Assembly: GCA_037833965.1 (NCBI GenBank)
Contig: AP031355.1
Span: forward strand, 5,047,501-5,111,500
DNA length: 64,000 nt
Reading direction: 5' to 3'
Source of the DNA: Marchantia polymorpha subsp. ruderalis
Taxonomy: Eukaryota > Streptophyta > Marchantiopsida > Marchantiales > Marchantiaceae
In this document: one piece after another, positions 1-64,000 of the stretch
Layout: each line of letters begins with the position of its first letter
Numbering within the stretch: position 1 is the stretch's first letter
The notes under the pieces: model-generated
What the model was told of the DNA's origin: nothing
The model's database searches: none
Seen by the model: only the letters and a program-made list of their open reading frames with translations
Position numbers and translations under genes: made by a program

Positions 1-2562
1 CTGACATTGGGCCCAAGGATTGAGGTGTAGATTGCTCATCTCGTACGTTCGTTCAAGTCCAGACACACAGACCCAACAGTTTGAACAACGCCATCCATCC
101 TTTACTGCTTGCTTCCCGTACTCATCGACCGATACGAAACAGCGATGTCTTAAAGTTGGCCAGACCACGTGATCACAATGGCAAGGCTGCCTTCTTTTGT
201 GTGCTTGCCGTCCCTATCCTCGAGCTCGTCATCACACCGATCGGGCCTATTGTGATTGTGACGATTTCGTAAACTCGGGTCATATCGGAATGCTGGAGCT
301 CTCGAATCATCGGCATCGACTGATCTCTGTCTCGATTCTGATTTATTCATTATGTTAATTAAGACATAATGGAAAACGATAAGTTCCAAAGCTCATACAG
401 CCCACCACCTACCTACGAGTATATAAGTGATGTCCACGAGGCGAGGGAGGCAGTAGTCTTCGCGCTCGATCCTCGTCGATGCGAAGAAGTGTCCTCGAGA
501 AGCTCTGAATAGATATATATTGAATAGATCCCAATTGTTCCTTTGGTCGGAGCCCTAGAACTAGAAGTACCGCGCCCTCGCACAAGTTCGTGAGTTTGCT
601 CGATCGATAGACTGACAGACACACATTGTTGGTATCGAGCTCAGAAGACAACTACTTAATGAGCGCAGCGCGGCGAGATATCGAACGATAACAATATTCT
701 TGGACAACGCTCAAGCGGTTGGAAAGGGATCTGTTCCTAAACTTGCGTTGAAGAATGAGGAATGGATGTGAGTTGGTTGAAGAGATTGACGCATCCTACC
801 ACATTTTCAGGTGATGGCAATAATACTACTCGAGTGTGTCCCGTAGGGAGACGATTCTCAACTCTTATTATTATTTGGAGTAAACATGATGAAGATTTGA
901 TGATTGTGTGACGTTGAGATGCTAGATAGCCACCTTCACTCACGCCAAGGATTTGTGCTACTTTATAGATGTGTGATCTCTGTGAAAGTTGATAAACTTT
1001 GGTATTTCTCATGGTACTGCAGACCTTTCAGGAACCAATGTTTTTTAATATTTTATTGATTCGGCTTCTCATAAAATGAATGCAGCACTGCCACTCATCC
1101 ACGAGTAACGTAGACAGATCTTCTGTAGCTACACGCTAATATAGTCATCGAGCTATATTCGAAGGAAAAGACAGACATCAGAATTGAATACAACAGGAAG
1201 AGGAATTATCGGGAGCCGATCCAGCCACCAGGTATTATTGATTCAGATCTCTTGAACAGTTTTGAATGTAATATGTTCTATATGAAGCTAAACACAACAC
1301 CTTCACCTCGTCTTCTGCACCCACAAAGGCAAGCCTCCATCCATCCAGTCCAAATGTGGTAGAAATATACAATGTGTTTTAAATCTCTATCAGTATGTTG
1401 GAGATACACTCTGCAAGAAGCTCCTCTCCCTTTTATCCATATAATCAGATATGGAATAAAGCGTCCGTATATGTTCCTGTATGTCATCATATAAACTCAC
1501 AAATATGTCCATGTATAGATCAATTAATTCGCTATGAGAACTTTATTAAACATGTCGTTACTAGGTTCTGAGTTCTATGTAGTGGTTATCGGATATCTTC
1601 GTTTTTTTCACTAAAGGTTTAACACTGGAGTTTCACTGAAGTTTCGCTTCTGAAGTCCTCTGTAATTTGTGTAATGACTTATATGGCCTTGATAATACGA
1701 AGTAATTCTTCAGAAACTCCCCAATGGTAAGAAGACAAGGCTTCTTCAACTATTAAAATAATATTAATAGCTAATATTCAGCTCTATTATTTTTCAGAAG
1801 TTTAGGTAGAGCAGAATCGTCTCGAAGGGTTAATCTGTAACAGGTTATGTAGGAAAAGGCTTAAGTTCTGGTATAGTAGTTTGTATAGAGGTGGATTCCG
1901 TATTCTCTTTCCTCGTACACAACGCATCATACTTTTAGATTCAAATAAGTTAACAGTTGAAGTGAGCTCCCATCAGGTTCGTGACCTTGTATTGAATCCG
2001 GTCAAAGGTTAGTGTAGCTGACATGCTATGTGGTGTCACTAAGCTCATAAAAGGACTTATCTGATATGGCTTCATCGGGCATTGAGTTCAGGATTACTTC
2101 TACTAGGGACGATAAAAGCTACTACGAAAGATTCATGTAGACAATCCAATAGTCAGAACTGTGGAACCGATTTTGGCATTGATGGAACTGACCAGCACTC
2201 CCTCGTCTATTGTCACCTGATAGAGAAAGCTGGATATATAAGACTTAATAATACGATCATATTATCAGTTTGTGAGTTTGGCATGGATGGTCAAATAGAC
2301 ATGATTTTGATTTTGGCGCTGTTTAGTCTATTGGATGAAATGAAAGTCAACGGAAAATTATTATACGAACAGATCTCGAAGCAACAAACGAAGGAATAAA
2401 ATAATCCTCAAACCAGTTGATTTTTGGAGATTCTTGTGATGTAATATATCCCACGCTGTACGGGTTGAACTAAGTCACTGTATTCCAACATTTTGCTGAT
2501 GAACATCGTTCGATGTGATTGGAAGGTGCAGGCTGTGAATTATTTGCGAATATTTGGTCATC
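1..2562. other. AT-rich intergenic DNA upstream of the F-box gene
   Basis: I see no convincing coding sequence on either strand. The open frames here are short, start with TTG or GTG, and resemble no family I recognise. The last few hundred bases must include the promoter and 5' leader of the F-box gene, but I could not single out a TATA box or other element with confidence. Confidence 0.5.
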
Positions 2563-4029
2563 ATGAACAAAAAAGGACGCCGACGAGCCAGACAGATCAG
2601 TCTTCGAAGTGCAGCCGATTCTCCAAGACCGAGCAAAATTCGGAAACGCAACAACGCCTCGTCGAATCCTGGGTCCAAGCATGCGGACGATGAGGAGCAA
2701 GACGAAGCCTCTGTCTTGGATGAGATACCAGATGGACCGCTGGAGATGATACTCAGTCGTCTGTCCGTGGTGGAGATTCTGCAAGGCAGAACGGTGTGCA
2801 AGAGATGGAAGAACGTGATCGACTCGCCGACCTTCGCCAAGTTCCATGACCTGACGAACGCATCGTGTCCGGAGCCATGTTTCATGCTGCATTGGATCGT
2901 AGGAAGGCACCACGTGATGCGAGCATACTTCCCGTTCGCGGATACGTGGAGAGCTCTGCCGGCCTCGACGATCCAGCCGCAGAGGAGCGGGTACAACACA
3001 CGTGCCAGGAAGAATCTCGTCGCGCCGCCCATCGTCGCATTGCGAGTGGACCTGTCCCGATTCGATCGAGGCTTTTGGTGCGTGCACTCCAAATACTTCG
3101 GCCCTTTCCGGCAGACCGGCCGCAGACGGAGGTACAGAACGCTCTCGGACATTTACGGCTTCAAACTCACGGTCCACAATCCGGTGTCGGGCTGGTGCAC
3201 GCTGCTGCCGGCGCATCCGGATCCGCAGCTGAACTCGCACCCGCAATGCGGAGTTTCCGTCATCACCAACAGCCGCGACCGGAGCTTCCAGGTTCTGTGC
3301 GCGGGAGTGTACCTGCACAACTACGACGAGGAGGCGGCGACCGGAGAACCGGCTCAGTGCCCGATCACGCTGCTGTTCGACTCGATCTCGAACCAGTGGT
3401 CGCGAGTCGCCGACCTCCCACTGGACTATCTCGCCTTCCGGGGCGACGACACGAAGCAGGCCACGCGCGCCGACTGCGGTAACATCTCGTACTTCGTAGT
3501 CCAGCGGTTCCATCAGCTGCTGCTGCTGGCGTTCGACCGCGACGCCGGGTCGTGGACCGTCGTGCCCGGCTGCATGCCGCAGCAGGAGAGCTCTTACATG
3601 TTCGACGCCATCACGCTCGTGCCGTCGTCGACGACGCGGTCGCTGATCCTGGCCTTCCGAAACGGGCCCGTGAACAGCCTCTTCAGCGGCCAGGGCCTCT
3701 TTCCGCTCATCTTCTCGTGGAGCCTGGAGGCGTCGCCGGACGTCCAGGACTGGACCCTGATGGACGTGCCGGCGCCGCCGCTGCTGAACTTCCCGGCCGA
3801 TTATCGCCATCTGCTGTTCACTTTCAGGTGGTACGCCAAAGGGGATTTCATGTTCTTCACTTGCACCGAGTTGTGGGGCATGGGGGCCCTCATCTTCAAC
3901 TTGGTTCTCCGCCAGTGGAAGCCCATCTCCATCGCTGCCAGTGGCCTCGCTCATCCGTTCGATACCATTCCTCAGATCGTCCCGTTCGAGGTGCAGCTCT
4001 CGTCGGTTCTCAATTTGAGTGCGTACTAG
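2563..4029 (+). CDS. F-box protein, probably with a C-terminal propeller-like region
   Basis: This uninterrupted single-exon frame encodes 488 aa. The N-terminal 50 residues are basic (KKGRRRAR) and then acidic. An F-box follows at about residues 52-93, starting LDEIPDGPLEMILSRLS and running through VCKRWKNVI. F-box proteins recruit targets to SCF (SKP1-cullin) ubiquitin ligases through this motif; the rest of the protein would choose the substrate. The C-terminal 390 residues carry repeated aromatic and WxxLP-like patches, as in plant F-box/Kelch-type proteins, but I cannot assign clear kelch repeats. I chose the ATG at 2563; the frame extends three codons upstream only through a TTG. The coding part is much more GC-rich than its flanks. 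Substrate and pathway are unknown. It is the only apparently intact host gene in the window. Confidence 0.85.
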   Translation: MNKKGRRRARQISLRSAADSPRPSKIRKRNNASSNPGSKHADDEEQDEASVLDEIPDGPLEMILSRLSVVEILQGRTVCKRWKNVIDSPTFAKFHDLTNASCPEPCFMLHWIVGRHHVMRAYFPFADTWRALPASTIQPQRSGYNTRARKNLVAPPIVALRVDLSRFDRGFWCVHSKYFGPFRQTGRRRRYRTLSDIYGFKLTVHNPVSGWCTLLPAHPDPQLNSHPQCGVSVITNSRDRSFQVLCAGVYLHNYDEEAATGEPAQCPITLLFDSISNQWSRVADLPLDYLAFRGDDTKQATRADCGNISYFVVQRFHQLLLLAFDRDAGSWTVVPGCMPQQESSYMFDAITLVPSSTTRSLILAFRNGPVNSLFSGQGLFPLIFSWSLEASPDVQDWTLMDVPAPPLLNFPADYRHLLFTFRWYAKGDFMFFTCTELWGMGALIFNLVLRQWKPISIAASGLAHPFDTIPQIVPFEVQLSSVLNLSAY

Positions 4030-5726
4030 TCACGGTCCGAATGCTCGATCAGACTTGGCATCACCCTGTGTGCCCATGGACGATACGAAAAGCTTGACAT
4101 TGTAGACATTGCCAACTATATATATATATATATCACAGCGTCTTTCGACTGCGAGAGAGAGAAGGATTGTGGATAATGATGATGTGGGGATGAGGACAAG
4201 TTGGAATGGTCGCCATGGTGGTGATATACACTCGATGAAAGTTATGAGGCAAAATGTCTGACGGGGATTAAACCAACCCAAGCGAAACGGGTGAGGGAAG
4301 ATGGTGGTCTGACGATGATATCGATAGAGACTTAAGCCCCGAGTTCAGGATAACTCCAGCCAGTATGACTGACAGACAGAAAGACAGGTCGGATGATGGA
4401 GATCAAGACTCTTGTTTGCAAGATCATTACTTATGGACTTGAGGGGAGTTGCTGCGTAGCTAGTTGTGTTTCTATATTCTCACCATCATGCCAGTGCAAG
4501 GAGTTACGAATAATGCACTGCTATTTTAGATAGCATCCTAAGAAAATTGAAGGGTTTATGCAGAGATTACTGGAATAGGGCATATGATCGTACGAATCTC
4601 CTCTTTTAAATGGTTTGTAGAAACTAGTCTAAGCTATTTCAAATACTGGCGTAAATCTATTTGTTTGTCTGGCAGGAATGTTTATCTAGGTTGAGCCTAA
4701 TGTAACGACTTGAAACAAGAAAAAAGGAAAAAAAATCTTGTATCGTTTGTTTTAATTTATCATGAATATGATAAGTTATGAAGTCAATAAATATGTAAAT
4801 ATATATCATATTGTACAAAATACCTCTATAATTTGTGTGTAATATGATTATCATGAAAGCTTGTGCTTAAAGATAGTTTTTATACGTATACATGTAAACG
4901 TCGTCATGATTAATTACATATCATTGAAATTTCATTGTTATAAATGCTATGAGCAGTCTTCAATTTCTCAATTATGATAATTATACTTCTAAATATCGAA
5001 ATATCAGAAAAGTTTGATCATAAGTATGGTTACAAGTCAGACAGATGTACTTAAATTCTAATTCTATGATTATTTTACATTCACTAGTCACCAATAGGAA
5101 GCAATTTTCATTTGCAAGGGTTTACTCAACTTTCATGGTTGTTGTTAGAGAAGTAAATGTTTGTCGTTGTGATCATGTGCTACTGCTTGGGTTTCCATCC
5201 TCTCGGTCGTCGAGAGCTTCGTCGATTGCGGCGGGTTGGAGAGGATCCGCGTGCGAGCCAATTGGAGAGGGTGTAGAGTGGAATTAATTGCTGGGAGCAG
5301 GTCGTCCGTCTCCTGCGAGCCCGCCGGGACGAGTCGTGCGACCGAGAGAGAAGGCGAGGAGGCCGTGAAGAAGGTTCGCCGTGAGGAGGAGGACGAGAAG
5401 GAGAGCGGGGAGCGGGGAGGTGAATGAGGAACGACATTTTCAAGGTCACGGCAGGTTTGGCAGGTCAGCGTCAGTCTGGTCTGCGGAGGTTTCGAGACTT
5501 GGGATGCTGTAAAGGAGGCGTGGGTGGGAGAATAGCTTGAAGTAGGGAGATGGGTGGCAGGTTGGTGGTGCTCGTGCAATTGTTGGGAGGAGGAGTGAAG
5601 GTCGCAGTCGTGGAAGAGGAGGAGAATTGGTGGATTTGGCAAAATCGGTAGTGAGTGACAGGCGGGGTTAGGGTAAAGGCTGGCATATTGGGAATTAATT
5701 AATGCGGGGGCGAGAGCTGTAGCAAC
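4030..5726. other. Intergenic region with a TA microsatellite and a purine-rich tract
   Basis: No gene is recognised. A (TA)n run lies at about 4116-4133. The stretch 4500-5100 is AT-rich. About 5200-5440 is strongly purine-rich on the + strand (GAGGAGGAGGACGAGAAGG-like), which gives long proline/serine-rich open frames on the - strand that I consider shadows. This tract could be the 5' leader or promoter of the possible exon at 5727. Confidence 0.4.
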
Positions 5727-5876
5727 ATGAGTGTGCGTATGCTGTCTCGGCCCCCGTCGACAAACGCCAATTCGTCGAATGCGGGAATTGCAGTGTCTCT
5801 GGCTCCCCCTGCATCCATCCTCAATTCCACGTCCTCGTCCCCTCCTTCGTTCGCTCCTACTCTGGTGGAGTTCGAG
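5727..5876 (+). CDS. Possible first coding exon of an unidentified gene
   Basis: An ATG at 5727 opens exactly 50 codons (MSVRMLSRPPSTNANSS at the start, then a proline/serine-rich stretch, ending TLVEFE). They run into a good plant splice donor, GAG|GTATGT, at 5877. The exon length is a multiple of three. A purine-rich leader precedes it. I cannot identify the protein and found no convincing next exon downstream, so this may be a gene fragment or a chance open frame. Transcript evidence would decide. Confidence 0.25.
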
Positions 5877-6344
5877 GTATGTCCTGATTCATGAGACTTC
5901 CCCTCTTTTTACGTGTGTCCCCTTACTTGGATAACCTGTGTTGATCCTATACTGCAACTATTCTCACGGGTTTTGAACCCAAGATACGCAGGATCGAAGA
6001 CCGAAGAGCCATTGGGTCATGATTGCTCAAAGATGCTTCTATTGGTTCGAACTGTATGTCTAGTATTTGATGCCGAAATTTGTATACAGCTGTAGCGGCC
6101 TGTTGTTCATATGCTCTGATCTCCTTAGCGAAGGTTGTTTACCAAAATGCTTGACTTAATGATCGATCGACTTGCATGATGTATCAAAATCAGTGAAGAC
6201 AGTGATGGAGTTCAATCTCGGGAGCGAAGTTGTACTGCCACCAGACAGTTTCCTCAGCTTGCGTCTACCTTTCGTGTATTACTCCGAACTGGACGGAGTC
6301 CCATCAAGCCCCTACTCCTGCCTTTAAAGGGTATTAATCAAAAC

Positions 6345-6398
6345 TCATTACCAACCTAGTCCTTTAAGTTACTTTAAATCGGACTAGGTTGGTAATGA
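6345..6398. repeat. Perfect 18-bp hairpin
   Basis: TCATTACCAACCTAGTCC at 6345-6362 is exactly reverse-complementary to 6381-6398, with an 18-nt loop between them that is itself partly self-complementary (TTTAA/TTAAA). It lies between the possible exon at 5727 and the NT-C2 pseudogene. It could be a small MITE remnant or a transcribed hairpin; no target duplication is obvious. Confidence 0.6.
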
Positions 6399-6572
6399 TT
6401 TCATCAACTCCTTCGTAATTGTTCAAGGCAGCTGACTCTACGTTTTGTTACTTTTCAAATGCACTGCAAACCACAAATCAAACTGTCAGTGAAAAGTATT
6501 GTATTTAAGAGTAAGAATACGTAACAAAAGGCAGTCGGGGAGGGGGGAAGTACTCATTAGATCAGAATTCAC

Positions 6573-9500
6573 CTTCGTAATTGCTCCTTATACATGGCGT
6601 TAGTTTCGATCTGCTCGGATGATTCATTGTCTAAGGCGATAACCTTATCCATTAGATTTCCGAACTTGGCAGTGTCCTTGAATCGGTTGAAACGGGATTC
6701 TATTTGCTCATTCTCCTGCAAAAGACAAATTCAGTTCAACTATAATGTTTATAACTGAAACTTCGCAGACTAACTGAAAATTTTGGTTAGAAAATTTTAG
6801 TTCCATTTTGGTTCTAATAACATTTTATTAGGTAGCTTTTATGTAAGTTATTTATGAATAGAAAAATCATTATAAAAGTCCACAGCCTGTTACCACTTCA
6901 AACAACAGAACTGTAAAGTCTAAAAAGCGCAAAATGCAAATCCACGGTAGCGTATGCAAATTGCTTGCAAAATGGAAAGAGAATGGGACATTTCGAGGGA
7001 GAGTAAGATGGGAAGAGTGGAGCATGAAAGACAACATTTACTAAACACAAGACCTCTTGAAGCCGATGAACTTATGCGGCACTTCCTGAGTGCTGAGCTG
7101 AGAAACAAGCTCGCGTTCCCGTCTGGCTAAGATTGAACATTGATTTTGGAGCCTTTGAAGCTGCAATACACATGGAAGTCAGACAATTTTCTCAATACAC
7201 CTGTTGGTTAATCCTAGTCGGACATAAAATACGATAATTATCGCTAATGAAGACAACAATTGAAACACCATATCAAAACTGCGCACACCTCCATTTGGAG
7301 TTGGTCCATTCCTAAATCAGGGCCACCCTGAATGAGCTGGTCATTGGCCATCTGGAGTAGTTCAATCTTGTTGTAAAGATCGGACTCCTTGGAGCTGTAG
7401 TCCCGTTTCAAGGAGTCCATCTCCATTGTCTTCTTTTTTATCAGGCCCTTTTCACAATGATTAAGCCGTAGAAACCGATTAGCTTCGAAACTTTTGACCG
7501 AGTACAGCTGAGATTTTAACTTTCATGAGAATCATCAGGATAACTATTCACCTCCAACACGGCGACCTTTCCGCGTAGCTCGTGTAGCTCCTTGGCTTCT
7601 CTAGAGGGAGAACTATTCAGCATGCTGTTGGACCCCGAAAGTGATCTTTGAAAGTAACTGGGGCTACCATCATTCCTTCCCGTGGGTGAATCTTGACTCC
7701 GCTTTGATGCAGAGAGAGCTTCTAGACGTCCCTTCGTCAACGATACCTCCTCCTGTAGCGTCAACACCTGCTATTTCAGAAGTTTCTCCCTGTCTTCCCC
7801 AGCTTCAATGAGTTTCCTCAAGTCACTCTTCTCGGTATCAGCGTTGAATAGCTCCTTCTCCAATTTTAAAAAGCGCTCATCGAAGTTACGTATCACGAGG
7901 TTTAACGCACTTATTTCTTCTTTGCCGGCGGAGACCTCCAGCTCCAGGTCTTGTATTCGAGATTTGCTAAGAAGCTCATTTTCGGATACTTCCTGGAGAG
8001 TGTTCTCCAAAGCCAATTTTTTTCGGTCTATTTCTATGATGTCTTCTTTCGAATGCTCTTATTTTTAAAAGTTGGGAAGCACTGCGACCAAAGACACCTC
8101 TGTTTTCTACAATTTCTTGCCTTGCTTTCTGCAGGCTGTGTTCCAGTTCCTCCTTCTCCCTTCGGAGAGTCGAACACCTGCCCTCCCACAGAGCTTTAGC
8201 ATTCGTTACGGAACGTATATCGCCTTCCAACAGCCTCCGTTCATCTTCCAGGACGGCAGCTTTCTCCAAGGAAATACTCCGCTCCACCTCCGCCCTCGAG
8301 TACCTCTCTTCCAGTACAGCGAGTTCTTTCTCACGGGACTCCAAAGCTGCCCTGACATCTGCCAAACTGCGCTCTAATTCCGCATTGGATCGAGTCGCTG
8401 TATCGCCAGAATTTCGGAGGGAGACTGAACGTAAGTTGGCATCCTCCGCTTGTCTGCGGGCCTGTTCAGCCTCATTTCGAGATTCCTTCAGTTGCTTTTG
8501 AAGATTGTCGTTAGCCGTCCGCAACTCTGCGACTGATCGCTGCATGCCAACAACGGAAGTATCATTGCTTTCGAGCATACTTCTCAGATTGTCCTCAGAA
8601 GCAGCTAGCTTGCTCTTCAGCTCCACGACCAGGAGTTCCATGCTTGTTGCATCAGAACCAGGCAAGCTGTCATTGAGCCGAATATTTGGACCTCCTTCTC
8701 AGATTGTCCTCAGAAGCAGCTAGCTTGCTCTTCAGCTCCACTACCAGGAGTTCCATGCTTGTTGCATCAGAACCAGGCAAGCTGTCATTGAGCCGAATAT
8801 CTGGACCTCCTCTGGTAGAGGATATTAATTTCTCACTCAACTCCACATTCTCGTTTGTAAGTTCCTTGACTTCTGTTTTCCAGGTCCTCTACGTCTTGCG
8901 TGAGCCTCTCCACCATTATTTTGAGCCCTTTTATTCTCACTTCGTAACCATCCTTTGAAAATGGCGGGGATTTTTCTGCAATTTTCTCCTGCAGCGAGTT
9001 GAACTTCTGCTTCCAGTACTTCTCCTGCTGGAGATCCTCTTCAAGCCTGTGCTTATCAGTCTTGAGGGCTTCTACTTCTAACCTACTTTCTTCTAATGAT
9101 TCTTCAACGTCATTGATAGCAAGGACCAGCTCCATGTTGGAATCCTGTGTCTTTCGCACTTGAGCAGTCAAACTGAAATTCAGTTCTTTCTGGTATCGCA
9201 TTTCTGGTATCAACTCACGGATCTTTTGCTGAGCGTCCTCTACCTTCCATCTAGCGTTTCCTTCTCCAGTCTCTCGTTCTTCAAACGCCATCTTCGATGA
9301 GTGTGTTGGAGATAACACATTATCAGAAGAAAAGGCGCGACCATTTCCATTCTGTCTTGGAGTGGACGGCTCCAAAGGATCGATGCTTAGTCTCGCACCT
9401 CATTCATCCTGTTAGTGACCCAAAAAGCTCGCATCAGATTCTTTTCAAGCTTGAGTTTCAGACCTCTACTATGCCCACGAAACACTGATGCATCCAGATG

Positions 9501-10483
9501 AATTATGCCAGCTACAAATCAAATCATATGCTTCACAAATATTCATGTTCAGTAGTATTGTTTGTAACGTGCATGCAAACTGTATTACTGAAGTTTCACT
9601 CCGTCGACTAACCTTCATGAAGGATGTCCGCGTATTTGATTTGGGGGCGCTGTTGTTGGAGTTTGCACTCCCAATGGTAATGTTACCAGATTTGTCTTAA
9701 TCCTCCATATCCTCTGTCACTAACTCGTTCACCTCCGGCACTCGCGCTCTTTTAAGCCTAGAAAGATTCAGAAGAAATCAATCAGAATTACGAAACTGAG
9801 TGTTGAGTGTGTTGAAACTGAAAACTCAGAAGTCGGAATAAATTACATACCCTCTATCTGAGCGCGGAGTTATACAAGTGATTGTAACATGTAAAATGCT
9901 ACCGTAATAACAGTTTTTCAGAGTCCACTACGTCTGCGTTGGATTATTGGGCTGTGTGAATTCGGCAATATTCACAACGGCCTCTCCTAATACACCAGAC
10001 CGTGATGATCCCTGCCAAAAAAAGACACGATTATTGTTAGCTACCAAAGTTGGCGGAAATGGCGGAAATCGACTGCAGCGAGGAGGAGACGAGAGACTTT
10101 ACCGTGGACACAATAAACTTGTATGGCTTCTCCAGATACTCGTGGGTCTTCGTATCCTTTAGCAGCTTCGCAGTTTCGATGACACTGTCGGTCTAATGGC
10201 AATTCCCATTTTTACAGATAGCTCTAGTGGTTTTGTAACTTATCTTCCTCGTGTCTAGAGGAATCAGGGCAACAACAAATTTCTCCCATCCGGCGAGTGG
10301 AATCTGCAGAAAATGTTCACACAATCACAGAATCAGCCATTACAGATCATCACCCACGATCACCTCAAATCCAATGAGAAATGAAATGAAAAATTGTACA
10401 CTTACCTTGGACGCATGGAAGGTGATTTTAAAGTCCAGCAATTCCTTGACTTTTTCCCCACTTCTCTTCAAGGATTTAAACAT
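6573..10483 (-). pseudogene. NT-C2 domain / long coiled-coil protein (myosin-heavy-chain-related type), disabled
   Basis: Spliced exons are readable on the - strand. Exon 1 (10483-10406) starts MFKSLKRSGEK and ends at a GTAAGTG donor. Exon 2 (10303-10103) has GWEKFVVALIP and ICKNGNCH; exon 3 (10011-9851) has GSSRSGVLGEA and SILHVTITC. These are hallmarks of the NT-C2 (EEIG1/EHBP1 N-terminal) domain of plant coiled-coil proteins. Exon 4 is 9757-9613. Exons with long coiled coil (RKTQDSNMELVLA and on) run to about 8.0 kb, then 7.77-7.54, 7.43-7.29, 7.16-7.05 and 6715-6573 kb. Many lesions disable it: TAG for the conserved W at 10193-10195, TAG at 9928-9930, TAA at 9697-9699, TGA at 9400-9402, an extra A near 8880, a 115-bp duplication, a frame change near 8070 and TAG at 7771-7773. 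Cellular role of the family is poorly defined. The 3' end may continue below 6573. Confidence 0.8.
8581..8810. repeat. 115-bp tandem duplication inside the coiled-coil exon
   Basis: 8581-8695 and 8696-8810 are near-identical copies, both starting TTCTCAGATTGTCC and ending ACCTCC. As 115 is not a multiple of three, the duplication shifts the reading frame of the NT-C2 pseudogene. Confidence 0.85.
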
Positions 10484-10571
10484 CTTGGATGTCTAATACT
10501 CATTCAAGTCTATACTGTAAATCAAACGTAAGCGTTTGCTTGTAAGGAATCGTGATCAAATCGGTGATTTC

Positions 10572-10687
10572 CTCTTCTCTTCTCTCTGGTGTTGATCACA
10601 CATCTCCAATTTTCCAAGTCTCCTCTCACCTCTTCTCTTCTCTCTGGTGTCGATCACACATCTCCAATTTTCCAAGCCTCCTCTCAG
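10572..10687. repeat. 58-bp direct repeat, two copies
   Basis: Two adjacent 58-bp units start at 10572 and 10630 (CTCTTCTCTTCTCTCTGGTG, then GATCACACATCTCC). They lie just outside the left arm of the long inverted repeat that follows, upstream of the first exon of the NT-C2 pseudogene. Confidence 0.8.
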
Positions 10688-11522
10688 GCCCAGATTCGCG
10701 TGCCCCATCAGGAATTCATCTCAGACTTTTCACCCGTCGCTTTCACCAGTCCTTTTCCTACAGTATCTGTCTCATCTACTTCGCGCTTCAACGCTATGGT
10801 TGAAATGCGCCTATTCAACACGATCATTGAAATACTAGCATTCACCTGGAAAGTTGAACCTGAGCTAAAACTTCACAAGAGATGGAACTACTAGGTTACA
10901 AATCCGGGCTCCCGATCACCAAAAAAAATTGAAAAAAAGAAAATCAGTGCGAGAAACTCATCGGAATTACTAAACCTACTACTTAAAACCTGAGCAGAGC
11001 AGAGATGAACGACTGGGTTACAAATCCGGGCTCCCGATCACCATGAAGAACTGAGATGAACGACTGGAGTACAAATAGGGATGGTGATAGGGAGCCCCGA
11101 TTTGTACCCTAGTCGTGCATCTCAGTTCTTTATATTGAACGGGAGCCCGGATTTGTAACCCAGTCATTCATCTCTGCTCTGCTCAGGTTTTAGTTAGTAG
11201 GTTTAGTAGTTTTGAAGATTTTTCCGCATTGATTTTCATCTTGTCAATTTTTATTGGTGATCAGGAGCCCGGATTTGTAACCCAGTAGTTCCATCTCTTG
11301 TGAAGTTTTAACTCAGGTTCAACTTTCGCGGTGAATGCTAGTATTTCAACGATCGTGTTGAATAGGCGCATTTCAACCATAGCGTTGAAGCGCGAAGTAA
11401 ATGGGACAGGTAGTGTATATTTATTCTTGAGCAGAGGTCAAGAGTTCAAAAACGACTGGTGAAAGCGACGGATGAAAAGTCTGAGATGAATTTCTGGTGG
11501 GGCACTCGACTCTGTGACTGAG
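10685..11522. repeat. Long imperfect inverted repeat (foldback element)
   Basis: The left arm, about 10685-11065, matches the right arm, about 11090-11522, in reverse complement over nearly 400 bp. Both contain, for example, CATCTCAGACTTTTCA, GGTTGAAATGCGCC and a recurring GGTTACAAATCCGGGCTCCC block. The two arms differ by scattered substitutions and small gaps. The block GGGCTCCCGATCACC recurs within each arm. No transposase is present. It lies between the NT-C2 and RWA pseudogenes and would form a long hairpin if transcribed. Confidence 0.75.
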
Positions 11523-12020
11523 AGCTACCGATCACCAAGAAGAACTGAAAGTTCAAAACACTCGTCCACCACCACCATAGCTAACTTGCCCAGAGACAGC
11601 CCGCCATTCTCACAAGCCCACCACCACCACCACCATGGGCCGCACCAGCAAACCTAACGCACTCCTCCTCCTCCTCCACCGGGCGCGCTCGCGTTTCCTT
11701 CAATGAGAATTCCGGCTCCCCTCCAACCGGAACGTCAAAGCATCGTCTTTTTCCCGCCCTAAAGACGCCCGGCACCAGCAGCACAAGCACAAACACCAGC
11801 ACCACCACCCGAAGAAGACAGTGCAGTGCGCCCACGAGAGGCAATTGTTGAGCTGCTGCAACACATGGGGAAACTGGCATTAGTCGCGCCCCGGGTGATT
11901 ATAAACTCAATTGCGCTCCTCCTCCTCTGCTTCCCGTTAGCCCCGCCCCGTTGCTCCACGCTCCCGATCGCTCCCCGATCGATCGCACAACGGCCTGGGC
12001 GTCCTCCCGCTGCTGCACCA
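11523..12020. other. Region between the inverted repeat and the RWA remnant
   Basis: It contains CCA/CCT-rich simple sequence (about 11618-11690 and 11760-11815) and GC-rich DNA. The open frames on both strands are low-complexity and I regard none as a gene. The RWA reading frame of the next feature does not continue into it: after about 12021 the family's expected transmembrane sequence is lost. Confidence 0.4.
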
Positions 12021-13139
12021 GTATAGCATGTAGTCGTTGTCGAGCAACAAACAGGCGAAAAACACCAGAAAATTGAGACGCCACATCATCTGCCAACGTA
12101 AAAGTCAGATCAAGAAGTTAGTATCCGAACAAAACAGAGAGTAGACAAGATGGTAAGCCTGCTTAAATTACTAGTTGTGAGAACAATATTTAAAAACCTC
12201 TTCATGAATGAAGCTAAATGAGAGAACATCTACAAGTTGATTACCACAAGTGAGGCTAAGTTGTTAGACTGTGAACATCGACAGCACCATACCGGGAGTA
12301 ACACATACCTGGGCAAAACTGCCAAGACTGAAGTCTTTACGCACGTAATAATATGAGAAGTTACCAAAGCCAGTCATCCACACATACGCCGCAATAAAAA
12401 CACGTATGGCATTGTAAATCTCACGAGCCTCAAAGTAGTGATATATCAGAAAAAGAACCTGAAATATCCACCGGAAAGAATTACGGTCAATATAACTATG
12501 CACATCTAAAGCCTAAACTAACTACTGATAACGATCAGCTACAAGAGGTAATTAGTTATTAAAGTTCAAGACCCCAAATGAAGACGTACTAATTCACAGA
12601 ACAAAGGGTAGAGTAGATTGACACATATTAAGAAGAACGAAGGCTTTAGACGTATTTTAATACTTAAAGACTAACCTGCATCCACCCTTTCCATTCTTCA
12701 GTCTGTTTAGATAGAGGATGGACTTGCTTGCCGCCAGCGGCTTATCAGCCGCATGCTTCTTAAGAGAGGTGAGCGTAGAAGCTATAATTAACAGCAGATA
12801 CAAGAACATAAACAGGTCTCGACTGTAGTCCTGTAAGACAAATAAAAACCCAATTAGCAACTCAGAGGCTTGTTATCAGAAGCCATGTGACAGACTGACA
12901 TCTAATAAGAAACAGTTTAGAAAAGGTGATTGAATATTAAGGGATATAAACAGTTATTGAGCGCGACGTTGAAATTACTGAAACTTGAGGGCACCAGGTG
13001 TAGATTTGATACAAGCAATGCACAAGAGTCTTAGCACTGCCCATGAATCGTAAAATAGAGCATTACCTTCTTGGATTCCCCAAGAACGTTGGTTCTATCA
13101 CAGAGGAAGAAATAAAAAAGAATAGCGGTCATTTCTCCA
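12021..13139 (-). pseudogene. RWA: RWA-type polysaccharide O-acetylation protein, truncated remnant
   Basis: Four exons on the - strand match the multi-pass membrane (CAS1-like acyltransferase) region of plant REDUCED WALL ACETYLATION proteins, which act in the Golgi in O-acetylation of wall polysaccharides. Exon 13139-13067 reads EMTAILFYFFLCDRTN; 12830-12676 reads DYSRDLFMFLYLLL and ends TEEWKGWMQ; 12458-12309 (50 codons) reads [20 protein letters not shown]; 12089-12021 begins MMWRLNFLV and ends NDYMLY. All junctions have AG acceptors and GT donors where expected. In the second exon the usual N-R-H-Q-T junction lacks 7 bp near 12702, which breaks the frame; restoring 7 bp would give 162 nt, in phase with its neighbours. 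Upstream exons are missing because family-C LTR sequence begins about 115 bp away, and the 3' end is also lost. Confidence 0.85.
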
Positions 13140-13868
13140 CTGCAAAAAGAAGAAAACAAATGTGTTAGAAGTGATGAACACCTTTTTGATTAAAAAAAGG
13201 AGCAGCGCAAGAACTTTGCGGTATACGTATATATTTCTGAAAGTCGCACGATTCATGGCAACACACAAAGTACTAAATGTCACGTTTAACAGAATATTGA
13301 AGAGTTTGAATTCTTAGGCGACTGTCATTCCCGGAAATACTGCAAGTGCTCAACTCGGAGGTCACTCGGAGTACGCACAATGCAACGTAGTTCACTTCAA
13401 CACACACCTGAAACTGGAAAAACACAACTAAGAGGCCGATCAGGACCTCCACTTAGAATTTAAGGGGAAAGTTTCTCAAGAGTACATTCACAGGATCTGC
13501 AGGTAGTGTTCCCCAACTTCGGATTGTTAACTCTGACTGCTAGAGCAGAGCACCCGGGTTGGACTTCCTACTTCGGATGCGGTACGTTCGTCAAACCGAA
13601 GTCACTCTCACGCGGTGAACAACACTCTCAACTCACAAAACACGCAGAGAATACAGGAACAGAACTGAGAAATTTGTAATAACCCACTAAAGGCTAAAAC
13701 TGCAATATAGTGGTAGAAAGGTCGAACCCACAGGGACAGAGGAACACACAGGGTACAAAGTGTCATGTTTAACAGACTATTGAGGAGTTTGAATTCTCAT
13801 GCGACTGTCACTCCCAGAAATACTGCAAGTGTCCACTCGGAGCGCACTCGGAGGTCGCACAGTGCAGC

Positions 13869-13899
<31 letters not shown>

Positions 13900-14624
13900 C
13901 TGAAACTACAGAAACACAACCCAGAGATCCGTTAGGACCTCTACTCAAGATTTCAGGGGGAAAGTCTCTCAAGAGTACACTCAGCGAAGCTGCGGGTAGT
14001 GACTTCCAACTCCGGCTTTTACAACACTTCCACTAGCTTGCTGCTAGCGTAGGAAACCCGGGTTGGACTGCCTACTTCGGTTAGTCACTCATACGCGGTG
14101 AACAACATCCTCAACTCACAAAACGCGCAGAGAACACAGGTCCGCACTGAAGGGCTCACTGAGAATCATTCCAATAACACAATAACAGTCTATTGAAGAG
14201 TTTGAATTCTCAGGCACTTGTCATTCCCAAAAATACTACAGGGGTTACCCCGAAGGCACCTGCTGCAGCGTAACCTGAATTTACAACCAAGGCTTACACG
14301 AAGTAGCAAAACTTCACTTTGGCATTCAGGGGAAAAATCCCGAAGGAGTACAATCAGAAACAAACACTCGAAGGTGTAGGGGCGAAACTATTCAAGTATC
14401 TAACTAGTCACTGGCTCTGAGCATCGGCAGTCACCCGCAGGTACAGATCCAAACTACTCAAGTCTCTAACCAATGTACTAGCTCTGAACATTCGGCCGAA
14501 GGCCTTCAGCTACACAATGCGGAACGCTAAGGTGTAGCTCCTCGTGCGTGGTGGCAGAACTAAGGACACAAACACGCAGAGAAAACGAGTTCTTGATCTG
14601 CACTTCCGAAATTGGGAAAAAACC

Positions 14625-14653
14625 CAAGGCAAAACGCCTTGAACTACTTTATA
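14625..14653 (-). promoter_or_regulatory. LTR TATA box and palindrome, family B (-)
   Basis: TATAAA (14653-14648 on -) is followed by CAAGGC-GTTTT-GCCTTG. It lies just downstream of the U3 ORF and about 980 bp from the LTR 3' end, which separates U3 from R/U5. Confidence 0.65.
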
Positions 14654-17600
14654 CCTTCTAAGTCCTAACTAGCACTACACTGCACTACGCTACACGCCTG
14701 CACGGAACCACGCTACACTACACTCCGCGGAACCAGTGCTACGTCTCCTGCGCGACGGATTGCCGCGCACTAACTCCCTACCCTGCCAGTCTTCCGCTCG
14801 ACTGCGCAGTCCCAACCGCTGCAACGCCGCGGACAGCTCCACCTCGAGGGTGGACATGGTATCCCGCGCCTTCGACAGAAAAGCGTCTAGCTTCTTCGCT
14901 ACCTTCCGCCGACTCCTGCTGTCGCCTGCCAACAACCCTGCTGCGCAAAGTTCAAACTCACGCAGTGTGAGTTTCTCCTGCGCCGCCACTTCTCAGTGGG
15001 CGTAGCCCTTGAGATAGTGGGCGACACGCCTCGCCGTCTCCTCCTTCGTGCGATCTGCCTCTCGCCTGCGATCCTCTTCAATTACCACTAACTGCGATTC
15101 GGCCTCCGCACGCTGTGCTCTCAATTCACCACACTCTGACTGTAGCCTGCGGATTAAATCCTCATCCGCCTGCCGTGCGAGCTGACACTCCGCCAACAAA
15201 CGCGTCTGCCGCACGAGCTCCTCTGACAGAATCTGATTCTGAGTTTTCTCAGACATCAAATCCTGCGTGGTCTTCACCACATCCCTGGTGAGCTCTTCCA
15301 ATCTCTCCTTCCGCATCCTGTCGAGGGCGTGCGATTTCCTCTCAAGGTTGTACTGCCCCCATAAACAGGCATGCCTCTCCCTCAATTCCTTCAACTCCTG
15401 GTCCACCCTAGCTAGTAGCTTGCTAGTGTGGACTTTAGTGCGAGTCCGCCTGCGCACTAATTCGATGTTAGATCCCGGCTGAAGTGGATCGGCGTATTTA
15501 TCGAATTTGCGATCCAGGTACTTCAGCAGCGGTATCACCTGCTCAGAGAGCGCCGCCGCCGGCGCTACAACAATTTCCTCCTCCTCCTCCTCGGTATCCC
15601 GACATTGCTTCGGTGGAGCCTCCGTCGTCATCATCCGAGTTGAGGATTTCAGTCGCCATTGATTGCGTTGGCGACTGTCCTGAGTGGGGCTGCACGTCGT
15701 CGACGTGTGCTGCCTGCGAAGGCACCGCTGCAGCCTCGCTGCTCTTCGCCAAAATGTCTAAGGCGGTGGGCGAATGTGGCCGTGCTACATCCCCGTCGCC
15801 CGCTTGTCGGTCTTCAATCGTATCCTCTCTGCCGCCGACGTCCGCCGCCGAAGGCGATAGAGCGGAGGGTGTCTGCGCGGAGTTTGATTGCGCATCGCGC
15901 ACCAAAATTTCGTCCCGCGGACAGTCAATCCGCTCCTCCGTCAGGGGCTGCTCCCTCGATCGGTCCTGCGCGGGGGTTGTGCCTGGCCTGTGCGCAGGCG
16001 CAAATGCCGGCGCCTTGTCCGCCGCAGGCGCAGCGCCGAAGGCGTCTATCGCCAAAGGCGACATAACCGGGGGCCGCTCGCCAGATGTTCCTTGGCCCGT
16101 AGGCCCTACCGCCGAAGGCGCTTCTACCGGCGGATTACCCGCCGATGGTGCGGCCTCCGCACGCTCCCTGCTCGCATCTCCTCGGCCCGAAGGCCCTGGC
16201 GCCGAAGGCGCAAATCGCGGCGCGTTGTGCGCCGGAGGGTCTGGCTCGAAGGCCTGTGTCCCGTAGGCGGATCTTCCGCCGGCTCCTTCCCCTTCCTCCG
16301 TTGAAACGGGGGTGATTCCTGCCTGTGCACAGGCGGCACGTGTTGAGGCGACCTGTGCACAGGCGGACTGCCTCTTCCCACGCGTAGGCGTAGGTCCACG
16401 TCCGCTTGTGGTCGCCGATCCGTCGAGGCTCGCCCGTCCGTCGAGGCTCGCCTGTGCGCAGGCGGAACACCTGTCCGCAACACACGTGGTAACTCCAGAG
16501 GCCCTTGGCCCGTAGGCGGCCTCTCGTCCGTCGAAGGTGCAGCGGGGTCCGTTGCTCCAGCAGGCGTCCGCGCTCCCTCGTTCTTCTCCGGCGACGCACT
16601 TCCTTTCTCTGTGGCAATCGTCGCCGTGTCCGCGCTGCTAGCTGGTAACACAAGCCTGCGCGCCTTCTGCTTCGGCCGGCTGTACGATTCGTACAACGGC
16701 CGCGGTCGAATGGGAGCAGTGGGTTCTTGATGCTGCTCCTCTTCGGACTCCTCTCTCCATCGCCGCTTCCGCGGCACTCTTGCTGCAGGAGTATTTCTCC
16801 CTTTGTCCCTCCGCCTTGACGGAGTAGAAGTCGGCGACTCCTCTGCATCAGTGTCGACCTCATTCTCCCGCACATACCTCCCGGAATGGTCGACGGACAA
16901 CGGCGGAAAACGAGCAAGCTCCGCCGCGGTCAAACAATTTCGTTGTCGATAAAAATTGATGAGGAAAGGAGAGAGATGATTTAGAGTTCCCCCCTTCTCC
17001 TCAAAAGCGTGCTGTCGCATCACCCTGTGCAGGATGCTCGCCTAGTGAATTGGAGCTCCCTCGATGATGCACTCTGTGGTAACACACTTTTTGTTTTTTT
17101 TGCAGAATTTAAACAATTTTAGAAAACTAGTACCAAAGCAGTGTTTGTAGCTAGAGAAGGGTACGCTAAATAGAGTGGATTGATGAGATCGTCACGAGGG
17201 CACAAAGAATCACGTAGTCGGATGTACCAACGCCAACGTCTTCGGCGCCTTCGGCAAAAGCTCCTTTTTGAGGTGTCTCTACTCACGCGCCTCTAGCGTA
17301 TAAGGAAGCTACGCTTCCGGCGCAGACACCTCAGGAGGAGGTTTTGCTAAAGACGTCAGGAGAAGGGCCCGGACCTCTAAAGGCATCCGACCATGAGTGC
17401 GCCTTCGGCGAAGCGCCGCTAGCGCGGAAAGGGAAAACCTTCATAACAATCGGGATACACGGTAGATCCAGTTGGTTGAAGTTGCATTAGAAAGAGCTCG
17501 GGACGCTCGTTCTAACGAGTCCAAGAGCGCCGGAGATGGATCAGGAATGGAGAAGTTATGAGCGTCGGAAAACTCGTAGCCGGACATGCGCCGTTCGCGC

Positions 17601-18431
17601 TAGGGTTCACAGCCGGAAAGGATTCCCGTACGCCCTCGGCGATGCGCCTTCGGCGGAATCACGCGCTCACAGGAGGAAACCAACTCAGAGTCGGAAGCGC
17701 CCTTGGCGGCTGTTCATGGAAGGAAAGCGCCGGTCGGATGTACACCTCCGACGTGGCGCTGACGGCCGGATGCGCTGGCATGAGTTGCGCTGACGGATAT
17801 GCGCTGGCAGCAACGGACGAGGCATAAAGGACAAAATAGGCGGTACGACTGCGCGCCGGCGTAATTCGCTCCGGCTGGATGTGCGCCTCCAGCAAGGCGC
17901 CGACGGATAATGAACGCACCAGCGGCGACACGCCTCCGGAGAAGGGCGGGTTAGGAAAAGACAACAGGGCCGACGTATACCCTGCAGCGGACTCGAGTCC
18001 GGAAGGTGGCGGCGGCGGGAGAATTCAACGTTTAAGCATGCGAATGCGCGCAATGCGGAGACGTGAATTCGCGCATGCAAAGGGCGAACCGTTAAGCCGT
18101 ATAGCCGGCTGCGTACGTTGCAACCAGTAAGAACGTTGGACGTTCTTGAAATCGGAGAAGAAAAGACTGCGCTCCAGTCTCATTCTCTCATTCTTGACTT
18201 TGCGATTTCCAGTTCCAAGATTACGCGCAAGGGCGGAGCGACCTGCAGTGAGAGTAGAGAGTGCGGAGACGAGTTGCGCAAGGATCTTGGCGGACCTTGA
18301 AAGAATTGTGAGTAGCGATCTTGAACGAGCGCAGAGAGAGTGAGCAGTCAGTGCTTGAGTGGCCGACGCACAGTGGCGATTGTGAGAGAGCGAGCGAAAG
18401 GGAGAACGTTTGTGTGTGTGCAGGCAACGCA

Positions 18432-20987
18432 ATGTCGAAGGTTCCCCAGCTGCGAGTGTCTCCACTCAGGGTGCCGCAGATCGGTCTACGCGCATTTCAA
18501 GATGTGCTGTTGAGGTTGAAGCTCGATTTTCTCCTATGGGGGTGGAATTGGACATGTCCGGAGATGGTGCGCGAGTATCTGCAGGAGAGACACAAGCCTT
18601 CTCGCGGATTTCGCCCACACCCAGAGAGATGGGACATTTGCAATTGGGCGCAGGTGTTGGGCAGGTGTGCCGGCGAGGAAGGGGATCTCCTCTTCGAGGC
18701 CGATAGCGTGAAGGTGTCCCAGGAGGAAGAAGTCTCTTACAATGAGCTCTTCAAAGTGGCCAGACATCCCAAGAACGGTTTCCGGACACGGGATTACAAG
18801 GATCGATTGCGGAGAAATGTCGCGACGGCATTGCTGCAGATATTGCAGCCGACCAAGACCGCTTACATGCATGGTTGGCAGGTAGAGTTCGTGGAGCTAG
18901 TGTTGTCAGGAGCTCCGGTGCATTGGGCACGGCTCCTATGGAAGGTGACGCGCCAACATGCGCAAGAAGAGAGGGGAGGAACGCTCAATCATCTATCGCC
19001 TTACTTAATCGTGTTTTACCGGGCGATGGGATGTTTGACGAATGCTGAGAAAACTCGGTTTCCGCAGCTGAGCCGGACTTATCCAGGTAGATATTCGAGG
19101 GATGCCGAAGTAGACACGGATCCGGACGAGGAACCTGCCAGTACGCCTCCTGCTCCGGCTCCAGCAAGAGCAGCAGAAGAACGTCGAAGTGAGCACATTC
19201 CGCGAAAGCGGAAGTGGGATGAGAGACCTGAGGACAGGCAGCCGGAAGTACCAGCTGCGCCGACTCGTGGTCGGCCCACCCCCGAGCCTCATAGTCGACC
19301 AAAACAGAGGGCACGCAGAATGCCAACTGTTACTGAGGAGACCAGGCGAACTCCGACCCGGCGGAATCTCACACAGGAAGAGATAATTGCTCAGGTCCTA
19401 GGGAAGACGGCAGATACCTCTGCACAGAAGGCACCACGGCCTTCGGGAGGAGATGGACGGACTGACAGCCGGCCGACTGCGAGTCGGATGACTGAAGGTC
19501 GACAAGCGGAAGGAAGGCCAACTGAACGGCGCGTTGAACCGGACAGCAGGCCGGAAGCAGAAGAGAGTTTGGCTGACGAGCCAACAATCCTCAAAGGGTC
19601 GTCTTCGGCGGAAGGCACTTCTGGAAGAACGCCCCCAACAAGCAGGCCAAGTGGAGTCAAGACGCGCAGGGTGTATCCGACTCCCAGTCGGACAACTGCT
19701 GGTCGGCCGACTGCGAGTCGGACAACAGAGAGTCAGCCGGATTCGCCGACTGCGAGACGGATGGGGCCAACGACCAGTGTGCGGACGCCTTCGGCGGATG
19801 CACCTTCAGCAAGGACACCTTCCGCGCAGATTGTGCCGGAAGGACAGGCAGCAGAAGCGGGCGGTGCAAGAGTGACAAAAGTCACTGCGGCGTCGACCCC
19901 TTCACAAACCGAAGATCGAGCCGGAACAGGGGCTCAAGCAGTGGGATCTCCCACTGCCCTGGATATTTTAGCAGGCAGTGGAGCAGCAGTCGCAGCAGAA
20001 GCTGCTGCGCGCCACAGTTCTAGGGAATCGCCAAGGGATTCGGTGGCGACTGAAATCCTCGAGACTGAGGATGATACGAGCTCGGAAGAGCAGGAAGCGG
20101 ATTCGGTGCAGAAAACGCCAACAGGGGTGCTGTGCGAACAGATAGTTCCACTCCTGCGATATCTGGATCGCAAGACATCCAAATACGGAAGTGCCTTAAA
20201 ACCGCAGTCTTATGTGAAGACTATCAGGCGAAGGACGAGGATCAAGGTGGCAAAGTGGGCCTCTAGTTGCCAAGTATATGTGGAAAGGAACACCGCCCTC
20301 AAACAACACCTGGCGGTCACCCAGAAGCTATACCAAGCCTTGCAGCAGCAGAAGGAGGATGCGGCGACGAAAAGTCAGGCGGATGCCGAACTAATACGGG
20401 CAAAGATCGAGTTGGAACTGCAGGAGGAGCGGAGACAGAACAAAGTCCTAGCAGCCGAGCTTGCGCGCCAGACGCGCGCCTTAGAAGAAAGTCAAAGAGC
20501 CCGCAAGGAGGATGAGGAGTTGTTGTGCAACTTGCAATCCGAGTGCTCGGATTTGAGGGCACAACGTGCGGGATTAGAAATGCAGCTGGCCGAGGTGGAG
20601 AGCAGCTGCAGGGCGCGAGGAGAGTTGGCGGCACAGGTGACTCGTTGTCTAAAAGGATACACCCATTGGGAGGTGGCAGCCCAAGAGAGGATCACACTCA
20701 GGGAGTTCGAGCTTCGGGCGGCGGCATTGACGGAAGGTGACAGTCGGAGTCGGCGGCGAGTGGCGAGAAAATTAGAAACCTTCTTGTCGGGTGCGCGCGA
20801 CACTATGGCGCACTTGCAGTCGGAAGTTACCACAGCGCTCCGACGCCTGGGGTTACGCAGCCGGTCGGAAGACTGGCAAGGTAGAGATAGTACGCGGAGC
20901 AGTCCGGCGCGCAGGAGGCGCAGCACCGGATCTGCTGAGTGCAGTAGAGTAGTTTGGTTTCGCGCAGATACTGCGAGTGGTAGATAG
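18432..20987 (+). CDS. LTR-encoded (U3) protein, intact 851 aa
   Basis: I chose the ATG at 18432 (MSKVPQLRVSPLRVPQ) because it is the conserved start in all family-A copies; the frame extends upstream only by a TTG. Residues 1-226 form a conserved region with LDFLLWGWNWTCPEMVREY, KNGFRTRDYKDRLRR, PVHWARLLW and GGTLNHLSPYLIVFYR. Residues 227-560 are low-complexity, rich in P, T, S and R, built partly of repeats (PTASRTT), and include a conserved SPTALDILAGSGAA. Residues 569-610 hold EQIVPLLRYLDRK. Residues 650-735 are a heptad coiled coil. The end is basic (ARRRRSTGSAECS). I recognise no named domain; the first region only vaguely recalls plant transposon-associated domains. It lies wholly in U3, upstream of the TATA box. 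Function is unknown. Confidence 0.85.
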   Translation: MSKVPQLRVSPLRVPQIGLRAFQDVLLRLKLDFLLWGWNWTCPEMVREYLQERHKPSRGFRPHPERWDICNWAQVLGRCAGEEGDLLFEADSVKVSQEEEVSYNELFKVARHPKNGFRTRDYKDRLRRNVATALLQILQPTKTAYMHGWQVEFVELVLSGAPVHWARLLWKVTRQHAQEERGGTLNHLSPYLIVFYRAMGCLTNAEKTRFPQLSRTYPGRYSRDAEVDTDPDEEPASTPPAPAPARAAEERRSEHIPRKRKWDERPEDRQPEVPAAPTRGRPTPEPHSRPKQRARRMPTVTEETRRTPTRRNLTQEEIIAQVLGKTADTSAQKAPRPSGGDGRTDSRPTASRMTEGRQAEGRPTERRVEPDSRPEAEESLADEPTILKGSSSAEGTSGRTPPTSRPSGVKTRRVYPTPSRTTAGRPTASRTTESQPDSPTARRMGPTTSVRTPSADAPSARTPSAQIVPEGQAAEAGGARVTKVTAASTPSQTEDRAGTGAQAVGSPTALDILAGSGAAVAAEAAARHSSRESPRDSVATEILETEDDTSSEEQEADSVQKTPTGVLCEQIVPLLRYLDRKTSKYGSALKPQSYVKTIRRRTRIKVAKWASSCQVYVERNTALKQHLAVTQKLYQALQQQKEDAATKSQADAELIRAKIELELQEERRQNKVLAAELARQTRALEESQRARKEDEELLCNLQSECSDLRAQRAGLEMQLAEVESSCRARGELAAQVTRCLKGYTHWEVAAQERITLREFELRAAALTEGDSRSRRRVARKLETFLSGARDTMAHLQSEVTTALRRLGLRSRSEDWQGRDSTRSSPARRRRSTGSAECSRVVWFRADTASGR

Positions 20988-21020
20988 GATAGCGTAGTGC
21001 TAGTTAGGATCTTTTGAGGG

Positions 21021-21049
21021 TATAAAGTAGATCAAGGCGTTTTGCCTTG
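21021..21049 (+). promoter_or_regulatory. LTR TATA box and palindrome, solo LTR A1
   Basis: TATAAA at 21021-21026 is followed by CAAGGC-GTTTT-GCCTTG (21033-21049), 34 bp after the U3 ORF stop and 922 bp before the LTR end. It marks the likely U3/R boundary. Confidence 0.7.
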
Positions 21050-23937
21050 GGACTCTTCCAGTTTCGGAAGTGCAGATCAGGAACTCACTTTCTTGGCGTG
21101 TTTGTGCATTTTGGTCCTGGCACCACGTAGAGAAGCTGCAGCATAGCGAAGTTACCGTATGTTGTAGTTGAAGGCCTTCGGCTGAATGTTCAGAGCTAGT
21201 ACCCGGTTAGAGACTTGAGTAGTGCGGATCTGCACCTGCGGGTGATTTCTGATACTCAGAGCCGGCTGCGAGTTAGATACTTGAACAGTTCCCCCTTACT
21301 CCTTCGAGTGACATATCCTGATTGTACTCCTACGGGAAGTTTCCCCTGAATGCCAATGTGAAGTTTCATTACTTCGTGTAAACCTTGGTTTGTAATTCAG
21401 GTTGTGTGTGTGTTACTGGATCGTGTTTTCAGTAAGTTCTCAGTCGGGTCTGCACTCCCTGCGTTTTGTGTGATAGTCGAGGGTGACGTCCACGGCGTAC
21501 GTAGAGGCTTCGTTCCGAAGTGAGAAGTCCAGTCCGGGTACCCCCGCTAGTTCCTGGCGGAAGGGCAGTAAAAGCCGGAGTGGGAGGCACTTCCTGCAGA
21601 ACCTCTGAGTGAACTTGCGAGACACTTTCCTCCTGAAATCCGAAGCGGAGGTCCTGACCGACCTCCGAGTTGTGCTTTTTGCCAGTTTCAGGTGTGTGTG
21701 TGTGTGTTGAGTGACCAAGCTGTACCGTGCATCCTCCGAGCATCCTCCGAGTTGAGATCCTCCTCCGAGTCGAGCCTCCGAGTCGAGCACTGCAGTATTT
21801 CTGGGAGTGACAGTCGCCTAGAATTCAAACTCTACCAAAAGTCTGTTAAATGTGACACTTTTACTCTGTGTGTTGCCTCTGTCCCTGTGGGTTCGATCTT
21901 TTTACCACCATACTGCAGTTTTAGCCTTTGGTGGGTTATTACACACTCCACAAAAGAGACCTGCCACAATGTGATGTAGCAGGCGCGGTGTGGCTGCAGT
22001 AATTGCAGCAGCGCCGTAGCCAAAGTTTGGCGGAATCGATCCTTGTAATCGCGGGTCTTGTACCCATTCTTGGTAGACTTCCCCCGCTTGAACAGCTCCA
22101 CAAATTGCGCCTCGTCCTGCTTGGACACCTTGACGCTCTCACTATCGATGAGGAGGTGCCCTGGGATGCCGGCACATCTCCCCAATGCCTGCGCCCAATC
22201 TTGGACCGTCCATCGATCCACATGCGGCCGCAATCCGCGCGTAGGTGGTCCCTGTGGCTCTAGCCACTCGCGCACCATATCCACACAAATGTAGTTCCAT
22301 CCCCATAGCAAGAAATCGAGCTTTCTTGCTATCAGGCGCTCCTCGAAAGCGCGCAGCCCGTTCTGTGGTAGTCGGAGCGGCAGCATCCGCAATCGGCCCA
22401 GTCTCGCCATTGCGTTCTTGGAGTTCGCCTGCTCGCAAATTCTCCTCCCGCTCCGTGTGGTACCCCACTTTTGGCAATTTTGAGGAAATTAAAACATTTT
22501 TGGAAAACTGTACCCTGGCAGCATTGTAAATAGCCTTCGGTACATCAAAACAGAGTGAATCCGGAAGATCGCGGGGATTCTCGAGGGATCTTGTAGAATC
22601 TGGGATTTGGGGTGCAGCAGTAAGGACAGGCACCACCCTCCCTGCGAGCTCTGCAGTTAGGACCCCTACGACGCAAGGCGCAAAACCCGCCTTCGGAGGT
22701 TGCGTCCGCGGCTGTAGGGAAACCCTCCATAATTAGGTCAACCCTCGGGCGCCTTGACCAAGTTAGGATCCCGTTGGAAAGAGCTCGACGCACTGATTCC
22801 AACGAGTCCAAGAACGCTTGGAACGGATGAGGACTTAGGGAGTTATCACTATTGGAAGAAACGGAGGCAATCGCCTACGGCGGAAAGAGTTCGCCACCGG
22901 CGCGAATTCCGCCTACGCGGAAGGGGGAATCAAGTTTTGTCCTATGCGCGGACGAAGGCGTTCGCCTGTGCACAGGCGAAGTAGGGTTAGGGGAGGCGCG
23001 AAGTCCGCCTACGCACAGGCGCTTCGGCGTCGGCGGAAAATCCGCCTTGGGCCCTAGAAATGCGCCTTGTGAGGTAGACAGTGTACGGCGCCTTCCGCGT
23101 CAGCGCAGCGCCGCATACGGCGGAAGAGCCGCCAGAGTAATCAAATCGGTACGGACCATGCGGACGGGACGGGTGGATGCGCTCTTGGACTGGACGGAGT
23201 TGCGGCGGCGGAAGCGCCGACGAAGAGACAAGGAACGGACAGACTGGACGGAGACGGCTGACCACGGTCAACGCCTTCCGCGCCAGCGCGACGCCGCGTG
23301 CGGAATTCGCCTGCGCACAGGCGAACGCCTGTGCACAGGAGGATGTTCAAGTTCCGCGCCGGCGGAGAATCCGCCGAGGAGTCTGCCTGCGCACAGGCAG
23401 GAGTTGAACTTTTGTCCGACATGCGGGCACACGCGTCAAGGCAGAGGGGGATTGGCCGAGGGGTGGTACGAACAAGTGTACCGCGCAAGGCGGAAAACTC
23501 GCCTTCGGCGCTACGCCCCCATGTCCGCGGGGTAATACGCTCGCGGAGTTCAAATCCGCCAATTCGAGCGTGAGAGTTTAATCGACGACGGCGGAGCGTG
23601 AAGCCGCGCGTGAGAGCGAAGACCGTTCCAGCGTACAGCCGGCGCGGCCATCAAGTGAGACGTTCTTCACGAGCAAGAGCCAACCATGACCTTCGACCGG
23701 GCGGCGGAGAACGTCCCATTCTTGAATTCGCGATTCCAATCTCTTGTGCGCGCTGCGCGCATCCATCTGCTGGCTGTTTAACATTCTCGACGTCGCCGCG
23801 CAGGAGATTTCTTGTTGATTGAGGGAGAAGTGAATGCGCGTGACTTGGAATTGAGGGCGATTAGAGTTTGCCGAGAGAGAAAGGCGCTCGGGCGGTGCGG
23901 AAGTAGAATGAGCGGGCGAGCGAACCCCAGGAACGCA

Positions 23938-26840
23938 ATGACGAGACCGAGCAGATTGCGGATGGTGCCACTTCGCCTACCACAGAACGGGCTGCGCGCT
24001 TTCGAGGAGCGCTTAATAGCAAGAAAGCTCGATTTCTTGCTATGGGGATGGAACTACATCTGTGCGAATATGGTGCGCGAGTGGCTAGAGCCACAGGGAC
24101 CACCCTCGCGCGGATTGCGTCCGCATGTTGATCGGTGGACAGTCCAAGATTGGGCGCAGGCGTTGGGAAGATGTGCTGGCATGCCAGGGCATCTCCTTTT
24201 CGACAGTGAGAGCATCAAGGTGACCAAGCAGGAAGAGGCGCAATTTGTGGAGCTGTTCAAGACCGGGAGGTCTACCAAGAATGGGTACAGGACCCGTGAT
24301 TACAAGGATCGATTTCGCCGGACTTTGTCCGCGGCGCTGATGCAATTACTGCAGCCGCACCGCGCCTGCTACATCACATTGTGGCAGGTCTCTTTTGTGG
24401 AGTGCGTCATCGAGGGAACTCCAATTCACTGGGCGAGCATCCTGCACAGGGTGATGCGACAGCACGCGTTTGAGGAGAAGGGGGGAACTCTAAACCATCT
24501 TTCTCCTTTCCTCATCAATTTTTATCGACAGCGGAATTGTTTGACAGCGGCGGAGCTTGAACATTTTCCGCCATTGTCCATCGACCATCCCGGGAAGTAT
24601 GTGCGGGAGAATGAGGTCGACACTGATGCAGAGGAGTCACCGTCTTCTACCCCATCAAGGCGGAGGGACGAACGGAGACACACTCCTGCAGCACGAGTGC
24701 CGCGGAAGCGGCGATGGAGGGAAGAGTCTGAAGAGGAGCAGCATCAAGAACCCTCTGCTCCCATTCGACCGCGGCCGCTGTGCGAGTCATACAGCCGGCC
24801 GAAGCAGAAGGCACGCAGACTGGTGTTACCAGCCGACAGTGCGGACACGGCGACGATTGCGACGGAGAAAGGAAGTGCGTCGCCAGAGAAGCATGAGGAA
24901 GCGCGGACGACCGCAGGAGCAACGGGCCACGCTGCAACCTCGACGGGAGAGAGGCCGCCTACGGGCCAAGGGCCTCCGGAGTTACCACGTGCGATGCGGA
25001 CAGATGTTCCGTTTGCGCACAGACGAGCCTCCGCGGACGGACGAGCCTCCGCGGACAGGCGATCACAAGTGGACGTGGATCTACGCTTACGCGTGGGAAG
25101 GAGCAGTCCGCCTGTGCACAGGCGCTCACCTGTGCACAGGTCGCCTGTGCACAGGACACCTCCACACGTTTGCCTGTGCACAGGCAAGAATCACCCCCGT
25201 TCCAGCGTAGGAAGGGGAAGGAGCCGGCGGAAGAACCGCCTACGAGACACCGGCCCTCGGGGCCAGACCCTCCGGCGCACCACGCGCCGCAATTTGCGCC
25301 TTCGGCGCCAGGGCCTTCGAGCCGAGGAGATACAAGCAGGGAACGTGCGGAGGTCGCACCATCGGCGGGAAGTCCGCCGATAGATGCGCCTTCGGCGGTA
25401 GGGCCTATAGGCCAAGGGACATCGGGCGAGCGGCCCCCGGCCATGTCGCCTTCGGCGATGGATGTCCGCGGCGCTACGCCTGCGGCGGACAAGGCGCCGG
25501 CAATCGCGCCTGCGCACGGGCCGGGCACAGCCCCCACGGACCGATCAAGGGAGCAGCAACAGACGGAGGAGCGGAGTGACTGTCCGCGGGATGAAATTTC
25601 GATGCGCGATGCGCAATCAAACCCCGCGCAGCCACCTTCCGCTCGATCGCCTTCGGCGGCGGGCGACGGCGGCAGAGAGGACGCGGTAGACAACCAACAA
25701 GCGAGCGACGGGGATGCCGCACGGGTACATTCGCCTTCCGCCTTAGACATTTTGGCGACGAGCAGCGAGGCTGCAGCCGTGCCTTCGCAGGCAGCACACG
25801 TCGATGACGTGCAGCCCCACTCGGGGCAGTCGCCGACGCAATCAATGGCGACTGAAATTCTCCACTCGGATGATGACGACGGAGGCTCCACGGAAGAAAT
25901 GTCAGGAGCAGAAGACACCGAGGAGGAGGAGGAGGAAATTGTTGGAGCGCCGGCGGCGGCGCTCTCTTAGCAGGTAATTCCGTTGCTGAGGTACTTGGAT
26001 CGCAAGGTCGATAAATACGCCGACCCACTCCAGCCGGGATCTTACATCGAGTTAGTGCGCAGGCGGACTCGCACTAAAGTCCACACCAGCAAGCTGTTAG
26101 CTAGAGTGGACCAGGAGTTGAGGGAATTGAAGGAGAAGCATGCATGCTTGTGGGGTCAGTACAAACTTAATCAGAAATTCTACAAGCACTCCGAGAAGAT
26201 GAAGGAGGAGAAACTGGACGAGCTCACCAAGGAGCAGGTGAAGGTCAAGGAAGCACTCATTTCTGAGCAGGCCCAGAATCGGATTTTGTCAGAGGAGCTC
26301 GTGCGACAGACGCGGTTGTTGGAACAATGTCAGCTCGCACGGCAGGCGGATGAAGAGTTAATCCGCAGGTTACAGTCAGAGTGTGGCGAATTGAGAGCGC
26401 AACGTGCTGAAGCCGAGTCGCAATTAGTGATAATTGAAGAGGATCGCAGGAAGGAGGCGGATCGCACGAAGGTGGAGACGGCGAGGCGTGTCGCCCACTG
26501 TCTCAAGGGCTACGCCCACTGGGAAGTGAAGGCGCAGGAGAAACTCACACTGCGTGAGTTTGAATTGCGCGCAGCCGGGTTGTTGTCAGGCGACAGTAGG
26601 AGTCGGCGGAAGGTAGCAAAGAAGCTCGATGCCTTTCTGTCGAAGGCACAGGATACCATGTCCGCCCTCGAAGTAGAGGTGTCCGCGGCGTTGCAGCGTT
26701 TGGGACTGCGCAGTCGAGCGGAAGATTGGCAGGGTAGGGAGTTAGTGCGCGGCAGTCGGCCGCGCAGGAGACGTAGTACAGGTTCCGCGGAGTGTAGTGT
26801 AGCGTGGTTCCGTGCAGGCGTGTGGCGTAGTGCAGTGTAG
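23938..26840 (+). pseudogene. U3 ORF of family B, one frameshift and one nonsense
   Basis: The ATG at 23938 (MTRPSRLRMVPLRLPQNGLR) aligns with the family-A start; an in-frame ATG at 23908 is an alternative. The N-terminal region is roughly half identical to family A, with the same KNGYRTRDYKDRFRR, PIHWAS and GGTLNHLSPFLINFYR motifs. The middle is longer and built of PSA-rich repeats. The frame shifts between about 25150 and 25200, in a cluster of GCCTGTGCACAGG repeats. A TAG at 25968-25970 replaces the E of the conserved SEQVIPLL motif. The C-terminal coiled coil and basic tail (RPRRRRSTGSAECS) are intact. Full length would be about 967 codons, longer than family A because of the middle repeats. 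Confidence 0.8.
25101..25186. repeat. Cluster of GCCTGTGCACAGGC palindromes
   Basis: Four to five copies of CCTGTGCACAGG-type palindromes lie in 85 bp, with GC at one or both ends. The same unit, or its GCGCACAGGC variant, is scattered through both family-B LTRs (for example 16320-16370, 22967-22982, 23306-23340, 23382-23402, 28322-28420), in coding and noncoding parts. Confidence 0.75.
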
Positions 26841-26861
26841 TGCTAGGTAGGACTTAGAAGG

Positions 26862-26890
26862 TATAAAATAGTTCCAGGCGTTTTGCCTGG
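26862..26890 (+). promoter_or_regulatory. LTR TATA box and palindrome, family B (+)
   Basis: TATAAA at 26862-26867 is followed by CCAGGC-GTTTT-GCCTGG (26874-26890). Compared with the other copies, both arms have changed together at the second pair, so self-complementarity is kept. Confidence 0.7.
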
Positions 26891-29705
26891 GGTTCTTTCC
26901 CATCAGAAGTGCAGACCAGGAACCCATTTCCTTTGCGTGTTTGTGTCCTTGAGTTCTGTCACCACGCACGAGGAGTTACAACTTAGCGTTCCGCATTTTG
27001 TAGCTGAAGGCCTTCGGCCGAATGTTCAGAGCTAGTCCATTGGTTAGAGACTTGAGTAGTTCGGATCTGCACCTGTGGGTGACTGCCGATGCTCAGAGCC
27101 AGTGACTAGTTAGATACTTGAACAGTTTCGCCCCTACATCCTCGAGTGTTTCTTTCTGATTGTACTCCTTGGGATTTTTCCCCTGAATGCCAAAGTGAAG
27201 TTTTGCTACTTCGTGTAAGCCTTGGTTGTAAATTCAGGTTACGCTGCAGCAGGTGCCTTGAGGGTAACCCCTGTAGTAGTTCTGGGAATGACAAGTGCCT
27301 GAGAATTCAAACTCTTCAATAGACTGTTGTTGTGTTACTGGAATGTTTCTCAGTGAGTCCTTCAGTGCGGACCTGTGTTCTCTGCGCGTTTTGTGAGTTG
27401 AGAGTGTTGTTCACCGCGTCTGAGTGACTTCGATCCGAAGTAGGCAGTCCAAACCGGGTTTCCTACACTAGCAGCAAGCTAGTGGAAGTGTTGTAAAAGC
27501 CGGAGTTGGAAGTCACTACCCGCAGCTTCGCAGAGTGTACTCTTGAGAGACTTTCCCCCTGAAATCTTGAAGTAGAGGTCCTAACGGATCTCTGGGTTGT
27601 GTTTCTGTAGTTTCAGGTGTGTGTGTGTGTGTTACGCTGCACTGTGCGACCTCCGAGTGCGCTCCGAGTGGACACTTGCAGTATTTCTGGGAGTGACAGT
27701 CGCCTGAGAATTCAAACTCCTCAATAGTCTGTTAAAACGTGACACTTTGTACCCTGTGTGTTCCTCTGTCCCTGTGGGTTCGACCTTTCTACCACTATAT
27801 TGCAGTTTTAGCCTTTAGTGGGTTATTACACTCCGCTCGAGCTCCTTTCTGCTTCGGCAAACTCTCATCTCCCTCAATTCCAAATCACGCACTCACTTCT
27901 CCCTCAATCACCAAGAAATCCTCTGCGCGGCGATGTCGAGAATGCTTAGCAGCTAGCAGATGGACGCGCGCAGCTCGCACTAGAGAATGGAATCGCGAAT
28001 TCAAGAATAGGACGCTCTCCGCCTCCCGTTCGAAGGTCATGGTCGGCTCTTGCTCGTGAAGGACGACTCAATTGATGGCCGCGCCGGCTCTACGCTAAAA
28101 CGGTCTCCGCTCTCACGCGCGGCTTCACGCTCCGCCGACGCCGATCTAACTCTCACGCTCGAATTGGCAAATTTGAACTCCGCGAGCGTACTACGCCGCA
28201 GACACGGGTGCGCAGCGCCGAAGGCGGATTTTCCGCCTTGCGCGGTACACTCGTTCGTACCGCTCCTCAGCCAATCCTCCTCTGCCTCGGCGCTTGTCCG
28301 CACGTCGGACAAAAGTTCAATTCTCGCCTGTGCGCAGGCGGACTCCTCGGCGGATTCTCCGCCGGCGCGGAACTTCACCCTCCTGTGCACAGGCGCTCGC
28401 CTGTGCGCAGGCGAAGTCCGTCCGCGTCGATGCGCTGGCGCGGAAGGCGTTGACCACGGTCAACCGACTCCGTCCAGACTGTCCGTTCCTTGTCTCTCCG
28501 TCGGCGCTCTCGCCGCCGCAACTCCGTCCGTCCAAGAGCGCCTCCATCCGTCCCGTCCGTACAGTCCGTACGGATTTTACTATTCTGGCGGCTCCTTGCT
28601 CGTCCGCGGCGTTGCGCTGGCGCAGAAGGCGCCGTACAATTTCTACCTCACAAGGCGCATTTCTAGGGCCCAAGGCGGATTTCCCGCCGACGCCGAAGCG
28701 CCTGTGCGTAGGCGAACTTCGCGCCTACATCAAAACCCTATTTCGCCCGTGCGCAGGCGAACTTCCTTCGTCCGCGCATAGGACAAAACTTCTCCGCCTG
28801 TGCACAGGCGAAGAGCTGAGTATCTTACAACCTTCATAACTCCCGGAGTCCTCATCCGTTGTTGGCGTTCTTGGGCTCGTTGGAATCAACGCGTCGAGCT
28901 CTTTCCAACGAGACCCTAACTAAGTCAAGACGTTTGGGGGTAGACCTAAATATGAAGGATTTCCCTACCGCCGCGGACGCAGCGCCGAAGGCGGATTTTG
29001 CGCCTTGCGCCGTAGGGATCCTAACTGCAGAGCTCGCAGGGAGGGTGGTGCCCTTCCTTACCGCTGCACCCAACTCCTAGATTCTACGAGGTCCCTCGAG
29101 AATCTCTGCGATCTTCCGAATTCACTCTGTTTTGATGCACCGAAGGCTATTTACATTGCTGCCGTGGTACAGTTTTCCAAAAATGTTTTAATTTCCTCAA
29201 AATTACCAAAAGTGGGGTACCACAAAATTCAACTGAGAAAAGATCCAGTGTCACACCATAACAGTCTATTGACGAGTTTGAATTCTCAAGCACTAGTCAT
29301 TCCCAGAAGTACTGTAGAGGCTAGACTTGAAGGCATCGTCTACAGCGTAACCTGAATTTACAACCAAGGCTTACTCGAAGTGACAAAACTTCACTTTGGC
29401 ATTCAGGGGAAAAATCCCGCAGGAGTACAAACAGGAACGGTCACCCGAAGGTGTAAGATCAAACTACTCAAGTGTCTAACCAGTCCGCTAGCTCTAAGCA
29501 TTCAGCGATCACCCGCAGGTGTAGGTTCGAACTGATCACGTATCTAACCAGCACACTAGCTCTGAGTATTCGGCCGAAGGGCTTCAGCTACAAAATGCGG
29601 TAACTTCGTCAAGCTGTAGCTCCTCTTGCGCGGTGACAGAACTAAGTACACAAACACGCAGAGAAAATGAGTTCCTAAACTGCACTTCCGAAACTGGAAA
29701 AATCC

Positions 29706-29734
29706 CAAGGCAAGACGCCTTGAACTACTTTATA
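29706..29734 (-). promoter_or_regulatory. LTR TATA box and palindrome, family C
   Basis: TATAAA on the - strand (29734-29729) is followed by CAAGGC-GTCTT-GCCTTG. The stem is the same as in family A; only the loop differs. Confidence 0.6.
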
Positions 29735-32417
29735 CAATCTAAGTCCTAACTACCTAACACTCTACACTACACTACACTCCATGTCATCTGTTATGTCTCC
29801 TGCGCGACGGACTACCGCGCACTAACTCCCTACCCGACTAGTCGTCAGCTCTGCTGCGCAACTCCAGCCGCCGAAGTATCTCGGTCACCTTTGCCTCGAG
29901 GTTCGCAATGGCGTCTCGCGACCTCGACAGAAAGGCATCTAACCTCTTCGCGACCCGCCGCCGGCTCAGACTGTCATCCAACATCAATTCCGCCGCACGA
30001 ATCTCTAACCCGCGCAGTGTGATTCTCTCCTGCGTAGCCACTTCCCCGTGAGTGTAACCTCTGAGGCAGCTGTTCACTCGCTCTGCCAACTCTTCTCGCG
30101 TGCGATCTGTCGCGCGCCGGTGATCGCCTTCAACCTCTACCAACTACAGCACTGCCTCCGCACGCTGCGCTCTCAATCCGCCGCACTGCGATTGCAGGCG
30201 ACGAATTAACTCATCATCGGCTTGACGTGCGCTCTGACACTGCTCTAGCAACCGTGTCTGTCGCACGAGCTCCTCTAACAATATGCGATTCTGAGCTTGC
30301 TCAGAATCGAGCTCCGCCTCGAGCTTCTCCCGCTGCTTTGCAAGTTCTTTCTCCGCTTCGTCCAACTTCTCATCACACACCTTGTTGACTGCCTTCTGCA
30401 ATTTCCGCGAAAGTGCGAGGTGTCCGCGCAGGGCCTCATTCTTCAACTTCAAATCCTTGATTGTCTCGTCTAGGGAAGCCAACAAAGGACTTGTCATGAC
30501 CTTGGTCCGCGTCCGATTGCGCACCAATTGGACGTAGGACCCCTGATGGCGGGGATCACCATATTTCGCCACCTTGCAATCAAGGTACCGCAGCAGGGGT
30601 ACCACCTGCTCGCACAAGACTCCTGTCGGCGTGCCTTGCACCGACTCCTCTTCCTGCTCCTCCGAACTCGACTCATCCTCATCATCGTCCGAATTGAGGA
30701 TCTCGGTCGCTACAAAATTCCCCGGTGATTCCCGGGAGTTGGGTTGCGTGGCTTCAGCTGCCGCGGCCGCCGCTCCACTCCCTGCCAAAATGTCTAATGC
30801 GGTGGGAGACCGGGCTCCCGGCAAGTCCGCTTCTCCTGCCTGATCTGCTACCGCCGAAGGCGCATCGCCGAAGGCGTCTACCGCCGAAGGCACTTGTGCC
30901 AAAGGCGACTATGCCGAATGCACACGTGTCTCCTCCTTCCGTCCTTCGTCCGTCGCCGATCTCTCACATTGGGCTTGCGCCTAAGGCGCTTCCGCCAAAG
31001 GCGTATTGCCGAAGGCGTCTATCGCCGAAGGTGCTTGACCCGAAGTTCGTTGAGCCAAAGGCTCCTCCTCACTCCTCTGCTGTGCCGAAGGCTCTTGACC
31101 CGAAGTCGAGTCATCAACTGGTACTTGCTCGGGAGCGAAGCACCTGTCCGTCGTCGGCACATTCGTCGGTGCCGCATGTTGTCTCCCTTGACCCGAAGGC
31201 CTTCTTGCTTCCGCCGAAGGCGTCCGTGCCTTTGGTGCAGGGAGGTCCGCTGACCTCTCCGAAGTTCGTGCACTCGCATCCTCCCCCGAGAATGGCAAGT
31301 TTCTCCTCTCTGCAGCTTTTCTAGTTTCTGCCTTGCTTGCCGGCAAGACGAGCCTGCGAGCCTTCTGCTTGGGACGACTACAGAGCTACTGCATCGTCCG
31401 CTTTCGACTAGGAGCAACAGCATCGCATTGCTGGCTCTGAACCGCCTCTCCTTCCCACTTCCGCTTCCGCGGCACTCGTGCTGCGAGCGGTTTTTCCTCC
31501 GCCCTCGGTTGAACTGGTGTCGTTGTAATAACCCACCAAAGGCTAAAACTGCAGTATGGTGGTAAAAAGATCGAACCCACAGGGACAGAGGCAACACACA
31601 GAGTAAAAGTGTCACATTTAACAGACTTTTGGTAGAGTTTGAATTCTAGGCGACTGTCACTCCCAGAAATACTGCAGTGCTCGACTCGGAGGCTCGACTC
31701 GGAGGAGGATCTCAACTCGGAGGATGCTCGGAGGATGCACGGTACAGCTTGGTCACTCAACACACACACACACACCTGAAACTGGCAAAAAGCACAACTC
31801 GGAGGTCGGTCAGGACCTCCGCTTCGGATTTCAGGAGGAAAGTGTCTCGCAAGTTCACTCAGAGGTTCTGCAGGAAGTGCCTCCCACTCCGGCTTTTACT
31901 GCCCTTCCGCCAGGAACTAGCGGGGGTACCCGGACTGGACTTCTCACTTCGGAACGAAGCCTCTACGTACGCCGTGGACGTCACCCTCGACTATCACACA
32001 AAACGCAGGGAGTGCAGACCCGACTGAGAACTTACTGAAAACACGATCCAGTAACACACACACAACCTGAATTACAAACCAAGGTTTACACGAAGTAATG
32101 AAACTTCACATTGGCATTCAGGGGAAACTTCCCGTAGGAGTACAATCAGGATATGTCACTCGAAGGAGTAAGGGGGAACTGTTCAAGTATCTAACTCGCA
32201 GCCGGCTCTGAGTATCAGAAATCACCCGCAGGTGCAGATCCGCACTACTCAAGTCTCTAACCGGGTACTAGCTCTGAACATTCAGCCGAAGGCCTTCAAC
32301 TACAACATACGGTAACTTCGCTATGCTGCAGCTTCTCTACGTGGTGCCAGGACCAAAATGCACAAACACGCCAAGAAAGTGAGTTCCTGATCTGCACTTC
32401 CGAAACTGGAAGAGTCC

Positions 32418-32446
32418 CAAGGCAAAACGCCTTGATCTACTTTATA
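32418..32446 (-). promoter_or_regulatory. LTR TATA box and palindrome, 3' LTR
   Basis: TATAAA on the - strand (32446-32441), then CAAGGC-GTTTT-GCCTTG, 34 bp beyond the ORF stop and 922 bp from the LTR end. Confidence 0.7.
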
Positions 32447-32479
32447 CTCTCAAAAGATCCTAACTAGCACTACGCTATC

Positions 32480-35035
32480 CTATCTACCACTCGCAGCATC
32501 TGCGCGAAACCAAACTACTCTACTGCACTCAGCAGATCCGGTGCTGCGCCTCCTGCGCGCCGGACTGCTCCGCGTACTATCTCTACCTTGCCAGTCTTCC
32601 GACCGGCTGCGTAACCCCAGGCGTCGGAGTGCTGCAGTGACTTCCGACTGCAAGTGCGCCATAGTGTCGCGCGCACCCGACAAGAAAGTTTCTAATTTTC
32701 TTGCCACTCGCCGCCGACTCCGACTGTCACCTTCCGTCAATGCCGCCGCCCGAAGCTCGAACTCCCGGAGTGTAACCCTCTCTTGAGCTGCCACCTCCCA
32801 ATGGGTGTATCCGTTTAGACAACGAGTCACCCGTGCCGCCAACTCTCCTCGTGCCCTGCAGCTGCTCTCCACCTCTGCCAGTTGCATTTCTAAATCCGCA
32901 CGTTGTGTCCTCAAATCCGAGCACTCGGTTTGCAAGTTGCACAACAACTCCTCATCCTCCTTCCGGGCTCTTTGACTTTCCTCTAAGGCGCGCGTCTGGC
33001 GCGTAAGCTCGGCTGCTAGGACTTCGTTCTGTCTCCGCTCCTCCTGCAGTTCCGACTCGATCTTTGCCCGTATTAGTTCGGCCTCCGCCTGACTCTTCGT
33101 CGCCGCATCCTCCTTCTGCTGCTGCAAGGCTTGGTACAGCTTCTGGGTGACCGCCAGGTGTTGTCGGAGGGCGGTGTTCCTATCCACATATACTCCGCAT
33201 CTAGAGGCCCACCTTGCCACCTTGCTCCTCGTCCTTCGCCTGATTGTCTCCACATAAGACTGCGGTTTTAAGGCACTTGCGTATTTGGATGTCTTGCGAT
33301 CCAGATATCGCAGGAGTGGAACTATCTGTTCGCACAGCACCCCTGTTGGCGTTTTCTGCACCGAATCCTCTTCTTGCTCTTCCGAGCTCGTCTCATCCTC
33401 AGTCTCGAGGATCTCAGTCGCCACTGAATCCCTTGGCGACTCCCTGGAACTGTGGCGCGCAGCAGCTTCTGCTGCGACTGCTGCTCCACTGCCTGCTAAA
33501 ATATCCAGGGCAGTGGGAGATCCCACTGCTTGAGCCCCTGTTCCGGCTCGATCTTCGGTTTGTGAAGGGGTCGACGCCGCAGTGACTTTTGTCACTCTTG
33601 CACCGCCCGCTTCTGCTGCCTGTCCTTCCGGCGCAATCTGCGCGGAAGGTGTCCTTGCTGAAGGTGCGTCCGCCGAAGGCGTCCGCACACTGGTCGTTGG
33701 CCCCATCCGTCTCGCAGTCGGCGAATCCGGCTGACTCTCTGTTGTCCGACTCGCAGTCGGCCGACCAGCAGTTGTCCGACTGGGAGTCGGATACACCCTG
33801 CGCGTCTTGACTCCACTTGGCCTGCTTGTTGGGGGCGTTCTTCCAGAAGTGCCTTCCGCCGAAGACGACCCTCTGAGGATTGTTGGCTCGTCAGCCAAAC
33901 TCTCTTCCGTTTCCGGCCTGCTGTCCGGTTCAACGCGCCGTTCAGTTGGCCTTCCTTCCGTCTGTCGACCTTCAGTCATCCGACTCGCAGTCGGCCGGCT
34001 GTCAGTCCGTCCATCTCCTCCCGAAGGCCGTGGTGCCTTCTGTGCAGAGGTTTCTGCCGTCTTCCCTAGAACCTGAGCGATTATCTCTTCCTGTGTGAGA
34101 TTCCGCCGGGTCGGAGTTCGCCTGGTCTCCTCAGTAACAGTTGGCATCCTGCGTGCCCTCTGTTTTGGTCGACTATGAGGCTCGGGGGTGGGCCGACCAC
34201 GAGTCGGCGCAGCTGGTACTTCCGGCTGCCTGTCCTCAGGTCTCTCATCCCACTTCCGCTTGCGCGGAATGCGCTCACTTCGACGTTCTTCTGCTGCTCT
34301 GGCTGGAGCCGGAGCCGGAGGCGTACTGGCAGGTTCCTCGTCCGGATCCGTGTCTACTTCGGCCTCCCTCGAATATCTACCTGGATAAGACCGGCTCAGC
34401 TGCGGAAACCGAGTTTTCTCAGCATTCGTCAAACATCCCATCGCCCGGTAAAACACGATTAAGTAAGGCGATAGATGATTGAGCGTTCCTCCCCTCTCTT
34501 CTTGCGCATGTTGGCGCGTCACCTTCCACAGGAGCCGTGCCCAATGCACCGGAGCTCCTGACAACACTAGCTCCACGAACTCTACCTGCCAACCATGCAT
34601 GTAAGCGGTCTTGGTCGGCTGCAATATCTGCAGCAATGCTGTCGCGACATTTCTCCGCAATCGATCCTTGTAATCCCGAGTCCGGAAACCGTTCTTGGGA
34701 TGTCTGGCCACTTTGAAGAGCTCATTGTAAGAGACTTCTTCCTCCTGGGACACCTTCACGCTATCGGCCTCGAAGAGGAGATCCCCTTCCTCGCCGGCAC
34801 ACCTGCCCAACACCTGCGCCCAATTGCAAATTTCCCATCTCTCTGGGTGTGGGCGAAATCCGCGAGAAGGCTTGTGTCTCTCTTGCAGATACTCGCGCAC
34901 CATCTCCGGACACGTCCAATTCCACCCCCAGAGGAGAAAATCGAGCTTCAGCCTCGTCAGCACATCTTGAAATGCGCGTAGACCGATCTGCGGCACCCTG
35001 AGTGGAGACACTCGCAGTTGGGGAACCTTCGACAT
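32480..35035 (-). CDS. LTR-encoded (U3) protein in the 3' LTR, intact 851 aa
   Basis: The start ATG is at 35033-35035 (MSKVPQLRVSPLRVPQ). The protein has the same length and layout as the one in solo LTR A1: conserved N-terminal region, P/T/S/R-rich repeats, coiled coil, basic tail. Of the two copies in this element, this one would lie within the genomic RNA, 3' of pol and upstream of the 3' TATA/R. The sequence TTTGTGTGTGCAG ends 8 nt before the ATG and resembles a splice acceptor, so a spliced subgenomic mRNA is possible. No catalytic motif is visible. Its place resembles that of an accessory or env-like gene, but it has no signal peptide or membrane segment. Confidence 0.85.
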   Translation of the reverse strand: MSKVPQLRVSPLRVPQIGLRAFQDVLTRLKLDFLLWGWNWTCPEMVREYLQERHKPSRGFRPHPERWEICNWAQVLGRCAGEEGDLLFEADSVKVSQEEEVSYNELFKVARHPKNGFRTRDYKDRLRRNVATALLQILQPTKTAYMHGWQVEFVELVLSGAPVHWARLLWKVTRQHAQEERGGTLNHLSPYLIVFYRAMGCLTNAEKTRFPQLSRSYPGRYSREAEVDTDPDEEPASTPPAPAPARAAEERRSERIPRKRKWDERPEDRQPEVPAAPTRGRPTPEPHSRPKQRARRMPTVTEETRRTPTRRNLTQEEIIAQVLGKTAETSAQKAPRPSGGDGRTDSRPTASRMTEGRQTEGRPTERRVEPDSRPETEESLADEPTILRGSSSAEGTSGRTPPTSRPSGVKTRRVYPTPSRTTAGRPTASRTTESQPDSPTARRMGPTTSVRTPSADAPSARTPSAQIAPEGQAAEAGGARVTKVTAASTPSQTEDRAGTGAQAVGSPTALDILAGSGAAVAAEAAARHSSRESPRDSVATEILETEDETSSEEQEEDSVQKTPTGVLCEQIVPLLRYLDRKTSKYASALKPQSYVETIRRRTRSKVARWASRCGVYVDRNTALRQHLAVTQKLYQALQQQKEDAATKSQAEAELIRAKIESELQEERRQNEVLAAELTRQTRALEESQRARKEDEELLCNLQTECSDLRTQRADLEMQLAEVESSCRARGELAARVTRCLNGYTHWEVAAQERVTLREFELRAAALTEGDSRSRRRVARKLETFLSGARDTMAHLQSEVTAALRRLGLRSRSEDWQGRDSTRSSPARRRRSTGSAECSRVVWFRADAASGR

Positions 35036-36387
35036 TGCGTTGCCTGCACACACAAACGTTCTTTCGCTCACTCTCTCACAATCGCCACTGCGCGTCGGCC
35101 ACTCAAGCACTGACTGCTCACTCTCTCTGCGCTCGTTCAAGATCGCTACTCCCAATTCTTTCGAGGTCCGCCAAGATCCTTGTGCAACTCGTCTCCGCAC
35201 TCTCTACTCTCACTGCAGGTCGCTCCGCCCTTGCGCGTAATCTTGGAACTGGAAATTGCAAAGTCAAGAATGAGAGAATGAGACTGGAGCGCAGTCTTTT
35301 CTTCTCCGATTTCAAGAACGTCCAACGTTCTTACTGGTTGCAACGTACGCAGCCGGCTATACGGCTTAACGGTTCGCCCTTTGCATGCGCGAATTCACGT
35401 CTCCGCCTTGCGCGCATTCGCATGCTTAAACGTTGAATTCTCCCGCCGCCGCCACCTTCCGGACTCGAGTCCGCTGCAGGGTATACGTCGGCCCTGTTGT
35501 CTTTTCCTAACCCGCCCTTCTCCGGAGGCGTGTCGCCGCTGGTGCGTTCATTATCCGTCGGCGCCTTGCTGGAGGCGCACATCCAGCCGGAGCGAATTAC
35601 GCCGGCGCGCAGTCGTACCGCCTATTTTGTCCTTTATGCCTCGTCCGTTGCTGCCAGCGCATATCCGTCAGCGCAACTCGTGCCAGCGCATCCGGCCGTC
35701 AGCGCCACGTCGGAGGCGTACATCCGACCGGCGCTTTCCTTCCATGAACAGCCGCCAAGGGCGCTTCCGACTCTGAGTTGGTTTCCTCCTGTGAGCGCGT
35801 GATTCCGCCGAAGGCGCATCGCCGAGGGCGTACGGGGAATCCTTTCCGGCTGTGAACCCTAGCGCGAACGGCGCATGTCCGGCTACGAGTTCTCCGACGC
35901 TCATAACTTCTCCATTCCTGATCCATCTCCGGCGCTCTTGGACTCGTTAGAACGAGCGTCCCGAGCTCTTTCTAATGCAACTTCAACCAACTGGATCTAC
36001 CGTGTATCCCGATTGTTATGAAGGTTTTCCCTTTCCGCGCTAGCGGCGCTTCGCCGAAGGCGCACTCATGGTCGGATGCCTTTAGAGGTCCGGGCCCTTC
36101 TCCTGACGTCTTTAGCAAAACCTCCTCCTGAGGTGTCTGCGCCGGAAGCGTAGCTTCCTTGTACGCTAGAGGCGCGTGAGTAGAGACACCTCAAAAAGAA
36201 GTCTTTGCCGAAGGCGCCGAAGACGTTGGCGTTGGTACATCCGACTACGTGATTCTTTGTGCCCTCGTGACGATCTCATCAATCCACTCTATTTAGCGTA
36301 CCCTTCTCTAGCTACAAACACTGCTTTGGTACTAGTTTTCTAAAATTGTTTAAATTCTGCAAAAAAAACAAAAAGTGTGTTACCACA

Positions 36388-36400
36388 TGCCCCCCTCCTC
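36388..36400 (-). other. Polypurine tract
   Basis: On the - strand GAGGAGGGGGGCA lies directly against the TGTGGTAACAC start of the 3' LTR. It is the expected primer for plus-strand DNA synthesis. It begins only about 24 nt beyond the pol stop. Confidence 0.85.
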
Positions 36401-36424
36401 AATTGTGAGCGCCCACGCGAACAT

Positions 36425-39265
36425 TTACACGTGGTATTTCTTCAGACGCCATCCGTTCACGCGGGTGCCTAACCATTCTCCCGTCAGTTCTGCGAGTTGG
36501 ATGGATCCATTTGGAAAAACTTCTATCACCTTGTAAGGTCCCATCCACCTCAAGTGGAGCTTGCCTGGAAATCTAGCATGTCTGCTATCGTATAGCAGAG
36601 CCAAATCGCCCTTCTCCAGCAGTACTGGTTTGAGCCTTCGATCGTACTTCTCTTTCCGCCTGAGTTGTAATTGCTTTGTCCGATCTTCGGCCTCTTGACG
36701 TCTTTCCTCCAGTGCCATTACCTCTTGCAGTCGATATGCCTGACTTTCTTCCGCGTCCAGCCTTCTCTGATCTAAGGTCCTCTTGGTAGGTATCTCGAAT
36801 TCGATGGGTAAGATCGGATGCTGCCCATAAACTAGGAAGTAAGGTGTTTGCCTGGTGGTGACTTTTTCTGCCGTTCTATATGCCCATAAGGCGGCCGGTA
36901 GCTTGGTATCCCAGTCATGAGCATGGTTTACAGTCACTTTGAGGAGTATCTTACAGAGTAATCCATTGGACTTCTCTGTCAGACCATTTGCCTTGGGGTT
37001 GTATGGAGTAGTCTTCCGATGCTTAATCTGGAAGTGCCGCGTCAAACTTTCTATCACCTGATTCAGAAAGTGCGTTCCTCTGTCACTGACTATTTCTAGT
37101 GGGCACCCGTAGCGGGTGATGATGGATTCGAATAGGAACCGTGCTACTGCGGCTGCGTCGTCGTGCCTTGTGGCTTCTGCCTCCACCATCTTGGTCGCAT
37201 AGTCTGTTGCTACCAATATGTAGCGCCTGCGCGTGCCTTTAGTGACAGGTTGTATTGGTCCCACGAAGTCGATCCCCCACTTTTCAAATGGTGCCAATGG
37301 CATTATTGGTGTAAGAGGCCATCTCGTGGTCGGAGTCGGCCTTCCCGTCCTCTGGCAGCTGTCGCATTTGCGAACGTAGTCGTGTACATCTTTGAACATC
37401 GTCGGCCACCAGTATCCTGCATTCACAATTTTGGTCACTGTGTTTCTGGTGGCGTAGTGACCACCAGCGTCTTCTGTGTGCATGGCTTTGACAACTCGCG
37501 GTACTTCAGACTCCTCTAGACATCTGCACAACCTCTCGTCTGCCATTTTCTTGAACAAGACCCCTTGTTGGAGCTGGTAAGGTCCCGCTTTATGAACGAA
37601 GACTGTGCGCTGCTCCGCATCCAATCCTTCCGGACATTGGAGTGTGAGCAGAAACCTGTATAAGTCCGCGTACCTGGACTCGTGGCTGGCGGACAACTGA
37701 AAAAGTTGTTCGTCGGAAAAATCATCCACTACTTCCTCCTCTATGGGTTCGGTCCATAGTCGGGAGAGGTAGTCCGCGTTCTCATGGTGAACGCCTTTCC
37801 GTGTCTGTACAGTGTAGGTGAATTCCTGCAGCAGTAGTACCCACCTGGCAATTCGTCCGGACAGATCCGCCTTCTTCACTAGGTGCTGTAAGGCGTAATG
37901 ATCTACATGAAACACGAACTCATAGCAGATCAAATAATGTCGGAACTTCTTACAGGAGTACACCATTCCCAACGCCTCCCTCTCAGTTGTCGTGTACTTC
38001 TTCTCTGCTGCTGACAACTGACGACTCGCGAAGTAAATCGGGTAGTCTTTCTTGTTGTCGTCCTTCTGACTGAGAACCACCCCGATTGCAAACGCCGACG
38101 TGTCTACATAGACATGGAAAGGTCTGTTCCAATCCGGACTTCTCAGAACCGGAGCAGTCGTCAGTTTGGCTTTGAGCGTTTCAAAGGCCAGCTGTTGCTC
38201 CTTGCCCCACACATAGGGTTCATCCTTCTTAAGCAGCTTCGTCAGATCGGCTGCCAAGATGGCGTACATATTTATGAACCTTCTGTAATAACCTACATGG
38301 CCAAGGAAGGCCCTCAACTCACGCAGATTCGTTGGCGGCTGCAGTTCGAGAATAATCTTCACCTTCTCTACATCCACTGCAATGCCATCGGACGAAACTC
38401 GGTGCCCCAGCAGGATTCCGCTGGTCATGAAGAAAAAACATTTCTCAGGGTGTAAGGACAAGCTGCTTTCCCTACACCTGTCGAACGTTTGCCGAAGATG
38501 GTTAAGGTGCTCCGACCTCTTACCGAAGACACAAAAGTCGTCGATGAAAATTTCTAGGAACTTCCTCAGGTGCTCTTGGAAGATGTTTGTCATCATCCGC
38601 TGGAACGTCGCTGGCGCGTTGCACAGACCGAACGGCATCTTGTGATAAGCATAGGTTCCCCAGTCGGTTGTGAAGGTTGTTTTGTCCTTGTCCTGTTCCC
38701 TGATGGACACCTGGTTGTAGCCGGAAAATCCGTCTAGGAAACTGTAGCATTCATGCCCTGCTACATGGTCTAAAATAGAGTCCGTGAAAGGAAGAGGGTG
38801 ATGGTCCTTCCTCGTTGCTGCGTTCAGCTTTCGAAAGTCCTGGCACACCCGGATCTTACCCGTCAGTTTCTTGGGCACGATCACGATAGGCGACACCCAC
38901 TCGCTACTAAGTACCGGGTAGATGATTCCTGCGCTCAGGTACTTATCGATTTCGTCCTTCACCAATAATGAATATTTTGGGTTGAGCCTGTATTGGCGTT
39001 GGCGAACCGGAACTGCCTCGTCCAACAAGTCGATCCTGTGCTCTCCATACCTTGCAGGTATGCCTTTCATGTCTTCAATCTTCCATGCGAAGACATCCTC
39101 ATACTGGCGAAGAAACGCCTGTACCCTGTTCAACTCTTCGCCTTGTACCTGGCTTGACACCTTCAAGCCTTTACCTGGACTGAGCTGCAGTTCGCAGCAA
39201 TCACTCGGGTCAACAATCCCCTCTGTGTGACTGATTTCGCTTCTGCCCAGTCCGGCTGCTAGTTG
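36425..39265 (-). CDS. pol: Pol: reverse transcriptase, RNase H, integrase
   Basis: The frame is open from the codon after the gag UAG (39266-39268) to the stop at 36425, 946 codons, in the same frame as gag. No ATG lies near its beginning, which favours synthesis as a Gag-Pol fusion. RT has RVCQDFRKLNAATRKDHHPL, FLDGFSGYNQVSI, MPFGLCNAPATFQR and the catalytic FIDD (38548-38537; F replaces the usual Y). RNase H has VYVDTSAFAIGVVLSQ, YTTTEREAL and HVDHYAL. Integrase has an HHCC zinc finger (HTEDAGGH, then CDSC) and a D-D-35-E core: D at 37268-37270, D at 37082-37084 and E at 36974-36976. A GPY-type C-terminal module (RWMGPYKV) closes the protein. There is no chromodomain. It copies the RNA into DNA and inserts it in the nucleus. 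Confidence 0.95.
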   Translation of the reverse strand, partial: QLAAGLGRSEISHTEGIVDPSDCCELQLSPGKGLKVSSQVQGEELNRVQAFLRQYEDVFAWKIEDMKGIPARYGEHRIDLLDEAVPVRQRQYRLNPKYSLLVKDEIDKYLSAGIIYPVLSSEWVSPIVIVPKKLTGKIRVCQDFRKLNAATRKDHHPLPFTDSILDHVAGHECYSFLDGFSGYNQVSIREQDKDKTTFTTDWGTYAYHKMPFGLCNAPATFQRMMTNIFQEHLRKFLEIFIDDFCVFGKRSEHLNHLRQTFDRCRESSLSLHPEKCFFFMTSGILLGHRVSSDGIAVDVEKVKIILELQPPTNLRELRAFLGHVGYYRRFINMYAILAADLTKLLKKDEPYVWGKEQQLAFETLKAKLTTAPVLRSPDWNRPFHVYVDTSAFAIGVVLSQKDDNKKDYPIYFASRQLSAAEKKYTTTEREALGMVYSCKKFRHYLICYEFVFHVDHYALQHLVKKADLSGRIARWVLLLQEFTYTVQTRKGVHHENADYLSRLWTEPIEEEVVDDFSDEQLFQLSASHESRYADLYRFLLTLQCPEGLDAEQRTVFVHKAGPYQLQQGVLFKKMADERLCRCLEESEVPRVVKAMHTEDAGGHYATRNTVTKIVNAGYWWPTMFKDVHDYVRKCDSCQRTGRPTPTTRWPLTPIMPLAPFEKWGIDFVGPIQPVTKGTRRRYILVATDYATKMVEAEATRHDDAAAVARFLFESIITRYGCPLEIVSDRGTHFLNQVIESLTRHFQIKHRKTTPYNPKANGLTEKSNGLLCKILLKVTVNHAHDWDTKLPAALWAYRTAEKVTTRQTPYFLVYGQHPILPIEFEIPTKRTLDQRRLDAEESQAYRLQEVMALEERRQEAEDRTKQLQLRRKEKYDRRLKPVLLEKGDLALLYDSRHARFPGKLHLRWMGPYKVIEVFPNGSIQLAELTGEWLGTRVNGWRLKKYHV

Positions 39266-39268
39266 CTA
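39260..39268 (-). promoter_or_regulatory. Predicted stop-codon readthrough site between gag-pro and pol
   Basis: On the - strand the gag stop is TAG followed by CAACTA, then an open frame straight into pol. This matches the CARYYA context known to promote UAG readthrough in tobamoviruses. It would set the Gag to Gag-Pol ratio. Efficiency cannot be judged from sequence. Confidence 0.75.
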
Positions 39269-42103
39269 TTCCTCATCCGGATACACCTCGTCTCTTTCCT
39301 CCTCAATGGAGCAGCAAGTGACGTAGCCCACAAAGTCTTCCGACGTTTCGGTCTCTGAAGTGCATGTTGAGCTGGTCTCCCCTCCGGTTGTGTAACCGGA
39401 GGTGGTGGAAGGTGTTTCGCCCTCATGGGGTACCTTGGTCCACGGTACGGTAATGACAGTCGGAGGGTCCGCAGGGCTACGGAACTGTAATCTCTTCCTA
39501 CTCCAGTCACACCTTGCTTTGGCTTCGTATAGCCACGGTCTGCCAAGCAGCACATCATAACCTTTCTTCATCAGAGGTTGCAGTATTATGTAGGACAGTT
39601 GAAAGTCCACTCCTCCAATGTTGGTTCTCACATTGCTCAACATTCCTAGTGGCATTCTGCGTGTTTGATCGGCCAGTCGCAATACTCGGGATGTAGGCTC
39701 GAAGGTCTGGAACCCCAAGGAGTTCGCTGTCTCCTCGGTCATGATATTCACGCCCGAGCCGGAGTCCACTGGTACCTTCTGAATGACGCAGCCTCCGATC
39801 TCTACTTCGATCTCTGGAGGTCCCAGGTCTCCTCCTTCCACTCTGTACACAGCCGGAAGTTTCTCTTTTCGGGGTTTGCGTGGTCGGCGCAACGAAAGCA
39901 TCAGCATCCTCCTGTACGTCTTATTGTCTTCCAACAACTGGTGGAAGGAAATATTTGCCCTCTGGCTCCCCATGTCTTTCACTATGTCGTAGGGAGTGCT
40001 GGAAGTCACGGCCGGAAGTTTCCCTGTACTCGCGGTCGGAAGGGGTGTAGGGGGCCTAACTGCCTTCCGGTCGTCGGATGTCATTCCGGCGCCCAATGCT
40101 TCCTTGATGAGGTGACTCACCTCATCTTTGATGTCCGGAAGGTAATCTCGAGTCCGGAACTCTTCTGAATACCTGTCCGCCTTTTCTGAGTTCTGCTCCG
40201 GCTGGGTGTTTCTCATAGCCGGAGGTGTACTTGGCGTTCTCCTTTGGCCTTCTCTAACTTCTTTAGACTTCCTCCTCTCTTCCCTACGCTCGAGGCGGCG
40301 AGTGTCCTCATGGCCTTCTCCTCTCCTCTTCGAACTTCGGGTTTCTACCCGGCCGCACATTACTTCTTCCTCTGGCCATACTTCGTCTCCTTCAGCTGGG
40401 TCCAGACTCAGTTCTACCTGGTTGACCTGCACCTCTTCCTTGCCAGGTGTTGATACGAAACGCACGGCTGGCCTAGGGATTTGGGGCTGGTCACATTCAG
40501 CTGCTGTATGTCCGGACTTCTTGCAATTGCTGCACAATGGTGCATACCCCATTGGCTTCCTCGGGTGGGGACAACTTGGCGCGTAATGCCCCATGTCTCC
40601 GCAGTTGTAGCAACCATCGAATTGTGGTCGAGGTCGGTGATTTCCTGTGTGATTTCCTGGAGGTGCCATGCGTCTTGGTGGGAGTGTACCCGCCATTTCC
40701 CTCGGAACAAAGCGCGGTATATGCACCGGTGGGTTCGGAGTTGTAGCTGGAGCTGTCTGTACCGAGTAGGCGGTGTCCTCCACCTGCTCAGCATAATACA
40801 TAGGCGGCTCAGCATAATACATGGGGTTCTCCCACTGTGGTGCCCATTCGACCGCATTCACTGGGTAAGATGGCCTCGCGGACATGCACTCCGTGTTGGC
40901 ATGTCCCACCTGTCCGCACGTAGTACACCAGAGATTCGCTCGTTGTCTTGCAGGTGATTTACGTCGGTCTTGGCCTCCCACTACATGAACTTTCAGGTCC
41001 GCAAAATTCTTCACCAGGTTGTCTACCTTGGCTGCGATGTCCCCTTGAGTCTTCACTGGGATTCCCTTACCTCGATCCTTCTTCTTGATCGCACTGCGTT
41101 TCTTCTTCCGTCTTTCTTCTTCTGAAGATGACGAGTCCTCTTCCTCTTCCGAGGAAGAACTTGATTCGGAGGAGCTTGATTCTTCTGTCGAGGAAGGCGA
41201 GTTCCTTCTCTTCCGACGTCCGCCTTGCGACTTCTTCTTCGTCGACCGTCGGTCGCGTCTTCGAGTGTCAAGGGTTGACGTCTCAAAGGTCTCCGCGGAA
41301 GCTATCACATCTTGGATTGTGTCAGTCTTGCCTCTCCTACAGAAGGTCTCCATTTCTCTTGGGAGCCCTGTCACATACCAATCCACTGCCTGTTGTACCG
41401 AATACGGTTCTCCCGGGCCTGTCTTCGGAATTCGATCTAGGAGGTCTTGGAATCTCTCAGTGTAGTCTCGAAGATTCTCCTTCCGCTCGCGTCGAAGATT
41501 TCGAAGCCGGGTCAGAACTCGACTGTCATATCCGAGTTCGCGGAACCGCTTCAGAAACTTTTCCTTGAGCTGAGCCCAGGTCCGGATGCCAGTGGGGTCG
41601 GTGCTCTCATGGTTGTACCAGCTACGCGCTCGTTTGCGTAGCAGGCTAGGAAAGATTCGTAATCTGTCTTCATCACTGGTCTCACGATTGGCGATGGAGA
41701 CAGACTCGAAGAGCTTTATGTATGAATCTGCATCATCGTCGTCGCCCGTTCCCGTGTATCTTGGATACGAATGTTTGGTGGTAGGTTGGGAAAACACCTG
41801 GCGGAGATTGGCTTGATGTTCTGCCATCGGTGATCCTGTCGACGGACTGATCCTAGGTTGGCCAAACTCAGGAAGAGTTCCTGTCGGAGGGATGTCCAAT
41901 AGAATCGTTAGCTCAATGCTCTCGGTAGGTGAACTGGAACACCTTTGTCTTCCAGTAGTCGGTGATGGCGATCTTTCTGCAGAGTCCTCACCGGGAGTCT
42001 TCTTTTTAGTTCGCCGTTTTGTTTCCACGGCTTTTTCTGAATCTCGACGGAGTTTCCGTGTGGCTCTCGCACTCAGGTTTCCCACACTATCGCTCGTCGA
42101 CAT
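39266..42103 (-). CDS. gag-pro: Gag-protease polyprotein, 945 aa
   Basis: The ATG at 42101-42103 (MSTSDSVGNLSARATRKLRR) lies about 83 nt inside the 5' LTR edge. A retrotransposon Gag capsid region follows (ARSWYNHESTDPTGIRTW, LKEKFLKRFRELGYDSRV, LPREMETFCRRGKTD). Next come a serine/acid-rich and a basic stretch, then three CX2CX4HX4C zinc knuckles: CTTCGQVGHANTEC near residue 391, CYNCGDMGHYAPSC near 496 and CSNCKKSGHTAAEC near 525. A retroviral-type aspartic protease with VPVDSGSGVNIM lies near residue 775. Gag packages the RNA into particles and the protease would process the polyproteins. Three knuckles is more than the one or two usual in plant gypsy Gags. The frame ends in the UAG of the readthrough site. 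Confidence 0.93.
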   Translation of the reverse strand: MSTSDSVGNLSARATRKLRRDSEKAVETKRRTKKKTPGEDSAERSPSPTTGRQRCSSSPTESIELTILLDIPPTGTLPEFGQPRISPSTGSPMAEHQANLRQVFSQPTTKHSYPRYTGTGDDDDADSYIKLFESVSIANRETSDEDRLRIFPSLLRKRARSWYNHESTDPTGIRTWAQLKEKFLKRFRELGYDSRVLTRLRNLRRERKENLRDYTERFQDLLDRIPKTGPGEPYSVQQAVDWYVTGLPREMETFCRRGKTDTIQDVIASAETFETSTLDTRRRDRRSTKKKSQGGRRKRRNSPSSTEESSSSESSSSSEEEEDSSSSEEERRKKKRSAIKKKDRGKGIPVKTQGDIAAKVDNLVKNFADLKVHVVGGQDRRKSPARQRANLWCTTCGQVGHANTECMSARPSYPVNAVEWAPQWENPMYYAEPPMYYAEQVEDTAYSVQTAPATTPNPPVHIPRFVPREMAGTLPPRRMAPPGNHTGNHRPRPQFDGCYNCGDMGHYAPSCPHPRKPMGYAPLCSNCKKSGHTAAECDQPQIPRPAVRFVSTPGKEEVQVNQVELSLDPAEGDEVWPEEEVMCGRVETRSSKRRGEGHEDTRRLERREERRKSKEVREGQRRTPSTPPAMRNTQPEQNSEKADRYSEEFRTRDYLPDIKDEVSHLIKEALGAGMTSDDRKAVRPPTPLPTASTGKLPAVTSSTPYDIVKDMGSQRANISFHQLLEDNKTYRRMLMLSLRRPRKPRKEKLPAVYRVEGGDLGPPEIEVEIGGCVIQKVPVDSGSGVNIMTEETANSLGFQTFEPTSRVLRLADQTRRMPLGMLSNVRTNIGGVDFQLSYIILQPLMKKGYDVLLGRPWLYEAKARCDWSRKRLQFRSPADPPTVITVPWTKVPHEGETPSTTSGYTTGGETSSTCTSETETSEDFVGYVTCCSIEEERDEVYPDEE

Positions 42104-42147
42104 TCACCGAGCATTGCTGCTCAAGGTTTCTGGTGTTGACGCACTGT

Positions 42148-42164
42148 CCCCGGCAGCGGCGCCA
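42148..42164 (-). other. Primer-binding site, tRNA-Asp-like
   Basis: On the - strand TGGCGCCGCTGCCGGGG starts 22 nt inside the 5' LTR edge. It is complementary to the 3' end of plant tRNA-Asp (CCCCGGCAACGGCGCCA) apart from one base. This is established as a common primer for Athila/Tat-like gypsy elements; the assignment here rests on that match, and the 22-nt offset is longer than usual. Confidence 0.8.
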
Positions 42165-43080
42165 AAAAGAAGTTGTCGGCTCCTTATGTAATAACCCACC
42201 AAAGGCTAAAACTGCAGTATGGTGGTAAAAAGATCGAACCCACAGGGACAGAGGCAACACACAGAGTAAAAGTGTCACATTTAACAGACTTTTGGTAGAG
42301 TTTGAATTCTAGGCGACTGTCACTCCCAGAAATACTGCAGTGCTCGACTCGGAGGCTCGACTCGGAGGAGGATCTCAACTCGGAGGATGCTCGGAGGATG
42401 CACGGTACAGCTTGGTCACTCAACACACACACACACACCTGAAACTGGCAAAAAGCACAACTCGGAGGTCGGTCAGGACCTCCGCTTCGGATTTCAGGAG
42501 GAAAGTGTCTCGCAAGTTCACTCAGAGGTTCTGCAGGAAGTGCCTCCCACTCCGGCTTTTACTGCCCTTCCGCCAGGAACTAGCGGGGGTACCCGGACTG
42601 GACTTCTCACTTCGGAACGAAGCCTCTACGTACGCCGTGGACGTCACCCTTGACTATCACACAAAACGCAGGGAGTGCAGACCCGACTGAGAACTTACTG
42701 AAAACACGATCCAGTAACACACACACAACCTGAATTACAAACCAAGGTTTACACGAAGTAATGAAACTTCACATTGGCATTCAGGGGAAACTTCCCGTAG
42801 GAGTACAATCAGGATATGTCACTCGAAGGAGTAAGGGGGAACTGTTCAAGTATCTAACTCGCAGCCGGCTCTGAGTATCAGAAATCACCCGCAGGTGCAG
42901 ATCCGCACTACTCAAGTCTCTAACCGGGTACTAGCTCTGAACATTCAGCCGAAGGCCTTCAACTACAACATACGGTAACTTCGCTATGCTGCAGCTTCTC
43001 TACGTGGTGCCAGGACCAAAATGCACAAACACGCCAAGAAAGTGAGTTCCTGATCTGCACTTCCGAAACTGGAAGAGTCC

Positions 43081-43109
43081 CAAGGCAAAACGCCTTGATC
43101 TACTTTATA
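43081..43109 (-). promoter_or_regulatory. LTR TATA box and palindrome, 5' LTR: promoter of the genomic RNA
   Basis: TATAAA on the - strand (43109-43104), then CAAGGC-GTTTT-GCCTTG. Transcription is expected to begin about 30 bp downstream, giving roughly 0.9 kb of R/U5 leader before the primer site and gag. Confidence 0.7.
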
Positions 43110-43142
43110 CTCTCAAAAGATCCTAACTAGCACTACGCTATC

Positions 43143-45698
43143 CTATCTACCACTCGCAGCATCTGCGCGAAACCAAACTACTCTACTGCACTCAGCAGAT
43201 CCGGTGCTGCGCCTCCTGCGCGCCGGACTGCTCCGCGTACTATCTCTACCTTGCCAGTCTTCCGACCGGCTGCGTAACCCCAGGCGTCGGAGTGCTGCAG
43301 TGACTTCCGACTGCAAGTGCGCCATAGTGTCGCGCGCACCCGACAAGAAAGTTTCTAATTTTCTTGCCACTCGCCGCCGACTCCGACTGTCACCTTCCGT
43401 CAATGCCGCCGCCCGAAGCTCGAACTCCCGGAGTGTAACCCTCTCTTGAGCTGCCACCTCCCAATGGGTGTATCCGTTTAGACAACGAGTCACCCGTGCC
43501 GCCAACTCTCCTCGTGCCCTGCAGCTGCTCTCCACCTCTGCCAGTTGCATTTCTAAATCCGCACGTTGTGTCCTCAAATCCGAGCACTCGGTTTGCAAGT
43601 TGCACAACAACTCCTCATCCTCCTTCCGGGCTCTTTGACTTTCCTCTAAGGCGCGCGTCTGGCGCGTAAGCTCGGCTGCTAGGACTTCGTTCTGTCTCCG
43701 CTCCTCCTGCAGTTCCGACTCGATCTTTGCCCGTATTAGTTCGGCCTCCGCCTGACTCTTCGTCGCCGCATCCTCCTTCTGCTGCTGCAAGGCTTGGTAC
43801 AGCTTCTGGGTGACCGCCAGGTGTTGTCGGAGGGCGGTGTTCCTATCCACATATACTCCGCATCTAGAGGCCCACCTTGCCACCTTGCTCCTCGTCCTTC
43901 GCCTGATTGTCTCCACATAAGACTGCGGTTTTAAGGCACTTGCGTATTTGGATGTCTTGCGATCCAGATATCGCAGGAGTGGAACTATCTGTTCGCACAG
44001 CACCCCTGTTGGCGTTTTCTGCACCGAATCCTCTTCTTGCTCTTCCGAGCTCGTCTCATCCTCAGTCTCGAGGATCTCAGTCGCCACTGAATCCCTTGGC
44101 GACTCCCTGGAACTGTGGCGCGCAGCAGCTTCTGCTGCGACTGCTGCTCCACTGCCTGCTAAAATATCCAGGGCAGTGGGAGATCCCACTGCTTGAGCCC
44201 CTGTTCCGGCTCGATCTTCGGTTTGTGAAGGGGTCGACGCCGCAGTGACTTTTGTCACTCTTGCACCGCCCGCTTCTGCTGCCTGTCCTTCCGGCGCAAT
44301 CTGCGCGGAAGGTGTCCTTGCTGAAGGTGCGTCCGCCGAAGGCGTCCGCACACTGGTCGTTGGCCCCATCCGTCTCGCAGTCGGCGAATCCGGCTGACTC
44401 TCTGTTGTCCGACTCGCAGTCGGCCGACCAGCAGTTGTCCGACTGGGAGTCGGATACACCCTGCGCGTCTTGACTCCACTTGGCCTGCTTGTTGGGGGCG
44501 TTCTTCCAGAAGTGCCTTCCGCCGAAGACGACCCTCTGAGGATTGTTGGCTCGTCAGCCAAACTCTCTTCCGTTTCCGGCCTGCTGTCCGGTTCAACGCG
44601 CCGTTCAGTTGGCCTTCCTTCCGTCTGTCGACCTTCAGTCATCCGACTCGCAGTCGGCCGGCTGTCAGTCCGTCCATCTCCTCCCGAAGGCCGTGGTGCC
44701 TTCTGTGCAGAGGTTTCTGCCGTCTTCCCTAGAACCTGAGCGATTATCTCTTCCTGTGTGAGATTCCGCCGGGTCGGAGTTCGCCTGGTCTCCTCAGTAA
44801 CAGTTGGCATCCTGCGTGCCCTCTGTTTTGGTCGACTATGAGGCTCGGGGGTGGGCCGACCACGAGTCGGCGCAGCTGGTACTTCCGGCTGCCTGTCCTC
44901 AGGTCTCTCATCCCACTTCCGCTTGCGCGGAATGCGCTCACTTCGACGTTCTTCTGCTGCTCTGGCTGGAGCCGGAGCCGGAGGCGTACTGGCAGGTTCC
45001 TCGTCCGGATCCGTGTCTACTTCGGCCTCCCTCGAATATCTACCTGGATAAGACCGGCTCAGCTGCGGAAACCGAGTTTTCTCAGCATTCGTCAAACATC
45101 CCATCGCCCGGTAAAACACGATTAAGTAAGGCGATAGATGATTGAGCGTTCCTCCCCTCTCTTCTTGCGCATGTTGGCGCGTCACCTTCCACAGGAGCCG
45201 TGCCCAATGCACCGGAGCTCCTGACAACACTAGCTCCACGAACTCTACCTGCCAACCATGCATGTAAGCGGTCTTGGTCGGCTGCAATATCTGCAGCAAT
45301 GCTGTCGCGACATTTCTCCGCAATCGATCCTTGTAATCCCGAGTCCGGAAACCGTTCTTGGGATGTCTGGCCACTTTGAAGAGCTCATTGTAAGAGACTT
45401 CTTCCTCCTGGGACACCTTCACGCTATCGGCCTCGAAGAGGAGATCCCCTTCCTCGCCGGCACACCTGCCCAACACCTGCGCCCAATTGCAAATTTCCCA
45501 TCTCTCTGGGTGTGGGCGAAATCCGCGAGAAGGCTTGTGTCTCTCTTGCAGATACTCGCGCACCATCTCCGGACACGTCCAATTCCACCCCCAGAGGAGA
45601 AAATCGAGCTTCAGCCTCGTCAGCACATCTTGAAATGCGCGTAGACCGATCTGCGGCACCCTGAGTGGAGACACTCGCAGTTGGGGAACCTTCGACAT
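43143..45698 (-). CDS. LTR-encoded (U3) protein in the 5' LTR, intact 851 aa
   Basis: The start ATG is at 45696-45698. The frame is the counterpart of 32480-35035 at a constant offset of 10,663 bp, with the same translation as far as I compared. It lies upstream of the LTR TATA box, so it could be expressed only from a promoter in the first 1.3 kb of the LTR or from flanking DNA. Layout: N-terminal region to about residue 226, repeat-rich middle, coiled coil at about 650-735, basic tail. Confidence 0.83.
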   Translation of the reverse strand: MSKVPQLRVSPLRVPQIGLRAFQDVLTRLKLDFLLWGWNWTCPEMVREYLQERHKPSRGFRPHPERWEICNWAQVLGRCAGEEGDLLFEADSVKVSQEEEVSYNELFKVARHPKNGFRTRDYKDRLRRNVATALLQILQPTKTAYMHGWQVEFVELVLSGAPVHWARLLWKVTRQHAQEERGGTLNHLSPYLIVFYRAMGCLTNAEKTRFPQLSRSYPGRYSREAEVDTDPDEEPASTPPAPAPARAAEERRSERIPRKRKWDERPEDRQPEVPAAPTRGRPTPEPHSRPKQRARRMPTVTEETRRTPTRRNLTQEEIIAQVLGKTAETSAQKAPRPSGGDGRTDSRPTASRMTEGRQTEGRPTERRVEPDSRPETEESLADEPTILRGSSSAEGTSGRTPPTSRPSGVKTRRVYPTPSRTTAGRPTASRTTESQPDSPTARRMGPTTSVRTPSADAPSARTPSAQIAPEGQAAEAGGARVTKVTAASTPSQTEDRAGTGAQAVGSPTALDILAGSGAAVAAEAAARHSSRESPRDSVATEILETEDETSSEEQEEDSVQKTPTGVLCEQIVPLLRYLDRKTSKYASALKPQSYVETIRRRTRSKVARWASRCGVYVDRNTALRQHLAVTQKLYQALQQQKEDAATKSQAEAELIRAKIESELQEERRQNEVLAAELTRQTRALEESQRARKEDEELLCNLQTECSDLRTQRADLEMQLAEVESSCRARGELAARVTRCLNGYTHWEVAAQERVTLREFELRAAALTEGDSRSRRRVARKLETFLSGARDTMAHLQSEVTAALRRLGLRSRSEDWQGRDSTRSSPARRRRSTGSAECSRVVWFRADAASGR

Positions 45699-48426
45699 TG
45701 CGTTGCCTGCACACACAAACGTTCTTTCGCTCACTCTCTCACAATCGCCACTGCGCGTCGGCCACTCAAGCACTGACTGCTCACTCTCTCTGCGCTCGTT
45801 CAAGATCGCTACTCCCAATTCTTTCGAGGTCCGCCAAGATCCTTGTGCAACTCGTCTCCGCACTCTCTACTCTCACTGCAGGTCGCTCCGCCCTTGCGCG
45901 TAATCTTGGAACTGGAAATTGCAAAGTCAAGAATGAGAGAATGAGACTGGAGCGCAGTCTTTTCTTCTCCGATTTCAAGAACGTCCAACGTTCTTACTGG
46001 TTGCAACGTACGCAGCCGGCTATACGGCTTAACGGTTCGCCCTTTGCATGCGCGAATTCACGTCTCCGCCTTGCGCGCATTCGCATGCTTAAACGTTGAA
46101 TTCTCCCGCCGCCGCCACCTTCCGGACTCGAGTCCGCTGCAGGGTATACGTCGGCCCTGTTGTCTTTTCCTAACCCGCCCTTCTCCGGAGGCGTGTCGCC
46201 GCTGGTGCGTTCATTATCCGTCGGCGCCTTGCTGGAGGCGCACATCCAGCCGGAGCGAATTACGCCGGCGCGCAGTCGTACCGCCTATTTTGTCCTTTAT
46301 GCCTCGTCCGTTGCTGCCAGCGCATATCCGTCAGCGCAACTCGTGCCAGCGCATCCGGCCGTCAGCGCCACGTCGGAGGCGTACATCCGACCGGCGCTTT
46401 CCTTCCATGAACAGCCGCCAAGGGCGCTTCCGACTCTGAGTTGGTTTCCTCCTGTGAGCGCGTGATTCCGCCGAAGGCGCATCGCCGAGGGCGTACGGGG
46501 AATCCTTTCCGGCTGTGAACCCTAGCGCGAACGGCGCATGTCCGGCTACGAGTTCTCCGACGCTCATAACTTCTCCATTCCTGATCCATCTCCGGCGCTC
46601 TTGGACTCGTTAGAACGAGCGTCCCGAGCTCTTTCTAATGCAACTTCAACCAACTGGATCTACCGTGTATCCCGATTGTTATGAAGGTTTTCCCTTTCCG
46701 CGCTAGCGGCGCTTCGCCGAAGGCGCACTCATGGTCGGATGCCTTTAGAGGTCCGGGCCCTTCTCCTGACGTCTTTAGCAAAACCTCCTCCTGAGGTGTC
46801 TGCGCCGGAAGCGTAGCTTCCTTGTACGCTAGAGGCGCGTGAGTAGAGACACCTCAAAAAGAAGTCTTTGCCGAAGGCGCCGAAGACGTTGGCGTTGGTA
46901 CATCCGACTACGTGATTCTTTGTGCCCTCGTGACGATCTCATCAATCCACTCTATTTAGCGTACCCTTCTCTAGCTACAAACACTGCTTTGGTACTAGTT
47001 TTCTAAAATTGTTTAAATTCTGCAAAAAAAACAAAAAGTGTGTTACCACAGTCGTGCAGGCGGGCGTCTCGTCTTTGTCAATATCGACTTCGACGTCCTT
47101 CACATATCGGCCCGGATTCCTGCGTGACAACAATGGAAATTGTACCCGCTCCGACGTAGTCAAACATCCCATCGATCGATAGAAATTGATCAAGAAGGGG
47201 AAGAGATGATTGATCGATCCTCCCTTCTCCTTGAATGTGTGTTGTCTCGTCGTCTTCCACAGAATGCGAGCCCAATGAATCGGAGCTCCGGACAACCCCA
47301 GCTCCACGAACTCCACCTGCCAAGAAGTTATGTAGGTGGTCCGGTGCGGCTGCAAGAGTTGAATGAGTGCTACCGCGATATTCCTCCGCAAGCGATCCTT
47401 GTGGTCACGAGTCTTGTACCCGTTCTTGCTCGACTTGTTGTGCTTGAATAGAGCCCCGAAGGAACCTTCTTCCTCCTTCGAGACATTGACACTCTTGCAC
47501 TCGAAAAGAAGATAACCTTCTTCTCCCGCGCATCTTTCCAACTGTAATAACCCACCAAAGGCTAAAACTGCAGTATGGTGGTAAAAAGATCGAACCCACA
47601 GGGACAGAGGCAACACACAGAGTAAAAGTGTCACGTTTAACAGACTTTTGTAGAGTTTGAATTCTAGGCGACTGTCACTCCCAGAAATACTGCAGTGCTC
47701 GACTCGGAGGAGGATCTCAACTCGGAGGATGCTCGGAGGATGCACGGTACAGCGTGGTCACTCAACACACACACACACACACACCTGAAACTGGCAAAAA
47801 GCACAACTCGGAGGTCAGTCAGGACCTCCGCTTCGGATTTCAGGAGGAAAGTGTCTCACAAGTTCACTCAGAGGTTCTGCAGGTAGTGCCTCCCACTCCG
47901 GCTTTTACTGCCCTTCCGCCAGGAACTAGCGGGGGTACTCGGACTGGACTTCCCACTTCGGAACGAAGCCTCTACATACGCTGTGGACGTCACCCTCGAC
48001 TATCACACCAAACGCAGGGAGTGCAGACCCGACTGAGAACTTACTGAAAACACGATCCAGTAACATACACACAACCTGAATTACAAACCAAGGTTTACAC
48101 TAAGTAATGAAACTTCACATTGGCATTCAGGGGAAACTTCCCATAGGAGTACAATCAGGATATGTCACTCGAAGGAGTAAGGGGGAACTGTTCAAGTATC
48201 TAACTCGCAGCCGGCTCTGAGCATCAGAAATCACCCGCAGGTGCAGATCCGCACTACTCAAGTCTCTAACCGGGTGCTAGCTCTGAACATTCAGCCGAAG
48301 GCCTTCAACTACAACATACGGTAACTTCGCTATGCTGCAGCTTCTCTACGTGGTGCCAGGACCAAAATGCACAAACACGCCAAGAAAGTGAGTTCCTGAT
48401 CTGCACTTCCGAAACTGGAAGAGTCC

Positions 48427-48455
48427 CAGGGCAAAACGCCTTGAACTACTTTATA
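48427..48455 (-). promoter_or_regulatory. LTR TATA box and palindrome, family D
   Basis: TATAAA on the - strand (48455-48450), then CAAGGC-GTTTT-GCCCTG. One pair of the palindrome is lost in this copy. Confidence 0.6.
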
Positions 48456-48555
48456 CCTTCTAAGGTCCTAACTAACACTACACTACCCGCTAGGGTGCGA
48501 GCCGCAACAGATCCTACACCTGAGGAGTCGGCGGCTACCTTCCCCTCTAACTTAC

Positions 48556-48590
48556 AACCTAAATCTAACCCTAACCCTAAATCTGAATCC
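48556..48590. repeat. Telomere-like CCCTAA/CCTAAAT run
   Basis: A short degenerate array (CCTAAATCTAACCCTAACCC and on) resembles the plant telomere heptamer CCCTAAA. It lies in the U3 of the family-D LTR, just upstream of its TATA box. Confidence 0.55.
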
Positions 48591-49078
48591 TAAGCCTACT
48601 GTACAGAGCCGCCAGCGTCTTTACATCCGAGATCTGAGGCTGAATATTTGCAGGCATGCGTGGCCGACTGAGATCAACGGCCCCACCAAATTTCAGATCC
48701 ATCCGACCGTCCATCGCAAAGATATGGACTCTGCAAGATCTCTGAACCGCATCCGATTTGCCGACTCCGAGTTTGCCGACTTGAAGTTCGCCGACCTCAA
48801 GTTCGCCGACTCCGAGTTCTCCGAAGGCGTTGACCGCCGAAGACGCACTTCCGCACCTTTGCCTATTTGTAACAGTCACTTCCGACACCCATAACTCACA
48901 GATCCTTGATCCGTTTCAAGAGTTCTTGGGCTCGTTGAAACGAGCGCGTCGAGCTCTTTCTAACGAGACCCTAACTGAGTCAAACCGTTACGAGTTGAAA
49001 GAGTTATGCCGGTTTTATCCTTCGCCAAAGGCACACTGTCGAAGGCTTGTTATCTGTTATCGCCGAAGGCGCCCGCAC

Positions 49079-49425
49079 GATGTTTCGCCGACTCCAAGTT
49101 TTCCGACCTCGAGTTCTCCGACTTGAAGTTTGCCGACCTCGAGTTTTCCGACTTGGAGTTCGCCGACCTCAAGTTCTCCGACCTCGAGTTCGCCGTTTTG
49201 CCGACTCCAAGTTTGCTGACTTGAAGTTCTTTGACCTCGAGTTCGCCGACCTCAAGTTTTCCGACCTCGAGTTTGCTGACTTGAAGTTCGCCGACCTCGA
49301 GTTCGCCGACCTCAAGTTCTCCGACCTCGAGTTCGCCGACCCCAAGTTTTCCGACCTCGAGTTCTCCGACCTCGAGTTCGCCGACCTCAAGTTTGCCGAC
49401 TCCGAGTTTGCCGACTTGAAGTTGA
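49079..49425. repeat. 15-bp tandem repeat array of the family-D U3
   Basis: About 22 imperfect copies of a 15-bp unit (GACCTCGAGTTCGCC, GACTTGAAGTTCTCC and variants) lie back to back, with an outlying group at 48763-48826. The units are partly self-complementary. Open frames through it encode five-residue repeats on both strands, a consequence of the 15-bp period. Confidence 0.85.
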
Positions 49426-50603
49426 CCCGAAGACGTCCGTCGCCGAAGGCGAACATCTAGGGCCGAAGGTGGATATTCTGCTGACGACGAACTCCTTCCG
49501 CCTATCCGTAGGCGTTCTCCTTCGCATCTTCCGACAGTCACAACTCCCTGAGTCCTCATCCGTTCCAAGCGTTCTTTGGGCTCGTTAGAACAAGCGCGTC
49601 GAGCTCTTTCCAACGAGACCCTAAGTAACTCAAGGCGTTAAGAAGTGAGGAAGTTATGAGTGATCTACCGCCGAAGGTGCTCGAAGCGAGTCCTGCAGCG
49701 TGAACCGCCCGTTCCATTCCAAGCGTTCCACTGTGGCCTAAGCCCAAAAACCCCTCGACTGTCCTCGATCCTCTTTTTACTCTGGCTTTGCGTACTGATT
49801 ACTATTTATAGCTGCTACCACGGTACTTACTAATCAAAAATGTTCTAATTCCGACGAAAAACAAAAAGTGGGTTACCACACCAACATCTGCTCCCAGTCA
49901 TTGACTTCCCATCGCTCCGGGTGCTGTCAGAATCCGCGCGTAGGTTGATGGTTGTCCCGCAGCCACTCTCGTATCATATCCGGACACACCCAATTCCATC
50001 TCCACATGAGGAAATCGAGTCTCACCGCAGTCAGCTCGCGCTGAAATGCGCGCAACCCAATCTGCGGTAACTTCAGCGGAACCATCCGTAGCTGCGTAGC
50101 CTTCGACATCTTGCACGCGGACTCAATCACTCCGCGAGCTCCTCGCACTCTCTAGTAAGAACCCTCTGGCTGCGCACTCAACTGCTGCACGCTCTCCTGC
50201 AACAACCCGTTCGTCGCAACTCTCTCTAATTTCTCTCCGCCGATTCCCTGCTGCGTGGTCGACGCTCAAGCGAAATCAAAATTGGAATTGCAAGAATGAG
50301 ACGTTTGCCTTCGGCGATCAAGATTTCACCGTTCGACACTTGGGAGTGGGAGTTGTGTGGTAACACACTTTTTGTTTTTTTTGCAGAATTTAAACAATTA
50401 TAGAAAACTAGTACCGAAGCAGTGTTTGTAGTTAGAAAAGGGTACGATAAATAGAGTGGATTGATAAGATCGTCACGAGGTCACGAAGAATCACGTAGTC
50501 GGATGTACCAACGCCAATGTCTTCGGCGCTTTCGGCAAAAGCTCCTTTTCTGAGGTGTCTCTACTCACGCGCTTCCAGCGTATAAGGAAGCTACGCTTCC
50601 GGC

Positions 50604-50684
50604 CGTAAATATTTATGCTATGGTTTGAATGGTAAACAAAAACAATTAATAAAAAATACGAATTATTAGATATGGCTAAAACGC
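50604..50684. other. 81-bp AT-rich insertion in solo LTR A2
   Basis: All other family-A copies read CTTCCGGC then GCAGACACC at this point; here 81 bp of very AT-rich sequence intervenes. There are no terminal repeats. It looks like filler DNA captured at a repaired break; an organellar origin is possible but unproven. Confidence 0.7.
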
Positions 50685-51796
50685 GCAGACACCTCAGGAG
50701 GAGGTTTTGCTAAAGACGTCAGGAGAAGGGCCCGGACCTCTGAAGGCGTCCGACCATGAGTGCGCCTTCGGCGATGCGCCGCTGGCGCGGAAGGGGAAAA
50801 CCTTCATAACGATCGGAATACACGGTAGATCTAGTTGGTTGAAGTCACATTAGAAAGAGCTCGGAACGCTCGTTCTAACGAACCCAAGAGCGTCGGAGAT
50901 GGATCAGGGACGGAGAAGCTATGAGCGTCGGAAAACTCGTAGCTGGACATGCGCCGTTCGCGCTAGGGTTCACAGCCGGAAAGGATTCCCGTACGCCCTC
51001 GGCGATGCGCCTTCGGCGGGATCGCGCGCTCATAGGAGGAAACCAACTCAGAGTCGGAAGCGCCTTTGGCGGCTGTTCATGGAAGGAAAGCGCCGGTCGG
51101 ATGTACGCCTCCGACGTGGCGCTGACGGCCGGATGCGCTGGCATGATTTGCGCTGGCGGATATGCGCCGTCAGCAATGGACGAGGCATAAAGGACAAAAT
51201 AAGCGGTACGACTGCGCGCCGGCGTAATTCGCTCCGACTAGATGTGCGCCTCCAGCAAGGCGCCGACGGATAAGGAACGCACCAGCGGCGACACGCCTCC
51301 GGTGATGGACGGGTTGGGAAAAGACAACATAGCCGACGTATACCCTGCGGCGGACTCGAGTCCGGAAGGTGGCGGCGGCGGGAGAATTCAACATTCACGC
51401 ATGCGAATGCGCGCAGTGCGGAGACGTGAATTCGCGCATGCAAAGGGCGAACCGTTAGGCCGTATAGCCGGCTGCGTACGTTGTAACCAGTAAGAACGTT
51501 GGACGTTCTTGAAATCGGAGAAGAAAAGACTGCGCTCCAGTCTCATTCTCTCATTCTTGATTTTGCGATTTCCAGTTTCCAAGATTACACGCAAGAGCGG
51601 AGCGACCTGCAGTGAGAGAAGAGAGTGCGGAGACAAGTTGCGCAAGGATCTTGACAGACCTTGGAGAGAATTGCGAGTAGCGAACTTGAGCGCGAGCGAA
51701 TAGAGAGTGAGCAGTCAGTGCTTGAGCGGCCGACGCGCAGTGGCGATTGTGAGAGAGCGAGCGAAAGGGAGAACGTTTGTGTGTGCAGGAAACGCA

Positions 51797-54352
51797 ATGT
51801 CGAAGGTTCCCCAGCTGCGAGTGTCTCCACTCAGGGTGCCGCAGATCGGTCTACGCGCATTTCAAGATGTGCTGCTGGGGCTGAAGCTCGATTTTCTCCT
51901 GTGGGGGTGGAACTGGACATGTCCGGAGATGGTGCGCGAGTATTTGCAGGAGAGACACAAGCCTTCTCGCGGATTCCGTCCACATCCAGAAAGATGGGAC
52001 ATTTGTAACTGGGCGCAGGTGTTGGGCAGGTGTGCCGGCGAGGAAGGGGATCTCCTCTTCGAGGCCGATAGCGTGAAGGTGTCCCAGGAGGAAGAAATCT
52101 CCTACAATGAGCTCTTCAAAGTTGCCAGGCATCCCAAGAACGGTTTCCGGACACGGGATTACAAAGATGGATTGCGGAGAAATGTCGCGACTGCATTGCT
52201 GCAGATATTGCAGCCGACCAAGACCGCTTACATGCATGGTTGGCAAGTAGAATTTGTGGAGCTAGTGTTGTCAGGAGCTCCAGTGCATTGGGCACGGCTC
52301 CTGTGGAAGGTGACGCGCCAACATGCGCAAGAAGAGAAAGGAGGAACCCTCAATCATCCATCGCCTTACTTGATCGTGTTTTATCGGGCGATGGGATGTT
52401 TGACAAATTCTGAGAAAACACGGTTTCCGCAGCTGACCCGGAGCTATCCAGGTAGATACTCGAGGGAGGCCGAAGTAGACACGGATCCGGACGAGGAACC
52501 TGCCAGTACGCCTCCGGCTCCGGCTCCAGCAAGAGCAGCAGAAGAACGTCGAAGTGAGCGCATTCCGCGAAAGCGGAAGTGGGATGAGAGACCTGAGGAC
52601 AGGCAGCCGGAAGTGCCAGCTGCGCCGACTCGTGGTCGGCCCACCCCCGAGCCTCACAGTCGACCAAAACAGAGGGCACGCAAAATGCCAACTGGTACTG
52701 AGGGGACCGGGCGTACTCCGATCCGGCGGAATCTCACACATGAGGAGATAATCGCGCAGATTCTAGGGAAGACGACAAGTACCTCTGCACAGAAGGCACC
52801 AATGCCTTCGGGAGGAGATGGACGGACTGACAGTCGGCCGACTACGAGTCGGGCGACTGAAGGCCGACAAGCGGAAGGAAGGCCAACTGAACGGCGCGTT
52901 GAACCGGACAGCAGGCCGGAAGCAGAAGAGAGTTTGGCTGACGAGCCAACAACCCTCAGAGGGTCGTCCTCGGCGGAAGGCACTTCTGGGAAAACGCCAC
53001 CAACAAGCAGGCCAAGTGGAGTCAAGACGCGCAGGGTGTATCCGACTCCCGGTCGGACAACTGCTGGTCGGCCGATTGCGAGTCGGACAACAGAGAGTCG
53101 GCCGGATTCGCCGACTGCGAGACGGACAGGGCCGGCGACGAGTGTGCGGACGCCTTCGGCGGACGCACCTTGAGCAAAGACACCTTCCGTGCAGATTGCG
53201 CCGGAAGGGCAGGCAGCAGAAGCGGGCGGTGCAAAAGTGACAAGAGTCATTGCGGCGTCGACCCCTTCGGAGACCGAAGATCGAGCCGGAACAGGGGCTC
53301 AAGCAGTGGGATCTCCCACTGCCCTGGATATTTTAGCAGGCAGTGGAGCAGCAGTCGCAGCGGAAGCTGCTGCGCGCCACAGTTCCAGGGAGTCGCCAAG
53401 GGATTCGGTGGCGACTGAAATCCTCGAGACTGAGGATGAGACGAGCTCGGAAGAGCAGGAAGCGGATTCGGTGCAGAAAACGCCAACAGGGGTGTTGTGC
53501 GAGCAGATAGTCCCACTCCTGCGATATCTGGATTGCAAGACATCCAAGTACGCGGGTACTGGAAAACCGCAGTCTTATGTGGAGACTATCAGGCGAAGGA
53601 CGAGGAGCAAGGTGGCAAGGTGGGCCTCTAGGTGCCAAGTATATGTGGATAGGAACACCGCCCTCCGACAACACCTGGCGGTCACACAGAAGCTATACCA
53701 AGCCTTGCAGCAGCAGAGGGAGGATGCGGCGACGAAAAGTCAGGCGGATGCCGAGCTAATGCGGGCAAAGATCGAGTCGGAATTGCAGGAAGAGCGGAGA
53801 CAAAACCACGTCCTAGCAGCCGAGCTTGCGCGCCAGACGCGCGCCTTAGAAGAAAGTCAAAGAGCCCGCAAGGAGGATGAGGAGTTGTTGCGCAACTTGC
53901 AATCCGAGTGCTCGGATTTGAGGGCGCAACGTGCGGAAGCGGAAATGCAGCTAGCAGAGGTGGAAGGCAGCTGCAGGGCGCGAGGAGAGTTGGCGACACG
54001 GGTGACCCATTGTCTAAAAAGATACGCCCATTGGGAGGTGGCAGCTCAAGAGAAGATCACACTCAGGGAGTTCGAGCTTCGGGCGGCGGCATTGACGGAG
54101 GGTGACAGTCGGAGTCGGCGGCGAGTGGCGAGGAAATTAGAAACCTTCTTGTCAGGTGCGCGCGACACTATGGCGCACTTAGAGTCGGAAGTCACTGCAG
54201 CGCTCTAACGCCTGGGGTTGCGCAGCCGGTCGGAAGACTGGCAAGGAAGGGATAGCGAGCGGAGTAGTCCGGCACGCAGGAGGCGCAGCACCGGATCTGC
54301 CGAGTGCAGTAGAATAGTTTGGTTTCGCGCAGATGCTGCGAGTAGTAGATAG
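51797..54352 (+). pseudogene. U3 ORF in solo LTR A2, two nonsense codons
   Basis: The ATG at 51797 and the final TAG at 54350-54352 span 2556 bp, exactly the length of the intact copies, without a frameshift. TGA at 53171-53173 replaces a serine codon in the PSADAPSARTPS repeat stretch. TAA at 54206-54208 replaces the CGA arginine codon of the ALRRLGLRSR motif, with two changes in one codon at a CpG. The N-terminal 459 residues would still be translated. Confidence 0.85.
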
Positions 54353-54384
54353 GATAGCGTAGTGCTAGTTAGGACCTTTGAGGG

Positions 54385-54413
54385 TATAAAGTAGATCAAG
54401 GCGTTTTGCCTTG
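54385..54413 (+). promoter_or_regulatory. LTR TATA box and palindrome, solo LTR A2
   Basis: TATAAA at 54385-54390 and CAAGGC-GTTTT-GCCTTG at 54397-54413. Confidence 0.65.
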
Positions 54414-57403
54414 GGACTCTTCCAGTTTCGGAAGTGCAGATTAGGAACTCACTTTCTTGGCGTGTTTGTGCATTTTGGTCCTGGCACCACGTAGAGAAGC
54501 TGCAGCATAGCGAAGTTACCGTATGTTGTAGTTGAAGGCCTTCGGCTGAATGTTCAGAGCTAGTACCCGGTTAGAGACTTGAGTAGTGCGGATCTGCACC
54601 TGCGGGTGATTTCTGATGCTCAGAGCCGGCTACGAGTTAGATACTTGAACAGTTCCCCCTTACTCCTTCGAGTGACATATCCTGATTGTACTCCTACGGG
54701 AAGTTTCCCCTGAATGCCAACGTGAAGTTTTATTACTTCGTGTAAGCCTTGGTTTGCAATTCAGGTTGTGTGTGTGTTAATGGATCGTGTCTCAGTTAAG
54801 TTCTCAGTCGGGTCTGCACTCCCTGCGTTTGGTGTGAGAGTCGAGGGTGACGTCCATGGCGTATGTAGAGGCTTCGTTCCGAAGTGGGAAGTCCAGTCCG
54901 GGTACCCTACGCTAGTTCCTGGCGGAAGGGCAGTAAAAGCCGGAGTGGGAGGCACTACCTGCAGAACCTCTGAGTGAACTTTTGAGACACTTTCCTCCTG
55001 AAATCCGAAGCGGAGGTCCTGACCGACCTCCGAGTTGTGCTTTTTGCCAGTTTCAGGTGTGTGTGTGTGTGTGTGTGTTGAGTGACCACGCTATATCGTG
55101 CATCCTCCGAGCATCCTCCGAGTCGAGATCGTCCTCCGAGTCGAGCCTCCGAGTCGAGCACTGCAGTATTTCTGGGAGTGACAGTTGCCTAGAATTCAAA
55201 CTCTACAAAAGTCTGTTAAAACGTGACACTTTTACTCTGTGTGTTGCCTCTGTCCCTGTGGGTTCGATCTTTTTACCACCATACTGCAGTTTTAGCCTTT
55301 GGTGGGTTATTACAAGTTGACCCACTTGATTGCAGCGCCGGCTTGGAGGCGTAACGGCCTCCTTCGCACGCTCGGCTTCACGCTCCGCTGTTGTGCGAAC
55401 TCCCACGCCTGAAAATTGAATTCAATTCTGCCGTTGTCCGTCGACTTAGACTTGCTCGCGCATCGCCGAAGGCGTGGCGGCAAAGGACTTCGTCCTTGGC
55501 CGGTTTCCGATTTACTCTCTCCATATCGCCGAAGGCGTATGGCCTAAGGCGTCTGTCTTCTACCGAAGGCGTTAACCGAAGTCAATGCGTCTTGTCGTTT
55601 CCGATGTTCTTTCTTGTTCTGCCGAAGGCGCTCTTCCCGCAGGTGCTCCTTTCCGCCGAAGGCGCATGTGTCCGCCGAAGTCACACCGCCGAAGGCATTG
55701 ACCTAATATCAATGCGCTGGCGCCAAAGGCGTTCAGGCAAAGGAGTACACCGCCGAAGGCACTACCCCGAAGGCGTTCTTCCGCCGAAGGTGCCCCATAT
55801 CAGTAACTTCCGACACTCATAACTCAGTGATCGCTTATCCGTTCCAATATTTCTTGGGCTCGTTAAAACAATCGTGTTGAGTTCTTTCCAAAAAGACCCT
55901 TATCAAGTCAAGGCGTTACGAATTGAAAAAGTTATGAGGGATTCAGTCTATCGCCAAAGGCGTCTGCACCCGAAGTCGTATCGCCGAAGGCGAGTGACTG
56001 GCGACGAATTCGCTTTCCCTTGACAAAGGCGCATATGTCCCAGGCCTTGTGGTAACACACTTTTTGTTTTTTTGCAGAATTTAAACAATTTTAGAAAACT
56101 AGTACCAAAGCAGTGTTTGTAGCTAGAGAAGGGTACGCTAAATAGAGTGGATTGATGAGATCGTCACGAGGGCACAAAGAATCACGTAGTCTGATGTACC
56201 AACGCCAACGTCTTCGGCGCCTTCAGCAAAAGCTCCTTTTTAAGGTATCCCTACTCACGCGCCTCTAGCGTATAAGGAAGCTACGCTTCCGGCGCAGACA
56301 CCTCAGGAGGAGGTTTTGCTAAAGACGTCAGGAGAAGGGCCCGGACCTCTAAAGGCATCCGACCATGAGTGCGCCTTCGGCGAAGCGCCGCTAGCGCGGA
56401 AAGGGAAAAACTTCATAACAATCGGGATACACGGTAGATCCAGTTGGTTGAAGTTGCCTTAGAAAGAGCGCGGGACGCTCGTTCTAACGAGTCCAAGAAC
56501 GTCGGAGATGGATCAGGAATGGAGAAGTTATGAGCGTCGGAAAACTCGTAGCCGGACATGCGCCGTTCGCGCTAGGGTTCACAGCCGGAAAGGATTCCCG
56601 TACGCCCTCGGCGATGCGCCTTCGGTGGAATCACGCGCTCATAGGAGGAAACCCACTCAGAGTCGGAAGCGTCTTTGGCGGCGGTCCATGGAAGGAAAGC
56701 GCCGGTCGGATGTACGTCTCCGACGTGGCGCTGACAGTTGGATGCGCTGGCATGAGTTGCGCTGGCGGATATGCGCCGGCAGCAACGGACGAGGCATAAA
56801 GGACAAAATAGGCGGTACGACTGCGCGCCGGCGTAATTCGATCCGACTGGATGTGCGCCTCCAGCAAGGCGCCGACGGATAATGAACGCACCAGCGGCGA
56901 CACGCCTCCGGAGAAGGGCGGGTTAGGAAAAGACAACAGGGTCGACGTATACCCTGCAGCGGACTCGAGTCCGGAAGGTGGTGGCGGCGGGAGAATTCAA
57001 CGTTTAAGCATGCGAATGCGCGCAATGCGGAGACGTGAATTCGCGCATGCAAAGGGCGAACCGTTAAGCCGTATAGCCGGCTGCGTACGTTGCAACCAGT
57101 AAGAACGTTGGACGTTCTTGAAATCGGAGAAGAAAAGACTGCACTCCAGTCTCATTCTCTCATTCTTGGCTTTGCGATTTCCAGTTCCAAGATTACGCGC
57201 AAGGGCGGAGCGACCTGCAGTGAGAGTAGAGAGTGCGGAGACGAGTTGCGCAAGGATCTTGGCGGACCTTGAAAGAATTGGGAGTAGCGATCTTGAACGA
57301 GCGCAGAGAGAGTGAGCAGTCAGTGCTTGAGTGGCCGACGCGCAGTGGCGATTGTGAGAGAGCGAGCGAAAGGGAGAACGTTTGTGTGTGTGCAGGCAAC
57401 GCA

Positions 57404-59959
57404 ATGTCGAAGGTTCCCCAGCTGCGAGTGTCTCCACTCAGGGTGCCGCAGATCGGTCTACGCGCATTTCAAGATGTGCTGTTGAGGCTGAAGCTCGATT
57501 TTCTCCTATGGGGGTGGAATTGGACATGTCCGGAGATGGTGCGCGAGTATCTGCAAGAGAGACACAAGCCTTCTCGCGGATTTCGCCCACACCCAGAGAG
57601 ATGGGACATTTGCAATTGGGCGCAGGTGTTGGGCAGGTGTGCCGGCGAGGAAGGGGATCTCCTCTTCGAGGCCGACAGCGTGAAAGTGTCCCAGGAGGAA
57701 GAAGTCTCTTACAATGAGCTCTTCAAGGTGGCTAGACATCCCAAGAACGGTTTCCGGACCTGGGATTACAAGGATCGATTGCGGAGAAATGTCGCGACGG
57801 CATTGCTGCAGATATTGCAGCCGACCAAGACCGCTTACATGCATGGTTGGCAGGTAGAGTTTGTGGAGCTAGTATTGTCAGGAGCTCCGGTGCATTGGGC
57901 ACGGCTCCTGTGGAAGGTGACGCGCCAACATGCGCAAGAAGAGAGGGGAGGAACCCTCAATCATCTATCGCCTTACTTAATCGTGTTTTACCGGGCGATG
58001 GGATGTTTGACGAATGCTGAGAAAACTCGGTTTCCGCAGCTGACCCGGACTTATCCAGGTAGATATTCGAGGGAGGCCGAAGTAGACACGGATCCGGACG
58101 AGGAACCTGCCAGTACGCCTCCGGCTCCGGCTCCAGCAAGAGCAGTAGAAGAATGTCGAAGTGAGCGCATTCCGCGAAAGCGGAAGTGGGATGAGAGACC
58201 TGAGGACAGGCAGCCGGAAGTACCAGCTGCGCCGACTCGTGGTCGGCCCACCCCCGAGCCTCACAGTCGACCAAAACAGAGGGCACGCAAAATGCCAACT
58301 GTTACTGAGGAGACCAGGCGAACTCCGACCCGGCGGAATCTCACACAGGAAGAGATAATCGCTCAGATCCTAGGGAAGACGGCAGAAACCTCTGCACAGA
58401 AGGCACCACGGCCTTCGGGAGGAGATGGACGGACTGATAGCCGGCCGGCTGCGAGTCGGATGACTGAAGGTCGACAAGCGGAAGGAAGGCCAACTGAACG
58501 GCGCGTTGAACCGGACAGCAGGCCGGAAGCAGAAGAGAGTTTGGCTGACGAGCCAACAATCCTCAGAGGGTCGTCTTCGGCGGAAGGCACTTCTGGAAGA
58601 ACGCCACCAACAAGCAGGCCAAGTGGAGTCAAGACGCGCAGGGTGTATCCGACTCCCAGTCGGACAACTGCTGGTCGGCCAACTGCGAGTCGGACAACAG
58701 AGAGTCAGTCGGATTCGCCGACTGCGAGACGGATGGGGCCAACGACGAGTGTGCGGACGCCTTCGGCGGACGCACCTTCAGCAAGGACACCTTCCGCGCA
58801 GATTGCGCCGGAAGGACAGGCAGCAGAAGCGGGCGGATCAAGAGTGACAAAAGTCACTGCGGCGTCGACCCCTTCACAAACCGAAGATCAAGCCGGAACA
58901 GGGGCTCAAGCAGTGGGATCTCCCACTGCCCTGGATATTTTAGCAGGCAGTGGAGCAGCAGTCGCAGCGGAAGCTGCTGTGCGCCACAGTTCCAGGGAGT
59001 CGCCAAGGGATTCGGTGGCGACTGAAATCCTCGAGACTGAGGATGAGACGAGCTCGGAAGAGCAAGAAGAGGATTCGGTGCAGAAAACGCCAACAGGGGT
59101 GATGTGCGAACAGATAGTTCCACTCCTGCGATATCTGGATCGCAAGACATCCAAATACGCAAGTGCCTTAAAACCGCAGTCTTATGTGGAGACAATCAGG
59201 CGAAGGACGAGGAGCAAGGTGGCAAGGTGGGCCTCTAGGTGCCAAGTATATGTGGATAGGAACACCGCCCTCCGACAACACCTGGCGGTCACCCAGAAGC
59301 TATACCAAGCCTTGCAGCAGCAGAAGGAGGATGCGGCGACGAAGAGTCAGGCGGATGCCGAACTAATACGGGCAAAGATCGAGTCGGAATTGCAGGAGGA
59401 GCGGAGACAGAACAAAGTCCTAGCAGCCGAGCTTGCGCGCCAGACGCGCGCCTTAGAAGAAAGTCAAAGAGCCCGCAAGGAGGATGAGGAGTTGTTGCGC
59501 AACTTGCAAACCGAGTGCTCGGATTTGAGGGCACAACGTGCGGAATTAGAAATGCAGCTGGCAGAGGTGGAGAGCAGCTGCAGGGCGCGAGGAGAGTTGG
59601 CGGCACGGGTGACTCGTTGTCTAAAAGGATACACCCATTGGGAGGTGGTAGCTCAAGAGAGGATCACACTCAGGGAGTTCGAGCTTCGGGCGGCGGCACT
59701 GACGGAAGGTGACAGTCGGAGTCGGCGGCGAGTGGCGAGAAAATTAGAAACCTTCTTGTCGGGTGCGCGCGACACTATGGCGCACTTGCAGTCGGAAGTC
59801 ACCACAGCGCTCCGACGCCTGGGGTTACGCAGCCGGTCGGAAGACTGGCAAGGTAGAGATAGTAAGCGGAGCAGTCCGGCGCGCAGGAGGCGCAGCACCG
59901 GATCTGCTGAGTGCAGTAGAGTAGTTTGGTTTCGCGCAGATGCTGCTAATGGTAGATAG
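57404..59959 (+). CDS. LTR-encoded (U3) protein, intact 851 aa
   Basis: The ATG at 57404 (MSKVPQLRVSPLRVPQ) opens 851 codons with no lesion, although this is a solo LTR without gag-pol. It differs from solo LTR A1 by scattered substitutions (for example RTWDYKDR for RTRDYKDR, and ADAANGR at the end) but not in length. A candidate splice acceptor, GTGTGTGTGTGCAG, ends 8 nt before the ATG. Domain layout is as in the A1 copy. Whether it is transcribed is unknown. Confidence 0.83.
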   Translation: MSKVPQLRVSPLRVPQIGLRAFQDVLLRLKLDFLLWGWNWTCPEMVREYLQERHKPSRGFRPHPERWDICNWAQVLGRCAGEEGDLLFEADSVKVSQEEEVSYNELFKVARHPKNGFRTWDYKDRLRRNVATALLQILQPTKTAYMHGWQVEFVELVLSGAPVHWARLLWKVTRQHAQEERGGTLNHLSPYLIVFYRAMGCLTNAEKTRFPQLTRTYPGRYSREAEVDTDPDEEPASTPPAPAPARAVEECRSERIPRKRKWDERPEDRQPEVPAAPTRGRPTPEPHSRPKQRARKMPTVTEETRRTPTRRNLTQEEIIAQILGKTAETSAQKAPRPSGGDGRTDSRPAASRMTEGRQAEGRPTERRVEPDSRPEAEESLADEPTILRGSSSAEGTSGRTPPTSRPSGVKTRRVYPTPSRTTAGRPTASRTTESQSDSPTARRMGPTTSVRTPSADAPSARTPSAQIAPEGQAAEAGGSRVTKVTAASTPSQTEDQAGTGAQAVGSPTALDILAGSGAAVAAEAAVRHSSRESPRDSVATEILETEDETSSEEQEEDSVQKTPTGVMCEQIVPLLRYLDRKTSKYASALKPQSYVETIRRRTRSKVARWASRCQVYVDRNTALRQHLAVTQKLYQALQQQKEDAATKSQADAELIRAKIESELQEERRQNKVLAAELARQTRALEESQRARKEDEELLRNLQTECSDLRAQRAELEMQLAEVESSCRARGELAARVTRCLKGYTHWEVVAQERITLREFELRAAALTEGDSRSRRRVARKLETFLSGARDTMAHLQSEVTTALRRLGLRSRSEDWQGRDSKRSSPARRRRSTGSAECSRVVWFRADAANGR

Positions 59960-59992
59960 GATAGTGTAGTGCTAGTTAGGATCTTTTGAGAG

Positions 59993-60021
59993 TATAAAGT
60001 AGATCAAGGCGTTTTGCCTTG
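59993..60021 (+). promoter_or_regulatory. LTR TATA box and palindrome, solo LTR A3
   Basis: TATAAA at 59993-59998 and CAAGGC-GTTTT-GCCTTG at 60005-60021. Confidence 0.65.
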
Positions 60022-61256
60022 GGACTCTTCCAGTTTCGGAAGTGCAGATCAGGAACTCACTTTCTTGGCGTGTTTGTGCATTTTGGTCCTGGCACCACGT
60101 AGAGAAGCTGCAGCATAGCGAAGTTACCGTATGTTGTAGTTGAAGGCCTTCGGCTGAATGTTCAGAGCTAGCACCCGGTTAGAGACTTGAGTAGTGCGGA
60201 TCTGCACCTGCGGGTGATTTCTGATGCTCAGAGCCGGCTGCGAGTTAGATACTTGAACAGTTCCCCCTTACTCCTTCGAGTGACATATCCTGATTGTACT
60301 CCTACGGGAAGTTTCCCCTGAATGCCAATGTGAAGTTTCATTCCTTCGTGTAAACCTTGGTTTGTAATTCAGGTTGTGTGTGTGTTACTGGATCGTGTTT
60401 TCAGTAAGTTCTCAGTCGGGTCTGCACTCCCTGCGTTTTGTGTGATAGTCGAGGGTGACGTCCACGGCGTACGTAGAGGCTTCGTTCCGAAGTGAGAAGT
60501 CCAGTCCGGGTACCCCCGCTAGTTCCTGGCGGAAGGGCAGTAAAAGCCGGAGTGGGAGGCACTTCCTGCAGAACCTCTGAGTGAACTTACGAGACACTTT
60601 CCTCCTGAAATCCGAAGCGGAGGTCCTGACCGACCTCCGAGTTGTGCTTTTTGCCAGTTTCAGGTGTGTGTGTTTGTGTGTGTTGAGTGACCAAGCTGTA
60701 CCGTGCATCCTCCGAGCATCCTCCGAGTTGAGATCCTCCTCCGAGTCGAGCCTCCGAGTCGAGCACTGCAGTATTTCTGGGAGTGACAGTCGCCTAGAAT
60801 TCAAACTCTACAAAAGTCTGTTAAACGTGACACTTTTACTCTGTGTGTTGCCTCTGTCCCTGTGGGTTCGATCTTTTTACCACCATACTGCAGTTTTAGC
60901 CTTTGGTGGGTTATTACAGGCCTCATACGTCCTCAGCGAAAGCTCTTTTGAAGGGGCCTGAGCCGAAGATGCTCTACCTGCTTGCGCCGAAGGCGCTTCG
61001 CCGAAGACTCCTTAACAAGAAAGCTTTTGCCGAAGGCGCCTGAGGCGCTCCCCCTCAATAGCAACCGTCCAACCAGGCCATGGCGCCTGTCCCCAACATT
61101 GCGCCCAACTCGATGATTCTCCAGGATTCTCGGTGACCCGCGATCATCCATTTTTACTCTATTTTAGTGTACCGATTACTATTTACAATTGCTACGGCAA
61201 TACTGTTTTCCAAAAATGTTTCAATTCCGTACAAAAACAAAAAATGGGTTACCACA

Positions 61257-61620
61257 ACAGGATTCCAACATGTAGCTCGTCCTTGCTATCAAGGACGTTG
61301 AAGAATCATTAGAAGAAAATAGATTAGAAGTAAAGCCCTCAAGACTGCTAAGCACAGGCTTGAAGAGTATCTCTAGGAGGAGAAGGACTAGAAGCAGAAG
61401 TTCAGCTCGCTGCATGAGAAAATTGCAGAAAATGCCCTGCCATTATCAAAATATGGTTACGAAGTGAGAATAAAAGGGCTTGAAATAATGATGGAGAGTC
61501 TCAAGCAAGACGTAGAGGACCTGGAAACAGAATTCAAAGAATTTACAAATGAGAATGTGGAGTTGCGTGAGAAATTAATATCCTCTACCAGAGGAGGTCC
61601 AGATATTCGGCTCAATGACA
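61257..61620 (+). pseudogene. Inverted fragment of the NT-C2 coiled-coil gene
   Basis: The + strand carries the coiled-coil exon (ending LREKLISSTRGGPDIRLNDS) in opposite orientation to the main copy. It begins abruptly at the family-C LTR edge, inside the RKTQDSNMEL stretch. It contains in-frame stops. It lacks the extra base that breaks the frame near 8880 in the main copy. Confidence 0.8.
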
Positions 61621-62119
61621 GCTAATTTCAGTACCTAATTGAAGGTATACCTATTTGAGGTACACCTGAGTAACTTATGGAACTTATTTGGCAACCACAA
61701 CCTAACTAAAACGTTGCTGTTCACGACACAATTCTGAAATTAGGTACTGAAATTAGCTGTCATTGAGCCGAATATCTGGACCTCCTCTGGAAAAGGATAT
61801 TAATTTTTCACGCAACTCCACATTCTAGTTTGTAAGTTATTTGACTTCTATTTCCAGGTCCTCTACATCTTGCGTGAGACTTTTCACCATTATTTCAAGC
61901 CCTTTTATTCTCACTTTGTAACCATCCTTTGATAATGGCGGGGCATTTTCTGCAATTTTCTCATGCAGCGAGTTGAATTTCTGCTTTCAGTCCTTCTGCT
62001 GGAGATCCTCTTCAAGCCTGTGCTTAGCAGTCTTGAGGGCTTCTACTTCTCACCTACTTTCTTCCAATGATTCTTCAACGTCCTTGATAGCAAGGACCAG
62101 CTCCATGTTGGAATCCTGT
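61257..62119. repeat. Long inverted repeat made of two NT-C2 gene fragments
   Basis: The left arm 61257-61640 pairs with the right arm 61738-62119 around a 97-bp spacer. The innermost 21 bp of each arm (AGCTAATTTCAGTACCTAAT and its complement) are not part of the gene, so the centre looks like a small element of about 138 bp with terminal inverted repeats. The outer end of the left arm is cut by the LTR. Confidence 0.8.
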
Positions 62120-62755
62120 GTCTTTCGCACTTGAGCAATCAAACTGAAATTCAGTTCTCTCTGGTATCGCATTTCTGGTATCAACTCACGGATCTTTTGC
62201 TGAGCGTCCTCTACCTTCCATCTAGCGTTACCTTCTCCAGTCTCTCGTTCTTCAACCGCCATCTTCGATGTGTGTTGGAGATAACACATTATCAGAAGAA
62301 AAGGCGCGACCATTTCCATTCTGTCTTGGACTGGACGGCTCCAAAGGATCGATGCTTAGTCTCGCACCTGATTCATCCTGTTGGTGACCCAAAAAGCTCG
62401 CATCAGATTCTTTTCAAGCTTGAGTTTCAGACCGCTACAATGCCCACGAAGCACTGATGCATCCAGATGAATTATGCCAGCTACAAATCAAATCATATGC
62501 TTCACAAATATTGATGTTCAGTAGTATTGTTTGTAATGTGCATGCAAACTGTATTACTGAAGTTTCACTCCGTCGACTAACCTTCATGAAGGATGTCCGC
62601 GTATTTGATTTGGGGGCGCTGTTGTTGGAGTTTGCACTCCCGGTGGTAATGTTACCAGATTTGTCTGAATACTCCATATCCTCTGTCACTAACTCGATCA
62701 CCTCCGGCACTCGCGCTCTTTTAAGCCTAGAAAGATTCAGAAGAAATCAATTCAA
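61758..62755 (-). pseudogene. Second partial copy of the NT-C2 coiled-coil gene
   Basis: This is a direct-orientation duplicate of about 8785-9785. Exon 4 (62726-62582) is intact here (DMEYSDKSGNITTGS, where the main copy has a stop). The next exon reads DASFLGHQQDESGARLSID, again open where the main copy has TGA. It then has its own TGA in LEESR near 62050 and other changes. The first three exons, with the NT-C2 domain, are absent. Similarity to the main copy stops at about 62755. Confidence 0.82.
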
Positions 62756-62780
62756 CATTACTAGCAATGTTGAATTGATT
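62745..62780. repeat. 15-bp hairpin at the edge of the duplication
   Basis: AATCAATTCAACATT at 62745-62759 pairs perfectly with 62766-62780 across ACTAGC. It sits exactly where similarity to the 9.78-kb region ends. Confidence 0.75.
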
Positions 62781-64000
62781 TGCTCCTGCATGTGCTTGTG
62801 TGTTCAAGAGCAATCGTCGAGCTCCGGAACTCTGTGCATGTTGCTGCTCCCGCTTCAACTCGATGGACTGTGCTCTCCCGGATGCTGTAGATTGGGAAGC
62901 CGTAGATTAGGTCGAGCAGTGAGCATCAGGAAGTGGTACCTGGAGTAGGGCAGCTTCTGCCACAACTGCTGTTGGTTGTGATAACCATTTGTGTAAGTTC
63001 TCTTCCCGTCCGGATGCAGTGATGGCTTTAGATTGCTGTACATGTCAAAACTCAAATCTCCAAGTGATCACAGTGCCGTTAAGCCACTTTGGAACACCCA
63101 GATAGAGTTTTTCTAGAACCGTAGTTTAAATGAACTACGTCATATATAAAATACAAAATGATGACAAGAATATATTTTTCATCATGGAAACTTTTCTTAC
63201 TGAATTCTTTGAATTTTCATATCGATATAGATTTATGTATATTAAATATGAAGAAGTGAAATTTTTCCAAGGATAGTATTAGTCTTACTCTTCTTATCTA
63301 TATTAACTCCAGTAACTCAAGCAAGGGAGTTGAAAAATATTGAATGCAAATGTATATATATATATATACACATATTGATGTTTTTTTTATTTAGTATTAA
63401 GTCATTCTATAGATCTTGATTACAGAAAACTGATCTCGTCATTGGTAAATTGACCGCTCTAGACTTGCAAAAGAAGGATAGTAACATACTAAAGTATGTG
63501 AATGAGGATCAAATGCAAATATATCTACATGATACAGTTTCAAATTAGGATAAAAATCAATTCTGTCACATTATTTAAAAATTGACTTTGGATGATGTAT
63601 CAAGTTGGAGAGTCTTCATACAATTAGTTTCATGATTTTCCAAACATTTCGTGAAAGTTCAATATTTAATTTTATCAAATTTAGTTGTGAAGCACTTTGA
63701 TACTTTTGTGCATTGCGCTTATTGATGTCTATAACCTTTCTAAATATTTTAAAAAAAACTCATCTTTCTTGATCTATCTCAAGAATTTATCTATTTCTTG
63801 ATTTCATTAAAATACCTGCCTTTCTTACTAAAATTATTCATATCAAAGCTAGATTATTAGGAAAAAAAATCCCAATCGAAAACTTTCAATCGTAAGCCCT
63901 CATCTGCCAGTCCCAGTACTGTTGTATTCTCAGTATTGCATACTGTAAATTGAAATTGCAAAAGCTTTCCTGGTGCAACTGCTGAAAACCTCACATTCTA
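62781..64000. other. AT-rich DNA without a recognised gene
   Basis: 62781-63060 is of average composition. From 63100 on the sequence is very AT-rich, with a (TA)n run at about 63353-63369. I see no convincing exon or element. Confidence 0.5.

What the first reader, a model, noticed from the sequence alone, without database searches (positions are those of the whole stretch)
31524..47050. Giant retrotransposon LTRs that encode an 851-aa protein in U3
Seen: each 4864-bp LTR carries a full sense ORF (32480-35035, 43143-45698) lying upstream of the LTR TATA box. The same ORF, of the same 2556-bp length, is intact in solo LTRs at 18432 and 57404. Families B and C carry diverged versions with the same N-terminal motifs, ALDILA and EQVVPLL motifs, coiled coil and RRRRSTGSAECS tail, while the middle repeats differ. 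Known: LTRs are normally noncoding; mouse mammary tumour virus sag is a rare case of an ORF in U3. Inference: this is a third gene of the element, kept by selection, possibly an RNA- or DNA-binding oligomer that acts on LTR DNA or particles.
Basis: partly seen in the sequence, partly recalled or inferred. Interest (0 to 1): 0.92.

Follow-up and report, generated by a model that had tools for sequence, protein, structure and literature searches.

The report
Protein gene inside retrotransposon LTRs
In the liverwort Marchantia, a lineage of jumping genes carries an intact, selected protein gene inside its end repeats, so a complete copy can hold two of them and even leftover single ends can keep a whole one.

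Summary
The window is Marchantia polymorpha DNA. Element A (31524-47050, minus strand) is a complete Ty3/gypsy element: 4,864-bp LTRs differing at one base, 5-bp target duplication, gag, protease, RT-RNaseH-integrase. Each LTR encodes the same 851-aa protein in sense, at LTR positions 1353-3908, ending 33 bp before the LTR's only TATAAA; by that it lies in U3. It is a real gene: third codon positions differ about 2-4 times more than first or second, dN/dS is 0.24-0.35 in frame against 0.9-2.2 in wrong frames, and four LTR copies show no indel in it. Three capped genome searches listed 159 distinct A copies; 149 have no stop, 85 sit in same-strand pairs (37 of 46 distances 10,656-10,666 bp; no opposite-strand pair). 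Families B and C, and probably P0021, also carry it inside LTRs. No relative outside Marchantia was found, except unnamed records. The protein is basic, has no membrane segment and a coiled-coil-like part. Expression and function are not shown. Most likely it is a trans-acting accessory protein, encoded downstream of the polypurine tract and hence copied into both LTRs. ORF-less sibling LTRs exist, so it seems dispensable in cis.

The parts
31524..47050 (-). Complete Ty3/gypsy element A, inserted in a family-C LTR; target duplication GTCGT
   Evidence: self-BLAST, TSD/PBS/PPT, domains
42187..47050 (-). 5' LTR, 4,864 bp, TG...CA
31524..36387 (-). 3' LTR, 1 difference to the 5' LTR
43143..45698 (-). 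LTR ORF (851 aa, P0001) in the 5' LTR, LTR positions 1353-3908, upstream of the TATA box (U3)
32480..35035 (-). Identical LTR ORF in the 3' LTR
43104..43109 (-). TATAAA core promoter motif of the 5' LTR, 33 bp after the ORF stop; 36, 21 and 49 bp after the stop in B1, B2 and C
39266..42103 (-). gag with zinc knuckles and aspartic protease (945 aa, P0005)
36425..39166 (-). pol: RT, RNase H, integrase (913 aa, P0004)
42146..42165 (-). Primer-binding-site-like sequence, 21 nt from the 5' LTR
   Evidence: a tRNA-Asp match is recalled, not tested
36388..36400 (-). Polypurine tract abutting the 3' LTR; only 37 bp lie between pol stop and LTR
17075..21943 (+). A1 solo LTR with intact ORF 18432-20987, TSD CACTC, inside B1
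56048..60918 (+). A4 solo LTR with intact ORF 57404-59959, TSD GGCCT
50683..55314 (+). A3 LTR, 5' truncated, ORF 51797-54352 with 2 stops
13675..29224 (-). B1 solo LTR (TSD AAATT), interrupted by A1 and B2; LTR ORF relative starts at 22410
22456..27830 (+). B2 solo LTR, 5,375 bp, TSD CTCCG; LTR ORF relative from 23938, matched to 26816, frameshifted
13257..50109 (-). Family-C LTR remnant with LTR ORF relative (50109-49882, 47541-47053, 31523-29790), interrupted by D, element A and B1; its R-U5 end continues left of B1 (13257-13508)
47543..49880 (-). D solo LTR (TSD CCAAC): shares the A promoter-R-U5 end (95.5%) but shows no LTR ORF match

Best explanation
Shown: a Ty3/gypsy retrotransposon lineage of Marchantia carries a third protein-coding gene, in sense, wholly inside the LTR, upstream of the LTR's only TATA box, kept by purifying selection. 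Inferred: because the gene lies between the polypurine tract and R, it belongs to U3, so reverse transcription copies it into both LTRs; the full-length RNA carries it once, as the 3' cistron behind gag-pol. It is probably translated from a spliced or internally initiated RNA that ends in R, comparable to MMTV sag. The product is a soluble basic protein (about 200-aa conserved N-terminal part, basic low-complexity linker, coiled-coil-like part, basic tail) that acts in trans as an accessory factor at a nuclear or nucleic-acid step of the element's cycle. The gene may have entered U3 when the polypurine tract came to lie upstream of a formerly internal 3' ORF. Solo LTRs left by recombination can therefore keep a full coding unit.
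For: Anatomy. Selection: dN/dS of the element's ORF against A1, A4, A3 is 0.29, 0.24, 0.24, and over all six A pairs 0.24-0.35; two wrong frames in three pairs give 0.89-2.22; N-terminal part 0.11-0.18. No gap column in the ORF in 6 of 6 LTR pairs. Against B2 and C, N- and C-terminal parts give 0.17-0.21 where not saturated. The U3 leader aligns between A and B2 only over two stretches of about 60 bp, while ORF protein and promoter-R-U5 are kept. TATAAA 21-49 bp after the stop in A, B1, B2, C. Genome: 159 distinct loci in three capped searches, 149 without stop, 85 in same-strand pairs; 37 of 46 pair distances are 10,656-10,666 bp; 0 opposite-strand pairs. LTR-like start 357-395 bp before the match in 23 of 30 P0021-family loci. 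A gag-pol-less LTR-637 bp-LTR copy with both LTRs 99.7-99.8% like the reference and target duplication ATTCT, so presumably moved in trans. Protein: pI 9.6, maximum 19-aa hydropathy 1.22, no proline 601-800, basic clusters at 258, 599, 774, 827.
Against: No transcript, start-site or peptide evidence was available. ORF-less relatives exist: the D LTR with the same promoter end, and a pol-intact copy at C3:2023276 whose 3' LTR lost positions 725-2757, so the gene seems not needed in cis. In the capped lists for the more decayed families, read by eye, I found no verified LTR pair; the one candidate examined was 75% alike over 649 bp only, and three other same-strand neighbours (C1:857067/865091, C4:451155/455725, C6:30490678/30510652) were not examined. 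No donor family with the ORF outside the LTR was found or specifically sought, so the origin step is unsupported. The splice-acceptor-like sequence before the ATG in A is not kept in B or C. The coiled coil rests on a crude heptad count. dN/dS between copies mixes selected and post-insertion change, and the LTR parts have unequal divergence, a sign of recombination.
Confidence: 0.6

Rival explanations
1. The LTR ORF product is an anti-silencing factor: it binds LTR DNA of its own family and counteracts DNA methylation in trans, as VANC proteins of Arabidopsis VANDAL elements do; residence in the LTR keeps gene and target together, and solo LTRs become both source and target.
For: Basic, soluble, with basic clusters; middle less constrained than the ends in A against A3, B2 and C; a gag-pol-less copy keeps the gene. 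VANC as precedent: starts of the abstracts of PMC5735166 and PMC10398659 in the listing.
Against: No recurring Pfam match in the family; no binding or methylation data.
Confidence: 0.25
2. Transcription starts upstream of the ORF, in the first 1.35 kb of the LTR; the ORF is then in R/U5 and is the first cistron of the genomic RNA, like an upstream extra ORF but inside the LTR.
For: The 5' 1.35 kb is available as promoter; many plant promoters lack a TATA box (recalled).
Against: The only TATAAA in the LTR sense strand is after the ORF, and this position is kept in A, B1, B2 and C; D, which lacks the ORF, keeps that promoter end.
Confidence: 0.15
3. Self-standing gene cassette: each LTR, also a solo LTR, expresses the protein from its own U3-internal promoter, so that the many solo LTRs act as a dispersed gene family.
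For: Intact ORFs in solo LTRs; MMTV sag is made from a U3-internal promoter P2 (passages of PMC9412291).
Against: The A and B2 leaders share only two stretches of about 60 bp, one of them the LTR end; copies of more decayed families mostly have stops, so solo copies as such seem not to be kept by selection.
Confidence: 0.2
4. Not a gene: an open frame by composition or a gene-prediction artefact.
For: Middle part is low-complexity; annotated only as hypothetical proteins.
Against: Simulated maximum 331 codons against 907; frame-specific dN/dS; 42-64% protein identity to B and C with synonymous differences near or at saturation.
Confidence: 0.02

Closest known systems
MMTV sag (and naf) in the U3 of the mouse mammary tumour virus LTR
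   Same: A sense ORF in U3, hence in both LTRs (passages of PMC9412291)
   Different: Here a plant Ty3/gypsy element without env; 851 aa with no transmembrane segment instead of a membrane superantigen (membrane nature of Sag recalled); promoter not mapped
Plant LTR retrotransposons with additional ORFs (Athila env-like, Ogre, Retand, Grande gene23, SIRE)
   Same: An extra gene in many copies, function unknown (PMC7264820 parts 1-2 of 3 read; PMC6317226 passages)
   Different: There the ORF is described in the internal region, most often between pol and the 3' LTR; here only 37 bp lie between pol and the LTR and the ORF is inside the LTR
Retrosat2/RIRE3/RIRE8 of rice (LTRs of about 3 kb or more plus ORF0)
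   Same: Very long LTRs and one extra ORF
   Different: ORF0 is upstream of the gag-pol ORF; in the passages seen the LTR is described as regulatory (PMC3485330)
LARD/TRIM-type non-autonomous LTR elements (recalled)
   Same: LTRs with a short interior lacking gag-pol (L029/L030; perhaps D)
   Different: L029/L030 keep an intact protein gene in their LTRs

Membership tests
Ty3/gypsy LTR retrotransposon | LTR pair with TG..CA ends and target-site duplication, PBS and PPT | tested here: met
   the tRNA of the PBS was not tested
Ty3/gypsy LTR retrotransposon | gag, protease, RT, RNase H, integrase in that order | tested here: met
   Pfam domains in order, (protease model just below its cut-off)
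Tat/Ogre clade (OTA) | second, archaeal-type RNase H domain | tested here: inconclusive
   Pfam shows only the RT-linked RNase H models; no dedicated search
Plant elements with an extra ORF in the internal region | extra ORF between LTRs, outside gag-pol | tested here: not met
   only 37 bp between pol stop and 3' LTR, 83 bp between 5' LTR and gag, 99 bp between gag and pol frames
Athila/SIRE env-like proteins | transmembrane segment | tested here: not met
   maximum 19-aa hydropathy 1.22, a simple measure
MMTV sag-type U3 gene | sense ORF within U3 of both LTRs | tested here: met
   U3 boundary inferred from the TATA box, start site not mapped
MMTV sag-type U3 gene | membrane-bound superantigen | tested here: not met
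   no membrane segment; no named relative outside Marchantia
MMTV sag-type U3 gene | expression from a U3-internal promoter or spliced RNA | not testable with these tools
   no RNA data
VANC-type anti-silencing protein | sequence-specific binding to own-family DNA and demethylation | not testable with these tools
   -
VANC-type anti-silencing protein | sequence relation to VANC proteins | not tested
   no direct comparison made; Pfam gave no family matched by more than 3 of 45 members at E up to 1

The most novel reading that the evidence does not exclude
A clade of plant retrotransposons has made its LTRs into protein genes: an old, selected gene sits in U3 of several families, a normal insertion plants two copies, recombination leaves one, and the product works in trans on LTR-bearing DNA (escape from silencing, or steering new copies into kin LTRs, where many recent insertions in fact lie). 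LTR size and the persistence of long solo LTRs would then be shaped by selection on a gene, not only by regulation.
Probability: 0.3. Interest if true: 0.88.

Novelty: new variant of a known kind. Interest (0 to 1): 0.76.

Why it matters
LTRs are treated as non-coding control regions. Here a 2.6-kb gene makes up just over half of a 4.9-kb LTR, is under selection across families, and stays intact in young solo LTRs. This gives one testable reason for giant LTRs, shows that genes can come to lie in U3 outside vertebrate retroviruses, and warns that LTR masking can hide real element genes (relatives are annotated as hypothetical Marchantia proteins). Marchantia is a tractable laboratory plant, so expression and function can be tested.

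Tried and rejected
Host-gene domestication of the one intact P0021-type copy (C6:13711626): not favoured, it begins with the same LTR-like TGTGGTAG start as its decayed kin; its 3' end could not be fetched. C9:2702317/2718449 as an LTR pair of that family: rejected, 75% over 649 bp only. A conserved splice acceptor before the ATG: seen in A, not in B or C. A plant transposon-protein domain in the N-terminus (a resemblance I recalled): no Pfam family matched more than 3 of 45 members at E up to 1; best single match E 0.00019, Extensin_1, one member. No named hit outside Marchantia among 120 at E up to 10; unnamed 'lgn' records have no stated species (searches scored only the 8,000 candidates sharing most words). 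Structure prediction: switched off. The plasmid search (no match) says little about plants. Kin-targeted insertion: suggestive only, no genome-share control.

Not in print, as far as searched: (open-licence PMC text) listed no paper that I recognised from title and start of abstract as reporting a protein gene inside plant LTRs; some searches listed 20 of 175, 20 of 61 and 8 of 61 papers. Subscription journals are mostly not held.
Full report
What is there. The window is from Marchantia polymorpha: the named relatives of the LTR protein are annotated from that species, and the window lies at C6:5047501-5111500 of a 241-Mb, nine-contig assembly. On the minus strand, 31524-47050 is a complete Ty3/gypsy element. 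Its LTRs (47050-42187 and 36387-31524) differ at one of 4,864 bases, begin TG, end CA, and are flanked by GTCGT on both sides. A primer-binding-site-like sequence follows the 5' LTR by 21 nt and a polypurine tract abuts the 3' LTR. Between them are gag with protease (42103-39266) and RT-RNaseH-integrase (39166-36425). Only 37 bp separate the pol stop from the 3' LTR, so there is no room for an internal third gene there.

The LTR gene. Each LTR carries the same sense ORF of 851 codons, at LTR positions 1353-3908. The only TATAAA of the LTR sense strand is at 3942, 33 bp after the stop. In B1, B2 and C a TATAAA in similar context follows the in-frame stop by 36, 21 and 49 bp. If transcription starts about 30 bp after it, as usual for plant TATA promoters (recalled), the gene is in U3. 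The start site itself is not measured.

Selection. Between the element's ORF and the copies A1, A4 and A3, dN/dS is 0.29, 0.24 and 0.24; over all six pairs of the four A copies it is 0.24-0.35. The three element pairs read in the two wrong frames give 0.89-2.22. Differences at codon positions 1, 2, 3 are 16/13/45, 21/10/43 and 43/32/99; the other three pairs give 15/19/34, 39/39/85 and 39/32/81. There is no gap column in the ORF in any of 6 pairwise comparisons, while the 5' part of the LTR has gaps in all 6 (in three of them mainly because A3 is truncated). By region, A against A3: N-terminal 0.11, middle 0.53, C-terminal 0.21. Against B2 and C the values are 0.17-0.24 where synonymous sites are not saturated; for B2 C-terminal and the P0021-type copy they are saturated, and only pN/pS can be quoted (0.33-0.61 over all these comparisons). 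The non-coding U3 leader of A and B2 aligns over only two stretches of about 60 bp. So across families the protein and the promoter-R-U5 end are conserved and the leader is not. A caveat: the LTR parts have different histories. A and A1 differ by 1.0% in the leader, 2.9% over the ORF (74 of 2,556 bases) and 0.2% in the 3' end, which points to recombination or conversion among copies.

Genome-wide. Three searches with three A variants listed 53 places each, 159 distinct; 0, 10 and 0 of them have internal stops. 85 of 159 lie in same-strand pairs within 14 kb; the 46 distances range from 5,500 to 13,117, and 37 are 10,656-10,666, the LTR-to-LTR period. There is no opposite-strand pair. By search, 42, 12 and 31 of 53 are paired. 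The lists are capped at the best-scoring copies. Of 50 listed pol copies (also capped), 10 have a listed ORF at the LTR distance. For the other 40 the lists do not answer; of 3 that I fetched, two have an open ORF (98.3% and 98.9% identical) and one, at C3:2023276, has a deletion of LTR positions 725-2757 that removes the first half of the ORF in its 3' LTR. One pair 5.5 kb apart is a non-autonomous element: two LTRs with intact ORF, 637 bp between them whose ends match the PBS and PPT sides, and the target duplication ATTCT.

Other families. Proteins related over all or part of their length number 16, 43 and 120 (N-terminal profile, E up to 10). All named ones are Marchantia; the rest are unnamed 'lgn' records. 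Searches with P0021, P0009 and P0007 scored 81, 63 and 74 candidates, mostly with stops. Reading these lists by eye I verified no LTR pair, examined one candidate and rejected it, and left three same-strand neighbours unexamined (C1:857067/865091, C4:451155/455725, C6:30490678/30510652). In 23 of 30 fetched P0021-type loci an LTR-like TGTG(A/G)TA start lies 357-395 bp before the match; in BLAST with two of them (L031, L033), similarity to most of the others begins at about that place. In the window B1, B2 and D are solo LTRs with perfect 5-bp duplications. So wherever ends could be read, the gene is inside an LTR-like unit; for B, C and P0021 this rests on ends and shared promoter, not on LTR pairs.

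ORF-less siblings. D (47543-49880) has the same terminal 943 bp as A (95.5%; the similarity starts 2 nt after the A stop codon) but a different U3 without a match to the gene. Its U3 gave 40 scored candidates, some about 3 kb apart on one strand, as a short non-autonomous element would (not examined further). D and C3:2023276 suggest that the gene is not needed in cis, which fits a trans-acting product and does not prove one.

The protein. For P0001 no Pfam family reaches its cut-off. Among 45 aligned relatives no family is matched by more than 3 at E up to 1 (best E 0.00019, Extensin_1, one member; cut-offs not shown for them). No solved structure matches. pI is 9.6 (middle part 11.2), maximum 19-residue hydropathy 1.22, no proline between 601 and 800, heptad-like spacing of hydrophobic residues around 695-725 and 779-808, basic clusters at 258, 599, 774 and 827. 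That makes an Env-like membrane protein unlikely and an oligomeric, probably nuclear or nucleic-acid-binding protein plausible. No structure could be predicted. The tail RRRRSTGSAECS is shared by A, B1 and B2; C ends RRRHNR.

How it most likely works. Shown: location in the LTR, selection, many intact copies, and a gag-pol-less copy with the gene. Inferred: the gene is read from a spliced or U3-initiated RNA ending in R, its product assists the element in trans, and it is in U3 because the polypurine tract lies upstream of it. The closest precedent for the location is MMTV sag (passages of PMC9412291). The plant papers that I read in part describe additional ORFs in the internal region (PMC7264820 parts 1-2 of 3; PMC6317226 passages; PMC3485330 passages). 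A liverwort genome paper counts 222 full-length LTR elements in M. polymorpha, and the passages seen mention no LTR gene (PMC9985172).

Verdict. A real, selected protein gene in the LTRs of a plant retrotransposon lineage. The kind (LTR retrotransposon with an accessory gene) is known; the place of the gene in a plant element appears not to be described, within the searches named. Function is open.

Noticed in passing
13257-50109: Deep nesting of sibling LTRs: A1 and B2 in B1; B1, D and element A in C (the C end continues left of B1); 5-bp duplications perfect for A1, B2, B1, D and A.
   Followed up: yes
L001-L030 flanks; L031-L060 flanks: Young A copies often sit in kin: of 58 flanks (2 of 60 unusable), 33 matched the internal region (mostly the element's own; L004, L005, L009, L027 only 74-87% alike, so probably kin), 18 matched A/B/C/D LTRs, 7 neither. 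For P0021-type LTRs 7 of 23 upstream flanks touch kin. No genome-share control.
   Followed up: partly
47543-49880: D LTR without the ORF but with the A promoter-R-U5 end; copies about 3 kb apart elsewhere suggest a short non-autonomous element.
   Followed up: partly
43081-43097 (and the other LTRs): Perfect 6-bp-stem hairpin 6 bp after the TATAAA in A, B1 and C; in B2 one pair is changed on both sides. It lies at or near the start of R.
   Followed up: no
C6:10770097-10812745; C8:4151290-4172616; C7:486795-508109; C6:21294472-21315792: Arrays of 3 to 5 LTR ORFs at one element period, as from unequal recombination.
   Followed up: no
L029/L030 (C6:9383240-9391292): Gag-pol-less element with intact LTR ORFs, 637-bp interior and target duplication ATTCT.
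   Followed up: partly
2554-4029: 491-aa plus-strand ORF with an F-box, overlapping an antisense 494-aa ORF without Pfam match: probably a host gene outside the nest.
   Followed up: no
P0020 (MARPO_0006s0274, partial): A public gene model joins part of an LTR ORF relative with Gag: element genes are being annotated as host genes.
   Followed up: no
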